A stretch of 64,000 bases of DNA from Branchiostoma floridae (Eukaryota; Chordata; Leptocardii; Amphioxiformes; Branchiostomatidae). Below, piece after piece: positions 1-64,000 of the stretch; position 1 is the stretch's first letter; every line of letters begins with the position of its first letter. The position numbers and the translations under genes were made by a program. The DNA lies in the NCBI RefSeq assembly GCF_000003815.2, contig NC_049981.1, forward strand, positions 33,522,072-33,586,071, written 5' to 3'. The notes below the pieces were generated by a model. The model did not search any database and was not told where the DNA came from. It saw only the letters and a list, made by a program, of their open reading frames with translations.

Positions 1-1120
1 TTCTGGATCACAGGAGACAATGTCATCCAGTTCTACAGAACTCTGTGCAGAATCCTCTGATGTTTCATCCAGTTCTACAGAACTTTGTGCAGAGTCTGGT
101 TGTCTGGGAGCCGATATTCTGTCCAGTTCTACGGCAGTCTGTGCAGAATCCTCTGATGTTCTGTCCAGTTCTGCAGAACTGTGTGCAGATTCTGCCTCAG
201 GCTGGAGGAGTTCTGCCATCCCATCGTAGAACGCTGCCGAGTCCTGTTTGTTACCGGGTGATGCCACCTGACCTGAGGGGGGGAAGGTTACTTTATATCT
301 AAGATGCTGAGTGGAATTTTTATTTCAATGATAAGCATGACCCGTTTGTTGCCTATTTTTGGCAGCATGCTCCTACTGTAAGTGTAACTGTGTAACTTCA
401 CTTTGGAACCAGACAATCATCTATGTGATATGTCAGCAATGAAATACCTAAATGGATGATGGCAAGCTATGAAGTATAGTGTCACTCACTGGTACATCAG
501 TTCAGTTCAGTTCATCCTCGGAGTGGTGACACTAGCGGCACATGTATCTTCATATAAGCTTTATGTTGGTGAAGCGGAAAGCTAGCCAACTATTCAATCT
601 CAATACATAACAGCCGTCCCAACAAGCTTAATCATGTGGGTTATATAATCCATAAATTACTTTATGCAGAATTCTCACTGCTAATCATAGCTACAGGAAG
701 GGGCAGACAGTCGACCTTCCTGCTGCCTATGAACAGCTCAACTGTGATGTTTCCACTACTGCGAACACTTCCTCTTCACTAGAAAGCTCGTCAAACATTT
801 AGCACCGTTTCCAAACCGAAAAAAAACACTAACAGAGATGCATGGTCTGATATTATTAGTGGCACCTCTTATGAATATGAACTGAACTGAACTGAACGTT
901 AGACAGCAGTAACGTTAGTCTGCCCCCCTCCCACCCCAAGAAAAACGGGTTTCTACTCCGCCTTCCGTCGTGTTTCTCGAGAAGAGAATCAGACAGCTTC
1001 TACGTGAGACACATCGGCACTTCCGGGTCTGAACTCACCTTCCGCCGTGCACAGCGCCAGTAAAACTACCAGACATTTCCCGTACCACTGACGCGTCTTC
1101 TTCGACATGGGCGCCGCCAT
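1..1120 (-). CDS. 5' end of a secreted or membrane protein gene with acidic S/A/E repeats (partial)
   Basis: Two exons are visible. Exon 1 (coding 1120-1039, 27 codons plus one base) begins MAAPMSKKTRQWYGKC and continues into a hydrophobic stretch, LVVLLALCTA, that reads as a signal peptide. It ends at a good donor, AAG|GTGAGT. Exon 2 (272 down to the window edge) follows an acceptor CCCCTCAG, joins in phase 1, and is open to base 1. It encodes about 90 acidic residues with four imperfect repeats around S-A-[QH]-[ST]-[SA]-[AV]-E-L-D. The start codon lies in a CAAGATGGCGGC motif (YY1-type initiator element) in a CpG-rich patch, so the promoter is probably just above 1120. An upstream in-frame ATG at 1186 is less likely. 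The family is not recognised and the rest of the gene lies left of the window. The intron (273-1038) carries a MITE. Confidence 0.6.
503..898. mobile_element. MITE-like element with CAGTTCAGTTCAGTTCAT ends
   Basis: About 395 bp in the intron of the left-edge gene. The left end reads CAGTTCAGTTCAGTTCAT and the right end is its inverse (ATGAACTGAACTGAACTG). There is no coding capacity. A related end is present at 48268-48330, where the sequence matches the inverse of this element's right end, including the GAGGTGCCA stretch inside it. Confidence 0.6.
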
Positions 1121-1128
1121 CTTGGATA
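1108..1128 (-). promoter_or_regulatory. YY1-type initiator/Kozak element at the start codon
   Basis: On the minus strand the start codon sits in CCAAGATGGCGGCGCCC. AAGATGGCGGC is the well-known YY1 element found at transcription and translation starts of many metazoan housekeeping genes. A second copy, AAAGATGGCGGACC, marks the plus-strand start at 6916. Confidence 0.55.
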
Positions 1129-1768
1129 GCTGACAAGGCGCCTCCTGGCGGAGCTTGTGAAGCACAACACCTCTTACCTTTGACATACTCCGTACTTTTG
1201 GATCATGGACAGTACTCGAAGCAGCACAGAAAAATCTTTTTTTTGGATTATCCCAGGCTGGTTTTGTTCAAAGAATAAATTTAATCTATACTCGTTTGGA
1301 ATGATCAGATATGGTATTAAAGATCATGGCCATGTTTGTATGTACTTTTGTATGTTTTCAGTGTTATGTAATGTTAATGCAACTTCGAATCTTGATATTT
1401 CATAATTACATTTATGCCTTCAGAACAACTTAAGTGCCCAGTCCTGCGATATTCCACTGGACTGTGCCTATTTGGAGAGACATTAGCAATCTGCCACACA
1501 CATGCACAGGTATGTACAGCCACAGAATAACAGGACACAAAGAACAACATCAACAGAGCACATTTTATGGGAACCAATTCAGTAGTCTTTAATACATGTA
1601 CCTTGTTCAGAATCTGGCATCACGTAAGGCAGCCACCTTTATGTGGTGGAAGATTCTGCTGCCTTTCTTAGGTAACTTGTCATGTCGGGAAGGGTTGTTA
1701 TCAGCTGAGTTAGATCTTAGTCTTACATGTTTCTAAAGAGGATGACAGGGCAACCTGAACGCACAACT

Positions 1769-1861
1769 AGCCTGGTATCCAGCCGTATTATAGCTCCCGA
1801 GTCTCTTCTGTCCTCTCTGCAATATTTGGGGAGCTATAAATATGGCTGGATACCAGGCTAG
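1769..1861. mobile_element. 93 bp hairpin MITE
   Basis: A near-perfect inverted repeat: CTAGCCTGGTATCCAGCC at the left end and GGCTGGATACCAGGCTAG at the right end, with arms of about 34 bp and a short loop. It has no ORF. The region 1121-1768 before it has no gene I can support. Confidence 0.6.
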
Positions 1862-1937
1862 CACATGCCAGCATGCACAGGGAGGTTGTTCCACTCTGGG
1901 ATTGTTGGTCACAGGTGCATGTAGGTACTTCCTGTGT

Positions 1938-2726
1938 GACTTTTAGGACTGTTGTAGGACTGTTGTAAGACTGTTGTAGGACTGTTGTAGGACTGTTGTG
2001 TGACTGTTGTAGGACCGTTGTGGGACTGTTGCAGGACTGTTGCAGGACTGTTGTAGGACCGTTGTAAGACTGTTGCAGGACTGTTGTGTGACTGTTGTAG
2101 GACCGTTGTAGGACTGTTGCAGGACTGTTGTAGGACTGTTGCAGGACTGTTGTAGGACCGTTGTAGGACTGTTGTGTGAATTGTAGGACTGTTGTGTGAC
2201 TGTTGTAGGACTGTTGCAGGACTGTTGCAGGACTGTTGTAGGACTGTAGTGGGACTGTTGTAGGACTATTGTAGGACTGTTGCAGGACTGTTGTGTGACT
2301 TGTAGGACTGTTGTGTGACTGTTGTGTGACTGTTGTAGGACTGTTGTGTGACTGTTGTGTGACTGTTGTAGGACTGTTGTGTGACTGTTGTGTGAATTGT
2401 AGGACTGTTGTGTGACCGTTGTAGGACTGTTGTAGGACTGTTGTGTGACTTGTAGGACTGTTGTGTGACTGTTGTGTGACTGTTGTAGGACCGTTGAAGG
2501 ACTGTTGTGTGACTGTTGTGTGACTTGTAGGACTGTTGTGTGATTGTTGTAGGACTGTTGTGTGACTGTTGTGTGACTTGTAGGACTGTTGTGTGACTGT
2601 TGTAGGACTGTTGTAGGACCGTTGAAGGACTGTTGTGTGACTGTTGTGTGACTTGTAGGACTGTTGTAGGACTGTTGTAAGACTGTTGTAGGACTGTTGT
2701 AGGACTGTAGTAGGACTGTTGTGTGT
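1938..2726. repeat. 11 bp minisatellite, ~70 copies
   Basis: Tandem copies of GACTGTTGTAG and the variant GACTGTTGTGT, with occasional GACCGTTG and GCAGG variants. An 11 bp unit translates as an 11-residue repeat in every frame without stops on the minus strand, so the 330-codon open frame here is a product of the periodicity and not a gene. Confidence 0.93.
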
Positions 2727-3506
2727 TCCACTTTGGCAATGGGCCTTGTTTTGGTATGACCCTTGTTCTGTGACTATCAAAATGTTAGTATCTACTCAAA
2801 GGACAGAGGTTCTCTTTTCTACCTTACATATTACTGAACTAACCAGCATTTGGACTTTGACTAACATACATGATACACATTATAGACTAGTATAGACAAT
2901 GGCCTGCATACAATATATATTCTTATAATGTGTCCATTTCAACTCCTGTCTGCCTAACTATTATAAATACATTAAGTCATATGTATATGTACATTTGATG
3001 ATATTTTACCTATATTGCCCCGTCTATCATAACATTGCAACTACATGAAATTTGCCGTTAATAGTAATAATACTAGTATTTTCAATCAATGAACATTAAT
3101 TTTAATTCAATGGCAACACTTGCATCTCCAGTAACGTCCTCTCATATCCAGTTTTCTACACATGAGGAGTGAAGTCTCCTTTCCAAGCGGAGAAACAGCC
3201 AGACATGTAACTCTTCTCCCACTGGAAAAGCCAGGGTCAAAATCCGGATCAGCCTCAAGTTGGCAGCTTTTACAAAATTTGCACAATTCTCTTATTTTCA
3301 GGGGGCTATAGTCTAGAGGGAACTGTCTTCCTTTTTGTCATCTCCTCAACAATGAGGCATTGCTGTGATCACTTGGCTGTCCCGGCTTTCTTCCCCGAAG
3401 AATCCCAAGTGGAGCGTAGCATCTGGTGTCGACTTGCCTGCGGATAGGACTACCTGGTTGTTCCCCTTCTGTGTATTGACCCTTTTCATGACTTCTGTTA
3501 GGAGGG
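2727..3506. other. intergenic, no feature seen
   Basis: AT-rich unique-looking sequence between two minisatellites. There are no ORFs with protein-like composition, no clear splice sites and no inverted repeats that I can see. Part could be the 3' UTR of the zinc-finger gene. Confidence 0.5.
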
Positions 3507-3800
3507 GTGCGACCTGTGGCTGTCCTGCAACCTGTGGCTGTCCTGCGACCTGTGGCTGTCCTGCGACCTGTGGCTGTCCTGCGACCTGTAGCTGTCCTGC
3601 GACCTGTAGCTGTCCTGCGACCTGTAGCTGTCCTGCGACCTGTAGCTGTCCTGCGACCTGTGGCTGTCCTGCGACCTGAAGCTGTCCTGCGAACTGTGGC
3701 TGTCCTGCGACCTGAAGCTGTCCTGCGACCTTGGCTGTCCTGCGACCTGTGGCTGTCCTGCGACCTGTGGCTGTCCTGCGACCTGTGGCTGTCCTGGTTT
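3507..3800. repeat. 18 bp minisatellite, ~16 copies
   Basis: Tandem CTGTGGCTGTCCTGCGAC with G/A variants (CTGTAG, CTGAAG). It lies about 160 bp beyond the stop codon of the zinc-finger gene, so it may sit in that gene's 3' UTR. The frames open through it on both strands (for example a repeated six-residue unit, RSQDSH) follow from the unit being a multiple of three. Confidence 0.92.
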
Positions 3801-3957
3801 GTGTTCATGACTGTACATTAGGAAGCCTGCACCACTCACAGCGGCTTCTCTGCTGCGGGTGTTGTCTAATGTTTGGACTGGTGAAGACTACACTATACGT
3901 CTACATCATCACCTCACCTGCGTGAGTCATGAAATGTTTAGACAGGTGAAGCCTGCT

Positions 3958-5407
3958 CTACATCACCACTTCACCTGCGTGAGTCGTGAAATGTTTGGAC
4001 AGGTGTGACCGGCTGGTTGTTCTGTAGCCGCACTTGTTACACACGAACGGCTGCTTCCCCTTGTGGGTGGCCCTGTGCCTGTCCAGCCTGTCCTTCCGAA
4101 CCGCACAGAAGTCGCACTGGTCACACTTGTAGGGCCGGTTCCCGGTGTGCGTGTCCATGTGCCTGGACAGCCCGGACTGGTGCGCTGTCCGGAAACCGCA
4201 CTCCGTGCACGCGTACGGTTTCTTCCCGGGTGTGTTTCGACATGACGTGCGCCTCCAGGACCTTTCTCTGGACCGCAGAGTAGTCGCACAGCGGGCAGCG
4301 GTACTTGCGCGGCTGCCAGGCCCCCGTGTGGGTGGTCATGTGTTCTGCTAGGCTGTGTTTATAAACCGTTCTGAATCCACACTCCCCACACATGTAGGGC
4401 TTCTCATCAGTGTGCTTAGCCAGGTGGATATCCAGGCTGGTTTTCCAGGCGGTGCAGAAGTCGCACTGGTCGCACTTGTAAGACTTCTCTGCCCCGTGGG
4501 TTTTCATGTGCTGGGAGATGGCGGCCTTCTGAGCCGCCCTGTGGCCGCACACCCCACACATGAAGGGTTTATCGCCGGTGTGTCGCTTCTTGTGTGTATC
4601 CAAGCTTCCTTTCCACGCGGTGCTGAAGTCGCACTGGTCACACTTGTAGGGTTTGAACCCCGCATGCACGTCCATGTGCACCATCATGTTGGACTTTACA
4701 AACGTCGTGTACTCGCACTCCCCGCAGCCATAGGGTGTCACCCCTGTGTGGGTCTTCATGTGGATCCATAGGTTGGACTTGGAGCCCATTCTGACCCCGC
4801 ACACCTCGCAGGTGTAGGGTTTCTCCCCACGGTGCGTGGCCTTGTGTTTGTCCATGTCGGCTTTCTTAGCCGTGCAGACGTCACACAGGTCACAGCTGTA
4901 CACCTTCTCCCCCTTGTGGACTTTCTTGTGAAGGGAGAGGTAGGACCTGTTCGCGGTGCTGTACTCACACTGGCCGCACCTGTAGGGTTTCTCACCGGTG
5001 TGGTTCGCTCTGTGAGTCCCCCAGTCTGCCTGCTGAGATGTCATACCCCCACAGTCCTGGGATATTTCTCCTGCCTGAAGTTTCTCAGTCGTGTGTCCCT
5101 CCTCCCCACAGTCGGGCATCCAGCCTATCCAGGGTTGCTCTCCTGTGTGGCCAGTCACGTCCTCCATGCTGGACTCATCCTGGCAGCTCCCAAAGTCATC
5201 TCTTAGCTCTGTTTTGATCTCCTTTACCAACAATGCATTGCTTTCATGGGAAACCTTGGTTGGAGACCCACAGCTCGCTGTAGCCTCGGTTGGAGACCCA
5301 GAACTCGCTGAAACCTTGGTCAAAGACCAACAAGTTGCTGAAACCTCGGTCGGAGACCCACAACTTGCTGAAACCTCGGTCGGAGACCCACAACTTGCTG
5401 AAGCCAT
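3958..5407 (-). CDS. C2H2 zinc-finger protein, 12 fingers, frameshifted in one linker
   Basis: Likely a nuclear DNA-binding transcription factor. The start chosen is ATG 5407-5405, seven bases after an acceptor (CTGCCACAG ending at 5415). The N-terminus carries about five SASCGSPTEV-type 10-residue repeats, then an acidic linker (residues ~50-130). Twelve C2H2 fingers follow, with TGEKPY-type linkers; the first is CGQC...H...H after HTGEKPYR and the last CNKC...HFTTH, followed by a short tail ending VVM. Fingers 1-9 are in one frame and fingers 10-12 in another. The break is one extra base in the CCCGGG run at 4225-4230, in the linker HTGKKPY between fingers 9 and 10. It is either a sequencing error or a true truncating allele; read through it gives an intact protein. 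Similar poly-finger genes are numerous in amphioxus. The exact orthologue is not known. Confidence 0.85.
5250..5405. repeat. 30 bp coding minisatellite in the zinc-finger N-terminus
   Basis: About five copies of a 30 bp unit built on CGGAGACCCACAACTTGCTG, encoding the S-A-S-C-G-S-P-T-E-V repeat on the minus strand. Copy number may vary between alleles. Confidence 0.8.
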
Positions 5408-5553
5408 CACTGGTCTGTGGCAGGAACAAAATGGAGGAAAGTCTTTGTTAATCTTTAATCTAATTTTTAAACAAAGAGAAACGTGGAATGTACCCTGAGA
5501 CCCCAAAAAAGTGTGTATACCTCGGGGGTTAGTACTGATGCTGCATTATCATA

Positions 5554-6270
5554 TACTGTAAATGCATTTAAGTTTGCCGGGATTTAATTTTGCGGTAGCG
5601 GGAAAAAGGACTTTTCGTGGTGGTTCTAAATTTGCGGTAACACCATGGATGAATCTGTCACACTGTTGAGTTGAGTCAGGTCAGAGGTCAGGTCACTAAT
5701 GAATGCTTGAACATGTCGTAGTTTCATGGTGATCATAAGGTATGCTGAAGTAGTTAGTTTAGATGAGCCATCTTTTCCTTGAAGGCTGCTATTGACGTCA
5801 CGGTTACTGTCTCTGCGGGTAATGAATTCCATTCCAGAATTGTTCTTGGGAAGAAACTCATTTGTCTATATGTAGTTCTGCAACGAGGGATGACATAGGT
5901 CAAAGGATGTACGTTTCTTGTAAGTCGAGTTTGTCGCTTTACGGTAGGGGGGCTACTCGTGTTGACAGTTACGATTCTGTGATGGATTTTGAAAAAGGTA
6001 ATGAGTCTGGCCCTTTTCCTTCTTTGCTGCAATGTTTCCCACTGGAGACTTTCTAACATTTCCCCTACACTTGATGTTTGGCGGAAGCGTTGGCAAACCC
6101 ATCTGGCTGCTCTACGCTGAACTTTCTCTATGGTCTAATACAATAGTAGAAAAATGTTCGCAGTAGTTTTAAGTTCGTGGTGAAGTGGCCACCGCGTAAG
6201 TTCGTGGTGAAGTGGCCACCGCGAAAACCGCGAGCAATAATCCACCGCGAACATTTCTGCATTTACAGTA
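5554..6270. mobile_element. element with TACTGTAAATGCA inverted ends
   Basis: The left end TACTGTAAATGCA (5554) is matched by TGCATTTACAGTA at 6270. Sub-terminal TTCGCGG/CCGCGAA-rich blocks follow on both sides, and the stretch 6170-6225 contains a direct repeat of AAGTTCGTGGTGAAGTGGCC. The middle is occupied by a LINE fragment, so this is a composite. Relatives are at 6955-7030 (one end) and 63153-63321 (both ends). Confidence 0.55.
5754..6130 (-). mobile_element. 3' fragment of a CR1/Jockey-like LINE
   Basis: On the minus strand a frame reads VQRRAARWV, then MLESLQWETLQQRRKRARL, and ends with FFPRTILEWNSLPAETV and FKEKM. This series is the standard carboxy-terminus of non-LTR retrotransposon ORF2 downstream of the reverse transcriptase. 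Only the last ~120 codons remain, so it is a 5'-truncated dead copy. Confidence 0.8.
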
Positions 6271-6915
6271 CATTGTACATATATACATATATATATGGTA
6301 CAGATGTGGAATTCCCTACCTATTGTCTTGAAGTTGTTTGTGCTGAAAGTGTAAACATCTTTAATACAAGACTGGATAGAAAAATATAGAGCTCCAGGAA
6401 ATGCCATGGGAGACAAGAGGGAGTTACAACTTAACATACTCAACATATTTTAATTAAATTAGTAGATATTTTTTTCTAATTAACTAATCATGTGGCAGTC
6501 TCAGGGTTAATGGTGGAACTATGAAAAAAAAAGATCAAAAGGGGCACCCAAAAAACAGGTTAATGTAAATCTACTGGTAAAATAACACTGTTGTTGTTGT
6601 TGTTGATATCCTTGTTTAACATCTATTATTTCGCTAGACGTGGTCACTAACAATTAGGTGCTGAGTAACTTTTGGTACAGGAATGAATGAATGAGTGAGC
6701 GAAAGCACCACACCCAAACAAGCCCCCCTCCCCACACATGAGAAATTTTCCGTTATATCAGCGCCATTCCTGCAGCTTCCCTTCTTGTACTTCTTAGAGA
6801 CAACGGATCAAGTCTTACTCGCCTTCCCTGTACTGCAGTCGTGTTTCTTAAGGAGCCCGAGACGTCTGCAGAAAACCCCTCCTCTACTCGATCTTCTCTG
6901 TCTGAGCCAGCAAAG

Positions 6916-6940
6916 ATGGCGGACCGCCGGTTCCACAGAG
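6916..6940 (+). CDS. short first coding exon beginning MADRRFHR
   Basis: ATG in AAAGATGGCGGACC (YY1-type start element), eight codons plus one base, then a donor AGAG|GTGAAAGG. The frame stays open to 7056 without splicing, but a MITE end (TACTGTAAATG) starts at 6955, which favours splicing. No downstream exon could be identified between 6941 and 12.7 kb, so the rest of the gene may be a long way off or the transcript short. Low certainty; the main support is the start element and the donor. Confidence 0.35.
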
Positions 6941-7056
6941 GTGAAAGGTCAACGTACTGTAAATGTGCTTGTATTTGTGGTGTCTTAATTTCGCGTTGGG
7001 TGGGGAAGGGAGGTTTTCGCGATTTAAACAGTTCAGTAGTACAGAAGTTACGTTAG

Positions 7057-8178
7057 ATACATGGCAAACTTGTGTTTGCAGCGTCATAACTTGAAGGTGG
7101 AGAGGTCATCGCTATCAAAAAAATATAAATATCCTCGCGGAGATTTCACCATTCATGTCAGTCATGTTTATCCTTTTTGACGTACTTCTGTGTCCAACAG
7201 GGAGTTTTTTATTGTGTTTTGTTTTTGTCAAATCTTTATTTTAATACATACAATGAGCAAGCGGCACATACATACTGTCAAACAAATATAACTTAAGTTT
7301 GTATATAAAAAGGTTAAGGAGATGTAACGTTTTTTTTTATGTCAAGACTGTGTGCACCTGTTGTAATACCCCCTTTTCAATAGGACGGCGCTCTCGCCGC
7401 GCTCTCTCTGCGACCTCAAATTTGACACATTCCTCAACAAATTTCATAGAAAAGACGAATCTTTTTACACTTTCTGTGCTTTGTTGTCTTCTCAGTCATT
7501 TTACGTTTTGCATGACACATGTATACTGGTTTATATATATCCAGTGTGAACGTGAAGAGGGGCCTAAGTAATAAATGACTTTTTTTGTTTTGTATTGTTT
7601 TCTTTTCTTTTCTTTTAAGATGCTGTTTGCGTAAAATTTAACGTCCCTCACGAAGTTTCTGAATAGTGTGTCCTTATTTGCTGCCTGACCACGTAGTGAA
7701 TATTACATATTTAGCGATGGAGACCACTAGATTGATTACCAATTTACCCAAAAAAAGACCAGATTTGGGCTATTGGACGGTCCTTGCCCTGCGATCTGGA
7801 CAGGTACTGCAGATGGGGCTCTTATGAGGTATTGGACTGTAATCTTACAAATTAATGCCAAACAATGGGGATTTAATCATTCATTTTTTTATTTAGCGTT
7901 GGTGATATACGTGTGATTATTATTCAATAGTCCTTTTTAGGACGGACACACTTTAAATACCTCTTTTTATCCACAGCATCTTATTTCATATACATTATCC
8001 ATTGTCCAAAAAATGTATTAATTCATTGATTAGGGCATGTGTTTTAACGGGGGTCTTTTGCGGATTTGTGTACACTAAATACCAGATGGGAGATAAAAAG
8101 AAAATCTTCAGTTGTAATATGGTAATTATGTTTGTATTTTCAAGTCCTCTACTCATAATTTAGTTGTTTCCTGTATTA
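7057..8178. other. non-coding, no gene seen
   Basis: AT-rich sequence with poly-T runs. No ORF with protein-like composition, no repeat array and no inverted repeat noticed. Confidence 0.5.
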
Positions 8179-8576
8179 GGCCACACCAGTTTAATTTCTT
8201 GGTTCTCAGATTTCCCGACCCATTTTTTTTCCGATTTGAAAAAAAAAAAATCTAGTCCCAAGAAAAATGATATAGGTATACATTATGGTAATAATAGTAA
8301 TTAAAAATAAGTAAATGCAACACACATAATTTCAGTATAAAAACAATACTTTTTATTCAGAACATTGGTATCAAATCAAAGGAAGAGATTCATTGGATAA
8401 GTCATGCCATGAAAATCTGAAAACTTGACTACTAACCTTGTTTTTTGTGCTATATAAACCTCAAAAATGTTCACCCCAGACTTTTTGCAAATTTTCTATT
8501 TTATTTTTTTTTCGACCGCCCGCCCCAAAATTTTTCTGAAAAAATCCGAGAACCAAGAAATTAAATTTGTGTGGCC
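8179..8576. mobile_element. 398 bp MITE with GGCCACAC ends and TTA target duplication
   Basis: 29 bp terminal inverted repeats match at 27 positions: GGCCACACCAGTTTAATT at the left and its inverse ending AAATTTGTGTGGCC at the right. TTA flanks both ends (8176-8178 and 8577-8579). A 3 bp TWA target duplication is typical of PIF/Harbinger elements. It has no coding capacity, so it is non-autonomous. Confidence 0.82.
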
Positions 8577-9092
8577 TTAAAGGTCTTGCGTGGTCAGGAT
8601 GTGTCAGTGTGTCCCTCAGCATTCAAGGGAAGTACTTGAAACTGTATTTCGTTAATTTTCTTTTTATTATGATAAAATTCTCTGCTTCTTTCAGCACCAC
8701 ACCTGGTACAGTTTGTTGCTTTTATTTGTGGGGTTTTGTGGCAGGAGGCACTTTGGTTCTGCTGTGAGGGGAAGCATACCCTTCTTTCTAGAAGTAAAAC
8801 ATATAATCACGATATACGATACTGTTATGATATGATATGATATGATATATGATATAGGAATGGTTGACATAAGACACAGACAAGAGATTTTTTCCCAGAC
8901 TCCTGCTTTATTCTCAGATATTTCCATGTTTCATCACGAGACATAACAGAATACATCTCGCCAATCCACGTCTTACTACACAGTAATCAAGAGACAATAG
9001 TTCACCTGTCAACAAAGGTACTTTTCTACAAGGTTATTCTATACTTTTCTACAAGGTTATTCTATGCATGTTCTCGGCGTAGATGTACAGTA
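8577..9092. other. non-coding, no gene seen
   Basis: Unique-looking sequence with a short ATATGATATGAT-type simple run near 8825-8855 and a direct repeat of CTTTTCTACAAGGTTATTCTA at about 9020 and 9044. No gene. Confidence 0.5.
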
Positions 9093-9095
9093 CAG

Positions 9096-9364
9096 AACCA
9101 GTTAACATACAAGTTAACATACAAGTTAACATACAAGTTAACATACAAGTTAACATACAAGTTAACATACAAGTTAACATACAAGTTAACATACAAGGTA
9201 ACATACAAGTTAACATACAAGTTAACATACAAGTTAACATACAAGTTAACATACAAGTTAACATACAAGCTAACAAACAAGTTAACATACAAGTTAACAT
9301 ACAAGTTAACATACAAGTTAACATACAAGTTAACATACAAGTTAACATACAAGTTAACATACAG
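9096..9364. repeat. 12 bp minisatellite, ~22 copies
   Basis: Tandem AAGTTAACATAC with very few variants (one AAGGTAAC, one AAGCTAAC). Its homogeneity suggests recent expansion. All six frames are open through it because the unit is four codons; none is a gene. Confidence 0.95.
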
Positions 9365-10139
9365 TTGCTGAGATGTAATCATTCACGTAACAAGTACAAA
9401 TCCGGACCCAAATACATCTTCTAGCAGAGAAACGGTGTCGTGTGCTATGAGTGAAGATGGTGTTGTTACCTCACAGGGGTGAACTAAAGTGAACTGATTA
9501 TTGATACGATTCTAAGGTCAATATGAATTGATGAGTGAACTATGTCACGTTAAACACTGTGTTCTCTTTAATGAGTCTTTGCACCATTTTTTGCGCCACC
9601 GTTGCATTATTTAGCTACAAATATAAAGCTATTATAAAGCTAAAGAGAAGAATATACTGCATAGAGAAATAGACACTAGAATTAGGGAACTTGAAAATAG
9701 ATTTTGTATATAAGATGAAGGGAGCAAAAAAGAAAGAAGAATTCCAGATACTCTAGCGATAGAAAACACCAATCATTAAATGCAATGCTTAGCTGCAGAC
9801 AATATTCAACTACAAGTATAAAGATGAAGAGAAATGGATAATACTTACTAGAGGAACAGATTATAAAAAAGTGGAAATTGAAAACAGATTTTGAATATGA
9901 GTTGAAGCGATTTGTTGTTAGAGCTAAAAAGAGAAAAGCACATACATTTTAGTAAAGACATCACCAATGACCAACATGCAATATCAATCTAAAGATTGGA
10001 GAATACATTCTAGCAGCCTAGTGTGTGAGACATTCCGAAATAAGTCCATTCTTGCTGCTAAATATTAGCTGTTAAAAATTAAAGCAGCCACCAATAAACA
10101 AGCTTGTACCTTATTACTTACACAGCTTTGCGACACCCA
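9365..10139. other. non-coding, no gene seen
   Basis: AT-rich; contains a loose direct repeat around ATATAAAG...GAGAAATAGA at 9620-9700 and again at 9815-9890. No gene. Confidence 0.45.
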
Positions 10140-12500
10140 GAGCTTTTTTTTTTTTTTTGGTGATGAAAGTAATTCATCGTCTACCTAAGGTTAGATGGAG
10201 AGTCTCTAGAGAGTACCAAGTTTGATTAACTGTTTAAGTTTAGACGGAGGGTACTATTGTTGGTGTTTTACTTTTACTTTCCAATTTTTGTACTTTAGTA
10301 CTGCACTAAAAGTATCTATCTTAAGTATTGTAGTATGATGTTAAGGGACCTACACTATTGTTGAATGTTGACTTGAGTTTACCACACTGTTTAAGTTTAG
10401 ATTGAGAGCTTCTTAAACGTTTTATCGTGATTTTTGTTTACTCATGATGTATACTGCACTACGTTTTGATAAAGAGCCTATGCTATTGTTGTATGATGAT
10501 AAAGTAAACTGAACAGTCTAAGTTAAGATGGGAGTTATTTTTGTCGTTTTATTTTTTTAACATTTGGAGTTGCACTTAGTTGAAATGGAGATCATTTTTT
10601 GTGTGTTTTTTATTAATCTTTTTTATTACTATGGTATAATGATTAAGATCCTACACAGTTATTGCATGATGAAAAAGTCCACTACGCTTAGTTATTAAAG
10701 ATTAAAAGTCTATAGTCTTGATATAAAGTGATGAGGTTCACCACATCATCTAAGCTTGGATAAAGAGCCAATATGCTTCTTTTTTTAATTTTTCCCATGT
10801 ATAATGATAAAAGTACTAAAACAAGGATGCTTGAGAAAGACAAATTAAAGTCGAAACCGGTAGAATACCGTCGTCTCTGAGCTGTCATTTTCCCAAGCTA
10901 CGAATGATATCTACTAAAACAAGTTTAGATGGAAAGCTTTAGTATTGTTATATAATCATGATGCATGCTGAACTATCTTAGTTTGAGGATGAGAAGCCTT
11001 TTTTATCATTTTTTTCCTATTTCATTTTATATTGTTGTACAATGATACAATATACTGCATTGTATTCAACTGGAAAGCCTATGATATTGTTATATGATGA
11101 CAAAATTTAACTACACTAAGTATATATGAATATTTTTTGTTGTTTTGTTTTTCACCATTGCTGTATAATAAAAACTTACCGTATTGTTGTATTACAAATT
11201 AGTAAAGTATACTGCAATTAGCTGAGTTGGTGAGTTCCACCCCTTTCTTTAGTATACCTGTAAAACGATAATAGAGTATATATACTGCTCGTAGATATGA
11301 GCCTACAAAATTATTGCACTATGCTGACTTAGTTCACAAAGTTCATGCTATTGATATATAATAATGGAGTTCACCATATCGTCTAAAATTGGATAAAGAG
11401 CCGATTTTTTTTTGTTTTTTACCCATGTTTCACACACCATGTATAATGATAAGATATACTGCGTTAAGTTTGGTGGGAATCCATGAGTATTTCTGCATGG
11501 TTATAATGTATACTACACTGTCTAAGTTTAGATTGGAAGTTTTTTTTTAAATCTTTTTTTACTATAGTTGTGTATTGATAATGTATACTGCACTAACATT
11601 GGATAAAGAGCCTAAAATTGTTGTATTATGATAAAGTATTTTGAACTGTCTAAGTTAAACTGATTTTTTTTCAATTTTTATTTTTTCGATTGCTGTTTTA
11701 TGTCTAAGTTCATTTGTTTCATAATGGTAACATTTATCCTAAGTTTTAAAAATGAAGAGCTATTATTTTTTTAGAATTTTTCCTGCGTATGATGATGAAG
11801 TAAACTACATTAATTTTAGCAGGAATGACTTTAATGTTATTGTATGATGGCAAAGTATACTTAACTGTCTATTTTTTTAAATATTTTTTTCTATATTGTT
11901 TAACCATTGTATAATAAGATATACTGCATTGTTAACATTGCTTGTCTTATTTATTGTTATATGATGATAAAGTTAACTACAGAGTATAAGCCTTTTTGTA
12001 TTTTTTTTGTTTGTTTTATTTTTCACCACTTTATCTTTTTAGTTTAATGATAAAGTGGATTATAATGTATAACTTTGGATCATGAGCCAATACTTTTTTT
12101 CGTTTGTTTTCTGATGATGATTAAGTCTACACTAAGTTCAAATAAAAGGCTTAACTGTTGTTGTATTGTTATATAAACTATTGTTATATGTTTATACTGC
12201 AGCATACTGCACTGTCTAAGTTTAGATGGGGGCATTTTTGATATGATTTTTTTCTTTTTTTTTCGTTGTTGTTTGTTGTGGGAATTCAGATGGAAAATCT
12301 ATACTATGTTACGCAATTATAAAGTTCATCACATTGTCTAAGTTAAGATAAAGACCCACTGTTTTTTTCTTTTTTTCCCCCATTATTGTATTATGATATG
12401 AAGTATATTGCACTAAGTTTAGGTGGAGTTTCAACAGTTGTTTTTACCAATGTTTTTGGTGATAGCTCCATCTGCAATACGTTGAGATTGAGAGCCAGGT
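10140..12500. repeat. 2.4 kb field of degenerate ~60 bp repeats
   Basis: A loose consensus keeps returning: TGTCTAAGTTTAGATGG, a poly-T tract, CTATTGTTGTATGATGATAA, AAGTATACTGCACTAAG. Copies are diverged by substitutions and indels but the order of the blocks is kept for over 35 repeats. It is very AT-rich, with no ORF. It looks like an old satellite array. It ends about 280 bp beyond the stop codon of the large minus-strand gene, so it may lie in or just past its 3' UTR. Confidence 0.7.
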
Positions 12501-12781
12501 TATACTGTTGACTGTCTACAATGTACGATTATAAAGTTCACTTCACTGTAAAGGATAGGATGGATAGCATATCTTCTTTCAAATGTTTGTTGACACTTCA
12601 CTACAACAACTTTACAAGGAGGGCTGCAAGTTTAGGCGGAAAGTCGTATCATCGCTGTTTGTTATGTTCACCAAATCGAAGCAAACTGACAATTACAAAG
12701 GTTTGTTTGAGCTACAAAGAAAAGACTAGGGGCAAAATCCTACGTTTTTCGTCTTCTTAACTCCGGCTCTGGTGGAACGCG

Positions 12782-12852
12782 TCATGCCTTGGTGTTTGAG
12801 GTGTCAATCGTGGTCATCCTCCACCAGGTCTGGAAGGCCTTGTTGTCCAGTC
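12782..12852 (-). CDS. mosaic receptor exon 27: cytoplasmic tail and stop
   Basis: 71 bp, phase 1. GLDNKAFQTWWRMTTIDTSN, TKA, stop TGA (12784-12782). Acceptor CCCTGTTAG. A short tail with no signalling motif I recognise; LDNKAF resembles tails of other invertebrate ZP membrane proteins only loosely. Confidence 0.75.
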
Positions 12853-15800
12853 CTAACAGGGAAAACAAAATGTGCACTTATATTAGCACACCGGTCCCGC
12901 TTTCCACCCACTTATTATATAAGGTCATGCACACATAAAGTTACAGATGGCATCCTAGGAGCGCTAGTTTGACTATTTTCCTATCAAAATAGAAACCCCA
13001 CTTTTCTTAACCGGTGGATAGAAATACATGCCATTGACTTCTGATTAGAAGGTGTCACAAATAAAGACATCTCTGTAAGGTGGAACATGGTTTGCTAGTA
13101 GACTCATAATTCGATCTCGTTTCTCTGTCATCGGATGCTGTAGTTGATGACAAATGATCTCACGTCGTACTGATTGTTATAGCCTAGTCTAAAATGTTAC
13201 TCTGTGCCTGAAGGTGCACTCTCACTGCACTTGCGTCAAGCTTGTGTCACTGCGGGGTTCAAAAGATACTCAACGAATTTCAGAGATAATGAACAGATTT
13301 TCTTACTTTTTGTGTATTTTGTCGTCTTCTAAGTCATACTTTTACGTATCACGCAATATCTAGATTATAAAAAATCGGACAAAAAATCGGGCAAAATAAA
13401 CAATGGCGCAGCGCTAGCTTGACGCAAGCTTGACGCAAGTGCAGTGAGAGCGCACCTTTAATGCCTGGTGAAACACATACAGATGCAGTCACCTACCGAC
13501 GGTGTCGTCATCCTGTCGTTTCTTGCGCCTGAAGGCCAGAACCAGGAGAACCGCCACGATCAGGAGGGCCATGATCCCGACAACCCCAAGAAACGCCCCA
13601 AACATGGTTCCCACCGGGACTCCAGCTGGTCCTGTGGGACAGGAGGAGAGGTCCAAGTTTAGTAACGTCTGCAAGTTGTAACTTCTGCAAGTTTAGTAAC
13701 TTCTGCAAGTTGTAACTTCTGCATGTTGTAACTTCTGCATGTTGTAACTTCTGCAAGTTGTAACTTCTGCAAGTTGTAACTTCTGCAAGTTTAGTAACTT
13801 CTGCAAGTTGTAACTTCTGCATGTTGTAACTTCTGCATGTTGTAACTTCTGCATGTTGTAACTTCTGCATGTTGTAACTTCTGCAAGTTGTAACTTCTGC
13901 AAGTTTAGTAACTTCTGCAAGTTGTAACTTCTGCAAGTTGTAACTTCTGCAAGTTGTAACTTCTGCAAGTTGTAACTTCTGCAAGTTGTAACTTCTGCAA
14001 GTTGTAACNNNNNNNNNNNNNNNNNNNNNNNNNNNNNNNNNNNNNNNNNNNNNNNNNNNNNNNNNNNNNNNNNNNNNNNNNNNNNNNNNNNNNNNNNNNN
14101 NNNNNNNNNNNNNNNNNNNNNNNNNNNNNNNNNNNNNNNNNNNNNNNNNNNNNNNNNNNNNNNNNNNNNNNNNNNNNNNNNNNNNNNNNNNNNNNNNNNN
14201 NNNNNNNNNNNNNNNNNNNNNNNNNNNNNNNTATGCGTGCGTTTTTAGCGCATCATAACGAAACCTGGGGTACATTGCTGTTTTCCTTAGGTCAGGAAAA
14301 AATAAGTTTCATTACGTACCTGCTCCTGCTTCTTCTTCGAACTCCAGCTCGAACGGTCCCTGCGAAATTCTTCCCTGGTGGTCCTGGTTGCTGTCCCGGC
14401 GGACCCTCCCGTCCCACCCGTCGGAGGTGTCCCGGCGAATCCTCCCGTCCTGCCCGCCGGAGGTGTTCCCGTTGCTGTCCCGGCGAACCCTCCCATCCTG
14501 CCCGTCGGAGGTGTTCCGGTGTGACAGCGATCTCGCCCCCCCGGCGATCTCGCCCCCCCGGGGGGCGAGATCACTAGCGTTTTCGCCCCCCTTTAGCGTT
14601 TTCGCCCCCCCCCCCCCAGAGCAGCTGGTTACTACATATTACAGGTGCGCTACCTGGTACTATACTGCACCTGGGGAGTAACGTGTATGGTGTGTTACCT
14701 GGTACCTTATGGCACCTTATTACCGTACCGTAAGATGCCTGTCATACCTCGAAAGTCAATACTATATTGGTCGGTGCAAACATGACATTGAAATGAAAAA
14801 GACAATTTTTGCAGCTGAAGTGGCATAAAAACAGTGCTACTGCGAACGTATAAATCAACACCGTCCATGGTACGGAATACGTCAGCTATATGTTTTCAAT
14901 TTGTCACAGTGTTTTCTTTCTTGTGCTGGAAANNNNNNNNNNNNNNNNNNNNNNNNNNNNNNNNNNNNNNNNNNNNNNNNNNNNNNNNNNNNNNNNNNNN
15001 NNNNNNNNNNNNNNNNNNNNNNNNNNNNNNNNAAGTTGTAACTTCTGCAAGTTGTAACTTCTGCAAGTTTAGTAACTTCTGCAAGTTGTAACTTCTGCAA
15101 GTTGTAACTTCTGCAAGTTTAGTAACTTCTGCAAGTTGTAACTTCTGCAAGTTGTAACTTCTGCAAGTTGTCTTTCTCTGTAGTCTCCAAGCAGATCCTA
15201 CGGTGCCATAAGATAGTATCAAAGCTGTCCAAAGGTAGTCAAACAGGCTCCTGTCGCATGCACACTCCAAGGCTGGCTTCACTCCTCTGCCAGCTTTTGA
15301 TACTATCTTATGCTACTGTAGGATCTGCTTGGAGATTATTTCTCGGCAATGTCAAGATCTCATACAAGCACTACATAAGCACCATCTAAGACTTTAAACG
15401 TACAGAATAGATTCCTCTAAGGATCGCACATATCCCACTTTTTGTTCAAGAATCCATGTTTGTTTGTTCAAAGAGCCTATAGAATTGTACGCATATCTGA
15501 GTTCAGGCGGGCTTTTCACGTGACATGAATCAATCCTTGTGTCTTCCCTGTAAAGTCGCTTTCCCTAACTAACCTAGATTTGATGTCAGTGCGTGTGTTT
15601 TAGCGCAACATGGTGAAACCTCTGGTACATTTCTGTTCTCTTTAGGTCAGGCAGAAATGAGTTTCATTAAGTACCTGCTCCTGCTTCGTCTTCAAACTGC
15701 AGCTCGAACGGCCCCTGCGAAATTCTTCCCTGGTGGTCCTGGTGGCTGTCCCGGCGAACCCTCCCATCCTGCCCGCCGGAGGTGTCCCGGCGAACCCTCC

Positions 15801-18800
15801 CGTCCCGCCCGCCGGAGGTGTCCCGGCGAACCCTCCCGTCCTGCCCGCCGGAGGTGTCCCGGCGAACCCTCCCATCCTGCCCGCCGGAGGTGTCCCGGCG
15901 AACCCTCCCGTCCTGCCCGCCGGAGGTGTCCCGGCGAACCCTCCCATCCTGCCCGCCGGAGGTGTCCCCGTTGCTGTCCCGGCGAACCCTCCCGTCCTGC
16001 CCGCCGGATCCGGAGGTGTCCCGCCTGCCCCGTACGGAGGAGATACAGCCCTGGCTGCACCTTGAGTTCGGGTTGTCCTTGAAGCAGACGATCATGGTGC
16101 AGTGGAAGTACACCTGGGGAATAATGATTCAATGAACAATGAACAATGAACAATGATCAACACTTATCAGACTCTAACCTCCACCAAGCTTGAGGCAGCT
16201 TGCTTTTGCTTCCGTTTTGAGGGTTGCACCGTTAACAGCACATCGGCAGAAGAATGATATATTCTCGATTCCAAGTGACATCCTCAATTTTTCTGCGGGA
16301 AAAAATGAAAGCATGAAACATAAAAAATCAAAATAACTTTTCGTATAAAAAACGATCCTGTCAATAGAGAGTTTGTGGAGGTTTAAGAAAAGGCAGACAG
16401 CCAATTGCAAGAAAAAAAAATATCAACGATAATATATACGGCTGTGATACGTAATGTATACGGCTGTAATGCGTTATGAATGTGACCTTAATAAGCATTC
16501 TTCGCCAGCCACCAAAGAAGCGACATCGGTCAAACAGGTTTTCGTTTTTTACCAGGTTCTGTTCGATAGAATTGGGGAAGCCGAAGGCGGCCACGGTGTA
16601 GTACAGAGCAGTGTCATTAGAAAGGCCATTGTCCTTCTCTAGAGTCGCAGCAACCTCACAGCTGCAAAGTTAGAGGAACACATCATTTGATAACGAGACA
16701 CATGCAGTACCAAGTCTGTCCTACTGCCGAGTTACTCATGATCGCCGTAAGATTGCACAAAGAATCAACAAACAAACAAACAAACTTATCACAAACAACC
16801 AACACAAGCCAACCAAATAACTAACCAACCAACCAACAAATTCCAGCTACAAAGCCGTCCTGACTAACCTGCCGCAATCAGTTATTCAACTTTGTCAAAT
16901 TAGTGAGATATAATGACAATGACGTTTATTGCATATTCATACCCCATTGGGGCTAAATGCAGTTAGTTTGGTACAAAGGGAGTAAACGGAAAGCTATACA
17001 TAAACTACAGTTTACTGCTTCTTCTCTTCTTAAAGCATGTGTAGACGAACTTACAGAGTTTTTCCAGTATATCGTAGTTAGATGATGACATAAGGTATTT
17101 GAACAGATCTTCCTTCGTTAGGTGCGCATATTTTTTTTATCTACATGTGCAGCATTAACGAATGCATTTTGCAGGTCTTTATACAGTGAACACTCCAGGA
17201 TAAAGTGTAATTCGTTTCCTACATACATGAGACTCTCAAATATAAATAACCCAGGTGCAAACGTACCCATCCACGATGATGTCGACCCTTGGAGAGTCGT
17301 TCGGGTCGGTGCTGGGGGTGGACACACAGTCACGTGCAAACAGCTCCACGTTGTCAAGCGGTGACGTCACGCTCAGGCCAAAGTTCAGACGGTCATCCGG
17401 TGTGACCTGGGATGATCAAGTACAAGATCGGCTACTTTCTGTATTTCTTATGTATTTTTTGTTGTGCAAATAAATAAATAAATAAACAAACAAACAAAAA
17501 ACACCTACCCCTCACACTGGACGTCTAGGAGGAGCGACTTTGGTCCACAGGGCCATCCGGTTAAAATAAAGGTCATGTATGTATGTAGGTAGGTAGGTAG
17601 GTATGTATGTAAGTATGTATGTCTGTACAAGGAGACAGATAGAACTTAAATACAAAGTTGCCGACCTTAATGGGGAAGTCAGTAGACTTGTAGCTTGCTC
17701 CGAAGTCTGGAGACTTGTACGTTCGCATCTCCAAGGTCATTTCTCCCTCCGCGTCAACGATTTCAAACCTGGAGGAGATTGGAAACGCCGGTATCAAGTT
17801 ACTGCAAGTCCACACATCACCTTAAACGTAGCCTTTAGCATACGTAGACAACTTCATCAGGTTGGCAATTATTAATCATATAGTAAGGTTCTTTAGGCAC
17901 AACCAGGGAATACTTACTTCCAACGTTTCGATGTCTGTCAGACACCATCATCAGGGTTAGAATGGCTGGATACGATTCTCACTTCTACTAATAGCNNNNN
18001 NNNNNNNNNNNNNNNNNNNNNNNNNNNNNNNNNNNNNNNNNNNNNNNNNNNNNNNNNNNNNNNNNNNNNNNNNNNNNNNNNNNNNNNNNNNNNNNTTATA
18101 TCATTCTGAAACTGCATTTTGGGATTAATACCAATCAACTTCTGAAATGTCATGTAAACCCTTTTTTTTTGGGGGGGGGCGATATCGCTAAAGAGCGGGG
18201 AGGTAGCCCGGCGAGATCTCTACCCGGCGAGGGCGAGATCGCTAGCGATTTCGCCCCGGGGGGGCGAGATCGCTAGTGATTTCGCCCCCGGGGGGGCGAG
18301 ATCACGGGGGGGCGAGATCGCTGTCACACCGGCGAACCCTCCCGTCCTGCCCGCCGGAGGTGTCCCCGTTGCTGTCCCGGCGAACCCTCCCGTCCTGCCC
18401 GCCGGATCCGGAGGTGTCCCGCCTGCCCCGTACGGAGGAGATACAGCCCTGGCTGCACCGTGAGTTCGGGTTGTCCTTGAAGCAGACGATCATAGTGCAG
18501 TGGAAGTACACCTGGGGAATAATGGGACGTCAATGACAAACGGAAAATAAACACTTCTCAGACTCTAACCTCCACCAAGATTAAGGCAGCTTGCTTTTGC
18601 GTCAGTTTGGAGGGTTGCACGTTTAACAGCACATCGGCAGAAGAATGATATATTGGCTCGATTCAAGTCTCATTCTTTTTCTCCGGGTGAAACGATGTCA
18701 AAAAATGCAAAATGCAAAACACGAAAAAATAAAAATAGCTCTTCGGATAAAACTAGCCTATCAATACAGAGTTTGTGGAGGTTTAAGAAAAGGCAGACAG

Positions 18801-21800
18801 CCAAAAATATATCAACGATAATGTATACGGCTGTGATACGTAATGTATACGGCTGTGATACGTAATGTATACGGCTGTGATACGTAATGTATAAGGTTGT
18901 GATACGTTATGAATGTGACCTTAATAAGCATTCTTCGCCAGCCACCACAGAAGCGAATCGGTCCAACACGTTTTCGTTTTTTACCAGGTTCTGTTCGATA
19001 GAATTGGGGAAGCCGAAGGCGGCCACGGTGTAGTACAGAGCAGTGTCATTAGAAAGGTCATTGTCCTTCTCTAGAGTCTCAGCAACCTGACAGCTGCAAG
19101 GTCGGAGGGAACACATCATTTGATAACGAGACACATGCAGTACCAAGTCTGTCCTACTGACGAGTTACTCATGATTGCCGTAAGATTACACAAAGAATCA
19201 ACAAACAAACAAACAAACTTATCACAAACAAGTAACACAATCCAATCAAATAACTAACCAACTAACCAACAAATTTCCAGCAACAAAGCCATCCTGACTA
19301 ACCTGCCGCAATCAGTTATTCAAGTTTGTCAAATTAGTGAGATATAATGACAATGAAGTTTATTGCATTTTTATGCCCCATTTGGGTATAAAATGCAGTT
19401 AGTTTGGTACAAAGGGAGTAAACGGAAAGCTATACATATACTACAGTTTACATGCTTCTTCTCTCTTCTCGCATGTGTAGACGAACTTACAGAGTTTTTC
19501 CAGTATATCGTAGTTAGATGATGACATAAGGTATTTGAACAGATATTCCTTCGTTAGGTGCGCATATTTTTTTTATCTACATGTGTAGCATTAAGGAATG
19601 CATTTTGCAGGTCTTTGTACAGGGAACACTCCAGGATAAAGTGTAATTCGTTTTCTACATACATGAGACTCTTAAATATAAATAACCCAGGTGCAAACGT
19701 ACCCATCCACGATGATGTCGACCCTTGGAGAGTCGTTCGGGTCGGTACTGGGGGTGGAGACACAGTCACGTGCAAACAGCTCCACGTTGTCAAGCGGTGA
19801 CGTCACGCTCAGGCCAAAGTTCAGACGGTCATCCGGTGTGACCTGGGATGATCAAGTACAAGATCGGCTACTTTCTGTATTTCTTATGTATTTTTTGTTG
19901 TGCAAATAAATAAATAAATAAACAAACAAACAAAAAACACTTACCCCTCACACTGGACGTCTAGGAGGAGCGACTTTGGTCCACAGGGCCATCCGGTTAA
20001 AATTAAGGTCATGTATGTATGTAGGTAGGTAGGTAGGTATGTATGTAAGTATGTATGTCTGTACAAGGAGACAGATAGAACTTAAATACAAAGTTGCCGA
20101 CCTTAATGGGGAAGTCAGTAGACTTGTAGCTTGCTCCGAAGTCTGGAGACTTGTACGTTCGCATCTCCAAGGTCATTTCTCCCTCCGCGTCAACGATTTC
20201 AAACCTGGAGGAGATTGGAAACGCCGGTATCAAGTTACTGCAAGTCCACACATCACCTTAAACATAGCCTTTAGCATACGTAGACAACTTCATCAGGTTG
20301 GCAATTATTAATCATATAGTAAGGTTCTTTAGGCACAACCAGGGAATACTTACTTCCAACGTTTCGATGTCTGTCAGACACCATCATCAGGGTTAGAATG
20401 GCTGGATACGATTCTCACTTCTACTAATAGCCGATGTAGGTGGCGCTGCAGCAGAGAGAATGCCGTCCCAAACGGTAAAGTGGTCAGTCTGGATCAGGAA
20501 GTCAGCTCCAGTCATGAACAGAGATGAGTATCCAGCTATTCTAACCCTGGTTGTGCCTAAAGACCCTTGCTATATACGCCTTCAGCGTGGTTGAGATGTA
20601 CGGGAGGTTCCTACCTTGGCGGCGGGATGACGAACATGATGTCTCCGCCCTGGGTGATGTCGAACTGACGGAGGAACTCGCACTGGAAGGGCAGGCTGAC
20701 TCCCTGGTGTATCACCGCGCCGCTGCCGTCAATCACCTCGTCCGCGATGGCCTCGTTGGAGAAGATGAATTTGTCTTCTCCTGAGATCTGGTGAAATACA
20801 AGAGGCAGATGAGTCCAAAGATGCAAAATGTGAAGAGCGTTTGAACAAAGCAAATAATGTCAGACAAGTTGGATCAAAAGAGATAGCTATGACTTATTTC
20901 AGCACCCCCGTGGTAAATGCTTCTGGATCATGTAAAGTTTCTTGGTGACAAACGAAGCAACCTCAAATGCAATCACTTATTGATACATGCAATTCTGCAC
21001 CTGCATGTGTGAGCACCGCTCGAAGCTAGTACCCATGTGGGGAGGGAATAAGCCGTGCCACACTAAGCTAGTAAAAAGAAAACTACTCTTCTTTTAACGT
21101 CACAAAACCCACACATTACAGAAAAAGTAGGATCTTTCGTCTTCCACTCTCTCAGAAAAAGAAGTCAAACCCAATAAGTTACATCTTTAAGTTAGACTAG
21201 AGAAGTCGCTTACTATACTGTTTTAGTGCTTACCATTATTTGTCTGTCTTTTTCTTTTGTCACCTGCAATTAGCCCTTGGGCAAGAATTTGCAGTAAACT
21301 TATTATTACTAAGCTAGTACCCAGGTGAGGTGTGGCGCCTCACCTGCCGCCGCGTGCCGCACTCCTCCAGGCGTGTCTCCATGGTGACGAAGTCGTCGTC
21401 CACGGTGGCGACGCAGCTGGCGTTCAGAAGGTGCATGCTGTCCACGTCCACACCGGGCAGAGCCACACGCGGAATGGCAATGGTCATGATTCCTTCCGCG
21501 CACTCTACGTTCACGACAGCGGACTCTGGAATAGTCAAACAGTATAATATTACCTCTGAAAAGAAAACTGTCTGAAAGTGAAAGCATACGTGCTGGATTG
21601 CATGGGGATAAGGCCAAAGAAGCTATTTTGGTCAATTAGTGGCTGAACAGCAAAACCCTGTGTTAGAGAACGAAGCAGTTACATTAAAATGTCCCCTGGA
21701 ACCTTCCTTTTAAGCAGTAACTTGTGTAAGTCCAAGCAGCGTACTTAGTGTCAATTGCCGACAACAGGGTACATCTGTTGCTTCTGCGAAGTCCCCTTAC

Positions 21801-24800
21801 GCGAGGCACCCCTTTGCTCTTGGCAAAAAGTGCCTGTATGGTGGATTCTTTGAATGCCTGTCGTACTAGGAGCGGGCTTGTCGGGATTAGAACCCATAAC
21901 CTTCTGGTCCAGAAGCGGGACTGATAACCATTATAACTCATTATACACCATTCAGTTTTGTACACAGTGAATGTAGTACCAACTGGCAGTTGTTCCAATG
22001 TTAAATGTCTTAGCACGTCAGCATTACCCACCTGTCCTGAATGTCCTGGTGATAACTCCGTTTTGCCGGTCTTGCTCACTCCTTTTTCGCCGGCCAGCGT
22101 TGCCCAACGGTTGAAAGGAAGTGAGCGTGATGGTGTAGCTTATGCCGGGCAGCAGTCCCGACACGGTAGCCGAGGTGGCGTCTGCTGCCGGTGGGTCCAA
22201 CTCCCGGTCCCGGTACGAGCCCGACCCGTCCACCGGCTTGTAGCTGAGGCTGTAGCGCGAGATCTGAGAACCTTGAGCTTTTTCCCATGAAACAACGAGT
22301 TGGTCAATTCCTCCACCATCGAGGGTCAGCTCCGAGATCGCTGATTCTGTGTGGTAAATGGATTGACAAATAACCCGCTATACACCATACAGTTTTGTAC
22401 ACAATGTTTTTTAAAATTATTTTACCATCACCATTAAATTGGCGGTTTTCAATGTGTGGGGGATGAGTTGGGGGTTAACCCCATACTTACTGTACATTCA
22501 TATCAAATAGAATAAAAAGTAACATTGCAACAGAAAATTAACTCTAATGTAGCCCAAGGTCGGCCCAAGGTTAGATGTCTCATTACGTAGGTACTGCCCA
22601 CCTGTCTTAAAAGTCCCGATGGTATGTCCGTTTTGCAGGCCCTGGTCATCAGTTGAGTTGAGCGTGAGGTTGTAGCTTGTGTAGGGCAGCAGTCCCGACA
22701 CGATATCCGAGATGTCGCCTGCTCCCGGTGCGGGGTCCAGGTCCTCAGACGTGCCCGTCCCGTCTGCCGGCTCGTAGCTGAGGCTGTAGCTGTCAATCTG
22801 AGCACTAGCGTCCTTTGTCCAGGAAACTTCTAGATCTTCAACCCCGGCCATTTTAAGGGTCAGGCCCGAGATCACTGATTCTGTGTGAAGAAGTGGCTGA
22901 CGAGAATAAGACATAAGGCAAGTGATCCGAATTCCAAGAAAGGCAAGAACACCCCTCGGGAACCCCTACACCCCTCCTATGGAATAGAAATTTCTACTTC
23001 TGGTGTTGGAAAAATGTCTCAATGCCTCGAAAGCAACCGGGCCAGACCTAATACCTCCTTGGTTCATCAAAATGACAGCCAGTGAAATCGCACCTCTTTT
23101 AACCAACATTTTCCAACAATCGCTTGACACAGGAGAAATCCCCAAAGACTGGAGAGATGCAAACATATGTGCCATTTTCAAAAAAGGGAGACAGAGCGGT
23201 CCCCAGTAACTACAGACCTGTTTCACTTACCTGTATTTCCTGTAAACTACTCGAACACATTATTCAAAGCCATATCATGAAACAATTGGAAGGCCACAAT
23301 ATACTAACGGACTACCAGCATGGTTTCAGAGCAAAGCGATCCAGAGAAACACAGCTTATTTTAACTGTTCACGACATAGCTGTGTCCCCTTAACAGTTTT
23401 TTTTACCATCCTACACACTATTCTACGTTTACTCAACCATCTAGGCATATGCAGTACTGTATACTATAACACATTTACATATTGCTGCAGGGGCCGTTCC
23501 CACTGGCTTTTTTAGGCTAGGGTTTACTTCCTGGGACTTTTTTTCCAGGGGTGTTTTATCCCCCCTGGATTTTTTTGTGCTAGGGTTTCTTCTCTAGGAC
23601 TTCTGTGCAGGGGTGTCATCCCTGGGTTTTTGTGCAGGGTTTTCCTTCCCTGGTTTCAATTTTACACAGGGTACAGAACCAAGCTGCCCGATTCTGTACA
23701 AACACCTACAACAGGGATGCTAGTGTTACCAAAATTAAAACAGATTTGCAGTGGATGTCACTTGAAGACAGGAAAATGTCCAGACTTTCCATGATGTACA
23801 AAATGACCGATAAACTGGTGGACATACCGACTGATAAGTATCTAATACCAGCTCAAAAAAGAACAAGAAACAGCCATGACTTCAAATACCGAGAGCTACC
23901 AACCTGGATCAATGTATTAAAAAATTCGTACTTTCCCAGAACTATCGTAGAGTGGACTTTATTATCACCAAGTACAATAGAAGCATCTTCTCTGGGTAGT
24001 TTTAAAGAACGCTTGCAGATAGTGTGACGGGTTGTTCGGTGTAATATAACCAGCTGCTGCCGCGCCGAGTGCCTGCGAAGCTGGTGTGTTACGCCGAACG
24101 GCGGTTATCTTGGCTATATAGATACAGATAAAGAACGGAAAGCTACTGTTAGTGATGGGATGGGACAGCACGTGTGAACCACGGAAAGAACCTGGCGGGC
24201 TTCAGGGTCAGCCGATGTACTNNNNNNNNNNNNNNNNNNNNNNNNNNNNNNNNNNNNNNNNNNNNNNNNNNNNNNNNNNNNNNNNNNNNNNNNNNNNNNN
24301 NNNNNNNNNNNNNNNNNNNNNTATATACGCCTTCAGCGTGGTTGAGATGTACGGGAGGTTCCTACCTTGGCGGCGGGATGACGAACATGATGTCTCCGCC
24401 CTGGGTGATGTCGAACTGACGGAGGAACTCGCACTGGAAGGGCAGGCTGACTCCCTGGTGTATCACCGCGCCGCTGCCGTCAATCACCTCGTCCGCGATG
24501 GCCTCGTTGGAGAAGATGAATTTGTCTTCTCCTGAGATCTGGTGAAATACAAGAGGCAGATGAGTCCAAAGATGCAAAATGTGAAGAGCGTTTGAACAAA
24601 GCAAATAATGTCAGACAAGTTGGATCAAAAGAGATAGCTATGACTTATTTCAGCACCCCCGTGGTAAATGCTTCTGGATCATGTAAAGTTTCTTGGTGAC
24701 AAACGAAGCAACCTCAAATGCAATCACTTATTGATACATGCAATTCTGCACCTGCATGTGTGAGCACCGCTCGAAGCTAGTACCCATGTGGGGAGGGAAT

Positions 24801-27800
24801 AAGCCGTGCCACACTAAGCTAGTAAAAAGAAAACTACTCTTCTTTTAACGTCACAAAACCCACACATTACAGAAAAAGTAGGATCTTTCGTCTTCCACTC
24901 TCTCAGAAAAAGAAGTCAAACCCAATAAGTTACATCTTTAAGTTAGACTAGAGAAGTCGCTTACTATACTGTTTTAGTGCTTACCATTATTTGTCTGTCT
25001 TTTTCTTTTGTCACCTGCAATTAGCCCTTGGGCAAGAATTTGCAGTAAACTTATTATTACTAAGCTAGTACCCAGGTGAGGTGTGGCGCCTCACCTGCCG
25101 CCGCGTGCCGCACTCCTCCAGGCGTGTCTCCATGGTGACGAAGTCGTCGTCCACGGTGGCGACGCAGCTGGCGTTCAGAAGGTGCATGCTGTCCACGTCC
25201 ACACCGGGCAGAGCCACACGCGGAATGGCAATGGTCATGATTCCTTCCGCGCACTCTACGTTCACGACAGCGGACTCTGGAATAGTCAAACAGTATAATA
25301 TTACCTCTGAAAAGAAAACTGTCTGAAAGTGAAAGCATACGTGCTGGATTGCATGGGGATAAGGCCAAAGAAGCTATTTTGGTCAATTAGTGGCTGAACA
25401 GCAAAACCCTGTGTTAGAGAACGAAGCAGTTACATTAAAATGTCCCCTATAACCTTCCTTTTAAGCAGCAATTTTAACACACAAGTCCAAGCAACGCACT
25501 TAGTGTCAATTGCCGACAACAGGGTACATCTGTTGCTTCTGCGAAGTCCCCTTACGCGAGGCACCCCTTTGCTCTTGGCAGAAAGTGCCTGTATGGTGGA
25601 TTCTTTGAATGCCTGTCGTACTAGGAGCGGGCTTGTCGGGATTAGAACCCATAACCCTCTGGTCCAGAAGCGGGACTGATAACCATTATAACTCATTATA
25701 CACCATTCAGTTTTGTACACAGTGAATGTAGTACCAACTGGCAGTTGTTCCAATGTTAAATGTCTTAGCACGTCAGCATTACCCACCTGTCCTGAATGTC
25801 CTGGTGATAACTCCGTTTTTCCGGTCTTGCTCACTTCTTTTTCGCCGTCCAGCGTTGCCCAACGGTTGAAAGGAAGTGAGCGTGATGGTGTAGCTTATGC
25901 CGGGCAGCAGTCCCGACACGGTAGCTGAGGTGGCGTCTGCTGCCGGTGGGTCCAGCTCCCGGTCCCGGTACGAGCCCGTCCCGTCCACCGGCTTGTAGCT
26001 GAGGCTGTAGCGCGAGATCTGAGAACCTTGAGCTTTTCCCCATGAAACAACGAGTTGGTCCATTCCTCCACCATCGAGGGTCAGGTCCGAGATCGCTGAT
26101 TCTGTGTGGTAAAGTGGTTGACAAATAACCCATTATGCACCATCAAGTTTTGTACACAATGTTTTTTTAAATTATTTTACCATCACCATTAAATTGGCGG
26201 TTTTCAATGTGTGGGGGATGAGTTGGGGGTTAACCCCATACATACCTGTACATTCATATCAAATAGAATAAAAAGTAACATTGCAACAGAAAATTAACTC
26301 TAATGTAGCCCAAGGTCGGCCCAAGGTTAGATGTCTCATTACGTAGGTACTGCCCACCTGTCTTAAAAGTCCCGATGGTATGTCCGTTTTGCCGACCCTG
26401 GTCAGTTGAGTTGAGCGTGAGGATGTAGCTTGTGTAGGGCAGCAGTCCCGACACGGTTGTCGAGGTGACGTCTGCTGCCGGTGCGGGGTCCAGGTTATTA
26501 GGCGTGCCCGTCCCGTCTGCCGGCTCGTAGCTGAGGGTGTAGCTGTCAATCTGAAAATCGGGATCCTTTGTCCAGGAAACTTCCAGATCATCAACCCCGG
26601 CCCTTACTAGGGTCAGGCCCGAGATCACTGGTTCTGTGTGAAGAAGTGGTTGACGAGAATAAGACATAAGGCAAGTGATCCGAAATACAAGAAAGGCAAG
26701 AACACCCCTCGGGAACCCCTACACCCCTCCTATGGAATAGAAATTTCTACTTCTGGTGTTGAAAAAATGTCTCAATGCCTCAAAAGCAACCGGGCCAGAC
26801 CTAATACCTCCTTGGTTCATCAAAATGACAGCCAGTGAAATCGCACCTCTTTTAACCAACATTTTCCAACAATCGCTTGACACAGGAGAAATCCCCAAAG
26901 ACTAGAGAGATGCAAACATATGTGCCATTTTCAAAAAAGGGAGACAGAGCGGTCCCCAGTAACTACAGACTTGTTTCACTTACCTGTATTTCCTGTAAAC
27001 TACTCGAACACATTATTCAAAGCCATCTCATGAAACACTTGGAAGGCCACAATATACTAACGGACTACCAGCATGGTTTCAGAGCAAAGCGATCCAGAGA
27101 AACACAGCTTATTTTAACTGTTCGCGACATAGCTGTGTCCCCTTAACAGTTTTTTTACCATCCTACACACTATTCTACGTTTACTCAATCATCTAGGCAT
27201 ATGCAGTACTGTATACTATAACACATTTACATATTGTTGCAGGGGCCGTTCCCACTGGCTTTTTTAGGCTAGGGTTTGCTTCCTGGGACTTTTTTTCCAG
27301 GGGTGTTTTATCCCCCCCTTGATTTTTTTGTGCTAGGGTTTCTTCTCTAGGACTTCTGTGCAGGGGTGTCATCCCTGGGTTTCTGTGCAGGGTTTTCCTT
27401 CCCTGGTTTCAATTTTACACAGGGTACAGAACCAAGCTGCCCGATTCTGTACAAACACCTACAACAGGGATGCTAGTGTTACCAAAATTAAAACAGATTT
27501 CCAGTGGACATCACTTGAAGACAGAAGGAAAATGTCCAGACTTTCCATGATGTACAAAATGACCGATAAACTGGTGGACGTACCAACTGATAAGTATCTA
27601 ATACCAGCTCAAAAAAGAACAAGAAACAGCCCTGACTTCAAAGCCGCGAGAGCTACCAACCTAGATCAATGTGTTAAAAAATTCGTACTTTCCCAGAACT
27701 ATCGAAGAGTGGACTTTATCATCACCAAGTACAATAGAAGCATCTTCTCTGGGTAGTTTTAAAGAACGCTTGCAGATAGTGTGACGGGTTGTTCGGTGTA

Positions 27801-29141
27801 ATATAATCAGCTGCTGCCGCGCCGCGTGCCTGCGAAGCTGGTGTGTTACGCTGAACGGTGGTTATACCGGCTATATAGATAACGTTACAGATAAAGAACG
27901 GAAAGCTACTGTTAGTGATGGGATGGGACAGCACGTGTGAACCACGGAAAGAACCTGGCGGGCTTCAGGGTCAGCCGATGTACTGGGAGCGGGTTGATCG
28001 GGATTGGAACCCATAACCTTCTGGTCCAGAAGCGGGACTGATAACCATTATAACTCATTATACACCATTCAGGTTTGTACACAATGTAGTACTAGCCCAA
28101 GGTCGGCCCAAGGTTAACTGTCTCATTACGTCGGTACTACCCACCTGTCCTGAAAGTCCCGACGGTATGTCCGGTTTGCCGGCTCTGATCATCAGTTGAG
28201 TTGAGCGTGAGGGTGTAGCTTGTGTAGGGCAGCAGTCCCGACACGATATCCGAGAGGTCGTCTGCTGCCGGTGCGGGGTCCAGGTTCTTAGACGTGCCCG
28301 TCCCGTCTGCCGGCTCGTAGCTGAGGGTGTAGCTGTCAATCTGAACACCTTCAGCCTTTGTCCAGGAAACTTCCAGATCAGTAAGCCCGGCCCTTTCGAG
28401 GGTCAGGCCCGAGATCGCTGATTCTGTGTGAAGAAGTGGTTGACGAGGATAAGACATTGCAAGTGATCTGAACTCCAAGAAAGGCCCAAATGTAATGCAC
28501 CAATTCATACTTGGCAGAAAGTACCTGCATGGTGAATTTAAAAGACAGCGACTTGCAAGTCGTACTAGGAGCGGGTTGATCGGGATTGGAACCCATAACC
28601 GTCTGGTCCAGAAGCGGGACTGATAACCATTATAACCTATTATACACCATTGTACACAATGAACGGATAACCATTATAACTCATTATACACCACCCAGTT
28701 TTACACACAATGCAGGCACTAGCCCAAGGTCGGCCCAAGGTTAACTGTCTCATTACGTCGGCACTACCCACCTGTCCTGAAAGTCCCGACGGTATGTCCG
28801 TTTTGCCGGCTCTGATCATCAGTTGAGTTGAGCGTGAGGGTGTAGCTTGTGTAGGGCAGCAGTCCCGACACGATATCCGAGAGGTCGTCTGCTGCCGGTG
28901 GGTCGGTCAAGTCCACAGGCGTGCCCGTCCCGTCCGCCGGCTCGTAGCTGAGGATGTAGCTGCCAATCTGATAACCATCCCTCTTCGACCAAGCAACTTC
29001 AAGATCATCAATCCCAGCCCATATAAGGGTAAGGCCCGAGATCACTGATTCTGTTGGTTAAGTGGTTAACAAGAATAAGACATTGATTTATACGTTTGGC
29101 ATGGCACTGTTTTTAGAGAGGCGACATTGCTACCGATGTCT

Positions 29142-29187
<46 letters not shown>

Positions 29188-32100
29188 TGTGTACGTATGT
29201 GTGTGTTTGTGTGTGTGTGTGTGTGTACGTATGTGTGTGCTTGTGTACGTATGTGTGTGTGTGTATGTGTGTGTGTGTGTGTGTGTGTACGTATGTGTGT
29301 TTGTGTTCGTATGTGTGTGTGTGCATGTATGTGTGTGTGTGTGTGTGTGTACGTATGTGTGTGTTTGTGTGTGTGTGCGTATGTGTGTGTTTGTGTGTGG
29401 GGAGGGCGTGTGTGTGTGTGTGTGTGTGCGTGTGTGTGTGTGTGTGTGTGTGCGGGCGTGATCTCTAAGAGCGGGGACAAAAACACTAGTGATTTTAGGC
29501 GGCGGGATGACGAGATCTCCGTGGGCATGGCAGTGACAGTGGCAACGGCACGTGTGAACCACCGAAAGAACCTGGTGGGCTTTGATAAGGGCAGCCGCTG
29601 TGCATCGGAAAGGCAATGATATGTTTCTGCGAATTGCTCAAACGCGATGCATCAATTTATTCTTGTCAGAAAGCATCTGTGCGGTGGAGTCTTTGAACTT
29701 AAAAACATCGGAAATTGCAAGTCGTAGCGTGCAAATCGGAATCGGGATTAGAACATGTAAACTTCTGGTCCAGAGCGGGACTGATAACCATTATAACACA
29801 TTACACACTATCCAGTTTTGCACACAATGTAGTACTAGCCCAAGGTTTCAGTACATCGACATTACCCACCTGTCCAGAAAGTCCCTTTGATAAAACCGAT
29901 TTGCTGGTTGGCCTGGCCAGAAGAAGTGAGCGTGATAGTGTAGTTTGCGTAGGGCAGCAGTCCCGACATGGTAGCCGAGGTGTCGTCTGCTCCCGGTGCG
30001 GGGGTCAGGTCCATAGATGAGGCCATCCCGTCTGCCAGCTTGTAGCTCAGGATGTAGCTGTCAATCTGAACACCGGCCTCCTTTGTCCAGGAAACTTCCA
30101 GATCAGTAAGCCCGGCCCTTTCGAGGGTCAGGTCCGAGATCACTGGTTCTGTTGGTGAAGTGGTTGAGAAGGATTAGACATTGCAAGTGATCTGAACTGA
30201 AGAGAGGCAACAACAGAAAGCTACTTTGCCAAAATACATGTGCACAGCAGTACTACAGGGGTACCCATACTCAACTATCTCATTACAACTATTAAATAGT
30301 TGGACAGGATTTTATATGATAACCAAGAAATGGAATTTTTGTGGCCTCAGAAAGGGCAGGTAGAGAAGAGGAGATGGCATGTTTCTGCCAAATGCCCAAA
30401 CGCGACGCACCAAGCCTGTTTGGTGGATTCTTTAAATGTAAAGGACAGCGGCTTGCCTGTCGTACTGGGAACGGGCTGGTCGGGATTGGAACCCATAACC
30501 TTCTGGTCCAGAAGCGAGACTGATAACCATTATAACATGTTGTTATATAGCCATGCGACGTCGATTAATCAGATGGATTAATCAGGCTATTTTACCAACA
30601 TTTGTAGCACGTTTCTTCGCTGAATGAAAATGTCTACCGTCTTGACATAACCTATCATTCCGTGAGAAACACGTAATTAAACTAGAGTTCCACGACGCAA
30701 TACCTTCGCCAAATGATTCTATCTTTTACAACTGCTGTATTAATTGTGTTTGTCATTAATCAGGCAAATAAGATTCTCATTTGCATAAATCAAATTACTT
30801 GATCATGTCCTCAGCCAAACAACAGACACGCGTAATCTATGTTAAGAAAGAAAGCTTTCATAGCATTTTCTAAAAATTCATGCAAATGAGGACCTCATTT
30901 GCTTAATCAATGTTCAACGATGTTCACTTGTACATAACTTACAAATGCTACAAGTAAGAAATTTCCGTCATTAACCACAATGGCATTACAGAATTTTCTC
31001 ATTAATTATGAAAATTAGGTCTTTATTTAGCATAATATATATCTATCAATATTCTTCTCTTTCTCAGTTACAAATGTCAAATGTTGCAATGGTCCAATAA
31101 TGGAACTGAGCAATATGTTTAGACAATTTCCTAATCAATTATGCAACTCAAATTTTTATTTGCATAATTAATATGTAATTATATGAAGCATCACTTAAGC
31201 TATCCACAAACCAAAAATCATAACAATCCGTCAAACCCTTTTTGAGTTATTCCCTTTTAAAGTCTGACACTAAACCTGCCTTGCAGCTCTAAAACAAGCC
31301 GCTAGGGGGCCTAAACTTAAACCACTTAATCTCGGCATCAAGAGCTGTCTACCACTTAAAATTCATAGCCACAGTGTATCCAGAACTCGAGATATCAAAC
31401 CAGGAAGTTCCGCTACAGTACCGTCACAGGCCGCTAGGGGGTCCAAAATCAGATAATTGACAGGTCTCATCATTTACAGGTCACATAGTAACATTAATGA
31501 CCCGCTTTCCTTCGGTGCCATTAAATTCATGGTCAGTTCGGGACTCGGCCGTCCATTTGGTGGTTATATCAGTGTTTGATGAAAAGAGCTGGGCTGTCTA
31601 CCTGACGACCGTCTGTCTACCTGGCCTGGCTATCACGTCAGGCTACCGANNNNNNNNNNNNNNNNNNNNNNNNNNNNNNNNNNNNNNNNNNNNNNNNNNN
31701 NNNNNNNNNNNNNNNNNNNNNNNNNNNNNNNNNNNNNNNNNNNNNNNNNNNNNNNNNNNNNNNNNNNNNNNNNNNNNNNNNNNNNNNNNNNNNNNNNNNN
31801 NNNNNNNNNNNNNNNNNNNNNNNNNNNNNNNNNNNNNNNNNNNNNNNNNNNNNNNNNNNNNNNNNNNNNNNNAGAGGCTATATTACACACCATCCAGTTT
31901 TGTACACAATGTAGTTCTAACCAAGGGTTGGCTAAAGTACGTCGGCACTTACCACCTGTCCAGAAAGTCCCGACGATTACTCCGTTTTCCTGGCCCTGAT
32001 CATCAGAAGAAGTGAGCGTGAGGATGTATGTTGTGTCGGGCAGCAGTCCCGACACGGTAGCCGAGGTGGTGCCTGCTGTCGGTGCGGGGTCCAGGTCCAC

Positions 32101-34377
32101 AGGCGTGCCCGTCCCGTATGCCGGCTCGTAGCTGAGGGTGTAGCTGTCAATCTTATCACCATCCTCTTCTGTCCAGGAAACTTCAAGATCAGTAGCTCCG
32201 GTCCTTACTAGGGTCAGGCCCGAGATCACTGATACTGTGTGGAAAAGTGGTTGACGAGAATAAGACATTGCAAGTCATCCGAACTCCAAGAAAGGCAAGA
32301 ACAGAAAGCTTAACTATTAGTGCTGGCGTTGGGACAGCACGTGTGAACCACCGAAAGACCCTGGCGGGGTTTGATATGATCAGTCGCTGTGCATCGCCAA
32401 AATGCACGTACACAGCAGTACTACAGGGGTACCCATACTCAACTATCTCATTACAACTATTTAATAATTGGACAGGATTTTATATGATGACCAAGAAATG
32501 TAACTTGTTTGACCTAATAATGGGCATGTTTCTGCGAATTGCCCAAACGCGATGCAACAATTCATTCTTGGCAGAAGGTACCTTCTGGCCCAGAAGCGGA
32601 ATTGATAACCATTATAAATATCCATTATCATATAGCCTGGCAACGTTGACCAATCTGAAGGCCCCATGTCATGCTGGTTTGCACGCCTTATTTACCAGTC
32701 AATAATTAGCCATATAGCCTAATCATTGACCACTTGACAATACCATTATGGCGGGGAGTAGACTATTTTACGAACATTTGTAGCACGTTTCTTCGCTGAA
32801 TGAACATGTTTAGCGTCTTGACATAACCTATCATTCCGTGAGAAACACGTAATTCAATAAATACCGCATCCATACAAGCTACACTAAATAATGTAATTCG
32901 ACCTTCGCGATCGTAGCTGAGTCCACACGGCTAGATATATTACAATGCGTCTATATCATATAACATTAATGACCCACTTTCCTACGGTGTATACACATAC
33001 TTCATGGCCAGATCGGAACTCGGCCGTCCATTTGGTGGTTTTAGGACCAGCCGTTAGGTCACTGACACTATACACACCTCAAGCCGGTTCATTAACCCTA
33101 TATTATACACCATCTAGTTTCGTACACAATGTATTACTAACCAAGGGTTGGCTAAAGGTTAATGGCTCAGAATGTCGGCACTACCCACCTGTCTNNNNNN
33201 NNNNNNNNNNNNNNNNNNNNNNNNNNNNNNNNNNNNNNNNNNNNNNNNNNNNNNNNNNNNNNNNNNNNNNNNNNNNNNNNNNNNNNNNNNNNNNATTATC
33301 ACCATTCAGGTTTGTACACAATGTAGTACTAGCCCAAGGTCGGCCCAAGGTTAACTGTCTCATTACGTCGGTACTACCCACCTGTCCTGAAAGTCCCGAC
33401 GGTATGTCCGGTTTGCCGGCTCTGATCATCAGTTGAGTTGAGCGTGAGGGTGTAGCTTGTGTAGGGCAGCAGTCCCGACACGATATCCGAGAGGTCGTCT
33501 GCTGCCGGTGCGGGGTCCAGGTTCTTAGACGTGCCCGTCCCGTCTGCCGGCTCGTAGCTGAGGGTGTAGCTGTCAATCTGAACACCTTCAGCCTTTGTCC
33601 AGGAAACTTCCAGATCAGTAAGCCCGGCCCTTTCGAGGGTCAGGCCCGAGATCGCTGATTCTGTGTGGAGAAGTGGTTGACGAGGATAAGACATTGCAAG
33701 TGATCTGAACTCCAAGAAAGGCCCAAATGTAATGCACCAATTCATACTTGGCAGAAAGTACCTGCATGGTGAATTTAAAAGACAGCGACTTGCAAGTCGC
33801 ACTAGGAGCGGGTTGATCGGGATTGGAACCCATAACCTTCTGGTCCAGAAGCGGGACTGATAACCATTATAACCTATTATACACCATTGTACACAATGAA
33901 CGGATAACCATTATAACTCATTATACACCACCCAGTTTTACACACAATGCAGGCACTAGCCCAAGGTCGGCCCAAGGTTGAATGTCTCAGTATGTCGGTA
34001 CTACCCACCTGTACTGAAAGTCCCGATGGTATGTCCGTTTTGCCGGCCCTGGTCATCAGTTGAGTTGAGCGTGATGTTGTAGCTTGTGTAGGGCAGCAGT
34101 CCCGACACGGTAGCCGAGGTGGTGCCTGCTGCCGGTGGGTCGGTCAAGTCCACAGGCGTGCCCGTCCCGTCCGCCGGCTCGTAGCTGAGGATGTAGCTGC
34201 CAATCTGATAACCATCCCTCTTCGACCAAGCAACTTCAAGATCATCAATCCCAGCCCATATAAGGGTCAGGCCCGAGATCACTGATTCTGTTGGTTAAGT
34301 GGTTAACAAGAATAAGACATTGATTTATACGTTTGGCATAGCACTGTTTTTGGAGAGGCGACATTGCTACCGATGTC

Positions 34378-34463
<86 letters not shown>

Positions 34464-34476
34464 TGTGTACGTATGT

Positions 34477-34509
<33 letters not shown>

Positions 34510-34886
34510 CGTATGTGTGTGCTTGTGTACGTATGTGTGTGTGTTTGTGTGTGTGTGTGTATGTGTGTGTGTACGTATGTGTGTGTTTGTGTGTGTGTGT
34601 ATGTGTACGTATGTGTGTGCTTGTGTACGTATGTGTGTGTGTACGTATGTGTGTGTGTATGTGTGTGTACGTATGTGTGTGTTTGTGTACGTATGTGTGT
34701 GTGTGTATGTGTGTGTGTGTGTACGTATGTGTGTTTGTGTTCGTATGTGTGTGTGTGCATGTATGTGTGTGTGTGTGTACGTATGTGTGTGTTTGTGTGT
34801 GTGTGTGTGTGTGTGTACGTATGTGTATGTGTGTTGTGTTTGTGTGTGTGTGTGTGCGTATGTGTGTGTTTGTGTGTGTGGAGGGC

Positions 34887-34920
<34 letters not shown>

Positions 34921-34946
34921 GTGCGTGTGTGCGTGCGCGCGCGCGC

Positions 34947-34977
<31 letters not shown>

Positions 34978-37900
34978 TGTGTGTGCGGGCGTGATCTCTA
35001 AGAGCGGGGACAAAAACACTAGTGATCAGCGGCGGGATGACGAGATCTCCGGGGGCATGGCAGTGACAGTGACAACGGCACGTGTGAACCACCGAAAGAA
35101 CCTGGTGGGCTTTGATAAGGGCAGCCGCTGTGCATCGGAAAGGCAATGATATGTTTCTGCGAATTGCTCAAACGCGATGCATCAATTTATTCTTGTCAGA
35201 AAGCATCTGTGCGGTGGAGTCTTTGAACTTAAAAACATCGGAAATTGCAAGTCGTAGCGTGCAAATCGGAATCGGGATTAGAACATGTAAACTTCTGGTC
35301 CAGAGCGGGACTGATAACCATTATAACACATTACACACTATCCAGTTTTGCACACAATGTAGTACTAGCCCAAGGTTTCAGTACATCGACATTACCCACC
35401 TGTCCAGAAAGTCCCTTTGATAAAACCGATTTGCTGGTTGGCCTGGCCAGAAGAAGTGAGCGTGATAGTGTAGTTTGCGTAGGGCAGCAGTCCCGACATG
35501 GTAGCCGAGGTGTCGTCTGCTCCCGGTGCGGGGGTCAGGTCCATAGATGAGGCCATCCCGTCTGCCAGCTTGTAGCTCAGGATGTAGCTGTCAATCTGAA
35601 CACCGGCCTCCTTTGTCCAGGAAACTTCCAGATCAGTAAGCCCGGCCCTTTCGAGGGTCAGGTCCGAGATCACTGGTTCTGTTGGTGAAGTGGTTGAGAA
35701 GGATTAGACATTGTAAGTGATCTGAACTGAAGAGAGGCAACAACAGAAAGCTACTTTGCCAAAATACATGTGCACAGCAGTACTACAGGGGTACCCATAC
35801 TCAACTATCTCATTACAACTATTAAATAGTTGGACAGGATTTTATATGATAACCAAGAAATGGAATTTTTGTGGCCTCAGAAAGGACAGGTAGGGGAGAG
35901 GAGATGGCATGTTTCTGCCAAATGCCCAAACGCGACGCACCAAGCCTGTTTGGTGGATTCTTTAAATGTAAAGGACAGCGGCTTGCCTGTCGTACTGGGA
36001 ACGGGCTGGTCGGGATTGGAACCCATAACCTTCTGGTCCAGAAGCGAGACTGATAACCATTATAACATGTTGTTATATAGCCATGCGACGTCGATTAATC
36101 AGATGGATTAATCAGGCTATTTTACCAACATTTGTAGCACGTTTCTTCGCTGAATGAAAATGTCTACCGTCTTGACATAACCTATCATTTCGTGAGAAAC
36201 ACGTAATTAAACTAGAGTTCCACGACGCAATACCTTCGCCAAATGATTCTATCTTTTACAACTGCTGTATTAATTGTGTTTGTCATTAATCAGGCAAATA
36301 AGATTCTCATTTGCATAAATCAAATTACTTGATCATGTCCTCAGCCAAACAACAGACACGCGTAATCTATGTTAAGAAAGAAAGCTTTCATAGCATTTTC
36401 TAAAAATTCATGCAAATGAGGACCTCATTTGCTTAATCAATGTTCAACGATGTTCACTTGTACATAACTTACAAATGCTACAAGTAAGAAGTTTCCGTCA
36501 TTAACCACAATGGCATTACAGAATTTTCTCATTAATTATGAAAATTAGGTCTTTATTTAGCATAATATATATCTATCAATATTCTTCTCTTTCTCAGTTA
36601 CAAATGTCAAATGTTGCAATGGTCCAATAATGGAACTGAGCAATATGTTTAGACAATTTCCTAATCAATTATGCAACTCAAATTTTTATTTGCATAATTA
36701 ATATGTAATTATATGAAGCATCACTTAAGCTATCCACAAACCAAAAATCATAACAATCCGTCAAACCTTTTTGAGTTATTCCCTTTTAAAGTCTGACACT
36801 AAACCTGCCTTGCAGCTCTAAAACAAGCCGCTAGGGGGCCTAAACTTAAACCACTTAATCTCGGCATCAAGAGCTGTCTACCACTTAAAATTCATAGCCA
36901 CAGTGTATCCAGAACTCGAGATATCAAACCAGGAAGTTCCGCTACAGTACCGTCACAGGCCGCTAGGGGGTCCAAAATCAGATAATTGACAGGTCTCATC
37001 ATTTACAGGTCACATAGTAACATTAATGACCCGCTTTCCTTCGGTGCCATTAAATTCATGGTCAGTTCGGGACTCGGCCGTCCATTTGGTGGTTATATCA
37101 GTGTTTGATGAAAAGGCTGGGCTGTCTACCTGACGACCGTCTGTCTACCTGGCCTGGCTATCACGTCAAGCTACCGAGATCCCCCCATTCATACCCCAAC
37201 AAATTACTAGCTTCTCATATAGCTGCGCCCTCTAGCGTAAATTACAGACATGGCATGGCATGAGCTCGAGAGCATGCGTATTGTCAAGACATATACAAGC
37301 AAATCTATTTACATATACAAGCAAATCTATTTACATATACAAGCATATTTATTTACTTTTTCGAATTTCGAACGGTCTGTAACAGATAAACATTAAGGCA
37401 GAGGCTATATTACACACCATCCAGTTTTGTACACAATGTAGTTCTAACCAAGGGTTGGCTAAAGTACGTCGGCACTTACCACCTGTCCAGAAAGTCCCGA
37501 CGATTACTCCGTTTTCCCGGCCCTGATCATCAGAAGAAGTGAGCGTGATGGTGTATGTTGTGTCGGGCAGCAGTCCCGGCACGGTAGCCGAGGTGACGCC
37601 TGCTGCTGGTGCGGGGTCCAGGTCCACAGACGTGCCTGTCCCGTATGCCGGCTCGTAGCTGAGGGTGTAGCTGTCAATCTTATCACCATCCTCCTCTGTC
37701 CAGGAAACTTCAAGATCAGTAGCTCCGGTCCTTACTAGGGTCAGGCCCGAGATCACTGATACTGTGTGGAGAAGTGGTTGACGAGAATAAGACTTTGCAA
37801 GTGATCCGAACTCCAAGAAAGGCAAGAACAGAAAGCTTAACTATTAGTGCTGGCGTTGGGACGGCACGTGTGAACCACCGAAAGACCCTGGCGGGGTTTG

Positions 37901-40900
37901 ATAGGATCAGTCGCTGTGCATCGCCAAAATGCACGTACACAGCAGTTCTACAGGGGTACCCATACTCAACTATCTCATTACAACTATCTAATAATTGGAC
38001 AGGATTTTATATGATGACCAAGAAATGTAACTTGTTTGACCTAATAATGGGCATGTTTCTGCGAATTGCCCAAACGCGATGCAACAATTCATTCTTGGCA
38101 GAAGGTACCTTCTGGCCCAGAAGCGGAATTGATAACCATTATAAATATCCATTATCATATAGCCTGGCAACGTTGACCAATCTGAAGGCCCCATGCCATG
38201 CTGGTTTGCACGCCTTATTTAAATTCTTAATTCACGCCTTGCACAAATTCTAGAAAATGTGGGGCTTTTCGTCTCCCCCTGCTTCCAAAAAAGAAGTCAA
38301 ACCCAACCTGTTTAGAAATAGCCAACACTAGTATTAGATTAGAATATTGTTTATGACTGTTCATTGTCACTATGTGTATACCATGTACATGTACTTGCAA
38401 TTAGCCCTCGGGCACGAATTTGCAAATAAACTTCTTATATCTTATTTACCAGTCAATAATTAGCCATATAGCCTAATCATTGACCACTTGACAATACCAT
38501 TATGCAGGGGAGTAGACTATTTTACCAACATTTGTAGCACGTTTCTTCGCTGAATGTGAATGTTTACCGTCTTGACATAACCTATCATTCCGTGAGAAAC
38601 ACGTAATTAAATAAATACCGCATCCATGCAAGCTACACTAAATAATGTAATTCGCCCTTCGGAGCTGCGTCCACATGGCTAGATATATTACAATGCGTAT
38701 AACTTTCCTACGGTGTATACCGGTGCAATACTTCATGGCCAGATCGGAACTCGGCCGTCCATTTGGTGGTTATAGGACCGGACGTTAGGCCACTGACATT
38801 GTACACACCTCAGGGCGGTTCATTAACCCTATATTATACACCATCTAGTTTCGTACACAATGTATTACTAACCAAGGGTTGGCTAAAGGTTAAATGTCTC
38901 AGTATGTCGGCACTACCCACCTGTCTCGTAAGTCTTGCTGAGGCCTCCGTTTTGCCGGCCCTGGTCAGAAGAAGTAAGCGTGATGGTGTAGCGTGTGTAG
39001 GGCAGCAGTCCCGGCACGGTAGCCGAGGTGGCGTCTGCTGCCGGTGCGGGGGTCAGTTCTGCAGGCGTGCCCGTCCCGTCTGCCGGCTCGTAGCTGAGGG
39101 TGTAGCTGTCAATCTGAAAATCGGGATCCTTTGTCCAGGAAACTTCCAGATCATCAACCCCGGCCCTTTCGAGGGTCAGGCCCGAGATCACTGATTCTGT
39201 GTGGAGAAGTGGTTGACGAGGGTAAGACATTGCAAGTGATCCGAACTCCAAGAAAGGCAAGAGCAGAAAGCTACTGTTAGTGCTGACGTTGGGACAGCAC
39301 GAGTGAATTCTTTAAATTTAAAGGACAGCTTACATGTCGTATTAGGAACGGGCTGATCGGCTGATCGGGATTAGAACCCATAACCTTCTGGTCCAGAAGC
39401 GAGACTGATAACCATTACAACACTTTATACACGTCCAGTTTTGTACACAATGTAGTACTAGCCCAAGGTCGACCAAAGGTTAAATGTCTCAGCATGTCTG
39501 CAATACCCACTTGTCCTTAACCCAGAGTATATGATGAATCCGCTTCGCTGGTTGTCGTCGTCAAAATAAGTGAGCGTGATGGTGTAGCTTGTGTAGGGCA
39601 GCAGTCCCGTCACTTTAGCCGAGAAGTCGCCGTCTGTCGGTGCGGGGTCCAGGTCCTCAGACGTGCCCGACCCGTCCGCCGGCTCGTAGCTCAGGATGTA
39701 GCTGCCAATTTGGAGATCATCGCTCGTTTGCCAAAAAACTTCCACAGAAGTAGGGCCCTGGTCTCGGTCATCGAAATATATCGGTGATTCTGTGTGAAGT
39801 AGTGGTTGACGAGAATAAGACATTGCAAGTAATCAGAACTCCAAGAGAGGCAACAACAGAAATCTACTGTTAGTGCTAGCATGCTGGCAATAGGACGGCA
39901 CGTTTGAACCACGGAAAGAACCTGGCGGGCTTTGACAGGGTCAGCCGCTGTGCTTTGCCAAAATGCACGTACACAGCAGTTCTACAGGGGTACCCATATT
40001 CAACTATCTCATTACAACTATTAAATAGTTGGACAGGATTTTATATGATAACCAAGAAATGGAATTTCTGTGGCGTAAGAAAGGGCAGATAGGGGAGAGG
40101 AGATGGCATGTTTCCGCCAAATGCCCAAACGCGACGCACCAAGCCTGTTTGGTGGATTCTTTAGATGTAAAGGACAGCGGCATGCCTTAGCCTCCATAGC
40201 AGGCTCTCTATGGCCTTTTTTGGCTCATAGTACACTTTTGCTGGCCATTTCTTTTTGTATTGGGTCGCTGATTGCTGGCCTTTTCTGACTGCCAAAAAAG
40301 GCCATAGAGAGCCTGCTATGGAGGCTAGGCTTGCCTGTCGTACTGGGAGTGGGCTGATCGGGATTGGAACCCATTACCTTCGACCCAGAAGCGGGACTGA
40401 TAATCATTATAAACTATTACCACCACCCAGCTTCACACACAATGCAGTACTAGCCCAAGGTCGGCCCAAGGTTAGATGTCTCATAACGAAGGCACTACCC
40501 ACCTGTCCTGAAAGTCCCGACGATTACTCCGTTTTCCCGGCCCTGGTCATCAAAAGAAGTAAGCGTGATGGTGTAGCTTTTGTAGATCAGCAGTCCCGAC
40601 ACGGTAGCCGAGGTGGCGCCTGCTGCCGGTGCGGGGTTCAGGTCCTCAGACGTGCCCGTCCCGTCCGCCAGCTCGTAGCTGAGGCTGTAGCTGTCAATCT
40701 GAGCACCAGCCTCCTTTGTCCAGGAAACTTTCAGATCAGTATACGCGTACGACTCGACCTCCAGGTCCGAGATCGCTGGTTCTGTGTGGAGAAATGGTTG
40801 ACAAGGATAAGATGTTGCAAGTGATCGGAACTGCAAGAAAAGTCAACAACAAGGGTAGGTAGGTAGGTCGGTCGGTTTAAGGCCCCCTCTCACTTGACGT

Positions 40901-43900
40901 GCGGCACGCTTGCGGCATTGCTGCGTTCGGAAGATGCTCAACGAATTTCAGAGATAAAGAACGAATTTTCTTACTTGTTGTGTATTTTGTGGTCTTCTAT
41001 GTCACACTTTTACGTATTGCGCAATATCTGAATTATAACAAATCGGAGAAAATAACAAAACAGTACCGCAGTGAACGAACGCAGCAATGCCGCAAGCGTG
41101 CCGCACGTCAAGTGAGAGGGGGCCTTTAGTTAGTGAGGGAGGGAGAGAGGTAGGGAGGGATCAATTTTGTCCTGGACTTGAATGGAAGCATAATATTTTT
41201 CCTAGGCCTTACCCACCTGTCTTGTAAGTTCCGCTGATTTCTGCGCTCGTCACGTCGTCCTGGTCATAAGAAGTGAGCGTGAGGGTGTATTCCGTGTAGG
41301 CGAGCAGCCCCGACACGGTAGCCGAGGTGTCCCCTACTCCAGGTGCGGGATCCAGCTCCTGGTGCGAGTCCGACCCGCCTGCTAGCTCGTACCGGAGGCT
41401 GTAGCGTGAGGTCGGAAGATTCCCGATGACTGTCCAGTCAACGGTGAGGCTATTTATCCCGGCATCGTCGAGGGTCAGCCCAGTGAGCCGTGGGGCTGAA
41501 ATGCACATTGGTTAACAAAGATAATTCATTGTAAGTGAACTAGACACTAACTAATAAGTGATCTTTATTTGCATGTTCCTGCCCACAATGGGATAAATGC
41601 AGTGATTCAATAGTATTGCATGGGATACTAAAGACTAGATACTACTACAAGTAGTGCTACAATCAAACAATTGGATAAAAAAATATCTAGAGCTATGATA
41701 TCACTATAACTATTGTTTACATGCCTCTTCTCTCTTTTTAAAATAAGTATATACGAACTCACAGAGTTTTTGTTGTACAATGTTGTCTCTGGCTGTCATT
41801 ATATATACGAATAGTTCGTCTTTGGTTTACTGTTCATATCGGGTTTCTCTCTTGAGTGCACTGCTAAAAGAATTGCATAGACCATTGTATATGGGACTGT
41901 ACTATTAATGCAACAACAGAAATCTTCAGGTAGCGCTGCGGCCTGAACCTCCATCCTTAAGGCGATGTGAACCATGAAATGACACACAGTGAATCGCCCA
42001 AATAAATGTACATGACAGATCAACAGTTCAACCGACTTGAACCTCGAAGGACCTAATGTGTTTTAAAATTAAAGGAACACCACACACACGCACGCACTAA
42101 AACCCGTACTGCATTTTGTTACGACCAATGCACCGGCATGGTCGTAACACCAATGCAAAACATATAGCTACAAACTTTATATATTTATCCAAATCAGGAA
42201 AAACGCGGAAATAGTTTGGGTTATTGCGTACCAGTGAGGAAACAAGAGAAAATGTACAACTCTACTATCTAGATGAGGAAAGTAAACTGCCATGATCATA
42301 TTTCTGTCAATTTCATCAAATGCCAACCCAAAGTGACAGACGACAGAGTACAACCACTGTGAGAAGTTGACATAGTCATGACAGTTCGGGTATCGCAAAG
42401 AATCCCTCGACTCTGCGAGAACTACTGGATAAAAAAGTGTTGATTCAGCGTGTTGAGTCTACTTCCCTTCGGACGGTCCGCACTCCTGGTACATTGTTAC
42501 CTTTGATTGTGATCCATAAGCGGGATTGATTTAGAAAATGTGGGGCTTTTCGTCTCCCTCTGCTTCCAAAAAAGAAGTCAAACCTAACCTGCTTAGAAAT
42601 AGCCAACACTAGTATTAGATTAGAACATTGTTTATGACTGTCCATTGTCACTATGCATATACCATGTACTTGCAATTAGCCCTCGGGCACGAACTTGCAA
42701 ATAAACTTCTTATTATACCCACCTCACATTAGGCGCGATTCGATCGGACGAAGAGTCTGCGAGCTCTAATTTACGAGGAGGCATGACCCTGATGCCGATG
42801 AAGAAATGGCAGAGTTCCCCCCCTTCCCGTCAGGGTCATGCCTCCTCGTAATTTAGAGCTCGCAGACTCGTCGTCCGGTCAAATCGCGCCTAATGTGAGG
42901 GGGGTATTACCGCAATAGCCCATTATACTCGTACACCATTGCATTTTGTGTACTCTGTAGCACTTTGCCATAGTTGGCCTAACGTTAAATGCCTTAGTAG
43001 GTCATCCTTACCAACCTGTTCTGTAGGTTCCGAAGGTAACTCCGGTTAGCACGCCAGTAGTATAGAGCACGAGGTGGTAGTCCGTGTCGGCCTGCAGCCC
43101 CGACACGGTAGCTGATTCGGCGTCTGTTGCCGGTGCGGGGTCCAGCTCCTGGTAGGATCCTGACCCGTCCTCCCGGTAGCTGAGGCTGTAGAGGCTGACA
43201 TACCGGTAAGCATCCCGACTGATGGTCCAAGAAACGGAAAGGTGATCCTTTCCGACATCATCGAGAGTCAGCCCGGAGAGCACTGGATCTAGGACTTAAT
43301 GAAGATCTTTATTGTACTATTTTACTATCTTGCTTGAAGATCTAATCGAATGTTTAAGACATATAAACAAACATGGCCGTACAGGTATCACAACATACAA
43401 TTTTGCAACATGCATGTTTGCAACATACAGCTTTGGCTTCTTCTCCATTTATGGCAATGGCAGGCGCCATTTATAACTAAATAAAGGTTCAAATAAAAAA
43501 AATGTTGAAAATGTAGGATTGTATGTTCTTGTTAAGCTAATTGTGGATCCAAATAAGATCAGGTCAAGCTGAAGTCGGTTAATCAAAATGTATATTCATG
43601 AAGAACAAGACAAATTGAAGTGAACTGTGTGAAGTGCTGCAGCAACCTAAACGTAAGTTCTGCACCCTGGAATATTCATCGGCAATCTGATGGGGTGTCA
43701 GGTTCGACCTGGGAACAAATAGAGCGGGCTTCAATTGGGCCATTAGAGCACTAAATACGCAGTCGTGTCTTGAGATTATCTTTCCTGGCATCATACAGTG
43801 CCAGCCTCGAAAGCCCTGGTCTGGAGCTGAATGAATTTTGATTAACAATTAGATTACTGGTCAATTAGATTCTAACCAATGCAACAGCAGAGACCTACCG

Positions 43901-46900
43901 GTGCAGCCTGCGACATCAAATCGCATAGTGATGGCTCCATTCCACTCCTGCACCACGAAGCGAACATAACGTGCTTTAACTGGGTTTTCCAGTTCGTTTG
44001 TTACAGCTGTGCTGGCGTCCGTGTTGCCTGCAAAAATCTGGAATGTAAACGGATGACTAAAATGAGTGCATCTTAACTTTTCTGTAGATCTTATGATTTA
44101 ACTCCGAACATCAAATACAAACTGTGGTGACTGACTGAGCTAAACCCAGGCTCACGATGTTTATATTAGGCATATTGTAACCAGTCGTCTGTGAAAGCAA
44201 ACAAAAGTGATCAAAAGAGAGCTAATAGTTTGGGATATGCCAGTCCGGTATGTAGTCGCTCCCTACAGAGAAATTCCCCACGATTGCTCTTCTAGCAATC
44301 CTATCATACTTAATGATTATTTGTCTTATATGGGTAGCTTTGTATCTACTAAGTTACCTTATCTGAGCCATCGCTGCCCACATATGTCGTCCAACGGGTC
44401 CCGTCATCGCTGTACTGGAGTTTGTAGAACGTTATCCAGGATCCGGAGGAAGAACCTTGAATGATGGTGCCGGTGACTTGCGTCCGCATTCCTAGATCCA
44501 CCTAAATGGCGTGATATGACCACATCATATGATGTACTGGTTGGTCAACAGCAGACCGAGATGATTACAACACCAGACATGCGCTTTTAGGTAAGTAGGC
44601 AACGAACCAGCGAGGACGTAGTTCCCAAGGAAGTGAAATCCATCGTGAAATTCCGCGTGAAATCATTTTTCACCTCAATAATACCATGTTTGGTATTATT
44701 GAGGTGAAAAAGTGACAACATTTGGCTTAGATTACAACAAAGTTGATACCGTTTTCTTTTAAGTACATCTTATCAAAACGTGGTTGGCATTAAACTATAC
44801 GATAGCACGCATTGACATTTAGATTATTTTTCAGACACGACTGCGGTACCAAGTTGAGCGTTGGAGGGAAGTTCTTTGCAGCAAGTTATTTGAACTGAAA
44901 ATACTCCCTTTCCAGATAAGAAAACAGTATAACTACCTGTAACCACTCCCCGATTCTGTTCTGACTGGCTGCCCAGTAGCTGTTAGAGTCCAAGCGTCCG
45001 GCATGGGGTGGGTTATCGGGTAAGGCCGAAGATGCAGTGATACTGCCATCAGGTATGGTACTGTCTGCCACCCCAAGGGGATCACTATTACAGCCTGGGT
45101 GGAAAAGAAAGTTATGGGTTTGGACATCCCTGTGACAGAAAACCTTATAATGCTATAAACCGAACAACAACACCAATATGTAGTTCCGGACGGTGATTCT
45201 CCCTGATACATGAACACAACAGGTCAACCGTGACGGACACATGGACCTGAGCCAGCACAAAATGCATTGATATATCAGCACGGCAACCTGTTGTTCATGA
45301 TTCCAAATCATCAATACTGTAAAACATGATTCAGATTTTACAAGTTTCACCTAACCGGAAACAGGCGGAAAACTGTTCCCTTCAGTTCTTGGATGGTGCG
45401 TCACAATAAATTAAAACAGGCCAACGTCTAGAACTCTGTAGTCTCAGGGCAAGCAAAACCTTTCCATGGATGACCTGAAGACAACTAACAATGGCAACAA
45501 AAACGCTACTACCATGCATTCTTTAGGGGAGAGCACTAAATACGTAGTGGTGGATTTTTTTGGTTGTTCTAAGTAGGAAAACATTAACACGTGTCATGCA
45601 GCCGGGTGTGCAGCTTGGTGTGGCGTTTTTAAAGAAACGAAGAAGCCCTCATATCATGGCAAAGTGAAAGCGTGGTGGTTCTGTGGCCTTCTTTATGAAT
45701 AAGCTTTATTCACCTTGACACTGGAAGTCAGTTGGGATGGATAAAGGGGTATTTTCAACCGCTATATACGCACTTTCATACAGCCGTTTACTTCTGGTAG
45801 GTAATACATCAATGATAAAGGCACTCTCCATACTACGCTTTGATTATTTGGCGAATACATCTGTTTCGTGGAACTCTAGTTGTTAATCAAAATATAATTC
45901 ATCTCCAAGGCTTTCTAGGCTGACACTCCATGATGCAGGGGAGGATCATCTCGCATATTTGCTGTTCCCCAAATCGGGTCTTATCATGCACTGGGTGACA
46001 CATGTCAACTTCCTTCACAGATTATTTAAATTAGCTACAGATTAACATTATTGCAACTTGATTGTATAAATCATCACAACAACACATCGACTATCATGAC
46101 AATCCGTCCACCCTTTCTTGAGTTATTCCCTTTCAAAGTCTACAACAAAATCGGCCCCTGCAGTTTAAAGAAAATCACCAGGGGGCTCAAACTAGCACGA
46201 CTTCCTCCCTGCCCAAAGACGTGTCCACTACTAAAAAGTCACGAACCTGGCACTTGAGGAAAATTTTACTACCAACTTTAAACCTCCGCTGCAGTACCGC
46301 AACTTGTTGCCAGGAGGCCCATTATCGTACTTGACCTTCGTTTTCCTGACCCTTATATAACTAAATATATAACCAAATATTATGCAAAACCATCCGCAAC
46401 GTCTCGAGTTAAAGTGTCCGCAAGCGCACACACTCAATCCCACACACACTCGCCCCGCTGCAGTCCCGAGTGAAAGTGCCAGGTAAACCATCTTCGAACG
46501 GAACATTCGTTTCTACAACCGCCACTCAAATACCAAATATCATGAAATTCCATCCACGGCTACCCGAATTATATGCGGTTGTCCTACATATTGAGACAAA
46601 ACACCATTTTCATACCCAAAACATAAACATTTTGGCGAATGCAACAGCAGAGGCTTACCGGTGCAGCCTGTGACTTCAGCCCGCATAGTGATGGCTCCAT
46701 TCCACTCCTGAACCACGAAGCGAACATAACGGGCATAAACTGGGTTTTCCAGTTCGTTTGTTACAGCTGTGCTGTCGTCCGTGTTGCCTGCAAAAATCTG
46801 GAATGCAAACGGATGACTGAAATGAGGATATTTCAACATTCTACAGAGCTACAGATAATTATCCTCACCATACTCCGAACATCAAATACAAACTGTGGTG

Positions 46901-49900
46901 ACTGAGCTAAACCTAGTCTTACTGCATTTGATAACCAAACGTCTATTAAAGCAAACGAAAGTGATCAATAGAGAGATTTGTCAGAGGATGGTTGGAACGG
47001 GACAGCTAAGAGTTTGGGTAGTTTGGGATGTATGAAGTTTAGCAACTGAAATCTGCCATTTTTTGCTGACAGAATTAATGATTATTTGTTTTATCTGTGA
47101 TAGGTCTGTATCTAAGTTACCTTCTCTGAGCCATCGCTGCCCACATATGTCGTCCAACTGGTCCCATCTTCGCTGTACTGGAGTTTGTAGGACGTGATCC
47201 AGGATCCGGAGGAAGAACCTTGAATGATGGTGCCGGTGACTCGCGCCGCCACTCCTAGATCCACCTAAATGGCGTGATATGACCACATCATATGGTTGGT
47301 TATGATGTACCAAAGTGCACAAGAGCAGACCGAGATGAGTACAATACCAGACATAAGCTTTTAGGTAAGTAGGCAACGAACCAGCGAGAACGTAGTTCCC
47401 AAGGAAGTGAAATCCATCGTGAAATTCCACGTGAAATCAAAATGTTTGGTATTGTTGAGGTGAAGAAGTGACAACATGTGGCTTAGATTACAACAAAGTT
47501 GATACCGTTTTAAGTACATCTTATCAAAACGACTGCGGTACCAAGTTGAGTGTTGGAGCGAATTTCTTTGCAGCAAGTTATTTGAACTAAAAGTACTCCC
47601 TTTCCAGATAACAAAGCAGTATAAATACCTGTAACCACTCCCCGACTATGTTCTGACCGGCTGCCCAGTAGCTGTTAGAGTCCAAGCGTCCGGCATGGGG
47701 TGGGTGATCGGGTAAGGACGAAGATGCAGTGATGCTGCTATCAGGTATGCTTCTGCCGCCAGGTGAGTCTGGAGGTTTCACCCCAAGCGGATCCTCACAT
47801 CCTAGTACTGGACAAAAAGGGACCGGACCGGGCCGTTAATTTTCCGTATCCTTAATACATTAGGGGAAAATCGATCGGACGATGAGTGTGCAAGCTCTAA
47901 ATTACAAGGAGGCATGACCCTGACGGGAAGGGGGAACTCTGCCATTTCTTCGTCGGCATCAGGGTCATGCCTCCTCGTAATTTAGAGCTCGCAGACACGT
48001 CGTCTGATCGATTTTCGCCTAAGGTGAGGGGGGTATAAGGGGTACGACCATATTACGAGATACCATTCGTATCCGCCCGTATATGGTTTGTACTGATGCA
48101 CGGCCAATTTATGTATAACACAACACAGTCTGACGAAATTAACGCCACGTTGCCTCATGAAAGTCATTGGAATGTAATGATTCACGGTCTAGCATAATGT
48201 ACGTCGGCAAGGCTTCTATCATAGCATGAGAAATCGTCGTTTTGAGGAATATTGAATTATGAAGTCACAGTTCAGTTCAGTTCAGTTCATCCTCATATGA
48301 GGTGCCATTAATGATGTCCGACCTTATCAAATATGTACCTAAAGGTTGCAAAGCTACACGACGTAACCGGAAACGATATCGTAAACGACAACATGGCATG
48401 GTTATTAACGCTTGTATGAACGCTTTCGAATAGTATAGTTTGAAACGGAAATTGTAAGGGTATAAGTAAGACATGGTTCATTAAGGACTCTTTCAATCTT
48501 TCGAAACGCCCTTTTGTATGCTTTCATTCAAAATCAAACTAACGATCCGTACAGAGATATCAAATGGGATTGGCGTCCTTTCATCTTCATCAACTTAAAC
48601 GTTAGACGTAAGGACCACAGGAGTCTACACGTTCACAACTTAAACGTTAGACGTAAGGACCGCAGAATTCTACACGTTCACAACTTAAACGTTAGACGTA
48701 AGGACCGCAGAATTCTACACGCTCACAACTTAAACGTTAGACGTAAGGACCGCAGAATTCTACACGCTCACAACTTAAACGTTAGACGTAAGGGCCGTAG
48801 AATTCTACACGCTCACAACTTAAACGTTAGACGTAAGGACCGCAGAATTCTACACGTTCAAAACTTAAACGTTAGATGTAAGGACCACAGGAGTCTACAC
48901 GTTAAAAACTTAAACGTTAGACGTAAGGACCGCAGAATTCTACACGTTCACAACTTAAACGTAAGACGTAAGGACCGCAAAATTCTACACGTTCACAACT
49001 TCAACGTTAGACGTAAGGACCGCAGAATTCTACACGCTCACAACTTAAACGTTAGACGTAAGGACCGCAGAATTCTACACGCTCACAACTTAAACGTTAG
49101 ACGTAAGGGCCGTAGAATTCTACACGCTCACAACTTAAACGTTAGACGTAAGGACCGCAGAATTCTACACGTTCAAAACTTAAACGTTAGATGTAAGGAC
49201 CACAGGAGTCTACACGTTAAAAACTTAAACGTTAGACGTAAGGACCGCAGAATTCTACACGCTCACAACTTAAACGTTAGACGTAAGAACCGCAGAATTC
49301 TACACGCTCACAACTTAAACGTTAGACGTAAGGACCGCAGAATTCTACACGCTCACAACTTAAACGTTAGACGTAAGGACCGCAGAATTCTACACGCTCA
49401 CAACTTAAACGTTAGACGTAAGGGCCGTAGAATTCTACACGCTCACAACTTAAACGTTAGACGTAAGGACCGCAGAATTCTACACGTTCACAACTTCAAC
49501 GTTAGACGTAAGGACCACAGAATTCTACACGTTCACAACTTAAACGTTAGACGTAAGGACCGCAGAATTCTACACGTTCACAACTTAAACATTAGACATA
49601 AGGACTACCGAATTTTACACGTGCACAACTTAAACATTAGACATAAGGACTACCGAATTTTACACGTGCACAACTTCAACGTTAGACGTAAGGACCACAG
49701 AATTCTACACGTTCACAACTTCAACGTTAGACGTAAGGACCGCAGAATTCTACACGTTCACTACTTAAACGTTAGCCGTAAGGACTGCAGAATTCTACAC
49801 GTTCACTACTTAAACGTTAGACGTAAGGACTGCAGAATTCTACACGTTCACTACTTAAACGTTAGACGTAAGGACTGCAGAATTCTACACGTTCACAACT

Positions 49901-51198
49901 TCAACGTTAGACGTAAGGACCGCAAAATTCTACACGTTCACAACTTAAACGTTAGACGTAAGGACCGCAGATTCCACACGTTTACAAATTTGACATTTTG
50001 CACATCATTAAAAAAAAACAAGACTCACCCGTGCAGACCACACCAACGTCCTCACTGTGCTGACAGTCGTGTATGCCCCATCCGTTGTGACTGCAGTCTT
50101 CGATGTTCGTCTCGGAACCCTCGCAGGCCAAGTCGTCCAGCACGATCTTCCCGGACCCCTCCCCGAAGGCTGCTTGAGATCGGACCTCTTCAGCGCTTTT
50201 GTATCCCAGCTGACGGCAGACCACGTGGGCGTCGTTCATGTCAAAACCGTCGTCACAGACGGTTCCCCACGACCAGTCATACTCCACTTCAACTCTGCCC
50301 TCATGAGGCAAACTTCCATCCTCGAGCTCAATGTCTGAAAAAATACGACAATGAAGGAAAACTTCTGAGTTCTTATTTTATCTGGATTCGATTCAACTCA
50401 GTCTATTTTCTTTTCGAGTTTACGGACATCAAGAACTCATTTCTTTTCGGCTGCCGCATGGATCGCAGCAATGTCTATTTCCGAGTCGAACTTTTGTGTT
50501 ATAATAATGGTACCCTAAATAAACGTAAGTACGTCTATAACATGAAAAAGTCGTTTCGGTAAAGGAACTGGCTTTATGGCCAATGCCCACTTGAGACAAA
50601 CTTACAGTATCTCTTGATATCGGACACCTGATGAAGATGATTTAAGATACATTTTAATGGTATCTCATCAATGTGGATACTGTTGAGTGTTACAGAATAT
50701 AATGATATCAGGTTTTGCCAAGATGTCTTAGTAAAGTAAAATTTGTTGCGAATCACCAGGTAGCTCGAATCACGGAATACAACGATGTTTTTGTTTCGAG
50801 ACAGTATAGTGCACGTAAAACCATATCGTTTCAATAGCACAAAATGCGGTCGTGTCGATATTTCAAAACCGTCCATTACCAAAATAATGAGTCCTTCAAT
50901 ATATTGTAAAAGCCAACTTCTGTCAATACTCGTAATGTATGTTTTAGCCAGAATTTTCTGACCATGTTGAAACTTGAAAAGGATTTGGTAATTAACGTTT
51001 CCTGTGATCTTCAGCGCCATGATTACCCGCGAGGCTGTTGCTTTACTCTTGTAAATATTGACTTGCCTATCGTTAACCATTACTACTACAAAAAGGACTC
51101 TAAACACGAGGTTTACCTTTAGCAGTCACTGAAGCAGTGGTCGCTATCAGCAGCAGGGCCGCCCAGCTCCAGAACCCTGGTGGACCCGGACCCGCCAT
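12782..51198 (-). CDS. large mosaic receptor gene: SP-SRCR-F5/8C x2-FN3 (11)-ZP-furin array-TM
   Basis: Overall span of one gene; the exons are listed separately. The order on the minus strand is signal peptide, SRCR, two F5/8C domains, FN3 domains, ZP, an RVRR array, a transmembrane helix and a short tail. All junctions use GT-AG and the reading phases agree: every extracellular module begins and ends in phase 1. Counting overlapping contig ends once gives 27 exons and 5733 coding bases, exactly divisible by three, or about 1,910 residues. ZP modules polymerise or tether extracellular proteins; F5/8C, SRCR and FN3 bind glycans or proteins; so a cell-surface or egg-coat recognition protein is likely, but this is inference. 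I do not recognise the architecture. As drawn, the scaffold carries FN3-5 to FN3-11 and the ZP exons twice, next to 100-N gaps. Confidence 0.85.
13211..13458. mobile_element. 248 bp MITE, family 1 copy A (receptor intron)
   Basis: 33 bp inverted ends, AAGGTGCACTCTCACTGCAC at the left and its near-inverse (GTGCAGTGAGAGCGCACCTT) at the right. The interior (CTCAACGAATTTCAGAGATA, then TTGTGTATTTTGT) is shared with the copy at 40879-41126. Lies in the intron between the TM and tail exons. Confidence 0.8.
13497..13631 (-). CDS. mosaic receptor exon 26: transmembrane helix
   Basis: 135 bp, phase 1-1. GPAGVPVGTMFGAF then about 23 hydrophobic residues (including LGVVGIMALLIVAVLLVLAF) and a basic stop-transfer, RRKKRQDDDTV. 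Acceptor TGTCCCACAG, donor GTCG|GTAGGT. Extracellular amino-terminus (type I). Confidence 0.88.
13655..14008. repeat. 16 bp minisatellite in receptor intron
   Basis: Tandem AACTTCTGCAAGTTGT with a GCATG variant and an inserted AGT-TTAGT form. It abuts the 223-N gap and continues at 15033-15172. TTGTAACTTCTGCAAG is partly self-complementary. Confidence 0.93.
14009..14231. other. assembly gap, 223 N
   Basis: A sized gap inside or beside the 16 bp minisatellite; its length is not the default 100. Confidence 0.99.
14320..14519 (-). CDS. 3' half of ZP exon 6, transposon-bearing allele
   Basis: Starts at CCGG just after the transposon end (TGTGACAGCG at 14520) and encodes DGQDGRVRR, GQDGRIRR and DGWDGRVRR repeats, then RISQGPFELEFEEEAGA to donor GCAG|GTACGT, phase 1. 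Joined to 18329-18511 across the CCGG duplication the frame is kept, with five repeat sites against seven in the other allele. Confidence 0.8.
14933..15032. other. assembly gap, 100 N
   Basis: A default-size gap between a contig ending in the transposon and a contig starting in the 16 bp minisatellite. Confidence 0.99.
15033..15172. repeat. 16 bp minisatellite, second block
   Basis: Same AACTTCTGCAAGTTGT unit as 13655-14008, at the left end of contig 4. Most likely the same array seen from the other side of the unresolved overlap. Confidence 0.9.
15184..15335. mobile_element. 152 bp fold-back MITE
   Basis: 43 bp inverted ends starting TCTCCAAGCAGATCCTAC and ending in its inverse, CAGATCC-type, ...GGATCTGCTTGGAGA, with about 3 mismatches. 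In the receptor intron between exons 25 and 26. Confidence 0.75.
15675..16113 (-). CDS. ZP exon 6 with seven-fold RVRR array, contig-4 allele (intact)
   Basis: 439 bp, phase 0-1. VYFHCTMIVC, NSRCSQGC closes a 10-cysteine ZP module. It is followed by VRGRR, then DTSG-type 12-residue repeats, each ending GQDGRVRR (one GRDGRVRR): seven RVRR sites in all. It ends QGPFELQFEDEAGA at donor GCAG|GTACTT. In ZP proteins a furin site between the ZP-C and the transmembrane helix (the CFCS) controls release and assembly; here that site is multiplied. GC-rich, with a 36 bp unit. Confidence 0.9.
16553..16661 (-). CDS. ZP exon 5 (ZP-C), contig-4 copy
   Basis: 109 bp, phase 2-0; DGC, EVAATLEKDNGLSNDTAL, VAAFGFPNS. 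Confidence 0.9.
16905..17245 (-). mobile_element. LINE 3' remnant in receptor intron (contig 4)
   Basis: Minus-strand frames read NELHFILECSLYKDLQNAF, then LTKEDLFKYLMSSSN and LEKLCKFVYTCFKK, the terminal region of a non-LTR element protein, ending with AATAAACGTCATTGTCATT. The same insertion is at 19345-19690 on contig 3. Confidence 0.7.
17267..17406 (-). CDS. ZP exon 4 (ZP-C), contig-4 copy
   Basis: 140 bp, phase 0-2; matches 19703-19842 closely. One side of the exon is followed at once by a LINE remnant in the intron. Confidence 0.9.
17666..17768 (-). CDS. ZP exon 3, contig-4 copy
   Basis: 103 bp, phase 2-0; same translation as 20102-20204, offset 2,436 bp. Confidence 0.85.
17996..18095. 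other. assembly gap, 100 N
   Basis: A default-size gap. The base before it (17995) corresponds to 20431 in the neighbouring contig, so the two contigs overlap. Confidence 0.99.
18329..18511 (-). CDS. ZP exon 6 and furin array, contig-3 allele, interrupted by a transposon
   Basis: Begins VYFHCTMIVCFKDNPNSRC, SQGC (last four ZP cysteines), then VRGRR and two QDGRVRR repeats, where the coding sequence is cut at CCGG|TGTGACAGCG. The other half of this exon lies at 14320-14519, beyond the transposon. Confidence 0.85.
18985..19093 (-). CDS. ZP exon 5 (ZP-C), contig-3 copy
   Basis: 109 bp, phase 2-0. Completes DGC, then QVAETLEKDNDLSNDTAL and VAAFGFPNSIEQNL. Differs from the contig-4 copy at three residues. 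Confidence 0.9.
19345..19690 (-). mobile_element. LINE 3' remnant in receptor intron (contig 3)
   Basis: As 16905-17245: NELHFILECSLYKDLQNAF, FKYLMSSSN, VYTC. It is the same insertion seen in both haplotypes, with small indels. Confidence 0.7.
19703..19842 (-). CDS. ZP exon 4 (ZP-C), contig-3 copy
   Basis: 140 bp, phase 0-2. VTPDDRLNFGLSVTSPLDNV, ELFARDCVSTPS, VDIIVDG. The ZP-C hallmark L-x-L-F-x-x-D-C-x-x-T-P is clear, with the fifth ZP Cys. Confidence 0.92.
20102..20204 (-). CDS. ZP exon 3, contig-3 copy
   Basis: 103 bp, phase 2-0. FEIVDAEGEMTLEMRTYKSP and STDFPIK, the ZP linker and start of ZP-C. Donor AAG|GTCGGC is not consensus but the phase fits the next exon. Confidence 0.85.
20615..20787 (-). 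CDS. ZP exon 2 (ZP-N end), contig-3 copy
   Basis: 173 bp, phase 0-2; protein identical to 24366-24538. Joined on the same contig to ZP exons 3-6 below, which gives the continuous ZP module. Confidence 0.92.
21074..21307 (+). mobile_element. LINE 3' end with 12 bp target duplication (contig 3)
   Basis: A 234 bp insert ending ATTAGCCCTTGGGCAAGAAT and TTGCAGTAAACTTATTATT. It is flanked by ACTAAGCTAGTA at 21062-21073 and 21308-21319. The same insertion is at 24825-25058 in contig 2, so it predates the split of the haplotypes. Confidence 0.75.
21344..21525 (-). CDS. ZP exon 1 (ZP-N), contig-3 copy
   Basis: 182 bp, phase 1-0; protein identical to the copy 3,751 bp away at 25095-25276. Confidence 0.92.
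22032..22346 (-). CDS. FN3-11, contig-3 copy, with RRKR loop
   Basis: 315 bp, phase 1-1. Four or so residues differ from 25787-26101 (for example GIDQ for GMDQ, GSGS for GTGS, RQNG for RKNG). The GRRKRS loop is conserved. Confidence 0.9.
22602..22880 (-). CDS. FN3-10, contig-3 allele
   Basis: 279 bp, phase 1-1. AGVEDLEVSWTKDASAQIDS, GTSEDLDPAPGAGDISDIVS, ending GLQNGHTIGTFKTG. It looks like a patchwork: the middle resembles FN3-3 and the E-F part resembles FN3-9. Confidence 0.9.
22917..24030 (+). mobile_element. internally deleted CR1/Jockey-like LINE in receptor intron (contig 3)
   Basis: Antisense to the host gene. Broken frames give ATGPDLIPPWFIKMTASEIA, DTGEIPKDWRDANICAIFKK, SNYRPVSLTCISCKLLEHII and NILTDYQHGFRAKRS: reverse-transcriptase blocks up to the finger/palm region. 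After 23400 comes a low-complexity GGGTTTC/CCTGGG-rich stretch, then the element's end: VQNQAARFCTNTYNRDASV and YFPRTIVEW. The YADD catalytic block is missing, so this copy cannot move by itself. Confidence 0.85.
24222..24321. other. assembly gap, 100 N
   Basis: A default-size gap. The left neighbour ends at a base matching 27983 and the right neighbour starts at a base matching 20571, so the flanking contigs overlap by about 3.65 kb. Confidence 0.99.
24366..24538 (-). CDS. ZP exon 2 (ZP-N end), contig-2 copy
   Basis: 173 bp, phase 0-2. ISGEDKFIFSNEAIADEV, VSLPFQCEF with the fourth ZP-N Cys, ending FVIPPP. Lies 44 bp from a contig end (24322). Confidence 0.92.
24825..25058 (+). mobile_element. 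LINE 3' end with 12 bp target duplication (contig 2)
   Basis: Other copy of the insertion at 21074-21307, with the same ACTAAGCTAGTA flanks. Confidence 0.75.
25095..25276 (-). CDS. ZP exon 1 (ZP-N), contig-2 copy
   Basis: 182 bp, phase 1-0. ESAVVNVECAEGIMTIAIPR, LLNASC, TRLEECGT: the first three ZP-N cysteines and the closing CGT motif. Donor CAG|GTGAGG. Confidence 0.92.
25787..26101 (-). CDS. FN3-11, contig-2 copy, with RRKR loop
   Basis: 315 bp, phase 1-1, 12 codons longer than its sisters. LTLDGGGMDQLVVSWGKAQG, SGLLPGISYTITLTSFQP, then a loop NAGRRKRSEQDR before GVITRTFRTG. RRKR|S (25836-25847) fits the furin consensus R-X-K/R-R. This is the last FN3 before the ZP domain. Confidence 0.9.
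26358..26633 (-). CDS. FN3-10, contig-2 allele
   Basis: 276 bp, phase 1-1. AGVDDLEVSWTKDPDFQIDS, GTPNNLDPAPAADVTSTTVS, ending GRQNGHTIGTFKTG. One codon shorter than, and about 20 residues different from, the contig-3 copy at 22602-22880, although the surrounding introns are almost identical. Donor ACAG|GTGGGC. Confidence 0.9.
26668..27780 (+). mobile_element. internally deleted CR1/Jockey-like LINE in receptor intron (contig 2)
   Basis: The same insertion as 22917-24030 in the other haplotype, about 97-98% alike by eye, with further frame breaks (a stop in the KDW segment). Confidence 0.85.
28145..28423 (-). CDS. FN3-9, contig-2 copy
   Basis: 279 bp, phase 1-1; translation identical to 33382-33660. 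Confidence 0.9.
28772..29050 (-). CDS. FN3-8, contig-2 copy, with conversion tract
   Basis: 279 bp, phase 1-1. The first half is FN3-8 (LEVAWSKRDGYQIGSY); the second half is FN3-9 sequence (DDLSDIVSGLLPYTSYTL). The switch is at about 28895 in the plus-strand coordinates, and the FN3-9-like tract runs out into the intron to about 28740. Confidence 0.9.
29139..29458. repeat. compound GT microsatellite (contig-2 copy)
   Basis: (GT)n broken by TACGTATG and TTGTG units, about 320 bp, in the intron between FN3-8 and FN3-7. The contig-1 copy is twice as long. Confidence 0.95.
29870..30148 (-). CDS. FN3-7, contig-2 copy
   Basis: 279 bp, phase 1-1; translation identical to 35400-35678. Confidence 0.9.
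30590..31470. repeat. dispersed AT-rich repeat, contig-2 copy
   Basis: A block with TTAATTA-rich arms and a terminal part bearing ACAATCCGTCAAAC, GAGTTATTCCCTTT, GCCGCTAGGGGG (twice). The same terminal part returns at 36130-37000 (allelic), 46060-46340 and 58870-59115, so this is an interspersed element of unknown class. Confidence 0.65.
31650..31872. other. assembly gap, 223 N
   Basis: A sized gap. The other haplotype has 222 bp (37178-37399) between the same flanking bases, so the missing sequence is effectively known. Confidence 0.97.
31956..32234 (-). CDS. FN3-6, contig-2 copy
   Basis: 279 bp, phase 1-1. As exon 14 but with GTPVDLDPAPTAGTTSATVS and TTYILTL. Six replacements are clustered in the second half. 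Confidence 0.88.
33189..33194 (-). CDS. FN3-5, contig-2 copy, cut by a gap (6 bp visible)
   Basis: Only the last six exon bases and the donor ACAG|GTGGGT are present before the 100-N gap. The intron beyond matches that of FN3-5 at 38921, so this is the other copy of that exon. Confidence 0.7.
33195..33294. other. assembly gap, 100 N
   Basis: A default-size gap between contigs whose ends overlap by about 5 kb (28057-33194 matches 33295-38926 or so). Confidence 0.99.
33382..33660 (-). CDS. mosaic receptor exon 17: FN3-9, contig-1 copy
   Basis: 279 bp, phase 1-1. LEVSWTKAEGVQIDSYTLSY, DDLSDIVSGLLPYTSYTL. Protein identical to the copy at 28145-28423. Lies 87 bp from the contig end at 33295. Confidence 0.9.
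34009..34287 (-). CDS. mosaic receptor exon 16: FN3-8, contig-1 copy
   Basis: 279 bp, phase 1-1. LEVAWSKRDGYQIGSYILSY, then AAGTTSATVSGLLPYTSYNI. The first half equals the copy at 28772-29050; the second half differs at ten residues because of a conversion tract in that copy. Confidence 0.9.
34380..34988. repeat. compound GT/GC microsatellite (contig-1 copy)
   Basis: (GT)n with TACGTATG interruptions, about 600 bp, and a pure (GC)n run at 34935-34962. Alternating purine-pyrimidine DNA of this length is a strong Z-DNA candidate. Confidence 0.95.
35400..35678 (-). CDS. mosaic receptor exon 15: FN3-7, contig-1 copy
   Basis: 279 bp, phase 1-1. LEVSWTKEAGVQIDSYILSY, SGLLPYANYTITL. The protein is identical to the copy at 29870-30148. 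Confidence 0.9.
36120..37000. repeat. dispersed AT-rich repeat, contig-1 copy
   Basis: The allelic counterpart of 30590-31470. Confidence 0.65.
37483..37761 (-). CDS. mosaic receptor exon 14: FN3-6, contig-1 copy
   Basis: 279 bp, phase 1-1. VRTGATDLEVSWTEEDGDKI, PGLLPDTTYTITLTSSDD. A stronger donor, GTAAGT, three bases further on would add one residue and keep the phase. Six residues differ from the copy at 31956-32234. Confidence 0.9.
38222..38440 (+). mobile_element. 219 bp LINE 3' end present in one haplotype only
   Basis: Contains GAAAATGTGGGGCTTTTCGT and ends ATTAGCCCTCGGGCACGAAT, TTGCAAATAAACTTCTTAT. Flanked by CTTATTTA at 38214-38221 and 38441-38448. Contig 2 has the empty site, a single CTTATTTA at 32687-32694. 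Confidence 0.85.
38921..39196 (-). CDS. mosaic receptor exon 13: FN3-5
   Basis: 276 bp, phase 1-1. Includes AGVDDLEVSWTKDPDFQIDS, a segment identical to the contig-2 allele of FN3-10, and a distinct carboxy-end, GGLSKTYETG. The overlapping copy on the neighbouring contig is cut by a gap at 33195. Confidence 0.9.
39511..39789 (-). CDS. mosaic receptor exon 12: FN3-4
   Basis: 279 bp, phase 1-1. VEVFWQTSDDLQIGSYILSY, TGLLPYTSYTITLTYFDDD. Ends in ACAA|GTGGGT instead of ACAG, which changes the junction residue but keeps the phase. Confidence 0.88.
40188..40327. mobile_element. 140 bp MITE with perfect 37 bp ends
   Basis: Ends TAGCCTCCATAGCAGGCTCT inverted at the right, 37 of 37 bp matching. Flanks GGCATGCCT and GGCTTGCCT look like an 8-9 bp target duplication with one change, as in hAT elements. 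The related introns at about 30450 and 35980 lack it. Confidence 0.82.
40503..40781 (-). CDS. mosaic receptor exon 11: FN3-3
   Basis: 279 bp, phase 1-1. Contains KVSWTKEAGAQIDSYSLSYE and TVSGLLIYKSYTITL. Its middle (AQIDSYSLSYE, GTSEDL) is shared with the contig-3 allele of FN3-10. Confidence 0.9.
40879..41126. mobile_element. 248 bp MITE, family 1 copy B
   Basis: A perfect 51 bp inverted end beginning AAGGCCCCCTCTCACTTGAC, with TTA-type flanks. The interior is shared with 13211-13458 and the length is identical. Confidence 0.88.
41217..41495 (-). CDS. mosaic receptor exon 10: FN3-2
   Basis: 279 bp, phase 1-1. LTGLTLDDAGINSLTVDW, RYSLRYELAGGS, TVSGLLAYTEYTLTLTSYD. Acceptor TTTCAG, donor ACAG|GTGGGT. 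Confidence 0.88.
41540..41835 (-). mobile_element. LINE 3' remnant
   Basis: Minus-strand frame: TKDELFVYIMTARDNIVQQK, LCEFVYTYFKKRE, then a tail with GCAAATAAAGATCACTT. Same family as 16905-17245 and 54360-54760. Confidence 0.65.
42530..42710 (+). mobile_element. LINE 3' end fragment
   Basis: GAAAATGTGGGGCTTTTCGT...ATTAGCCCTCGGGCACGAAC, TTGCAAATAAACTTCTTAT: the same tail as the polymorphic insertion at 38222. Confidence 0.75.
42714..42908. mobile_element. 195 bp palindromic MITE, family 2 copy A
   Basis: About 78 bp inverted arms: CTCACATTAGGCGCGATT, GGACGAAGAGTCTGCGAGCT, GGAGGCATGACCCTGA on the left and the inverse on the right, with a GAAATGGCAGAGTTCCCC centre. Confidence 0.85.
43016..43288 (-). 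CDS. mosaic receptor exon 9: FN3-1
   Basis: 273 bp, phase 1-1. LSGLTLDDVGKDHLSVSW at the B strand, YSLSYRED, TVSGLQADTDYHLVLY in the E-F region. The most divergent of the FN3 set, and the nearest to the F5/8C domains. Donor CAG|GTTGGT is weaker than usual. Confidence 0.85.
43899..44037 (-). CDS. mosaic receptor exon 8: second F5/8C domain, part 3
   Basis: 139 bp, phase 0-1. IFAGNTDASTAVTNEL, ARYVRFVVQEWNG, MRFDVAGC. Donor CACCG|GTAGGT. Confidence 0.9.
44358..44501 (-). CDS. mosaic receptor exon 7: second F5/8C domain, part 2
   Basis: 144 bp, phase 0-0; VDLGMRTQVTG, WITFYKLQYSDDGTRW, VGSDGSDK. Introns on both sides resemble those of the first F5/8C copy, so the whole three-exon block was duplicated in tandem. 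Confidence 0.9.
44665..44712. repeat. 48 bp perfect hairpin in receptor intron
   Basis: TTTTTCACCTCAATAATACC with its inverse across a TGTT loop. The duplicated intron at 47429-47475 has only one arm, so the hairpin arose after the F5/8C duplication. Confidence 0.7.
44937..45094 (-). CDS. mosaic receptor exon 6: second F5/8C domain, part 1
   Basis: 158 bp, phase 1-0. Begins GCNSDPLGV; ends NRIGEWLQ. Nearly the same as exon 3 apart from the short insertion there. Confidence 0.9.
45095..46658. other. receptor intron between the two F5/8C domains
   Basis: No exon seen. 46060-46340 is a copy of the dispersed element with ACAATCCGTCCACCC, GAGTTATTCCCTTT and GGAGGCCCATT. The remainder is unique-looking. 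Confidence 0.5.
46659..46797 (-). CDS. mosaic receptor exon 5: first F5/8C domain, part 3
   Basis: 139 bp, phase 0-1. IFAGNTDDSTAVTNELENPV, then ARYVRFVVQEWNG, MRAEVTGC: the typical F5/8C carboxy-end with its closing Cys. Donor CACCG|GTAAGC. Confidence 0.92.
47121..47264 (-). CDS. mosaic receptor exon 4: first F5/8C domain, part 2
   Basis: 144 bp, phase 0-0. VDLGVAARVTGTIIQG then WITSYKLQYSEDGTSW and YVGSDGSEK, the central strands of an F5/8C domain. Donor AAG|GTAACT. Confidence 0.9.
47629..47801 (-). CDS. mosaic receptor exon 3: first F5/8C domain, part 1
   Basis: 173 bp, phase 1-0. Begins GCEDPLGV, with the first conserved Cys of discoidin domains, then ITASSSLPDHPPHAGRLDS and NSYWAAG, ending GEWLQ. 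Carries an 8-residue PPDSPGGR-type insertion absent from the second domain. Donor CAG|GTATTT. Confidence 0.9.
47853..48037. mobile_element. 185 bp palindromic MITE, family 2 copy B
   Basis: The same arms (AGGAGGCATGACCCTGA, TTAGAGCTCGCAGAC) with the centre in the opposite orientation to 42714-42908. The left end is eroded. In the intron between SRCR and F5/8C-1. Confidence 0.82.
48268..48560. mobile_element. one end of the CAGTTCAGTTCAGTTCAT MITE family
   Basis: CAGTTCAGTTCAGTTCAT then CCTCATATGAGGTGCCATTA. It matches the inverse of the right end of 503-898. The other end was not found; the 45 bp minisatellite begins just beyond. Confidence 0.5.
48590..49985. repeat. 45 bp minisatellite, 31 copies, receptor intron
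   Basis: Unit AACTTAAACGTTAGACGTAA, GGACCGCAGAATTCTACACG, TTCAC. Variants are arranged in order: units 3-7 are repeated as units 10-14, a seven-unit (315 bp) higher-order copy. The array lies in the intron just 3' of the SRCR exon. A plus-strand frame of 682 codons (repeat NLNVRRKDRRILHVH) runs through it and on into the antisense of the SRCR exon. Confidence 0.95.
50029..50334 (-). CDS. mosaic receptor exon 2: SRCR domain
   Basis: 306 bp, phase 1-1. After DIELEDGSLPHEGRVEV come the SRCR hallmarks WGTVCDDGFD, VVCRQLGY, LACEGSE, DCSHNGWG and VGVVC. Six cysteines fit the group A pattern, yet the domain is in one exon, which is the group B gene layout in vertebrates. Acceptor TTTTTCAG, donor CACGG|GTGAGT. 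Confidence 0.92.
51117..51198 (-). CDS. mosaic receptor exon 1: signal peptide
   Basis: ATG at 51198 in a good context (ACGATGG). It encodes MAGPGPPGFWSWAALLLIAT followed by TASVTAK; the core is hydrophobic, with likely cleavage after SVTA. Donor AAAG|GTAAAC, phase 1. A 137 bp MITE lies only about 90 bp upstream. Confidence 0.85.
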
Positions 51199-51288
51199 CG
51201 TGTCAGCGCGCACCTGCTGGACACCAGGTCAAAGTATCAGTTAGGGGTGAATATTGTCGTCCCGGAAGTTCACAATATCAATGATATA

Positions 51289-51425
51289 CATATAGAATAC
51301 AACACGGTGTATTCCGTATCACCCAAGGTATCAGCCCGACCGCCGAAGGCCGGAGGGTGATCCGACCCGCGGGAGGGCTGAGACCAAGGGTGATGCGGAA
51401 TACACCGTGTTGTATTTTATATATG
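51289..51425. mobile_element. 137 bp MITE upstream of the receptor start
   Basis: ~50 bp inverted ends: AATACAACACGGTGTATTCC at the left and GGAATACACCGTGTTGTATT at the right. It starts 91 bp upstream of the receptor's start codon, so it may form part of the promoter. Confidence 0.82.
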
Positions 51426-52040
51426 TCATACCCACCTGAGAAACCTATGTTTTGATGCGAAATGCGCCAGAAGTTGAACAAATTTGGTGCCCTCGAACAA
51501 AAAGGTGTTGCAACAGCAATGTTCCAACGTCCGAATCAGGTATTCGAATTGCCAATCGTGCCGTATTCGGCCCTCTAGAAACGGTTCGATTTACTCCGAA
51601 TGGAGCCTGTGTGATACGCCTTTCGAACCTGTGCGATACGGAAGCGTACGGCCCGGTCCGGAACACCCGTATCGAACGTTTTCGCGTCACAGGTATGACA
51701 TAAACAAATTTATTCATTTTCATATTTAATTACAAACAATTTAACATAATTCAAAAGAGTCAAATTCTGCTTGGATGCGTTCAGACGAACGAGTAAACTG
51801 CAGCTAGCTTTATAATAATAGAATGGATTGCAGCTACTTCTAACTCAGAACCGAGTTTGGTGGGACGGCAATCACGACCAAAGTCATGGGAAGGTCCTGA
51901 CTGTCACGGAAGCTTTACGTGTAGCTGGGATCCTGTCGGGCCACAATAGCCACGAGTCCTGCGTTACACGTTGAGCCTATAATTGACCGATCCCAAAACT
52001 CCGCCCCCTGTTCGTCAGGGTAAAAGCACTTGCATACATG
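51426..52040. other. non-coding flank of the receptor gene
   Basis: Contains ATGTCATACCCACCTG at 51423 and CAGGTATGACAT near 51690, possibly eroded inverted ends of another element. No gene. Confidence 0.4.
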
Positions 52041-52044
52041 CCGC

Positions 52045-52260
52045 TGGTAAGATCTAACCTTGAATAAGCTGCAACAGTATGGGATCCGTGCACGAAGAAA
52101 ACTGGATAGAATGCAGAAAAGATTCTGCACAAACAACTACAACATGGATGCTAGCGTTACCAAAAGTGAAAATAGACAGACGAAAAACGTCAAGACCTTG
52201 CATGATGTACAAACTAAGCCGTACCGACTGATAAGTATCTAACACCAGCTCAAAATAGAA
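52045..52260 (+). mobile_element. LINE 3' fragment
   Basis: Reads LDRMQKRFCTNNYNMDASVT, close to the FCTNTYNRDASVTK of the receptor-intron LINE, then decays. A heavily damaged copy of the same family. Confidence 0.7.
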
Positions 52261-52479
52261 CAAGAAACAGTCCTGCCTTCAGGTACCAGTGTTACCAACC
52301 TAGGATTAATGTTTCGGAACTGCCAGACGGCAAAAGACTGTAGTCCTAATGGATGTGAGGCCGTGTGCGGCTGAGATGTACTGTATTGTGCAACTTATAA
52401 TGATTATTAGATAAATGACTAAGTACTCAGGGTTATAAGAGCCTCTGTAAAAATAAAAGCGTCCCGATTGGTTTGGATG

Positions 52480-53060
52480 CTGGTCCGGGACAGCAACTGT
52501 GTCCAATTGCAACTGTGTGCGGCTGAGATGACGGGGCATTGCATGGGCAGAACCCTACGATTACGGCTGCGTTTTTGGTGCAGCTGAGCAAGTCAGGCAG
52601 CTCAAAATAAGAATTCGAAACACTTCTGCTAACTTCTGTTTTCCACGTATTTGAATATCCCGCCGTCCCTAGCCTTTTTGTGGGGTAATATCTCAGTTTC
52701 ATAAAGTAAACCTTAATATGGAAAAGAAGAATATCTTTGACTTACAAACGTGCGTTACAGAATTATCGTAACCAGGCGAATCAGCCTGCGAGCGTCTCTC
52801 ACGAAGGAACTTTTATTTGCTTGGAGTTGGACCACGGCTTCACATTCTTATTGGATGATGGAGATGCCATGGTCTGGTATGATTATCGGGCTACAATGGG
52901 CAAGTCAGGCAGCAAGGATACGAACGAAAGAACAAACCACCGCTGTAAACTTCTGTTTTCCACCTGTTTGAATATGGAACCAACCCTAGCAAATCCTGCC
53001 GTCCCTAGTCTTTTTATGGGTCGACAGTCGACTACTGGCAAAGGAAATGATAGTTTTGAT
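52480..53060. repeat. imperfect direct repeat, ~150 bp, twice
   Basis: AAGTCAGGCAGC...ACTTCTGTTTTCCACGTATT...CCGCCGTCCCTAGCCTTTTT (52588-52690) recurs as 52899-53025 with changes. Probably remnants of one mobile element. The frame of 121 codons at 52737-53102 looks like antisense of this repeat and not a gene. Confidence 0.45.
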
Positions 53061-53889
53061 CCGGCCTCTGAAATTGCTGAAATTCTAAACAGAATTTGCT
53101 GAAGTCCTAACAGAATTTCTGCATTTCGCACTTTGTAACTGATTAAGGTTTTGAACATCTTGGTAAAAAAAACTGTTAGCAAAAGTTAATAAAAAAAGAA
53201 AGCTAACAAAAGCTAATGTAACTTGCTCACCCTAATAGACGTCTGCAGCTGAACAGTCTATTCTTGAAGAAGGTTAGCTCTATCGGTTGTTGTCTCTTGA
53301 ATGTCTTGGTCCTTGGATTAAATGCGAGACGTGAAAACACGGGTGGATTCAAAAGCACACTATGCAAATCATATCGTGTGCTAAAAGTGACGTGTGCAAA
53401 AAGGTCTATAATTACCGTAGCCTCCAAAGAAGGCTTCGTGGTGGAACATTCAATCATTATCAGCTGATTAGAGACAGATAGGTCGTGTTCCCTACAACGG
53501 TCACCTCTATTAAAGTAAACCAGAAACACTAGAACACAGCAGCAACAGGAAAGAAAACGTGCTTTGTTGAAAAGTAACAAAACTGTGGTTTAGGTCAGCC
53601 TGAAAAGCGGGACTGAGAGAGACTATACGCGGATTGTGACCGACACCCGATGCTAATACTATGCTTTTCGTGGGCTTTATGCTTCTAGAAAATTATTTCA
53701 GATCAACCCCATAAACCCAAAAAATGACTCCATAATTATACATGAAAAGTGACATTTGTCATTATGAAATATCAGTGACACAATCAGATACGGCAGGGAC
53801 ATAATCACGCAATGGCGTGTAATGACAACCACAGACAACATTGTGAGTTCGTATCCACATGTTTTAAGAGAAGGGAAGAGGCGTGTAAA

Positions 53890-54240
53890 CGTTATTAAAT
53901 ACAGTGATATAGCACAGCTCCAGACTCTGTCAGGAACTCCAGTTCCGGGAAAACTGTCGGGAACTTCAAAAGCCGGGCTGAGAGAGACTATACGCGTATT
54001 GTGACCGAGGTGGACAAAGGGTGGGGGTAGCTAGGAGTACTTGCTCGTTAACTGCTGATATAATACCATAATAACGTTTCCTGCGCTTCGTGCCTATGGA
54101 AAATTATTTCAGATCAACCCCATAATCTCCAAAAATGACTCCATAATTATACATGAAAAGGGGATTTCCCCATGATTAATAAATGCCAGTGACATAAACA
54201 GATACGGCAAGGATATAATCACGCAATGGCTTACAGGTTC
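53890..54240. repeat. dispersed repeat, copy 1 (and empty site)
   Basis: GTTATTAAATACAGTGATAT, CAGACTCTGTCAGGAACTCC, GGCTGAGAGAGACTATACGC. Repeated at 55250-55590, and a short part at 53597-53640. The GTTATTAAATACAG at its start is the unoccupied form of the MITE site at 54758. Confidence 0.7.
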
Positions 54241-54359
54241 GCGTCACAGGTTCCCGTAATATATCATCAGTTCCATCGGAAGTGAAGCAAAGACTGATGA
54301 AGGGCATTTTCATCCAAACCTTTTACTCAGGACTGAACTCAAGTGGTAGAACAGAAAAC

Positions 54360-54757
54360 CAAGGAAACAAACTAAGAACGTATAGAAAAATCAAACATAC
54401 CTACGAGAACAGTACCTTACTATCGCCGAATCATGGCTAGATTAAGAATCAGTGATCATCCCATACAAATTGAAGTGGGAAGATACAAGCAGACTCCTCC
54501 GAATAACAGACTTTTTACACTTCGTAACTCCAACCGTATAGAAAATGAAGTCCATTTTACACAAGAGTGTTCTTTATTCAATGATATACGCAACTCTTTT
54601 ACCAGTGCACTCAATGTAGAAACCCGATGTAAACAATTAACCAAAGACAACCTGTTTGTACGTAATGACAACCACAGACAACATTGTGCAACAAAAACTC
54701 TGTGAGTTCGTATCCACATGTTTTAAGAGAAGGGAATAGGCGTGTAAACGTTATTAA
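54360..54757 (+). mobile_element. LINE 3' region, degraded
   Basis: MARLRISDHPIQIEVGRY, NRIENEVHFTQECSLFNDIR and, in another frame, DNIVQQKLCEFVSTCFKRR: the final ~110 codons of a non-LTR protein with frameshifts. Confidence 0.75.
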
Positions 54758-55249
54758 GGCCACAGCAAGTAAATTTTATGTATGACATCAGCGCGCACAT
54801 TAATTTTCGCCTGATTTCAGAAAAAAAACAAGATTTTTTTCTTCAGCAGCAATGGTCAACATGACGATAAAGTACCAAAATGAACAAATATATTGTGTTG
54901 TACATAGCCTAATAATTGTACTTGTAGAAGTGACACTTGCCAGGTACCCAGGACACTAATATGGAAGACATGAGTGTGGTTACCAACTTCGTTGGTGATG
55001 CCAGTCTGCCACACTAGTGTCACTTTTACAACACCAGTACATGTCTTGTATACAGGAGTGAATGTCCTGTTGGCTCTAATACCATGTTTTGTCCCTTAAA
55101 TTCTTGTTACAACATTCATAACAACTTTATGATGCCTATTTTTGAAAATGTAGCCATCTTGTTTTTTTTCACCCATCTTTTTTTTCGCCCTATCACACTA
55201 TTTTTGCAGTCTGAGAGGATGTCATCCATAAAATGTACTTGCTGTGGCA
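54758..55249. mobile_element. 492 bp MITE with TAA target duplication and a known empty site
   Basis: Ends GGCCACAGCAAGTAAATTTT and the inverse AAATGTACTTGCTGTGGCA. TAA flanks both sides (54755-54757, 55250-55252). The related sequence at 53891 has a single TAA with no insert. The duplication fits PIF/Harbinger. Confidence 0.85.
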
Positions 55250-55590
55250 TAAATACAGTGATATAGCACAGCTCCAGACTCTGTCAGGAACTCCAGTTCC
55301 AGGAAAAACTGTCGGGAACTTCAAAAGCCGGGCTGAGAGAGACTATACGCGTCTTGTGACCGAGGTGGACAAAGGGTGGGGGTAGCTAGGAGTAATTACT
55401 TAACTGCTGATATAATACCATAATAACGTTTCCTGCGCTTCGTGCCTATGGAAAATTATTTCAGATCAACCCCATAATCTCGAAAAATGACTCCATAATT
55501 ATACATGGAAAGGTTTTTTTCCCATAATGAAACACCAGTGACATAATCAGATACGCAGGGACATAATTACGTAATGGCTTAGATAAACAT

Positions 55591-57920
55591 CACAAAAGGG
55601 GACCTCTGATAATCTGATGATCTGCTAATAACAGCCAGACAGCTTGACTAGGATTTACATTGAGAAGTTATCGATAATACGCAGAGCGCATCCAACAAAA
55701 GCTGAGATTTAAAGATAAAATTATCAAAATGAAAGGCAATGGGTGCTGTGCGTCACGGAAAGGTTGCTAAACAATAGTGATATAAGCTAAGACTGTCCAT
55801 CTCATATGTGTACGTCAAGAGCAATGAGTGTCCCTTGCAACCAGCCTAAGAGCTTTTTGTATGATATATTAGATGTGAGTTCAAAATTGAAACTAAAAAT
55901 CGCTTACTTACGATACTACATGTAGTATAAAAATGATACTAGCAGCAGCAGCTGTAACCTGAAAACAGATTCATCATGAATTTTGTTGAAGTTTATTCAC
56001 ATGATTTTGAGTTACCTTGTAATTTGACATTCATACTGTTTCTGTCAGCATATTGACATGGTCTCTGAGTTAAAAACCTTTTATTTACCTTGATATTGAG
56101 TTATGTACGTTATCGATTAGCCAGCTGAGGTCATTCATTATTCTGGCCCTTAAATCTAGTTAAAAACTTATTATCTATTTTCCAACATTATTTTTTGTTC
56201 GTTAGACTGAACTACCAGTCCCTGGTTTTTTATGTAGCTTATTGTCTTTGTACGTTCATTTATGTTTATTTGTATCTATACCACTGTGTTTTTTTTAAAC
56301 ATTTTATTCATAAATCAAAAGAAATAAGTTACAAAACAGTGAACCATCCATCCACAAGTATGAAGTAATAAAAATAATGCATCAAATAAGTAAGAAATAA
56401 TATAGTACCATCAAGAGCATAACGTTCCCCATTTGCCCCGGTGTTTCAGCAGTTTTCCCCTCCTTGTTGCAATAAAATATTCAACTTTGTGGAAGAAATT
56501 AACATAATTTAGAAAAAAATGAAAGTTAACATGATTGGCCTTTGTACTTTTACAAATACACATTTTGGCTAGTACAATAACAAGATTGCCTATTTTGGGA
56601 GCGTCTAAATGCAAATTACCAAAAATAACATTAAAACATTATACCACTGTGTTTATTTCTTTCTTCTTGAATAAAAAAAGGTTAAGATTAGTTAAGGTTA
56701 GACACCAGGGGTCAACCTGGAGGCAACTCTCTATCTTCATGTCTACCTTGTCCCCCCAACGACCTCGAGGTCAAGGGACTAGGTAGGTAGGTAGGTATCA
56801 GTGGTCAGGAGATTTTGTTTTTGACCTATCTTCAAGTGGACTTCAATGCTGACGTTTTGTAATACCCAGAAGAATATATTCGTTCATAGAAGAAATGTTG
56901 GACCTAAAACTAATAAGTATTACTTTCCATTCCTTGTGATTTGTGTTTTGAGGCCGCAAAATTTCCAAAAACGGCACAAATTGAAATAGTTAACAACACT
57001 CGAAACATGGCAGTAACAAACTGTTAAACCGGACTTGAACCGAATCATTACGTACAATACTATCGGCAGGGACATACTTCCTACATCGTAAGAAAAAAAA
57101 AACTAACTGCGACAGTAGTACAAGTTACATGTTTGGTTTTGATGTCAAGATTCCTATCAAAGTTCGTAGAATGCACTATTCCAGAAGTTCAAGACTGAAA
57201 AGAGTACAGAGTTGAGAAAGACTGAACTGAGACCTTGAAAAACGGGGTTTTAAGAGATTATCGTATGCGACACACGTCAACAATCATAACAATAGCAAAA
57301 CAAACAATGTGTGGCTTTTTTACGGCTGTGGACGGCGTCGCCAAGCCACATGTAGGATTTTTATCTGTCAAGGTTGACGGATTGGTTTTAAAATTTTTCT
57401 TTCACGCGCAGCAAATTTCCGTCAATTGACGAAAAAACGGACGCTGACTAGACCCCGGTAATATGTATACATTTTTTGGCTCTGCGATGATACGTTTCAT
57501 TGAAACTGAACCAATCGTTTGCTGACACCAACATAAAACAAGTTTTGAAAAATCCTGCCCCATGCCAAAAATATTGATTTATCACCTTTACGCGTATAAT
57601 TTTAGGTTCCTTTTTTTTATAATCACCTTATAACTCAAAATAGAGGCGATGTACAATATATTTAACTACCCCTGAGTGTAGAACAGAACATTTCCAATGA
57701 TTTAATCTTATTTTCAATCATTTAAGTCATTGCTATAGTTTTCTAAAAGGGTTTAAAGTTTGGACCATCAAGTTTTACCCTTTAAGCCATGTTTGAGTAA
57801 ATCTGCCCATCAGTCAAGTTGACAGGTCGTAATAATGTCACATGAGAGTTAGAAAATGCTACAAGCTGCTTATTTGTAAATCTGATCTGTAGCTGAATTG
57901 TTGACAACATTGGGATGATT
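55591..57920. other. non-coding, no gene seen
   Basis: AT-rich. 55660-55690 (GATAATACGCAGAGCGCATC) and 58450-58500 (GTAATACGCAGATCTTATCC) are related, hinting at another dispersed repeat. No coding exon recognised. Confidence 0.45.
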
Positions 57921-57922
57921 TG

Positions 57923-58035
57923 ATAATGACCTCGCATCTAGTCTACTTTATGCAGACGACGTTGTCATTTTCTCTGAGGCAGACAAAGGGTTACAATTAG
58001 CATTAGGCAGATTTTATACTGAAAACAGCTTTACG
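57923..58035 (+). mobile_element. reverse-transcriptase fragment with YADD motif
   Basis: Plus-strand frame: NDLASSLLYADDVVIFSEAD, KGLQLALGRF. YADD (57949-57960) is the RT catalytic pair in its usual NDL..LLYADD setting. Only about 38 codons survive. Too short and without a Met, so it is easily missed. Confidence 0.85.
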
Positions 58036-59209
58036 TGCTTTGAGAGAAAGTTCTTGATATAACCGGTAACTTGCGTCTGTAAAAATGTGCATCCGGCATC
58101 AGGGTTTATTTGTTGTGGGTTGCCCCCCACCCTCCCGATTATAACCTCCCCTTGGAGAATTGGTGCTATCAGGCTCTACATGTCGTGACAAAATATTGGA
58201 GAATTGCCAAATAGACAGATAACACACCAGAGGAGCTAATCGGGAAAATAATCTTGGTAACACTTGGCGCCGTAGGTTCTATAGAGAGTTCGTGCAATGC
58301 CATCCTTGATCTGAACCAGATCTAGTAGGTATTACTACTTTGACGTCAGCATAAAGGATATAATGACAATGTTGATCTCATAATAATGCTTCTTACCGCG
58401 CTGATTGCCATAGAGCTTTACTCAGAGATATACATAGTAGTTATCGGTAATACGCAGATCTTATCCTACAAAAGCTTGGATTTGGACAAATTCTATGTAC
58501 GTCAGGAAACAAAAGCTAGATAAAAAGCAGAAGATTTGATAAAGAATACCTGACACAGAGGTGGCACAGACTGTCTGTGCTCGGGTGAAAATTTATATAA
58601 AGACCTCAGACTAAGGTTGAACAAAAAACACAGTTAAAGTACTGGATATTTACTGTCCAAGACCCAGGTTTATAACAGCGCTTCAGATAGACATTTTAAG
58701 TAACACCCCTACTTTATGCAGTGCTAGTAAAGGAACTCTGCATAGTTAAGCATTATACATCAAACAACTTTTGCTGTTTCAACTTATTTCTAAGCCCAGA
58801 AATACTAAGTTCCAAAATACAGATACCCCAGAATGGGCTATAAATGTGATACAAAGGACACTATGAAAACACACCAAAATCATGACAATCCGTCAACCTC
58901 TACTTTTGTTATTCCCTTTCAAAGTCTGACATTAAACCTGCCCTGCAGTTCCGAATCAAGCCGCTAGGGTGCCTAAACCTTTACCACTTACTGTCGGTCC
59001 CACGAGCTATCTACCACTCAAAAATCATGACCACAGCATGTCCAGTACTCGAGATATCAAACCCGGAATGTCCGCTGCAGTACCGTAACAAGCCTCTAGG
59101 GGAACCAAAATCGAATCTTTTCCGGGTGTTATAAAGATTTAACGGGCCCGTTACTTACATACCAAATATCAATACAATCCATACAGGCGTTCTCCAGATA
59201 TGCCGGTGT

Positions 59210-59210
<1 letters not shown>
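58036..59210. other. non-coding with a dispersed-repeat copy
   Basis: 58870-59115 matches the terminal part of the element at 31200-31450 (ACAATCCGTCAACC, GTTATTCCCTTTCAAAGTCT, GCCGCTAGGG). The rest shows nothing. Confidence 0.55.
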
Positions 59211-59211
<1 letters not shown>

Positions 59212-59284
<73 letters not shown>

Positions 59285-59334
59285 TCACACACACACATAC
59301 ACACACACTCACACATACACTCACACACACGGAC
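59212..59334. repeat. CA microsatellite
   Basis: (CA)n of about 120 bp with TACAC and CTCAC interruptions. Confidence 0.97.
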
Positions 59335-60149
59335 AGACACATTTGATTCTGAAATAAACTTAGAGATCGGTGTTCAAAATTTGCAACAAAACGTAATTAG
59401 TAATCTGAAAAGCTGTTGACGTGCAATGAACAGGCTGGTTGGATGAAAGAACGCACTGTACATTCATGCACTGCTGAAGTCTGCAACAGTTAGAGTCTTC
59501 TACACAGTTTTCAAATATAAATATCACCCTGTCAACAAAAAGTACACGTACCTGTCACAGGTTGAGCTCAGTGTGCGGGCAAGTCTTCACAATCGGGTGA
59601 ATGCACGTTTGCAGGCGGTGGTAATGTCGATACAGCCCGAGATACTAGTAGAGATACTAGTAGTGTCCCAGAGTACGGTAGGCTGACTGGCAATGCGGAA
59701 ATGGTGAAGCCTGTACCCCGAGACTCGTCGTTATGCTCTGCGGCGATGTAGGGTTAGCCGACCCGTCCAGCTGATTAGCGCAGGTCGGGGAGTTTTTACG
59801 GGGTCTGATTAGATCTGGCGGCGTATTTAAACTCACAAGGCCGGCTTCGGGCCTCTAGCGGCGAAATCTCAAAGGGCAGCTAATCAGACACTGCATGAAA
59901 TCTGGGATTTGCCAAACTTACCATGGGTGTGTAAATTCGTGGTAAATGTGATACCTGACATTTACCGACAAATACCTCAGATTTACCCGGTAAATATGTG
60001 TAAATATCGGATAAATATCAGTATTCATGTATAGCATATAGATAATGAAATGAATCCATCCCAGAGATATAAAGCCCTTAGGTATGTAACCAGGACAACC
60101 TGTGTAAACCCCCTTAGCCCATAGTGTCTGTCTATTATCCCCAGATACT
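59335..60149. other. non-coding, no gene seen
   Basis: Unique-looking; GATACTAGTAGAGATACTAG near 59640 is a short direct repeat. No gene. Confidence 0.45.
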
Positions 60150-60882
60150 GAGAATCCCGGATAAGGTCCCAGATAAAGTCCCAGATAATGTCCATAATAA
60201 GGTCCAGGATAAGGTCCAGGATAAGGGACCAGGATAAGGGACCAGGATAAGGGACCAGGATAAGGTCCCGGATAAGGGGCCCTGATAAGGGACCAGGATA
60301 AGGGACCAGGATAAGGGACCAGGATAAGGGACCAGGATAAGGGACGAGGATAAGGGACGAGGATAAGGGACGAGGATAAGGTCCAGGATAAGGGACCAGG
60401 ATAAGGGACCAGGATAAGGGACCAGGATAAGGGACCAAGATAAGGGACCAGGATAAGGGACCAAGATAAGGGACCAAGATAAGGGACCAGGATAAGGGAC
60501 CAGGATAAGGGACCAAGATAAGGGACCAGGATAAGGGACCAAGATAAGGGGCCAGGATAAGGGACCAAGATAAGGGACCAGGATAAGGGACCAAGATAAG
60601 GGACCAGGATAAGGGACCAAGATAAGGGGCCAGGATAAGGGACCAGGATAAGGGACCAAGATAAGGGACCAGGATAAGGGACCAAGATAAGGGCCCAGGA
60701 TAAGGGGCCAGGATAAGGGACCAGGCTAAGGTCCAGTATAAGGGACCAAGATAAGGGACCAGGATAAGGGACCAAGATAAGGGACCAGGATAAGGGGCTA
60801 GGATAAGGGACCAGGATAACGTCCAGGATAAGGGACCAGGATAAGGGACCAGGATAAGGGACCAGGATAAGGGACCAGGATA
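60150..60882. repeat. 13 bp minisatellite, ~53 copies
   Basis: Tandem GATAAGGGACCAG with GATAAGGTCCAG (12 bp) variants at the flanks and CCAAGATAAGG variants inside. The 285-codon minus frame (VPYPGPLSWSLIL repeat) follows from 13 x 3 = 39 bp and lacks any other sign of coding. Confidence 0.95.
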
Positions 60883-61259
60883 AAGACGCCTTTATTTCGG
60901 TGTTATATGAAGTCAGGTTGTCATATCAGTGTTAAAAGTTAAGTAGTTATTAAGTCCTTGGTGGCACCTTCATGAACATGAAATAAAGGTCATGGGGTGG
61001 TCTCTTCATCACACTGAAGGCAAAAAAATTCTTATAAGGTTTGCACACATACTCGGATAAGATTTATTTTTATATTATATATTTATTTTCTAAATAAAAA
61101 TCATGTATGTATTCGCAGACAAATTCTATGATATGGTTACAGCTTTTAGTCAAAGACCAGACACTTACTACTTATAAATCTATACATTATGAAAGATAGA
61201 ATCTGATTATGTAGGAAAGTTAGGGACTTGTATTACGCAATAGGTCAAATCCCTGACCC

Positions 61260-61551
61260 CCAGGATCACGCATGCGTACTAAGTGCGCGGGCCCGGGTGA
61301 AACCGTTAACGGTTCTTGTACGTTTCGGCATGAATAAGGCGTCGTGTATCGCTTTTCGCGAAACATGGCCCCACCATTGTCTACTTCTCGTCCCGGGAAA
61401 GGCTGAGAGTCAAAGGAAATGTGATGTAAGCCCAAAATGCGGGGAAATTGGTGGCTAGCGTGCAGCAACTGTTTCCTCGGACTTCGCCCCCCTCCCTCTA
61501 TGTTTAGAAGGGCCTTCGATCGGCGAGTACAATATTACTACAGATGCTGTC
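61260..61551 (+). promoter_or_regulatory. GC-rich promoter-like patch and possible non-coding first exon
   Basis: CpG-rich in an AT-rich setting, with CACGCATGCGTAC (close to an NRF1 site) at 61266. A good donor TGTC|GTAAGTGTCG follows at 61552. A spliced transcript could continue at 62221-62328 (acceptor CACCAACAG, donor TTTAG|GTAAGA) and 62580 on (acceptor CTTATACAG). The 62221 exon has stops in all frames, so it would be 5' UTR or lncRNA. Weak. Confidence 0.25.
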
Positions 61552-62784
61552 GTAAGTGTCGTTATTAATCATTTACAACTTTTATTTACTATTTAGAGTT
61601 TTTATTGACGTGACATCGCCAGAATTACGATTACACAAATGATAAAGATATGTCCCAAACGTACTAGCTAGGTATACTACTATAGTTACCTGCCCCCCTC
61701 CCCACGAGAAAATCTCTAATCTAAACCAAAAAAAAACAATTGTTCATGCATGCTTGGCATAAACCAGAAACAAATGCCTGTTGATAGTTGTCAAACAGGC
61801 ATCCATGTCATGTTTAAGATGTAGCAAATGCTGAAGAAATAAATTTCACTGTATTAGTAGATATATATGATATACTAAATTACTGAAGGGGGAGCAAGTA
61901 TTGACAAGATTAACAAGTATAATTGATTTCTTCAAGCAAAAGTTTCAAAGTGACACTCATATACATGTAATTGATGAGATAGAATCAGCAGTGTTAAGTG
62001 ACTGGTTAAAACTATTGTTTTATTAAAGGCATAACATCTTCTTTTTTTCGTTTCAGTTACTAGTGTTTAGTAATTCAGTTACACTTACAGATGTTTGATC
62101 AATATAATATTTCAGGTAGAATTTATTTGAGGATGCCCAGATTTAGTCATGAAGTTTTTAACTGTGACATTATTTATCTTTCTATATAATACACATATGG
62201 CCACTCCAGTACACCAACAGTGGAGACTTCCTTCAAATGTGTAGCACAGCTTGTGAGGAGGATGGCAGGGAACAAAGCAAGGAACTGTCAGAAGCTCTTC
62301 TGCTGAAGTACTGCTAAAGGCTGTTTAGGTAAGACAACAGTCCTGCATATTCATGCTCAGCAGTAGCAGAGTCAGTGTATACTGAGGCAGGCGACCATCC
62401 TGATTCCTCATTTTTTCTCGCTTGTTGTTAGCTGTTGTTTGATAATCTATTGGGACGAGGCACGGCATGATATTTCTTGAGCATATTGTTTCGTTTTTAA
62501 TTTATGTTTGTCCAAACTTGTAGGGCAGATTTCAAAGTGAATTTATGTTCAATGGTACTTTGGTGGTTTTCTTATACAGGAAAGGGTTTGTTACAAGGAC
62601 TCCAAACCCACAGCAAGAAGTCCAACATGCAGGCACAGAGGGAGAAGCTTCCACTGAGGCCATGACAGCAGTGGTCTCAGATGTATATTGGATTGGGGAG
62701 TTCTTTTATTACACGCACAAGCAGTTCTATAGCATACAATCTGGTGCACCATACATGTAGGTGTTCAAATAACATTGACTATTA

Positions 62785-62982
62785 TAATTCCACCAGGTGC
62801 CATCATACCGCCACCTCAAAAAAACGTTAGTATACAGGTCTTCCCAAAATTGTCTTGAACACCGAATGTTAAATATCTGAAATGTAATACAATTCAGATA
62901 TTTAGGTGTTGAAGACAATCTTCAGAAGGCCTCTATGACAACGTTTTTTGAGGAAGCGGTATAATGGCACCTGGTGGAATTA
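62785..62982. mobile_element. 198 bp palindromic MITE
   Basis: Ends TAATTCCACCAGGTGCCAT and its inverse, ATGGCACCTGGTGGAATTA. AAAAAACGTT occurs on both arms, and a second internal palindrome lies around AATATCTGAA...TTCAGATATT. Confidence 0.85.
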
Positions 62983-63152
62983 AGCGAATGTATGTTACTA
63001 GTAAGTTTATGCAGCTACAAGTTGATTTTTGCATTTGACATATATGTTTAGAATGTATAGATTGACATTACTGTACATGTAACATACAGATATCATCTGT
63101 TTTTAAATCAAATAATGAAAAAGCATTACTTGAATAAACACGTAGCAGTAAG

Positions 63153-63321
63153 TAACTGTAAATCCAGAAATGTTCGCGGTTTAACGTGAACTCAAAATTG
63201 CTGCGAACAACCGCATACTAGTACCTTTTCGTCTTAAGACCCAGATACATATGTGACTGTTACGCAACCACAAACTCATAGCAATTACCTTCCTACTGTG
63301 AACTTAGATGCATTTACAGTA
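63153..63321. mobile_element. 169 bp element with TACTGTAAATGCA-type ends
   Basis: ACTGTAAATCCAGAAATGTTC at the left and GATGCATTTACAGTA at the right, with TTCGCGG inside. The same family as 5554-6270. Confidence 0.65.
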
Positions 63322-64000
63322 CATGGCACTGATCATGTTGACAAAGTGTAAAATGTAGCATGGGCCCCACTAAATGTTGACCTACATATTTCTAAGTTTT
63401 AAATGATAAATCATTGATTGGATGATATGTAGTAGTTACATGATGCTGTCTATTGAAGGGTGAAACATTGCAGGCCACACTGAATGTTGCACTACAAGTC
63501 TTATATGTCATTGCAGGTCAGTTTTCCTTGTGATGCTACTGTTTCTTTGCACTTCTCAAGCTTTCATTATACAATCATACTTTCATAGGTGACATGATAN
63601 NNNNNNNNNNNNNNNNNNNNNNNNNNNNNNNNNNNNNNNNNNNNNNNNNNNNNNNNNNNNNNNNNNNNNNNNNNNNNNNNNNNNNNNNNNNNNNNNNNNN
63701 NNNNNNNNNNNNNNNNNNNNNNNNNNNNNNNNNATACATATACAGAGTAGCCTACTAGGTGGTAGCTGATAAAACTATACATTTTATTTGCAGTGTATAC
63801 TAGTATTCTTCAGAAAATGTAACTAAACTTTATCTAATAAATTTTGCTGTATTTTATCAAAAGCATGTCCTTCTGATTCATAGTTGTGAATAAATGTGGA
63901 CGTGGGTAATTTAGGATGTCATACAACATGGTTTGTGAACTTCCAGGTAAATGTTACAGATGGGTAAATGCCAATAAGTATGAGATATAACGCGAGTGGT
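63322..64000. other. non-coding with a 134-N gap
   Basis: AT-rich sequence; gap at 63600-63733. Nothing recognised on either strand. Confidence 0.5.

Follow-up and report, generated by a model that had tools for sequence, protein, structure and literature searches.

The locus examined here raises the question of whether a single lancelet gene can join SRCR, F5/8C, FN3 and ZP modules in one membrane protein and, if so, what such a protein would do. The window, that is, the whole stretch of DNA analysed, comprises 64,000 nucleotides of Branchiostoma floridae, C3:33522072-33586071. An original prediction had placed in it a gene of 27 exons but gave no exon list; rebuilt from splice sites, the gene lies on the minus strand from 51198 to 12782 in 27 exons with consistent phases, matching the start, end and exon number that had been claimed. 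Its coding length is 5736 nt with the stop codon, or 1911 sense codons plus stop, to which the 5733 bases originally given are equal. All 26 introns are bounded by GT-AG, although this agreement is not an independent test because the exon borders were selected by the GT-AG rule and phase. The SRCR module and every FN3 module each occupy one 1-1 exon, the F5/8C modules are split over exons as 1-0/0-0/0-1, and the ZP module occupies six exons (ZP1-ZP6) that are entered and left in phase 1. Phase 1 is thus found at every module border, and the 1-1 phase ascribed to the extracellular modules is true at the level of the module. The features are as follows, with FN3 exons lettered A to K and exons 3 to 24 drawn from the gene model and Pfam.

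51117..51198, minus strand: exon 1, signal peptide with its ATG at 51198; the exon closes in phase 1 (same exon in C3YP34; N-terminus similar in 19 of 38 relatives)
50029..50334, minus strand: exon 2, SRCR, phase 1-1 (Pfam SRCR, 108 bits)
48586..49987, no strand: 31 copies of a 45-bp minisatellite, within the intron that separates SRCR from F5/8C (repeat scan)
47629..47807, minus strand: exon 3, first F5/8C, part a
47121..47264, minus strand: exon 4, first F5/8C, part b
46659..46797, minus strand: exon 5, first F5/8C, part c
44937..45094, minus strand: exon 6, second F5/8C, part a
44358..44501, minus strand: exon 7, second F5/8C, part b
43899..44037, minus strand: exon 8, second F5/8C, part c
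43016..43288, minus strand: exon 9, FN3 A
41217..41495, minus strand: exon 10, FN3 B
40503..40781, minus strand: exon 11, FN3 C
39511..39789, minus strand: exon 12, FN3 D
38921..39196, minus strand: exon 13, FN3 E
37483..37761, minus strand: exon 14, FN3 F; second copy at 31956-32234
35400..35678, minus strand: exon 15, FN3 G; second copy at 29870-30148, identical
34009..34287, minus strand: exon 16, FN3 H; second copy at 28772-29050, a mosaic with FN3 I
33382..33660, minus strand: exon 17, FN3 I; second copy at 28145-28423, identical
26358..26633, minus strand: exon 18, FN3 J; second copy at 22602-22880, 33 differing alignment columns
25787..26101, minus strand: exon 19, FN3 K, membrane-proximal, with RRKRS furin-type stretch; second copy at 22032-22346
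25095..25276, minus strand: exon 20, first ZP-N exon; second copy at 21344-21525, identical
24366..24538, minus strand: exon 21, second ZP-N exon; second copy at 20615-20787, identical
17666..17768, minus strand: exon 22, first ZP-C exon; second copy at 20102-20204, identical
17267..17406, minus strand: exon 23, ZP-C; second copy at 19703-19842
16553..16661, minus strand: exon 24, ZP-C; second copy at 18985-19093
15675..16113, minus strand: exon 25, encoding the last part of ZP-C, then eight RxRR furin-type sites and an EHP-like stretch (gene model, motif count)
15747..15968, minus strand: 36-bp in-frame minisatellite within exon 25, making up most of the furin-site array (repeat scan)
13497..13631, minus strand: exon 26, hydrophobic (transmembrane) segment, read by eye, and the first part of the cytoplasmic tail (gene model)
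12782..12852, minus strand: exon 27, cytoplasmic tail GLDNKAFQTW...TKA and stop (gene model)
33295..38926, no strand: contig-overlap copy, in pieces 89-98% identical to 28057-33194, with gap 33195-33294 between (self-comparison)
24322..27984, no strand: contig-overlap copy, 96.9% identical to 20571-24221, with gap 24222-24321 between (self-comparison)
15931..17995, no strand: contig-overlap copy, 92.7% identical to 18329-20431, with gap 17996-18095 between (self-comparison)
18096..18328, no strand: tentatively, one end of a transposon-like insertion within the second haplotype's exon 25 (repeat and end comparison)
14520..14932, no strand: tentatively, the other end of that insertion, with the remaining exon 25 copy at 14519-14318 (repeat and end comparison)

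The encoded protein begins with a signal peptide, SRCR, two F5/8C modules and eleven FN3 modules; next come ZP-N/ZP-C and eight RxRR sites, followed by a hydrophobic membrane segment and a short cytoplasmic tail of only ~35 residues. A Pfam check confirmed the domain order that had been claimed, with matches above the cut-off for SRCR, for F5/8C twice in the joined protein, for ZP-N (PF23344, 40 bits, cut-off 24.7), for ZP-C (PF00100, 85 bits, cut-off 24.6) and for FN3 in all 11 FN3 exons, each scanned singly. The SRCR module aligns with CD163 and with a solved DMBT1 SRCR, the F5/8C pair with FVIII and neuropilin, and the ZP part with the solved ZP2, uromodulin and GP2. The membrane segment was read by eye, and all 43 amino acids of its exon are the same in a neighbouring gene described below. 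Because of these domain scores, together with two outside gene predictions that use the same exons, the model is not a product of chance. The gene is probably real and single.

Existing annotation covers the locus in pieces. The first half is already present in UniProt as the uncharacterised C3YP34_BRAFL (875 aa), which is 99% identical to the window gene over residues 1-868 and runs from the signal peptide into FN3 E, the fifth FN3. C3YP34 stops inside that module, without the other six FN3 modules, the ZP module, the transmembrane segment or the tail. A RefSeq "ZP domain-containing protein-like" entry (415 aa) corresponds to the second copies of FN3 J and K together with ZP1-ZP4, and no annotated model that we found bridges FN3 E to FN3 J. 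Our protein searches covered lengths of ~1050-3340, 440-1400 and 407-1295 residues, with only the ~8000 candidates that had most words in common with the query scored in each. As had been anticipated, no protein among the matches listed (17 of 17, the best 120 of 1028, and 26 of 26) spans SRCR to ZP or has the order of the window gene, named or otherwise. Neither the gene nor its family is named in any title or abstract opening found, in a literature drawn mostly from outside subscription journals, and the text of PMC12373286 does not contain the words zona pellucida, fibronectin, SRCR, scavenger, discoidin or gene conversion. A scan of the whole window against Rfam gave nothing at gathering score. 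Downstream of the gene, at 3961-5545 on the minus strand, lie C2H2 zinc-finger reading frames, recognised by eye and apparently in two frames.

The claim of eleven FN3 modules holds once copies are collapsed, whereas the assembly itself contains 17 FN3 exons, six of which (F-K) are second copies (primed below), and extra ZP exons, namely second copies of ZP1-ZP5 and two further partial copies of ZP6. Self-comparison of the window revealed three long direct duplications inside the gene span. In each duplicated pair, one copy closes a contig and the other opens the following one, with a 100-N gap between them; in the third pair an insert offsets the second copy, which starts 233 bases past the gap. 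The duplications are very probably unmerged haplotypes, present as overlapping ends of adjacent contigs. The SNP rate of 4.39% reported for the Chinese lancelet in PMC4284660 is of the same order as the copy differences. True tandem duplication within the gene was rejected as the main reading, since the copies are contig suffixes and prefixes at 100-N gaps, since tandem copies would yield two half ZP modules, and since the neighbouring gene has one ZP set. The model with eleven FN3 modules follows from collapsing the second copies, which both the self-comparison and the neighbour's single ZP set support. We also rejected the idea that the ZP6 fragments at 18.3 kb and at 14.3 kb are additional exons, as they look like halves of one copy flanking an insertion. 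In each haplotype copy, FN3 J is preceded upstream by an antisense LINE-type reverse transcriptase fragment, identified by eye on the plus strand (23103-24024 and 26856-27753).

Four 100-N gaps and two 223-N gaps fall within the gene span. The part from the signal peptide to FN3 I is free of gaps (33295-51198). The next contig, which has one 223-N gap within it, carries FN3 F' to ZP2, and the two stretches overlap at four FN3 exons (F-I) plus introns. Contig overlaps bridge three of the four 100-N gaps, carrying the gene to ZP6. The step from ZP6 to the transmembrane exon crosses gaps 14933-15032 and 14009-14231 without contig overlap; the piece between these gaps holds the end of a further ZP6 copy, the transmembrane and tail exons lie beyond gap 14009-14231, and the join rests on the scaffold and on the equal layout in the neighbour and relatives. 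The gaps and local duplications, the scaffold connection between ZP6 and the membrane segment, and the division of existing annotations between a first half and an FN3-ZP fragment would all suit an artefact in which at least two genes, one for an SRCR-F5/8C-FN3 protein and one for an FN3-ZP protein, were fused on a gapped, duplicated scaffold. We regard such a fusion as highly improbable, given that the gap-free stretch overlaps the next contig at four FN3 exons with their introns, that the signal peptide exon and the tail exon have one match each in the window (in a search directed at these two exons rather than at unrelated end exons), and that the neighbour repeats the layout of signal peptide, FN3, ZP and tail, though with N gaps of its own.

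This neighbour, at C3:33605086-33644734 on the plus strand, lies head-to-head with the window gene at a distance of 32 kb. It carries a signal peptide, F5/8C and FN3 modules of the same types, ZP1-ZP6, a transmembrane segment and a tail, with one match each for the signal peptide, the ZP1-ZP6 set, the transmembrane segment and the tail. The only SRCR match in 244 kb was the window's own; the neighbour holds N gaps of 318 and 1571 bases. It is annotated as a RefSeq "fibronectin-like" protein (911 aa) and as C3YP31 (1300 aa), and the latter model includes a kringle and has a module order different from that of the window gene. Compared between the two genes, FN3 K, ZP1-ZP5, the transmembrane segment and the tail together gave a pS of 0.044 and a pN of 0.027, with zero differences in the 66 codons of the transmembrane segment and tail; ZP1 was the most divergent exon compared (pS 0.10, pN 0.09), and ZP6, which was kept outside the pS/pN comparison as its array differs in length, is 80% identical. 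In the FN3 tree, from which one weak neighbour exon was left out, FN3 C-J of the window group with two neighbour FN3 modules (98/93), and therefore the array either expanded in the window gene or was reduced in the neighbour. FN3 K groups with one neighbour FN3, its last (99/97), and does not group with the last FN3 of other family members. Upstream of the window gene, at 60204-60883, lies a 13-bp minisatellite with 53 copies.

Beyond this pair, sequence comparison places the gene in a Branchiostoma family in which the ends are kept (the signal exon at one end; the last FN3, ZP, furin-type sites, transmembrane segment and tail at the other) and the middle modules vary. The original prediction was right that a ZP-anchored, exon-shuffled protein with recognition-type modules is encoded here, but not that it stands alone. 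The FN3-ZP-transmembrane part used as query returned 26 proteins, 25 from Branchiostoma species or hybrids plus goat ZP2. The signal exon was compared with 38 relatives, among them the window's RefSeq fragment, two gene models of the neighbour and a few entries that lack ZP. Of these, 19 show a similar N-terminus (local score 57-116); the other 19, some of which are partial models, score 11-26, and control stretches score 10-22. A GLDN-type tail is present in 17 of the 38. The window gene itself has an FN3 directly before the ZP module, a ZP close to that of the family, a hydrophobic segment and a GLDN-type tail. Branchiostoma proteins with the build of signal peptide, cargo, FN3, ZP and transmembrane segment (C3YP31, LOC118410979, LOC118411132 and LOC118412473, B. 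belcheri LOC109471335, and others) have ZP modules ~50-92% identical to that of the window gene, a range that sets aside the window's own fragment and the partial C3YP31 (97%).

The cargo of these relatives, from Pfam lists, includes C-type lectin, VWD/C8/TIL, TSP1, olfactomedin, Ig/ShK, kringle, EGF and F5/8C, and SRCR is absent from the lists of all 36 Branchiostoma proteins among the matches listed by the searches at ~1050-3340 and 407-1295 residues. P0143 from B. belcheri is a nearly bare chassis with a signal peptide, one FN3 and ZP, to which inspection by eye adds two furin-type sites, a hydrophobic segment and a tail. FN3 number was counted for a few relatives, with one stretch in P0139 and P0143 and five or six in P0140 and C3YP31. 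The closest relatives of the SRCR exon besides C3YP34, among the proteins compared and the matches listed, are SRCR proteins of B. floridae (72-75%), neurotrypsin-named and DMBT1-like ones among them, which form a plausible donor set for it.

A ZP tree was built from 33 rows, comprising the window gene, goat and 31 Branchiostoma rows, among which is the window's RefSeq fragment; C3YP31 was too short to be included. The window gene groups with its own fragment (96/93) and then, at a weak fork (85/47), with the neighbour, which is by far the nearest other row by path (0.096 vs 0.53). Another group, supported at 100/99, consists of fifteen rows that come either from B. belcheri or from a B. floridae x B. 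belcheri hybrid. Thus no orthologue of the window gene was seen among the 33 rows, and the expansions within the family look species-specific. ZP genes are numerous in the B. floridae genome, where at least 93 exon-level ZP-C matches were counted (150 of 172 candidates scored, with haplotype copies counted twice), several of them in clusters on C1, C2, C9, C11 and C16.

Between ZP-C and the membrane segment, exon 25 encodes one RGRR and seven RVRR sites, mostly within the minisatellite. A pattern that also counts a basic stretch after the transmembrane segment finds nine sites in the window gene and is above zero in 14 of the 38 relatives, each of which has two or three; C3YP31 has a similar array by eye. 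FN3 K contains a further furin-type site, GRRKRSEQ, in common with the neighbour's last FN3. After the array and before the membrane segment lies the stretch QGPFELQFE, which is EHP-like and whose pattern occurs in only 6 of the 38 relatives. Parts of PMC7737619 describe, for uromodulin and ZP3, an EHP in the C-terminal propeptide, protease-dependent release that is required for polymerisation, and membrane anchoring of the precursor that matters. Because the window protein has ZP-N, ZP-C, cleavage sites, QGPFELQFE and a hydrophobic segment in the same order as uromodulin, we infer that its ectodomain is released, polymerises and displays SRCR and F5/8C. For P0143, the shortest relative, an AlphaFold model from an alignment of 16 proteins had a mean pLDDT of 46 and was confident for FN3 alone, so that the ZP fold and the putative EHP are assigned here from sequence.

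In the second haplotype, exon 25 appears to be split by a transposon-like insertion, an assignment that is tentative; the other allele is intact. The two contig ends of the insertion share a 76-column inverted G+C-rich match, which opens with CCGG and TGTGACAGCGATCTCGCC; the same 18 bases are also found nearby at C3:33591009 and 33623636. Because the insertion ends are rich in short palindromes, another kind of repeat is possible. Tentatively, the reading frame of the split allele would stop soon after the second RVRR, without the EHP or the transmembrane segment.

Our best explanation, held with moderate confidence as one joint claim, is that the gene encodes a type I membrane protein of ~1911 residues that is a member of this constant-chassis family, with a cargo of SRCR, an F5/8C pair and an expanded FN3 stalk, and that furin release would be followed by display on a ZP polymer. 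In this model, phase 1-1 cargo (SRCR, the neuropilin/FVIII-like F5/8C pair and the FN3 stalk) has been shuffled into the constant chassis; the gene structure, the domains, the family and this chassis-and-cargo pattern are what the analysis shows directly. The precursor would be held at the membrane by its anchor. Once the furin array is cleaved, the EHP-bearing tail would dissociate, and the freed ectodomain could then polymerise into filaments or a surface matrix, as do uromodulin and other ZP proteins, holding SRCR and F5/8C modules that would putatively bind microbes, glycans or lipids. The site would most plausibly be a mucosal or epidermal surface, a setting that is likely by analogy with uromodulin, GP2 and DMBT1. 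GP2 and DMBT1 bind bacteria, and a role in binding bacteria is also described for uromodulin in parts of PMC7737619.

Differences between the haplotype copies bear on the alternatives. FN3 G, FN3 I and ZP1-ZP3 show no difference between copies, whereas differing columns number 11 in FN3 F, 14 in H, 33 in J and 9 in K. Summed over the six FN3 exons, amino-acid-changing differences number 49.5 on 1256 sites and silent ones 14.5 on 433 sites (pN 0.039, pS 0.033), with no clear amino-acid-changing excess over the silent rate. Several copies are mosaics: a single run in H' shows the FN3 I state at 13 of the 14 differing sites, with 112 of 113 columns identical in the second half; J is the same as FN3 E at 102 of 102 columns (12 of its 33 differing sites); and K agrees with an FN3 of the neighbour at 129 of 131 columns (5 of its 9 differing sites). 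For F against F' there is no clean donor, the best runs covering 3-4 of 11 sites. Gene conversion may explain the clean mosaics (H', J and K), and assembly chimerism among near-identical exons would do so equally.

The main rival, suggested among the possibilities in the original prediction, is a gamete or egg-coat protein, in which a ZP polymer would form part of the vitelline coat and the SRCR, F5/8C and FN3 modules would serve sperm-egg recognition. ZP proteins build egg coats in many animals, amphioxus included according to the available text of PMC3543715, and the FN3 haplotype copies differ with many amino-acid changes. However, those changes show no clear excess over the silent rate, and the C-type lectin, TSP1, Ig, kringle and olfactomedin modules in the cargo of relatives go with defence and matrix. 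Nothing specific was found behind the egg-coat role, and the five B. belcheri egg-coat ZP proteins described in parts of PMC3543715 are of another build, carrying LDLa and vWFA or neither; we consider this role unlikely. Less likely again is an adhesion or allorecognition receptor that would act at the membrane without polymerising, its FN3 stalk diversified by gene conversion to give individuality. The hydrophobic segment, the conserved tail and the mosaic FN3 copies would accord with such a receptor, but the eight furin-type sites and the ZP module point to release and assembly, the tail is short, FN3 F and F' offer no clean donor, and the mosaics could be assembly chimeras of near-identical exons.

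A broader and doubtful proposal can be made: that lancelets possess a ZP-anchored system of recognition whose constant chassis takes interchangeable 1-1 cargo, with repertoires that expand per species and alleles that differ by cut-and-paste of FN3 segments. One haplotype of the window gene would then be anchorless because of a transposon in the furin array, giving anchored and soluble forms in one animal. Lancelets have the fastest exon shuffling in metazoans, with 1-1 phase exons favoured and a gain of domain pairs estimated at >10 per Myr, according to the parts of PMC4284660 available. Exon shuffling in lancelets is thus already known, and the constant chassis with exchanged cargo is the less familiar part. 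The window locus and its head-to-head neighbour display exon shuffling with the outcome visible, in that most of the C-terminal exons compared are near-identical and the N-terminal cargo is different. The locus is therefore suited to asking which cargo is functional, whether ZP polymers act as display scaffolds in chordate innate immunity, and whether alleles exchange FN3 segments.

Finally, the gene can be placed among known ZP proteins. Uromodulin-like 1 combines EGF and SEA modules with FN3 and ZP; unlike it, the window protein showed neither EGF nor SEA in Pfam scans. The egg-coat proteins BbZP1-5 of B. belcheri are likewise lancelet ZP proteins, of which, in the available text of PMC3543715, three of five have a furin-type site and one of five a transmembrane segment. 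Compared by description only, BbZP2-5 have LDLa and vWFA and BbZP1 has neither, and Pfam scans of the window protein found neither module; the words fibronectin, SRCR and scavenger are absent from that text. DMBT1 (SRCR-CUB-ZP) resembles the window gene in having SRCR and ZP together (Pfam lists, for example P0075), but the window gene has a single SRCR and adds F5/8C and FN3, and neither CUB nor repeated SRCR was found in Pfam scans covering the whole protein. With uromodulin and GP2, as described in parts of PMC7737619, the window gene has in common a ZP module with a membrane anchor and a cleavage site; it lacks their EGF or D8C modules and has instead a transmembrane segment in place of the GPI anchor, an array of cleavage sites in place of one, and a different cargo.
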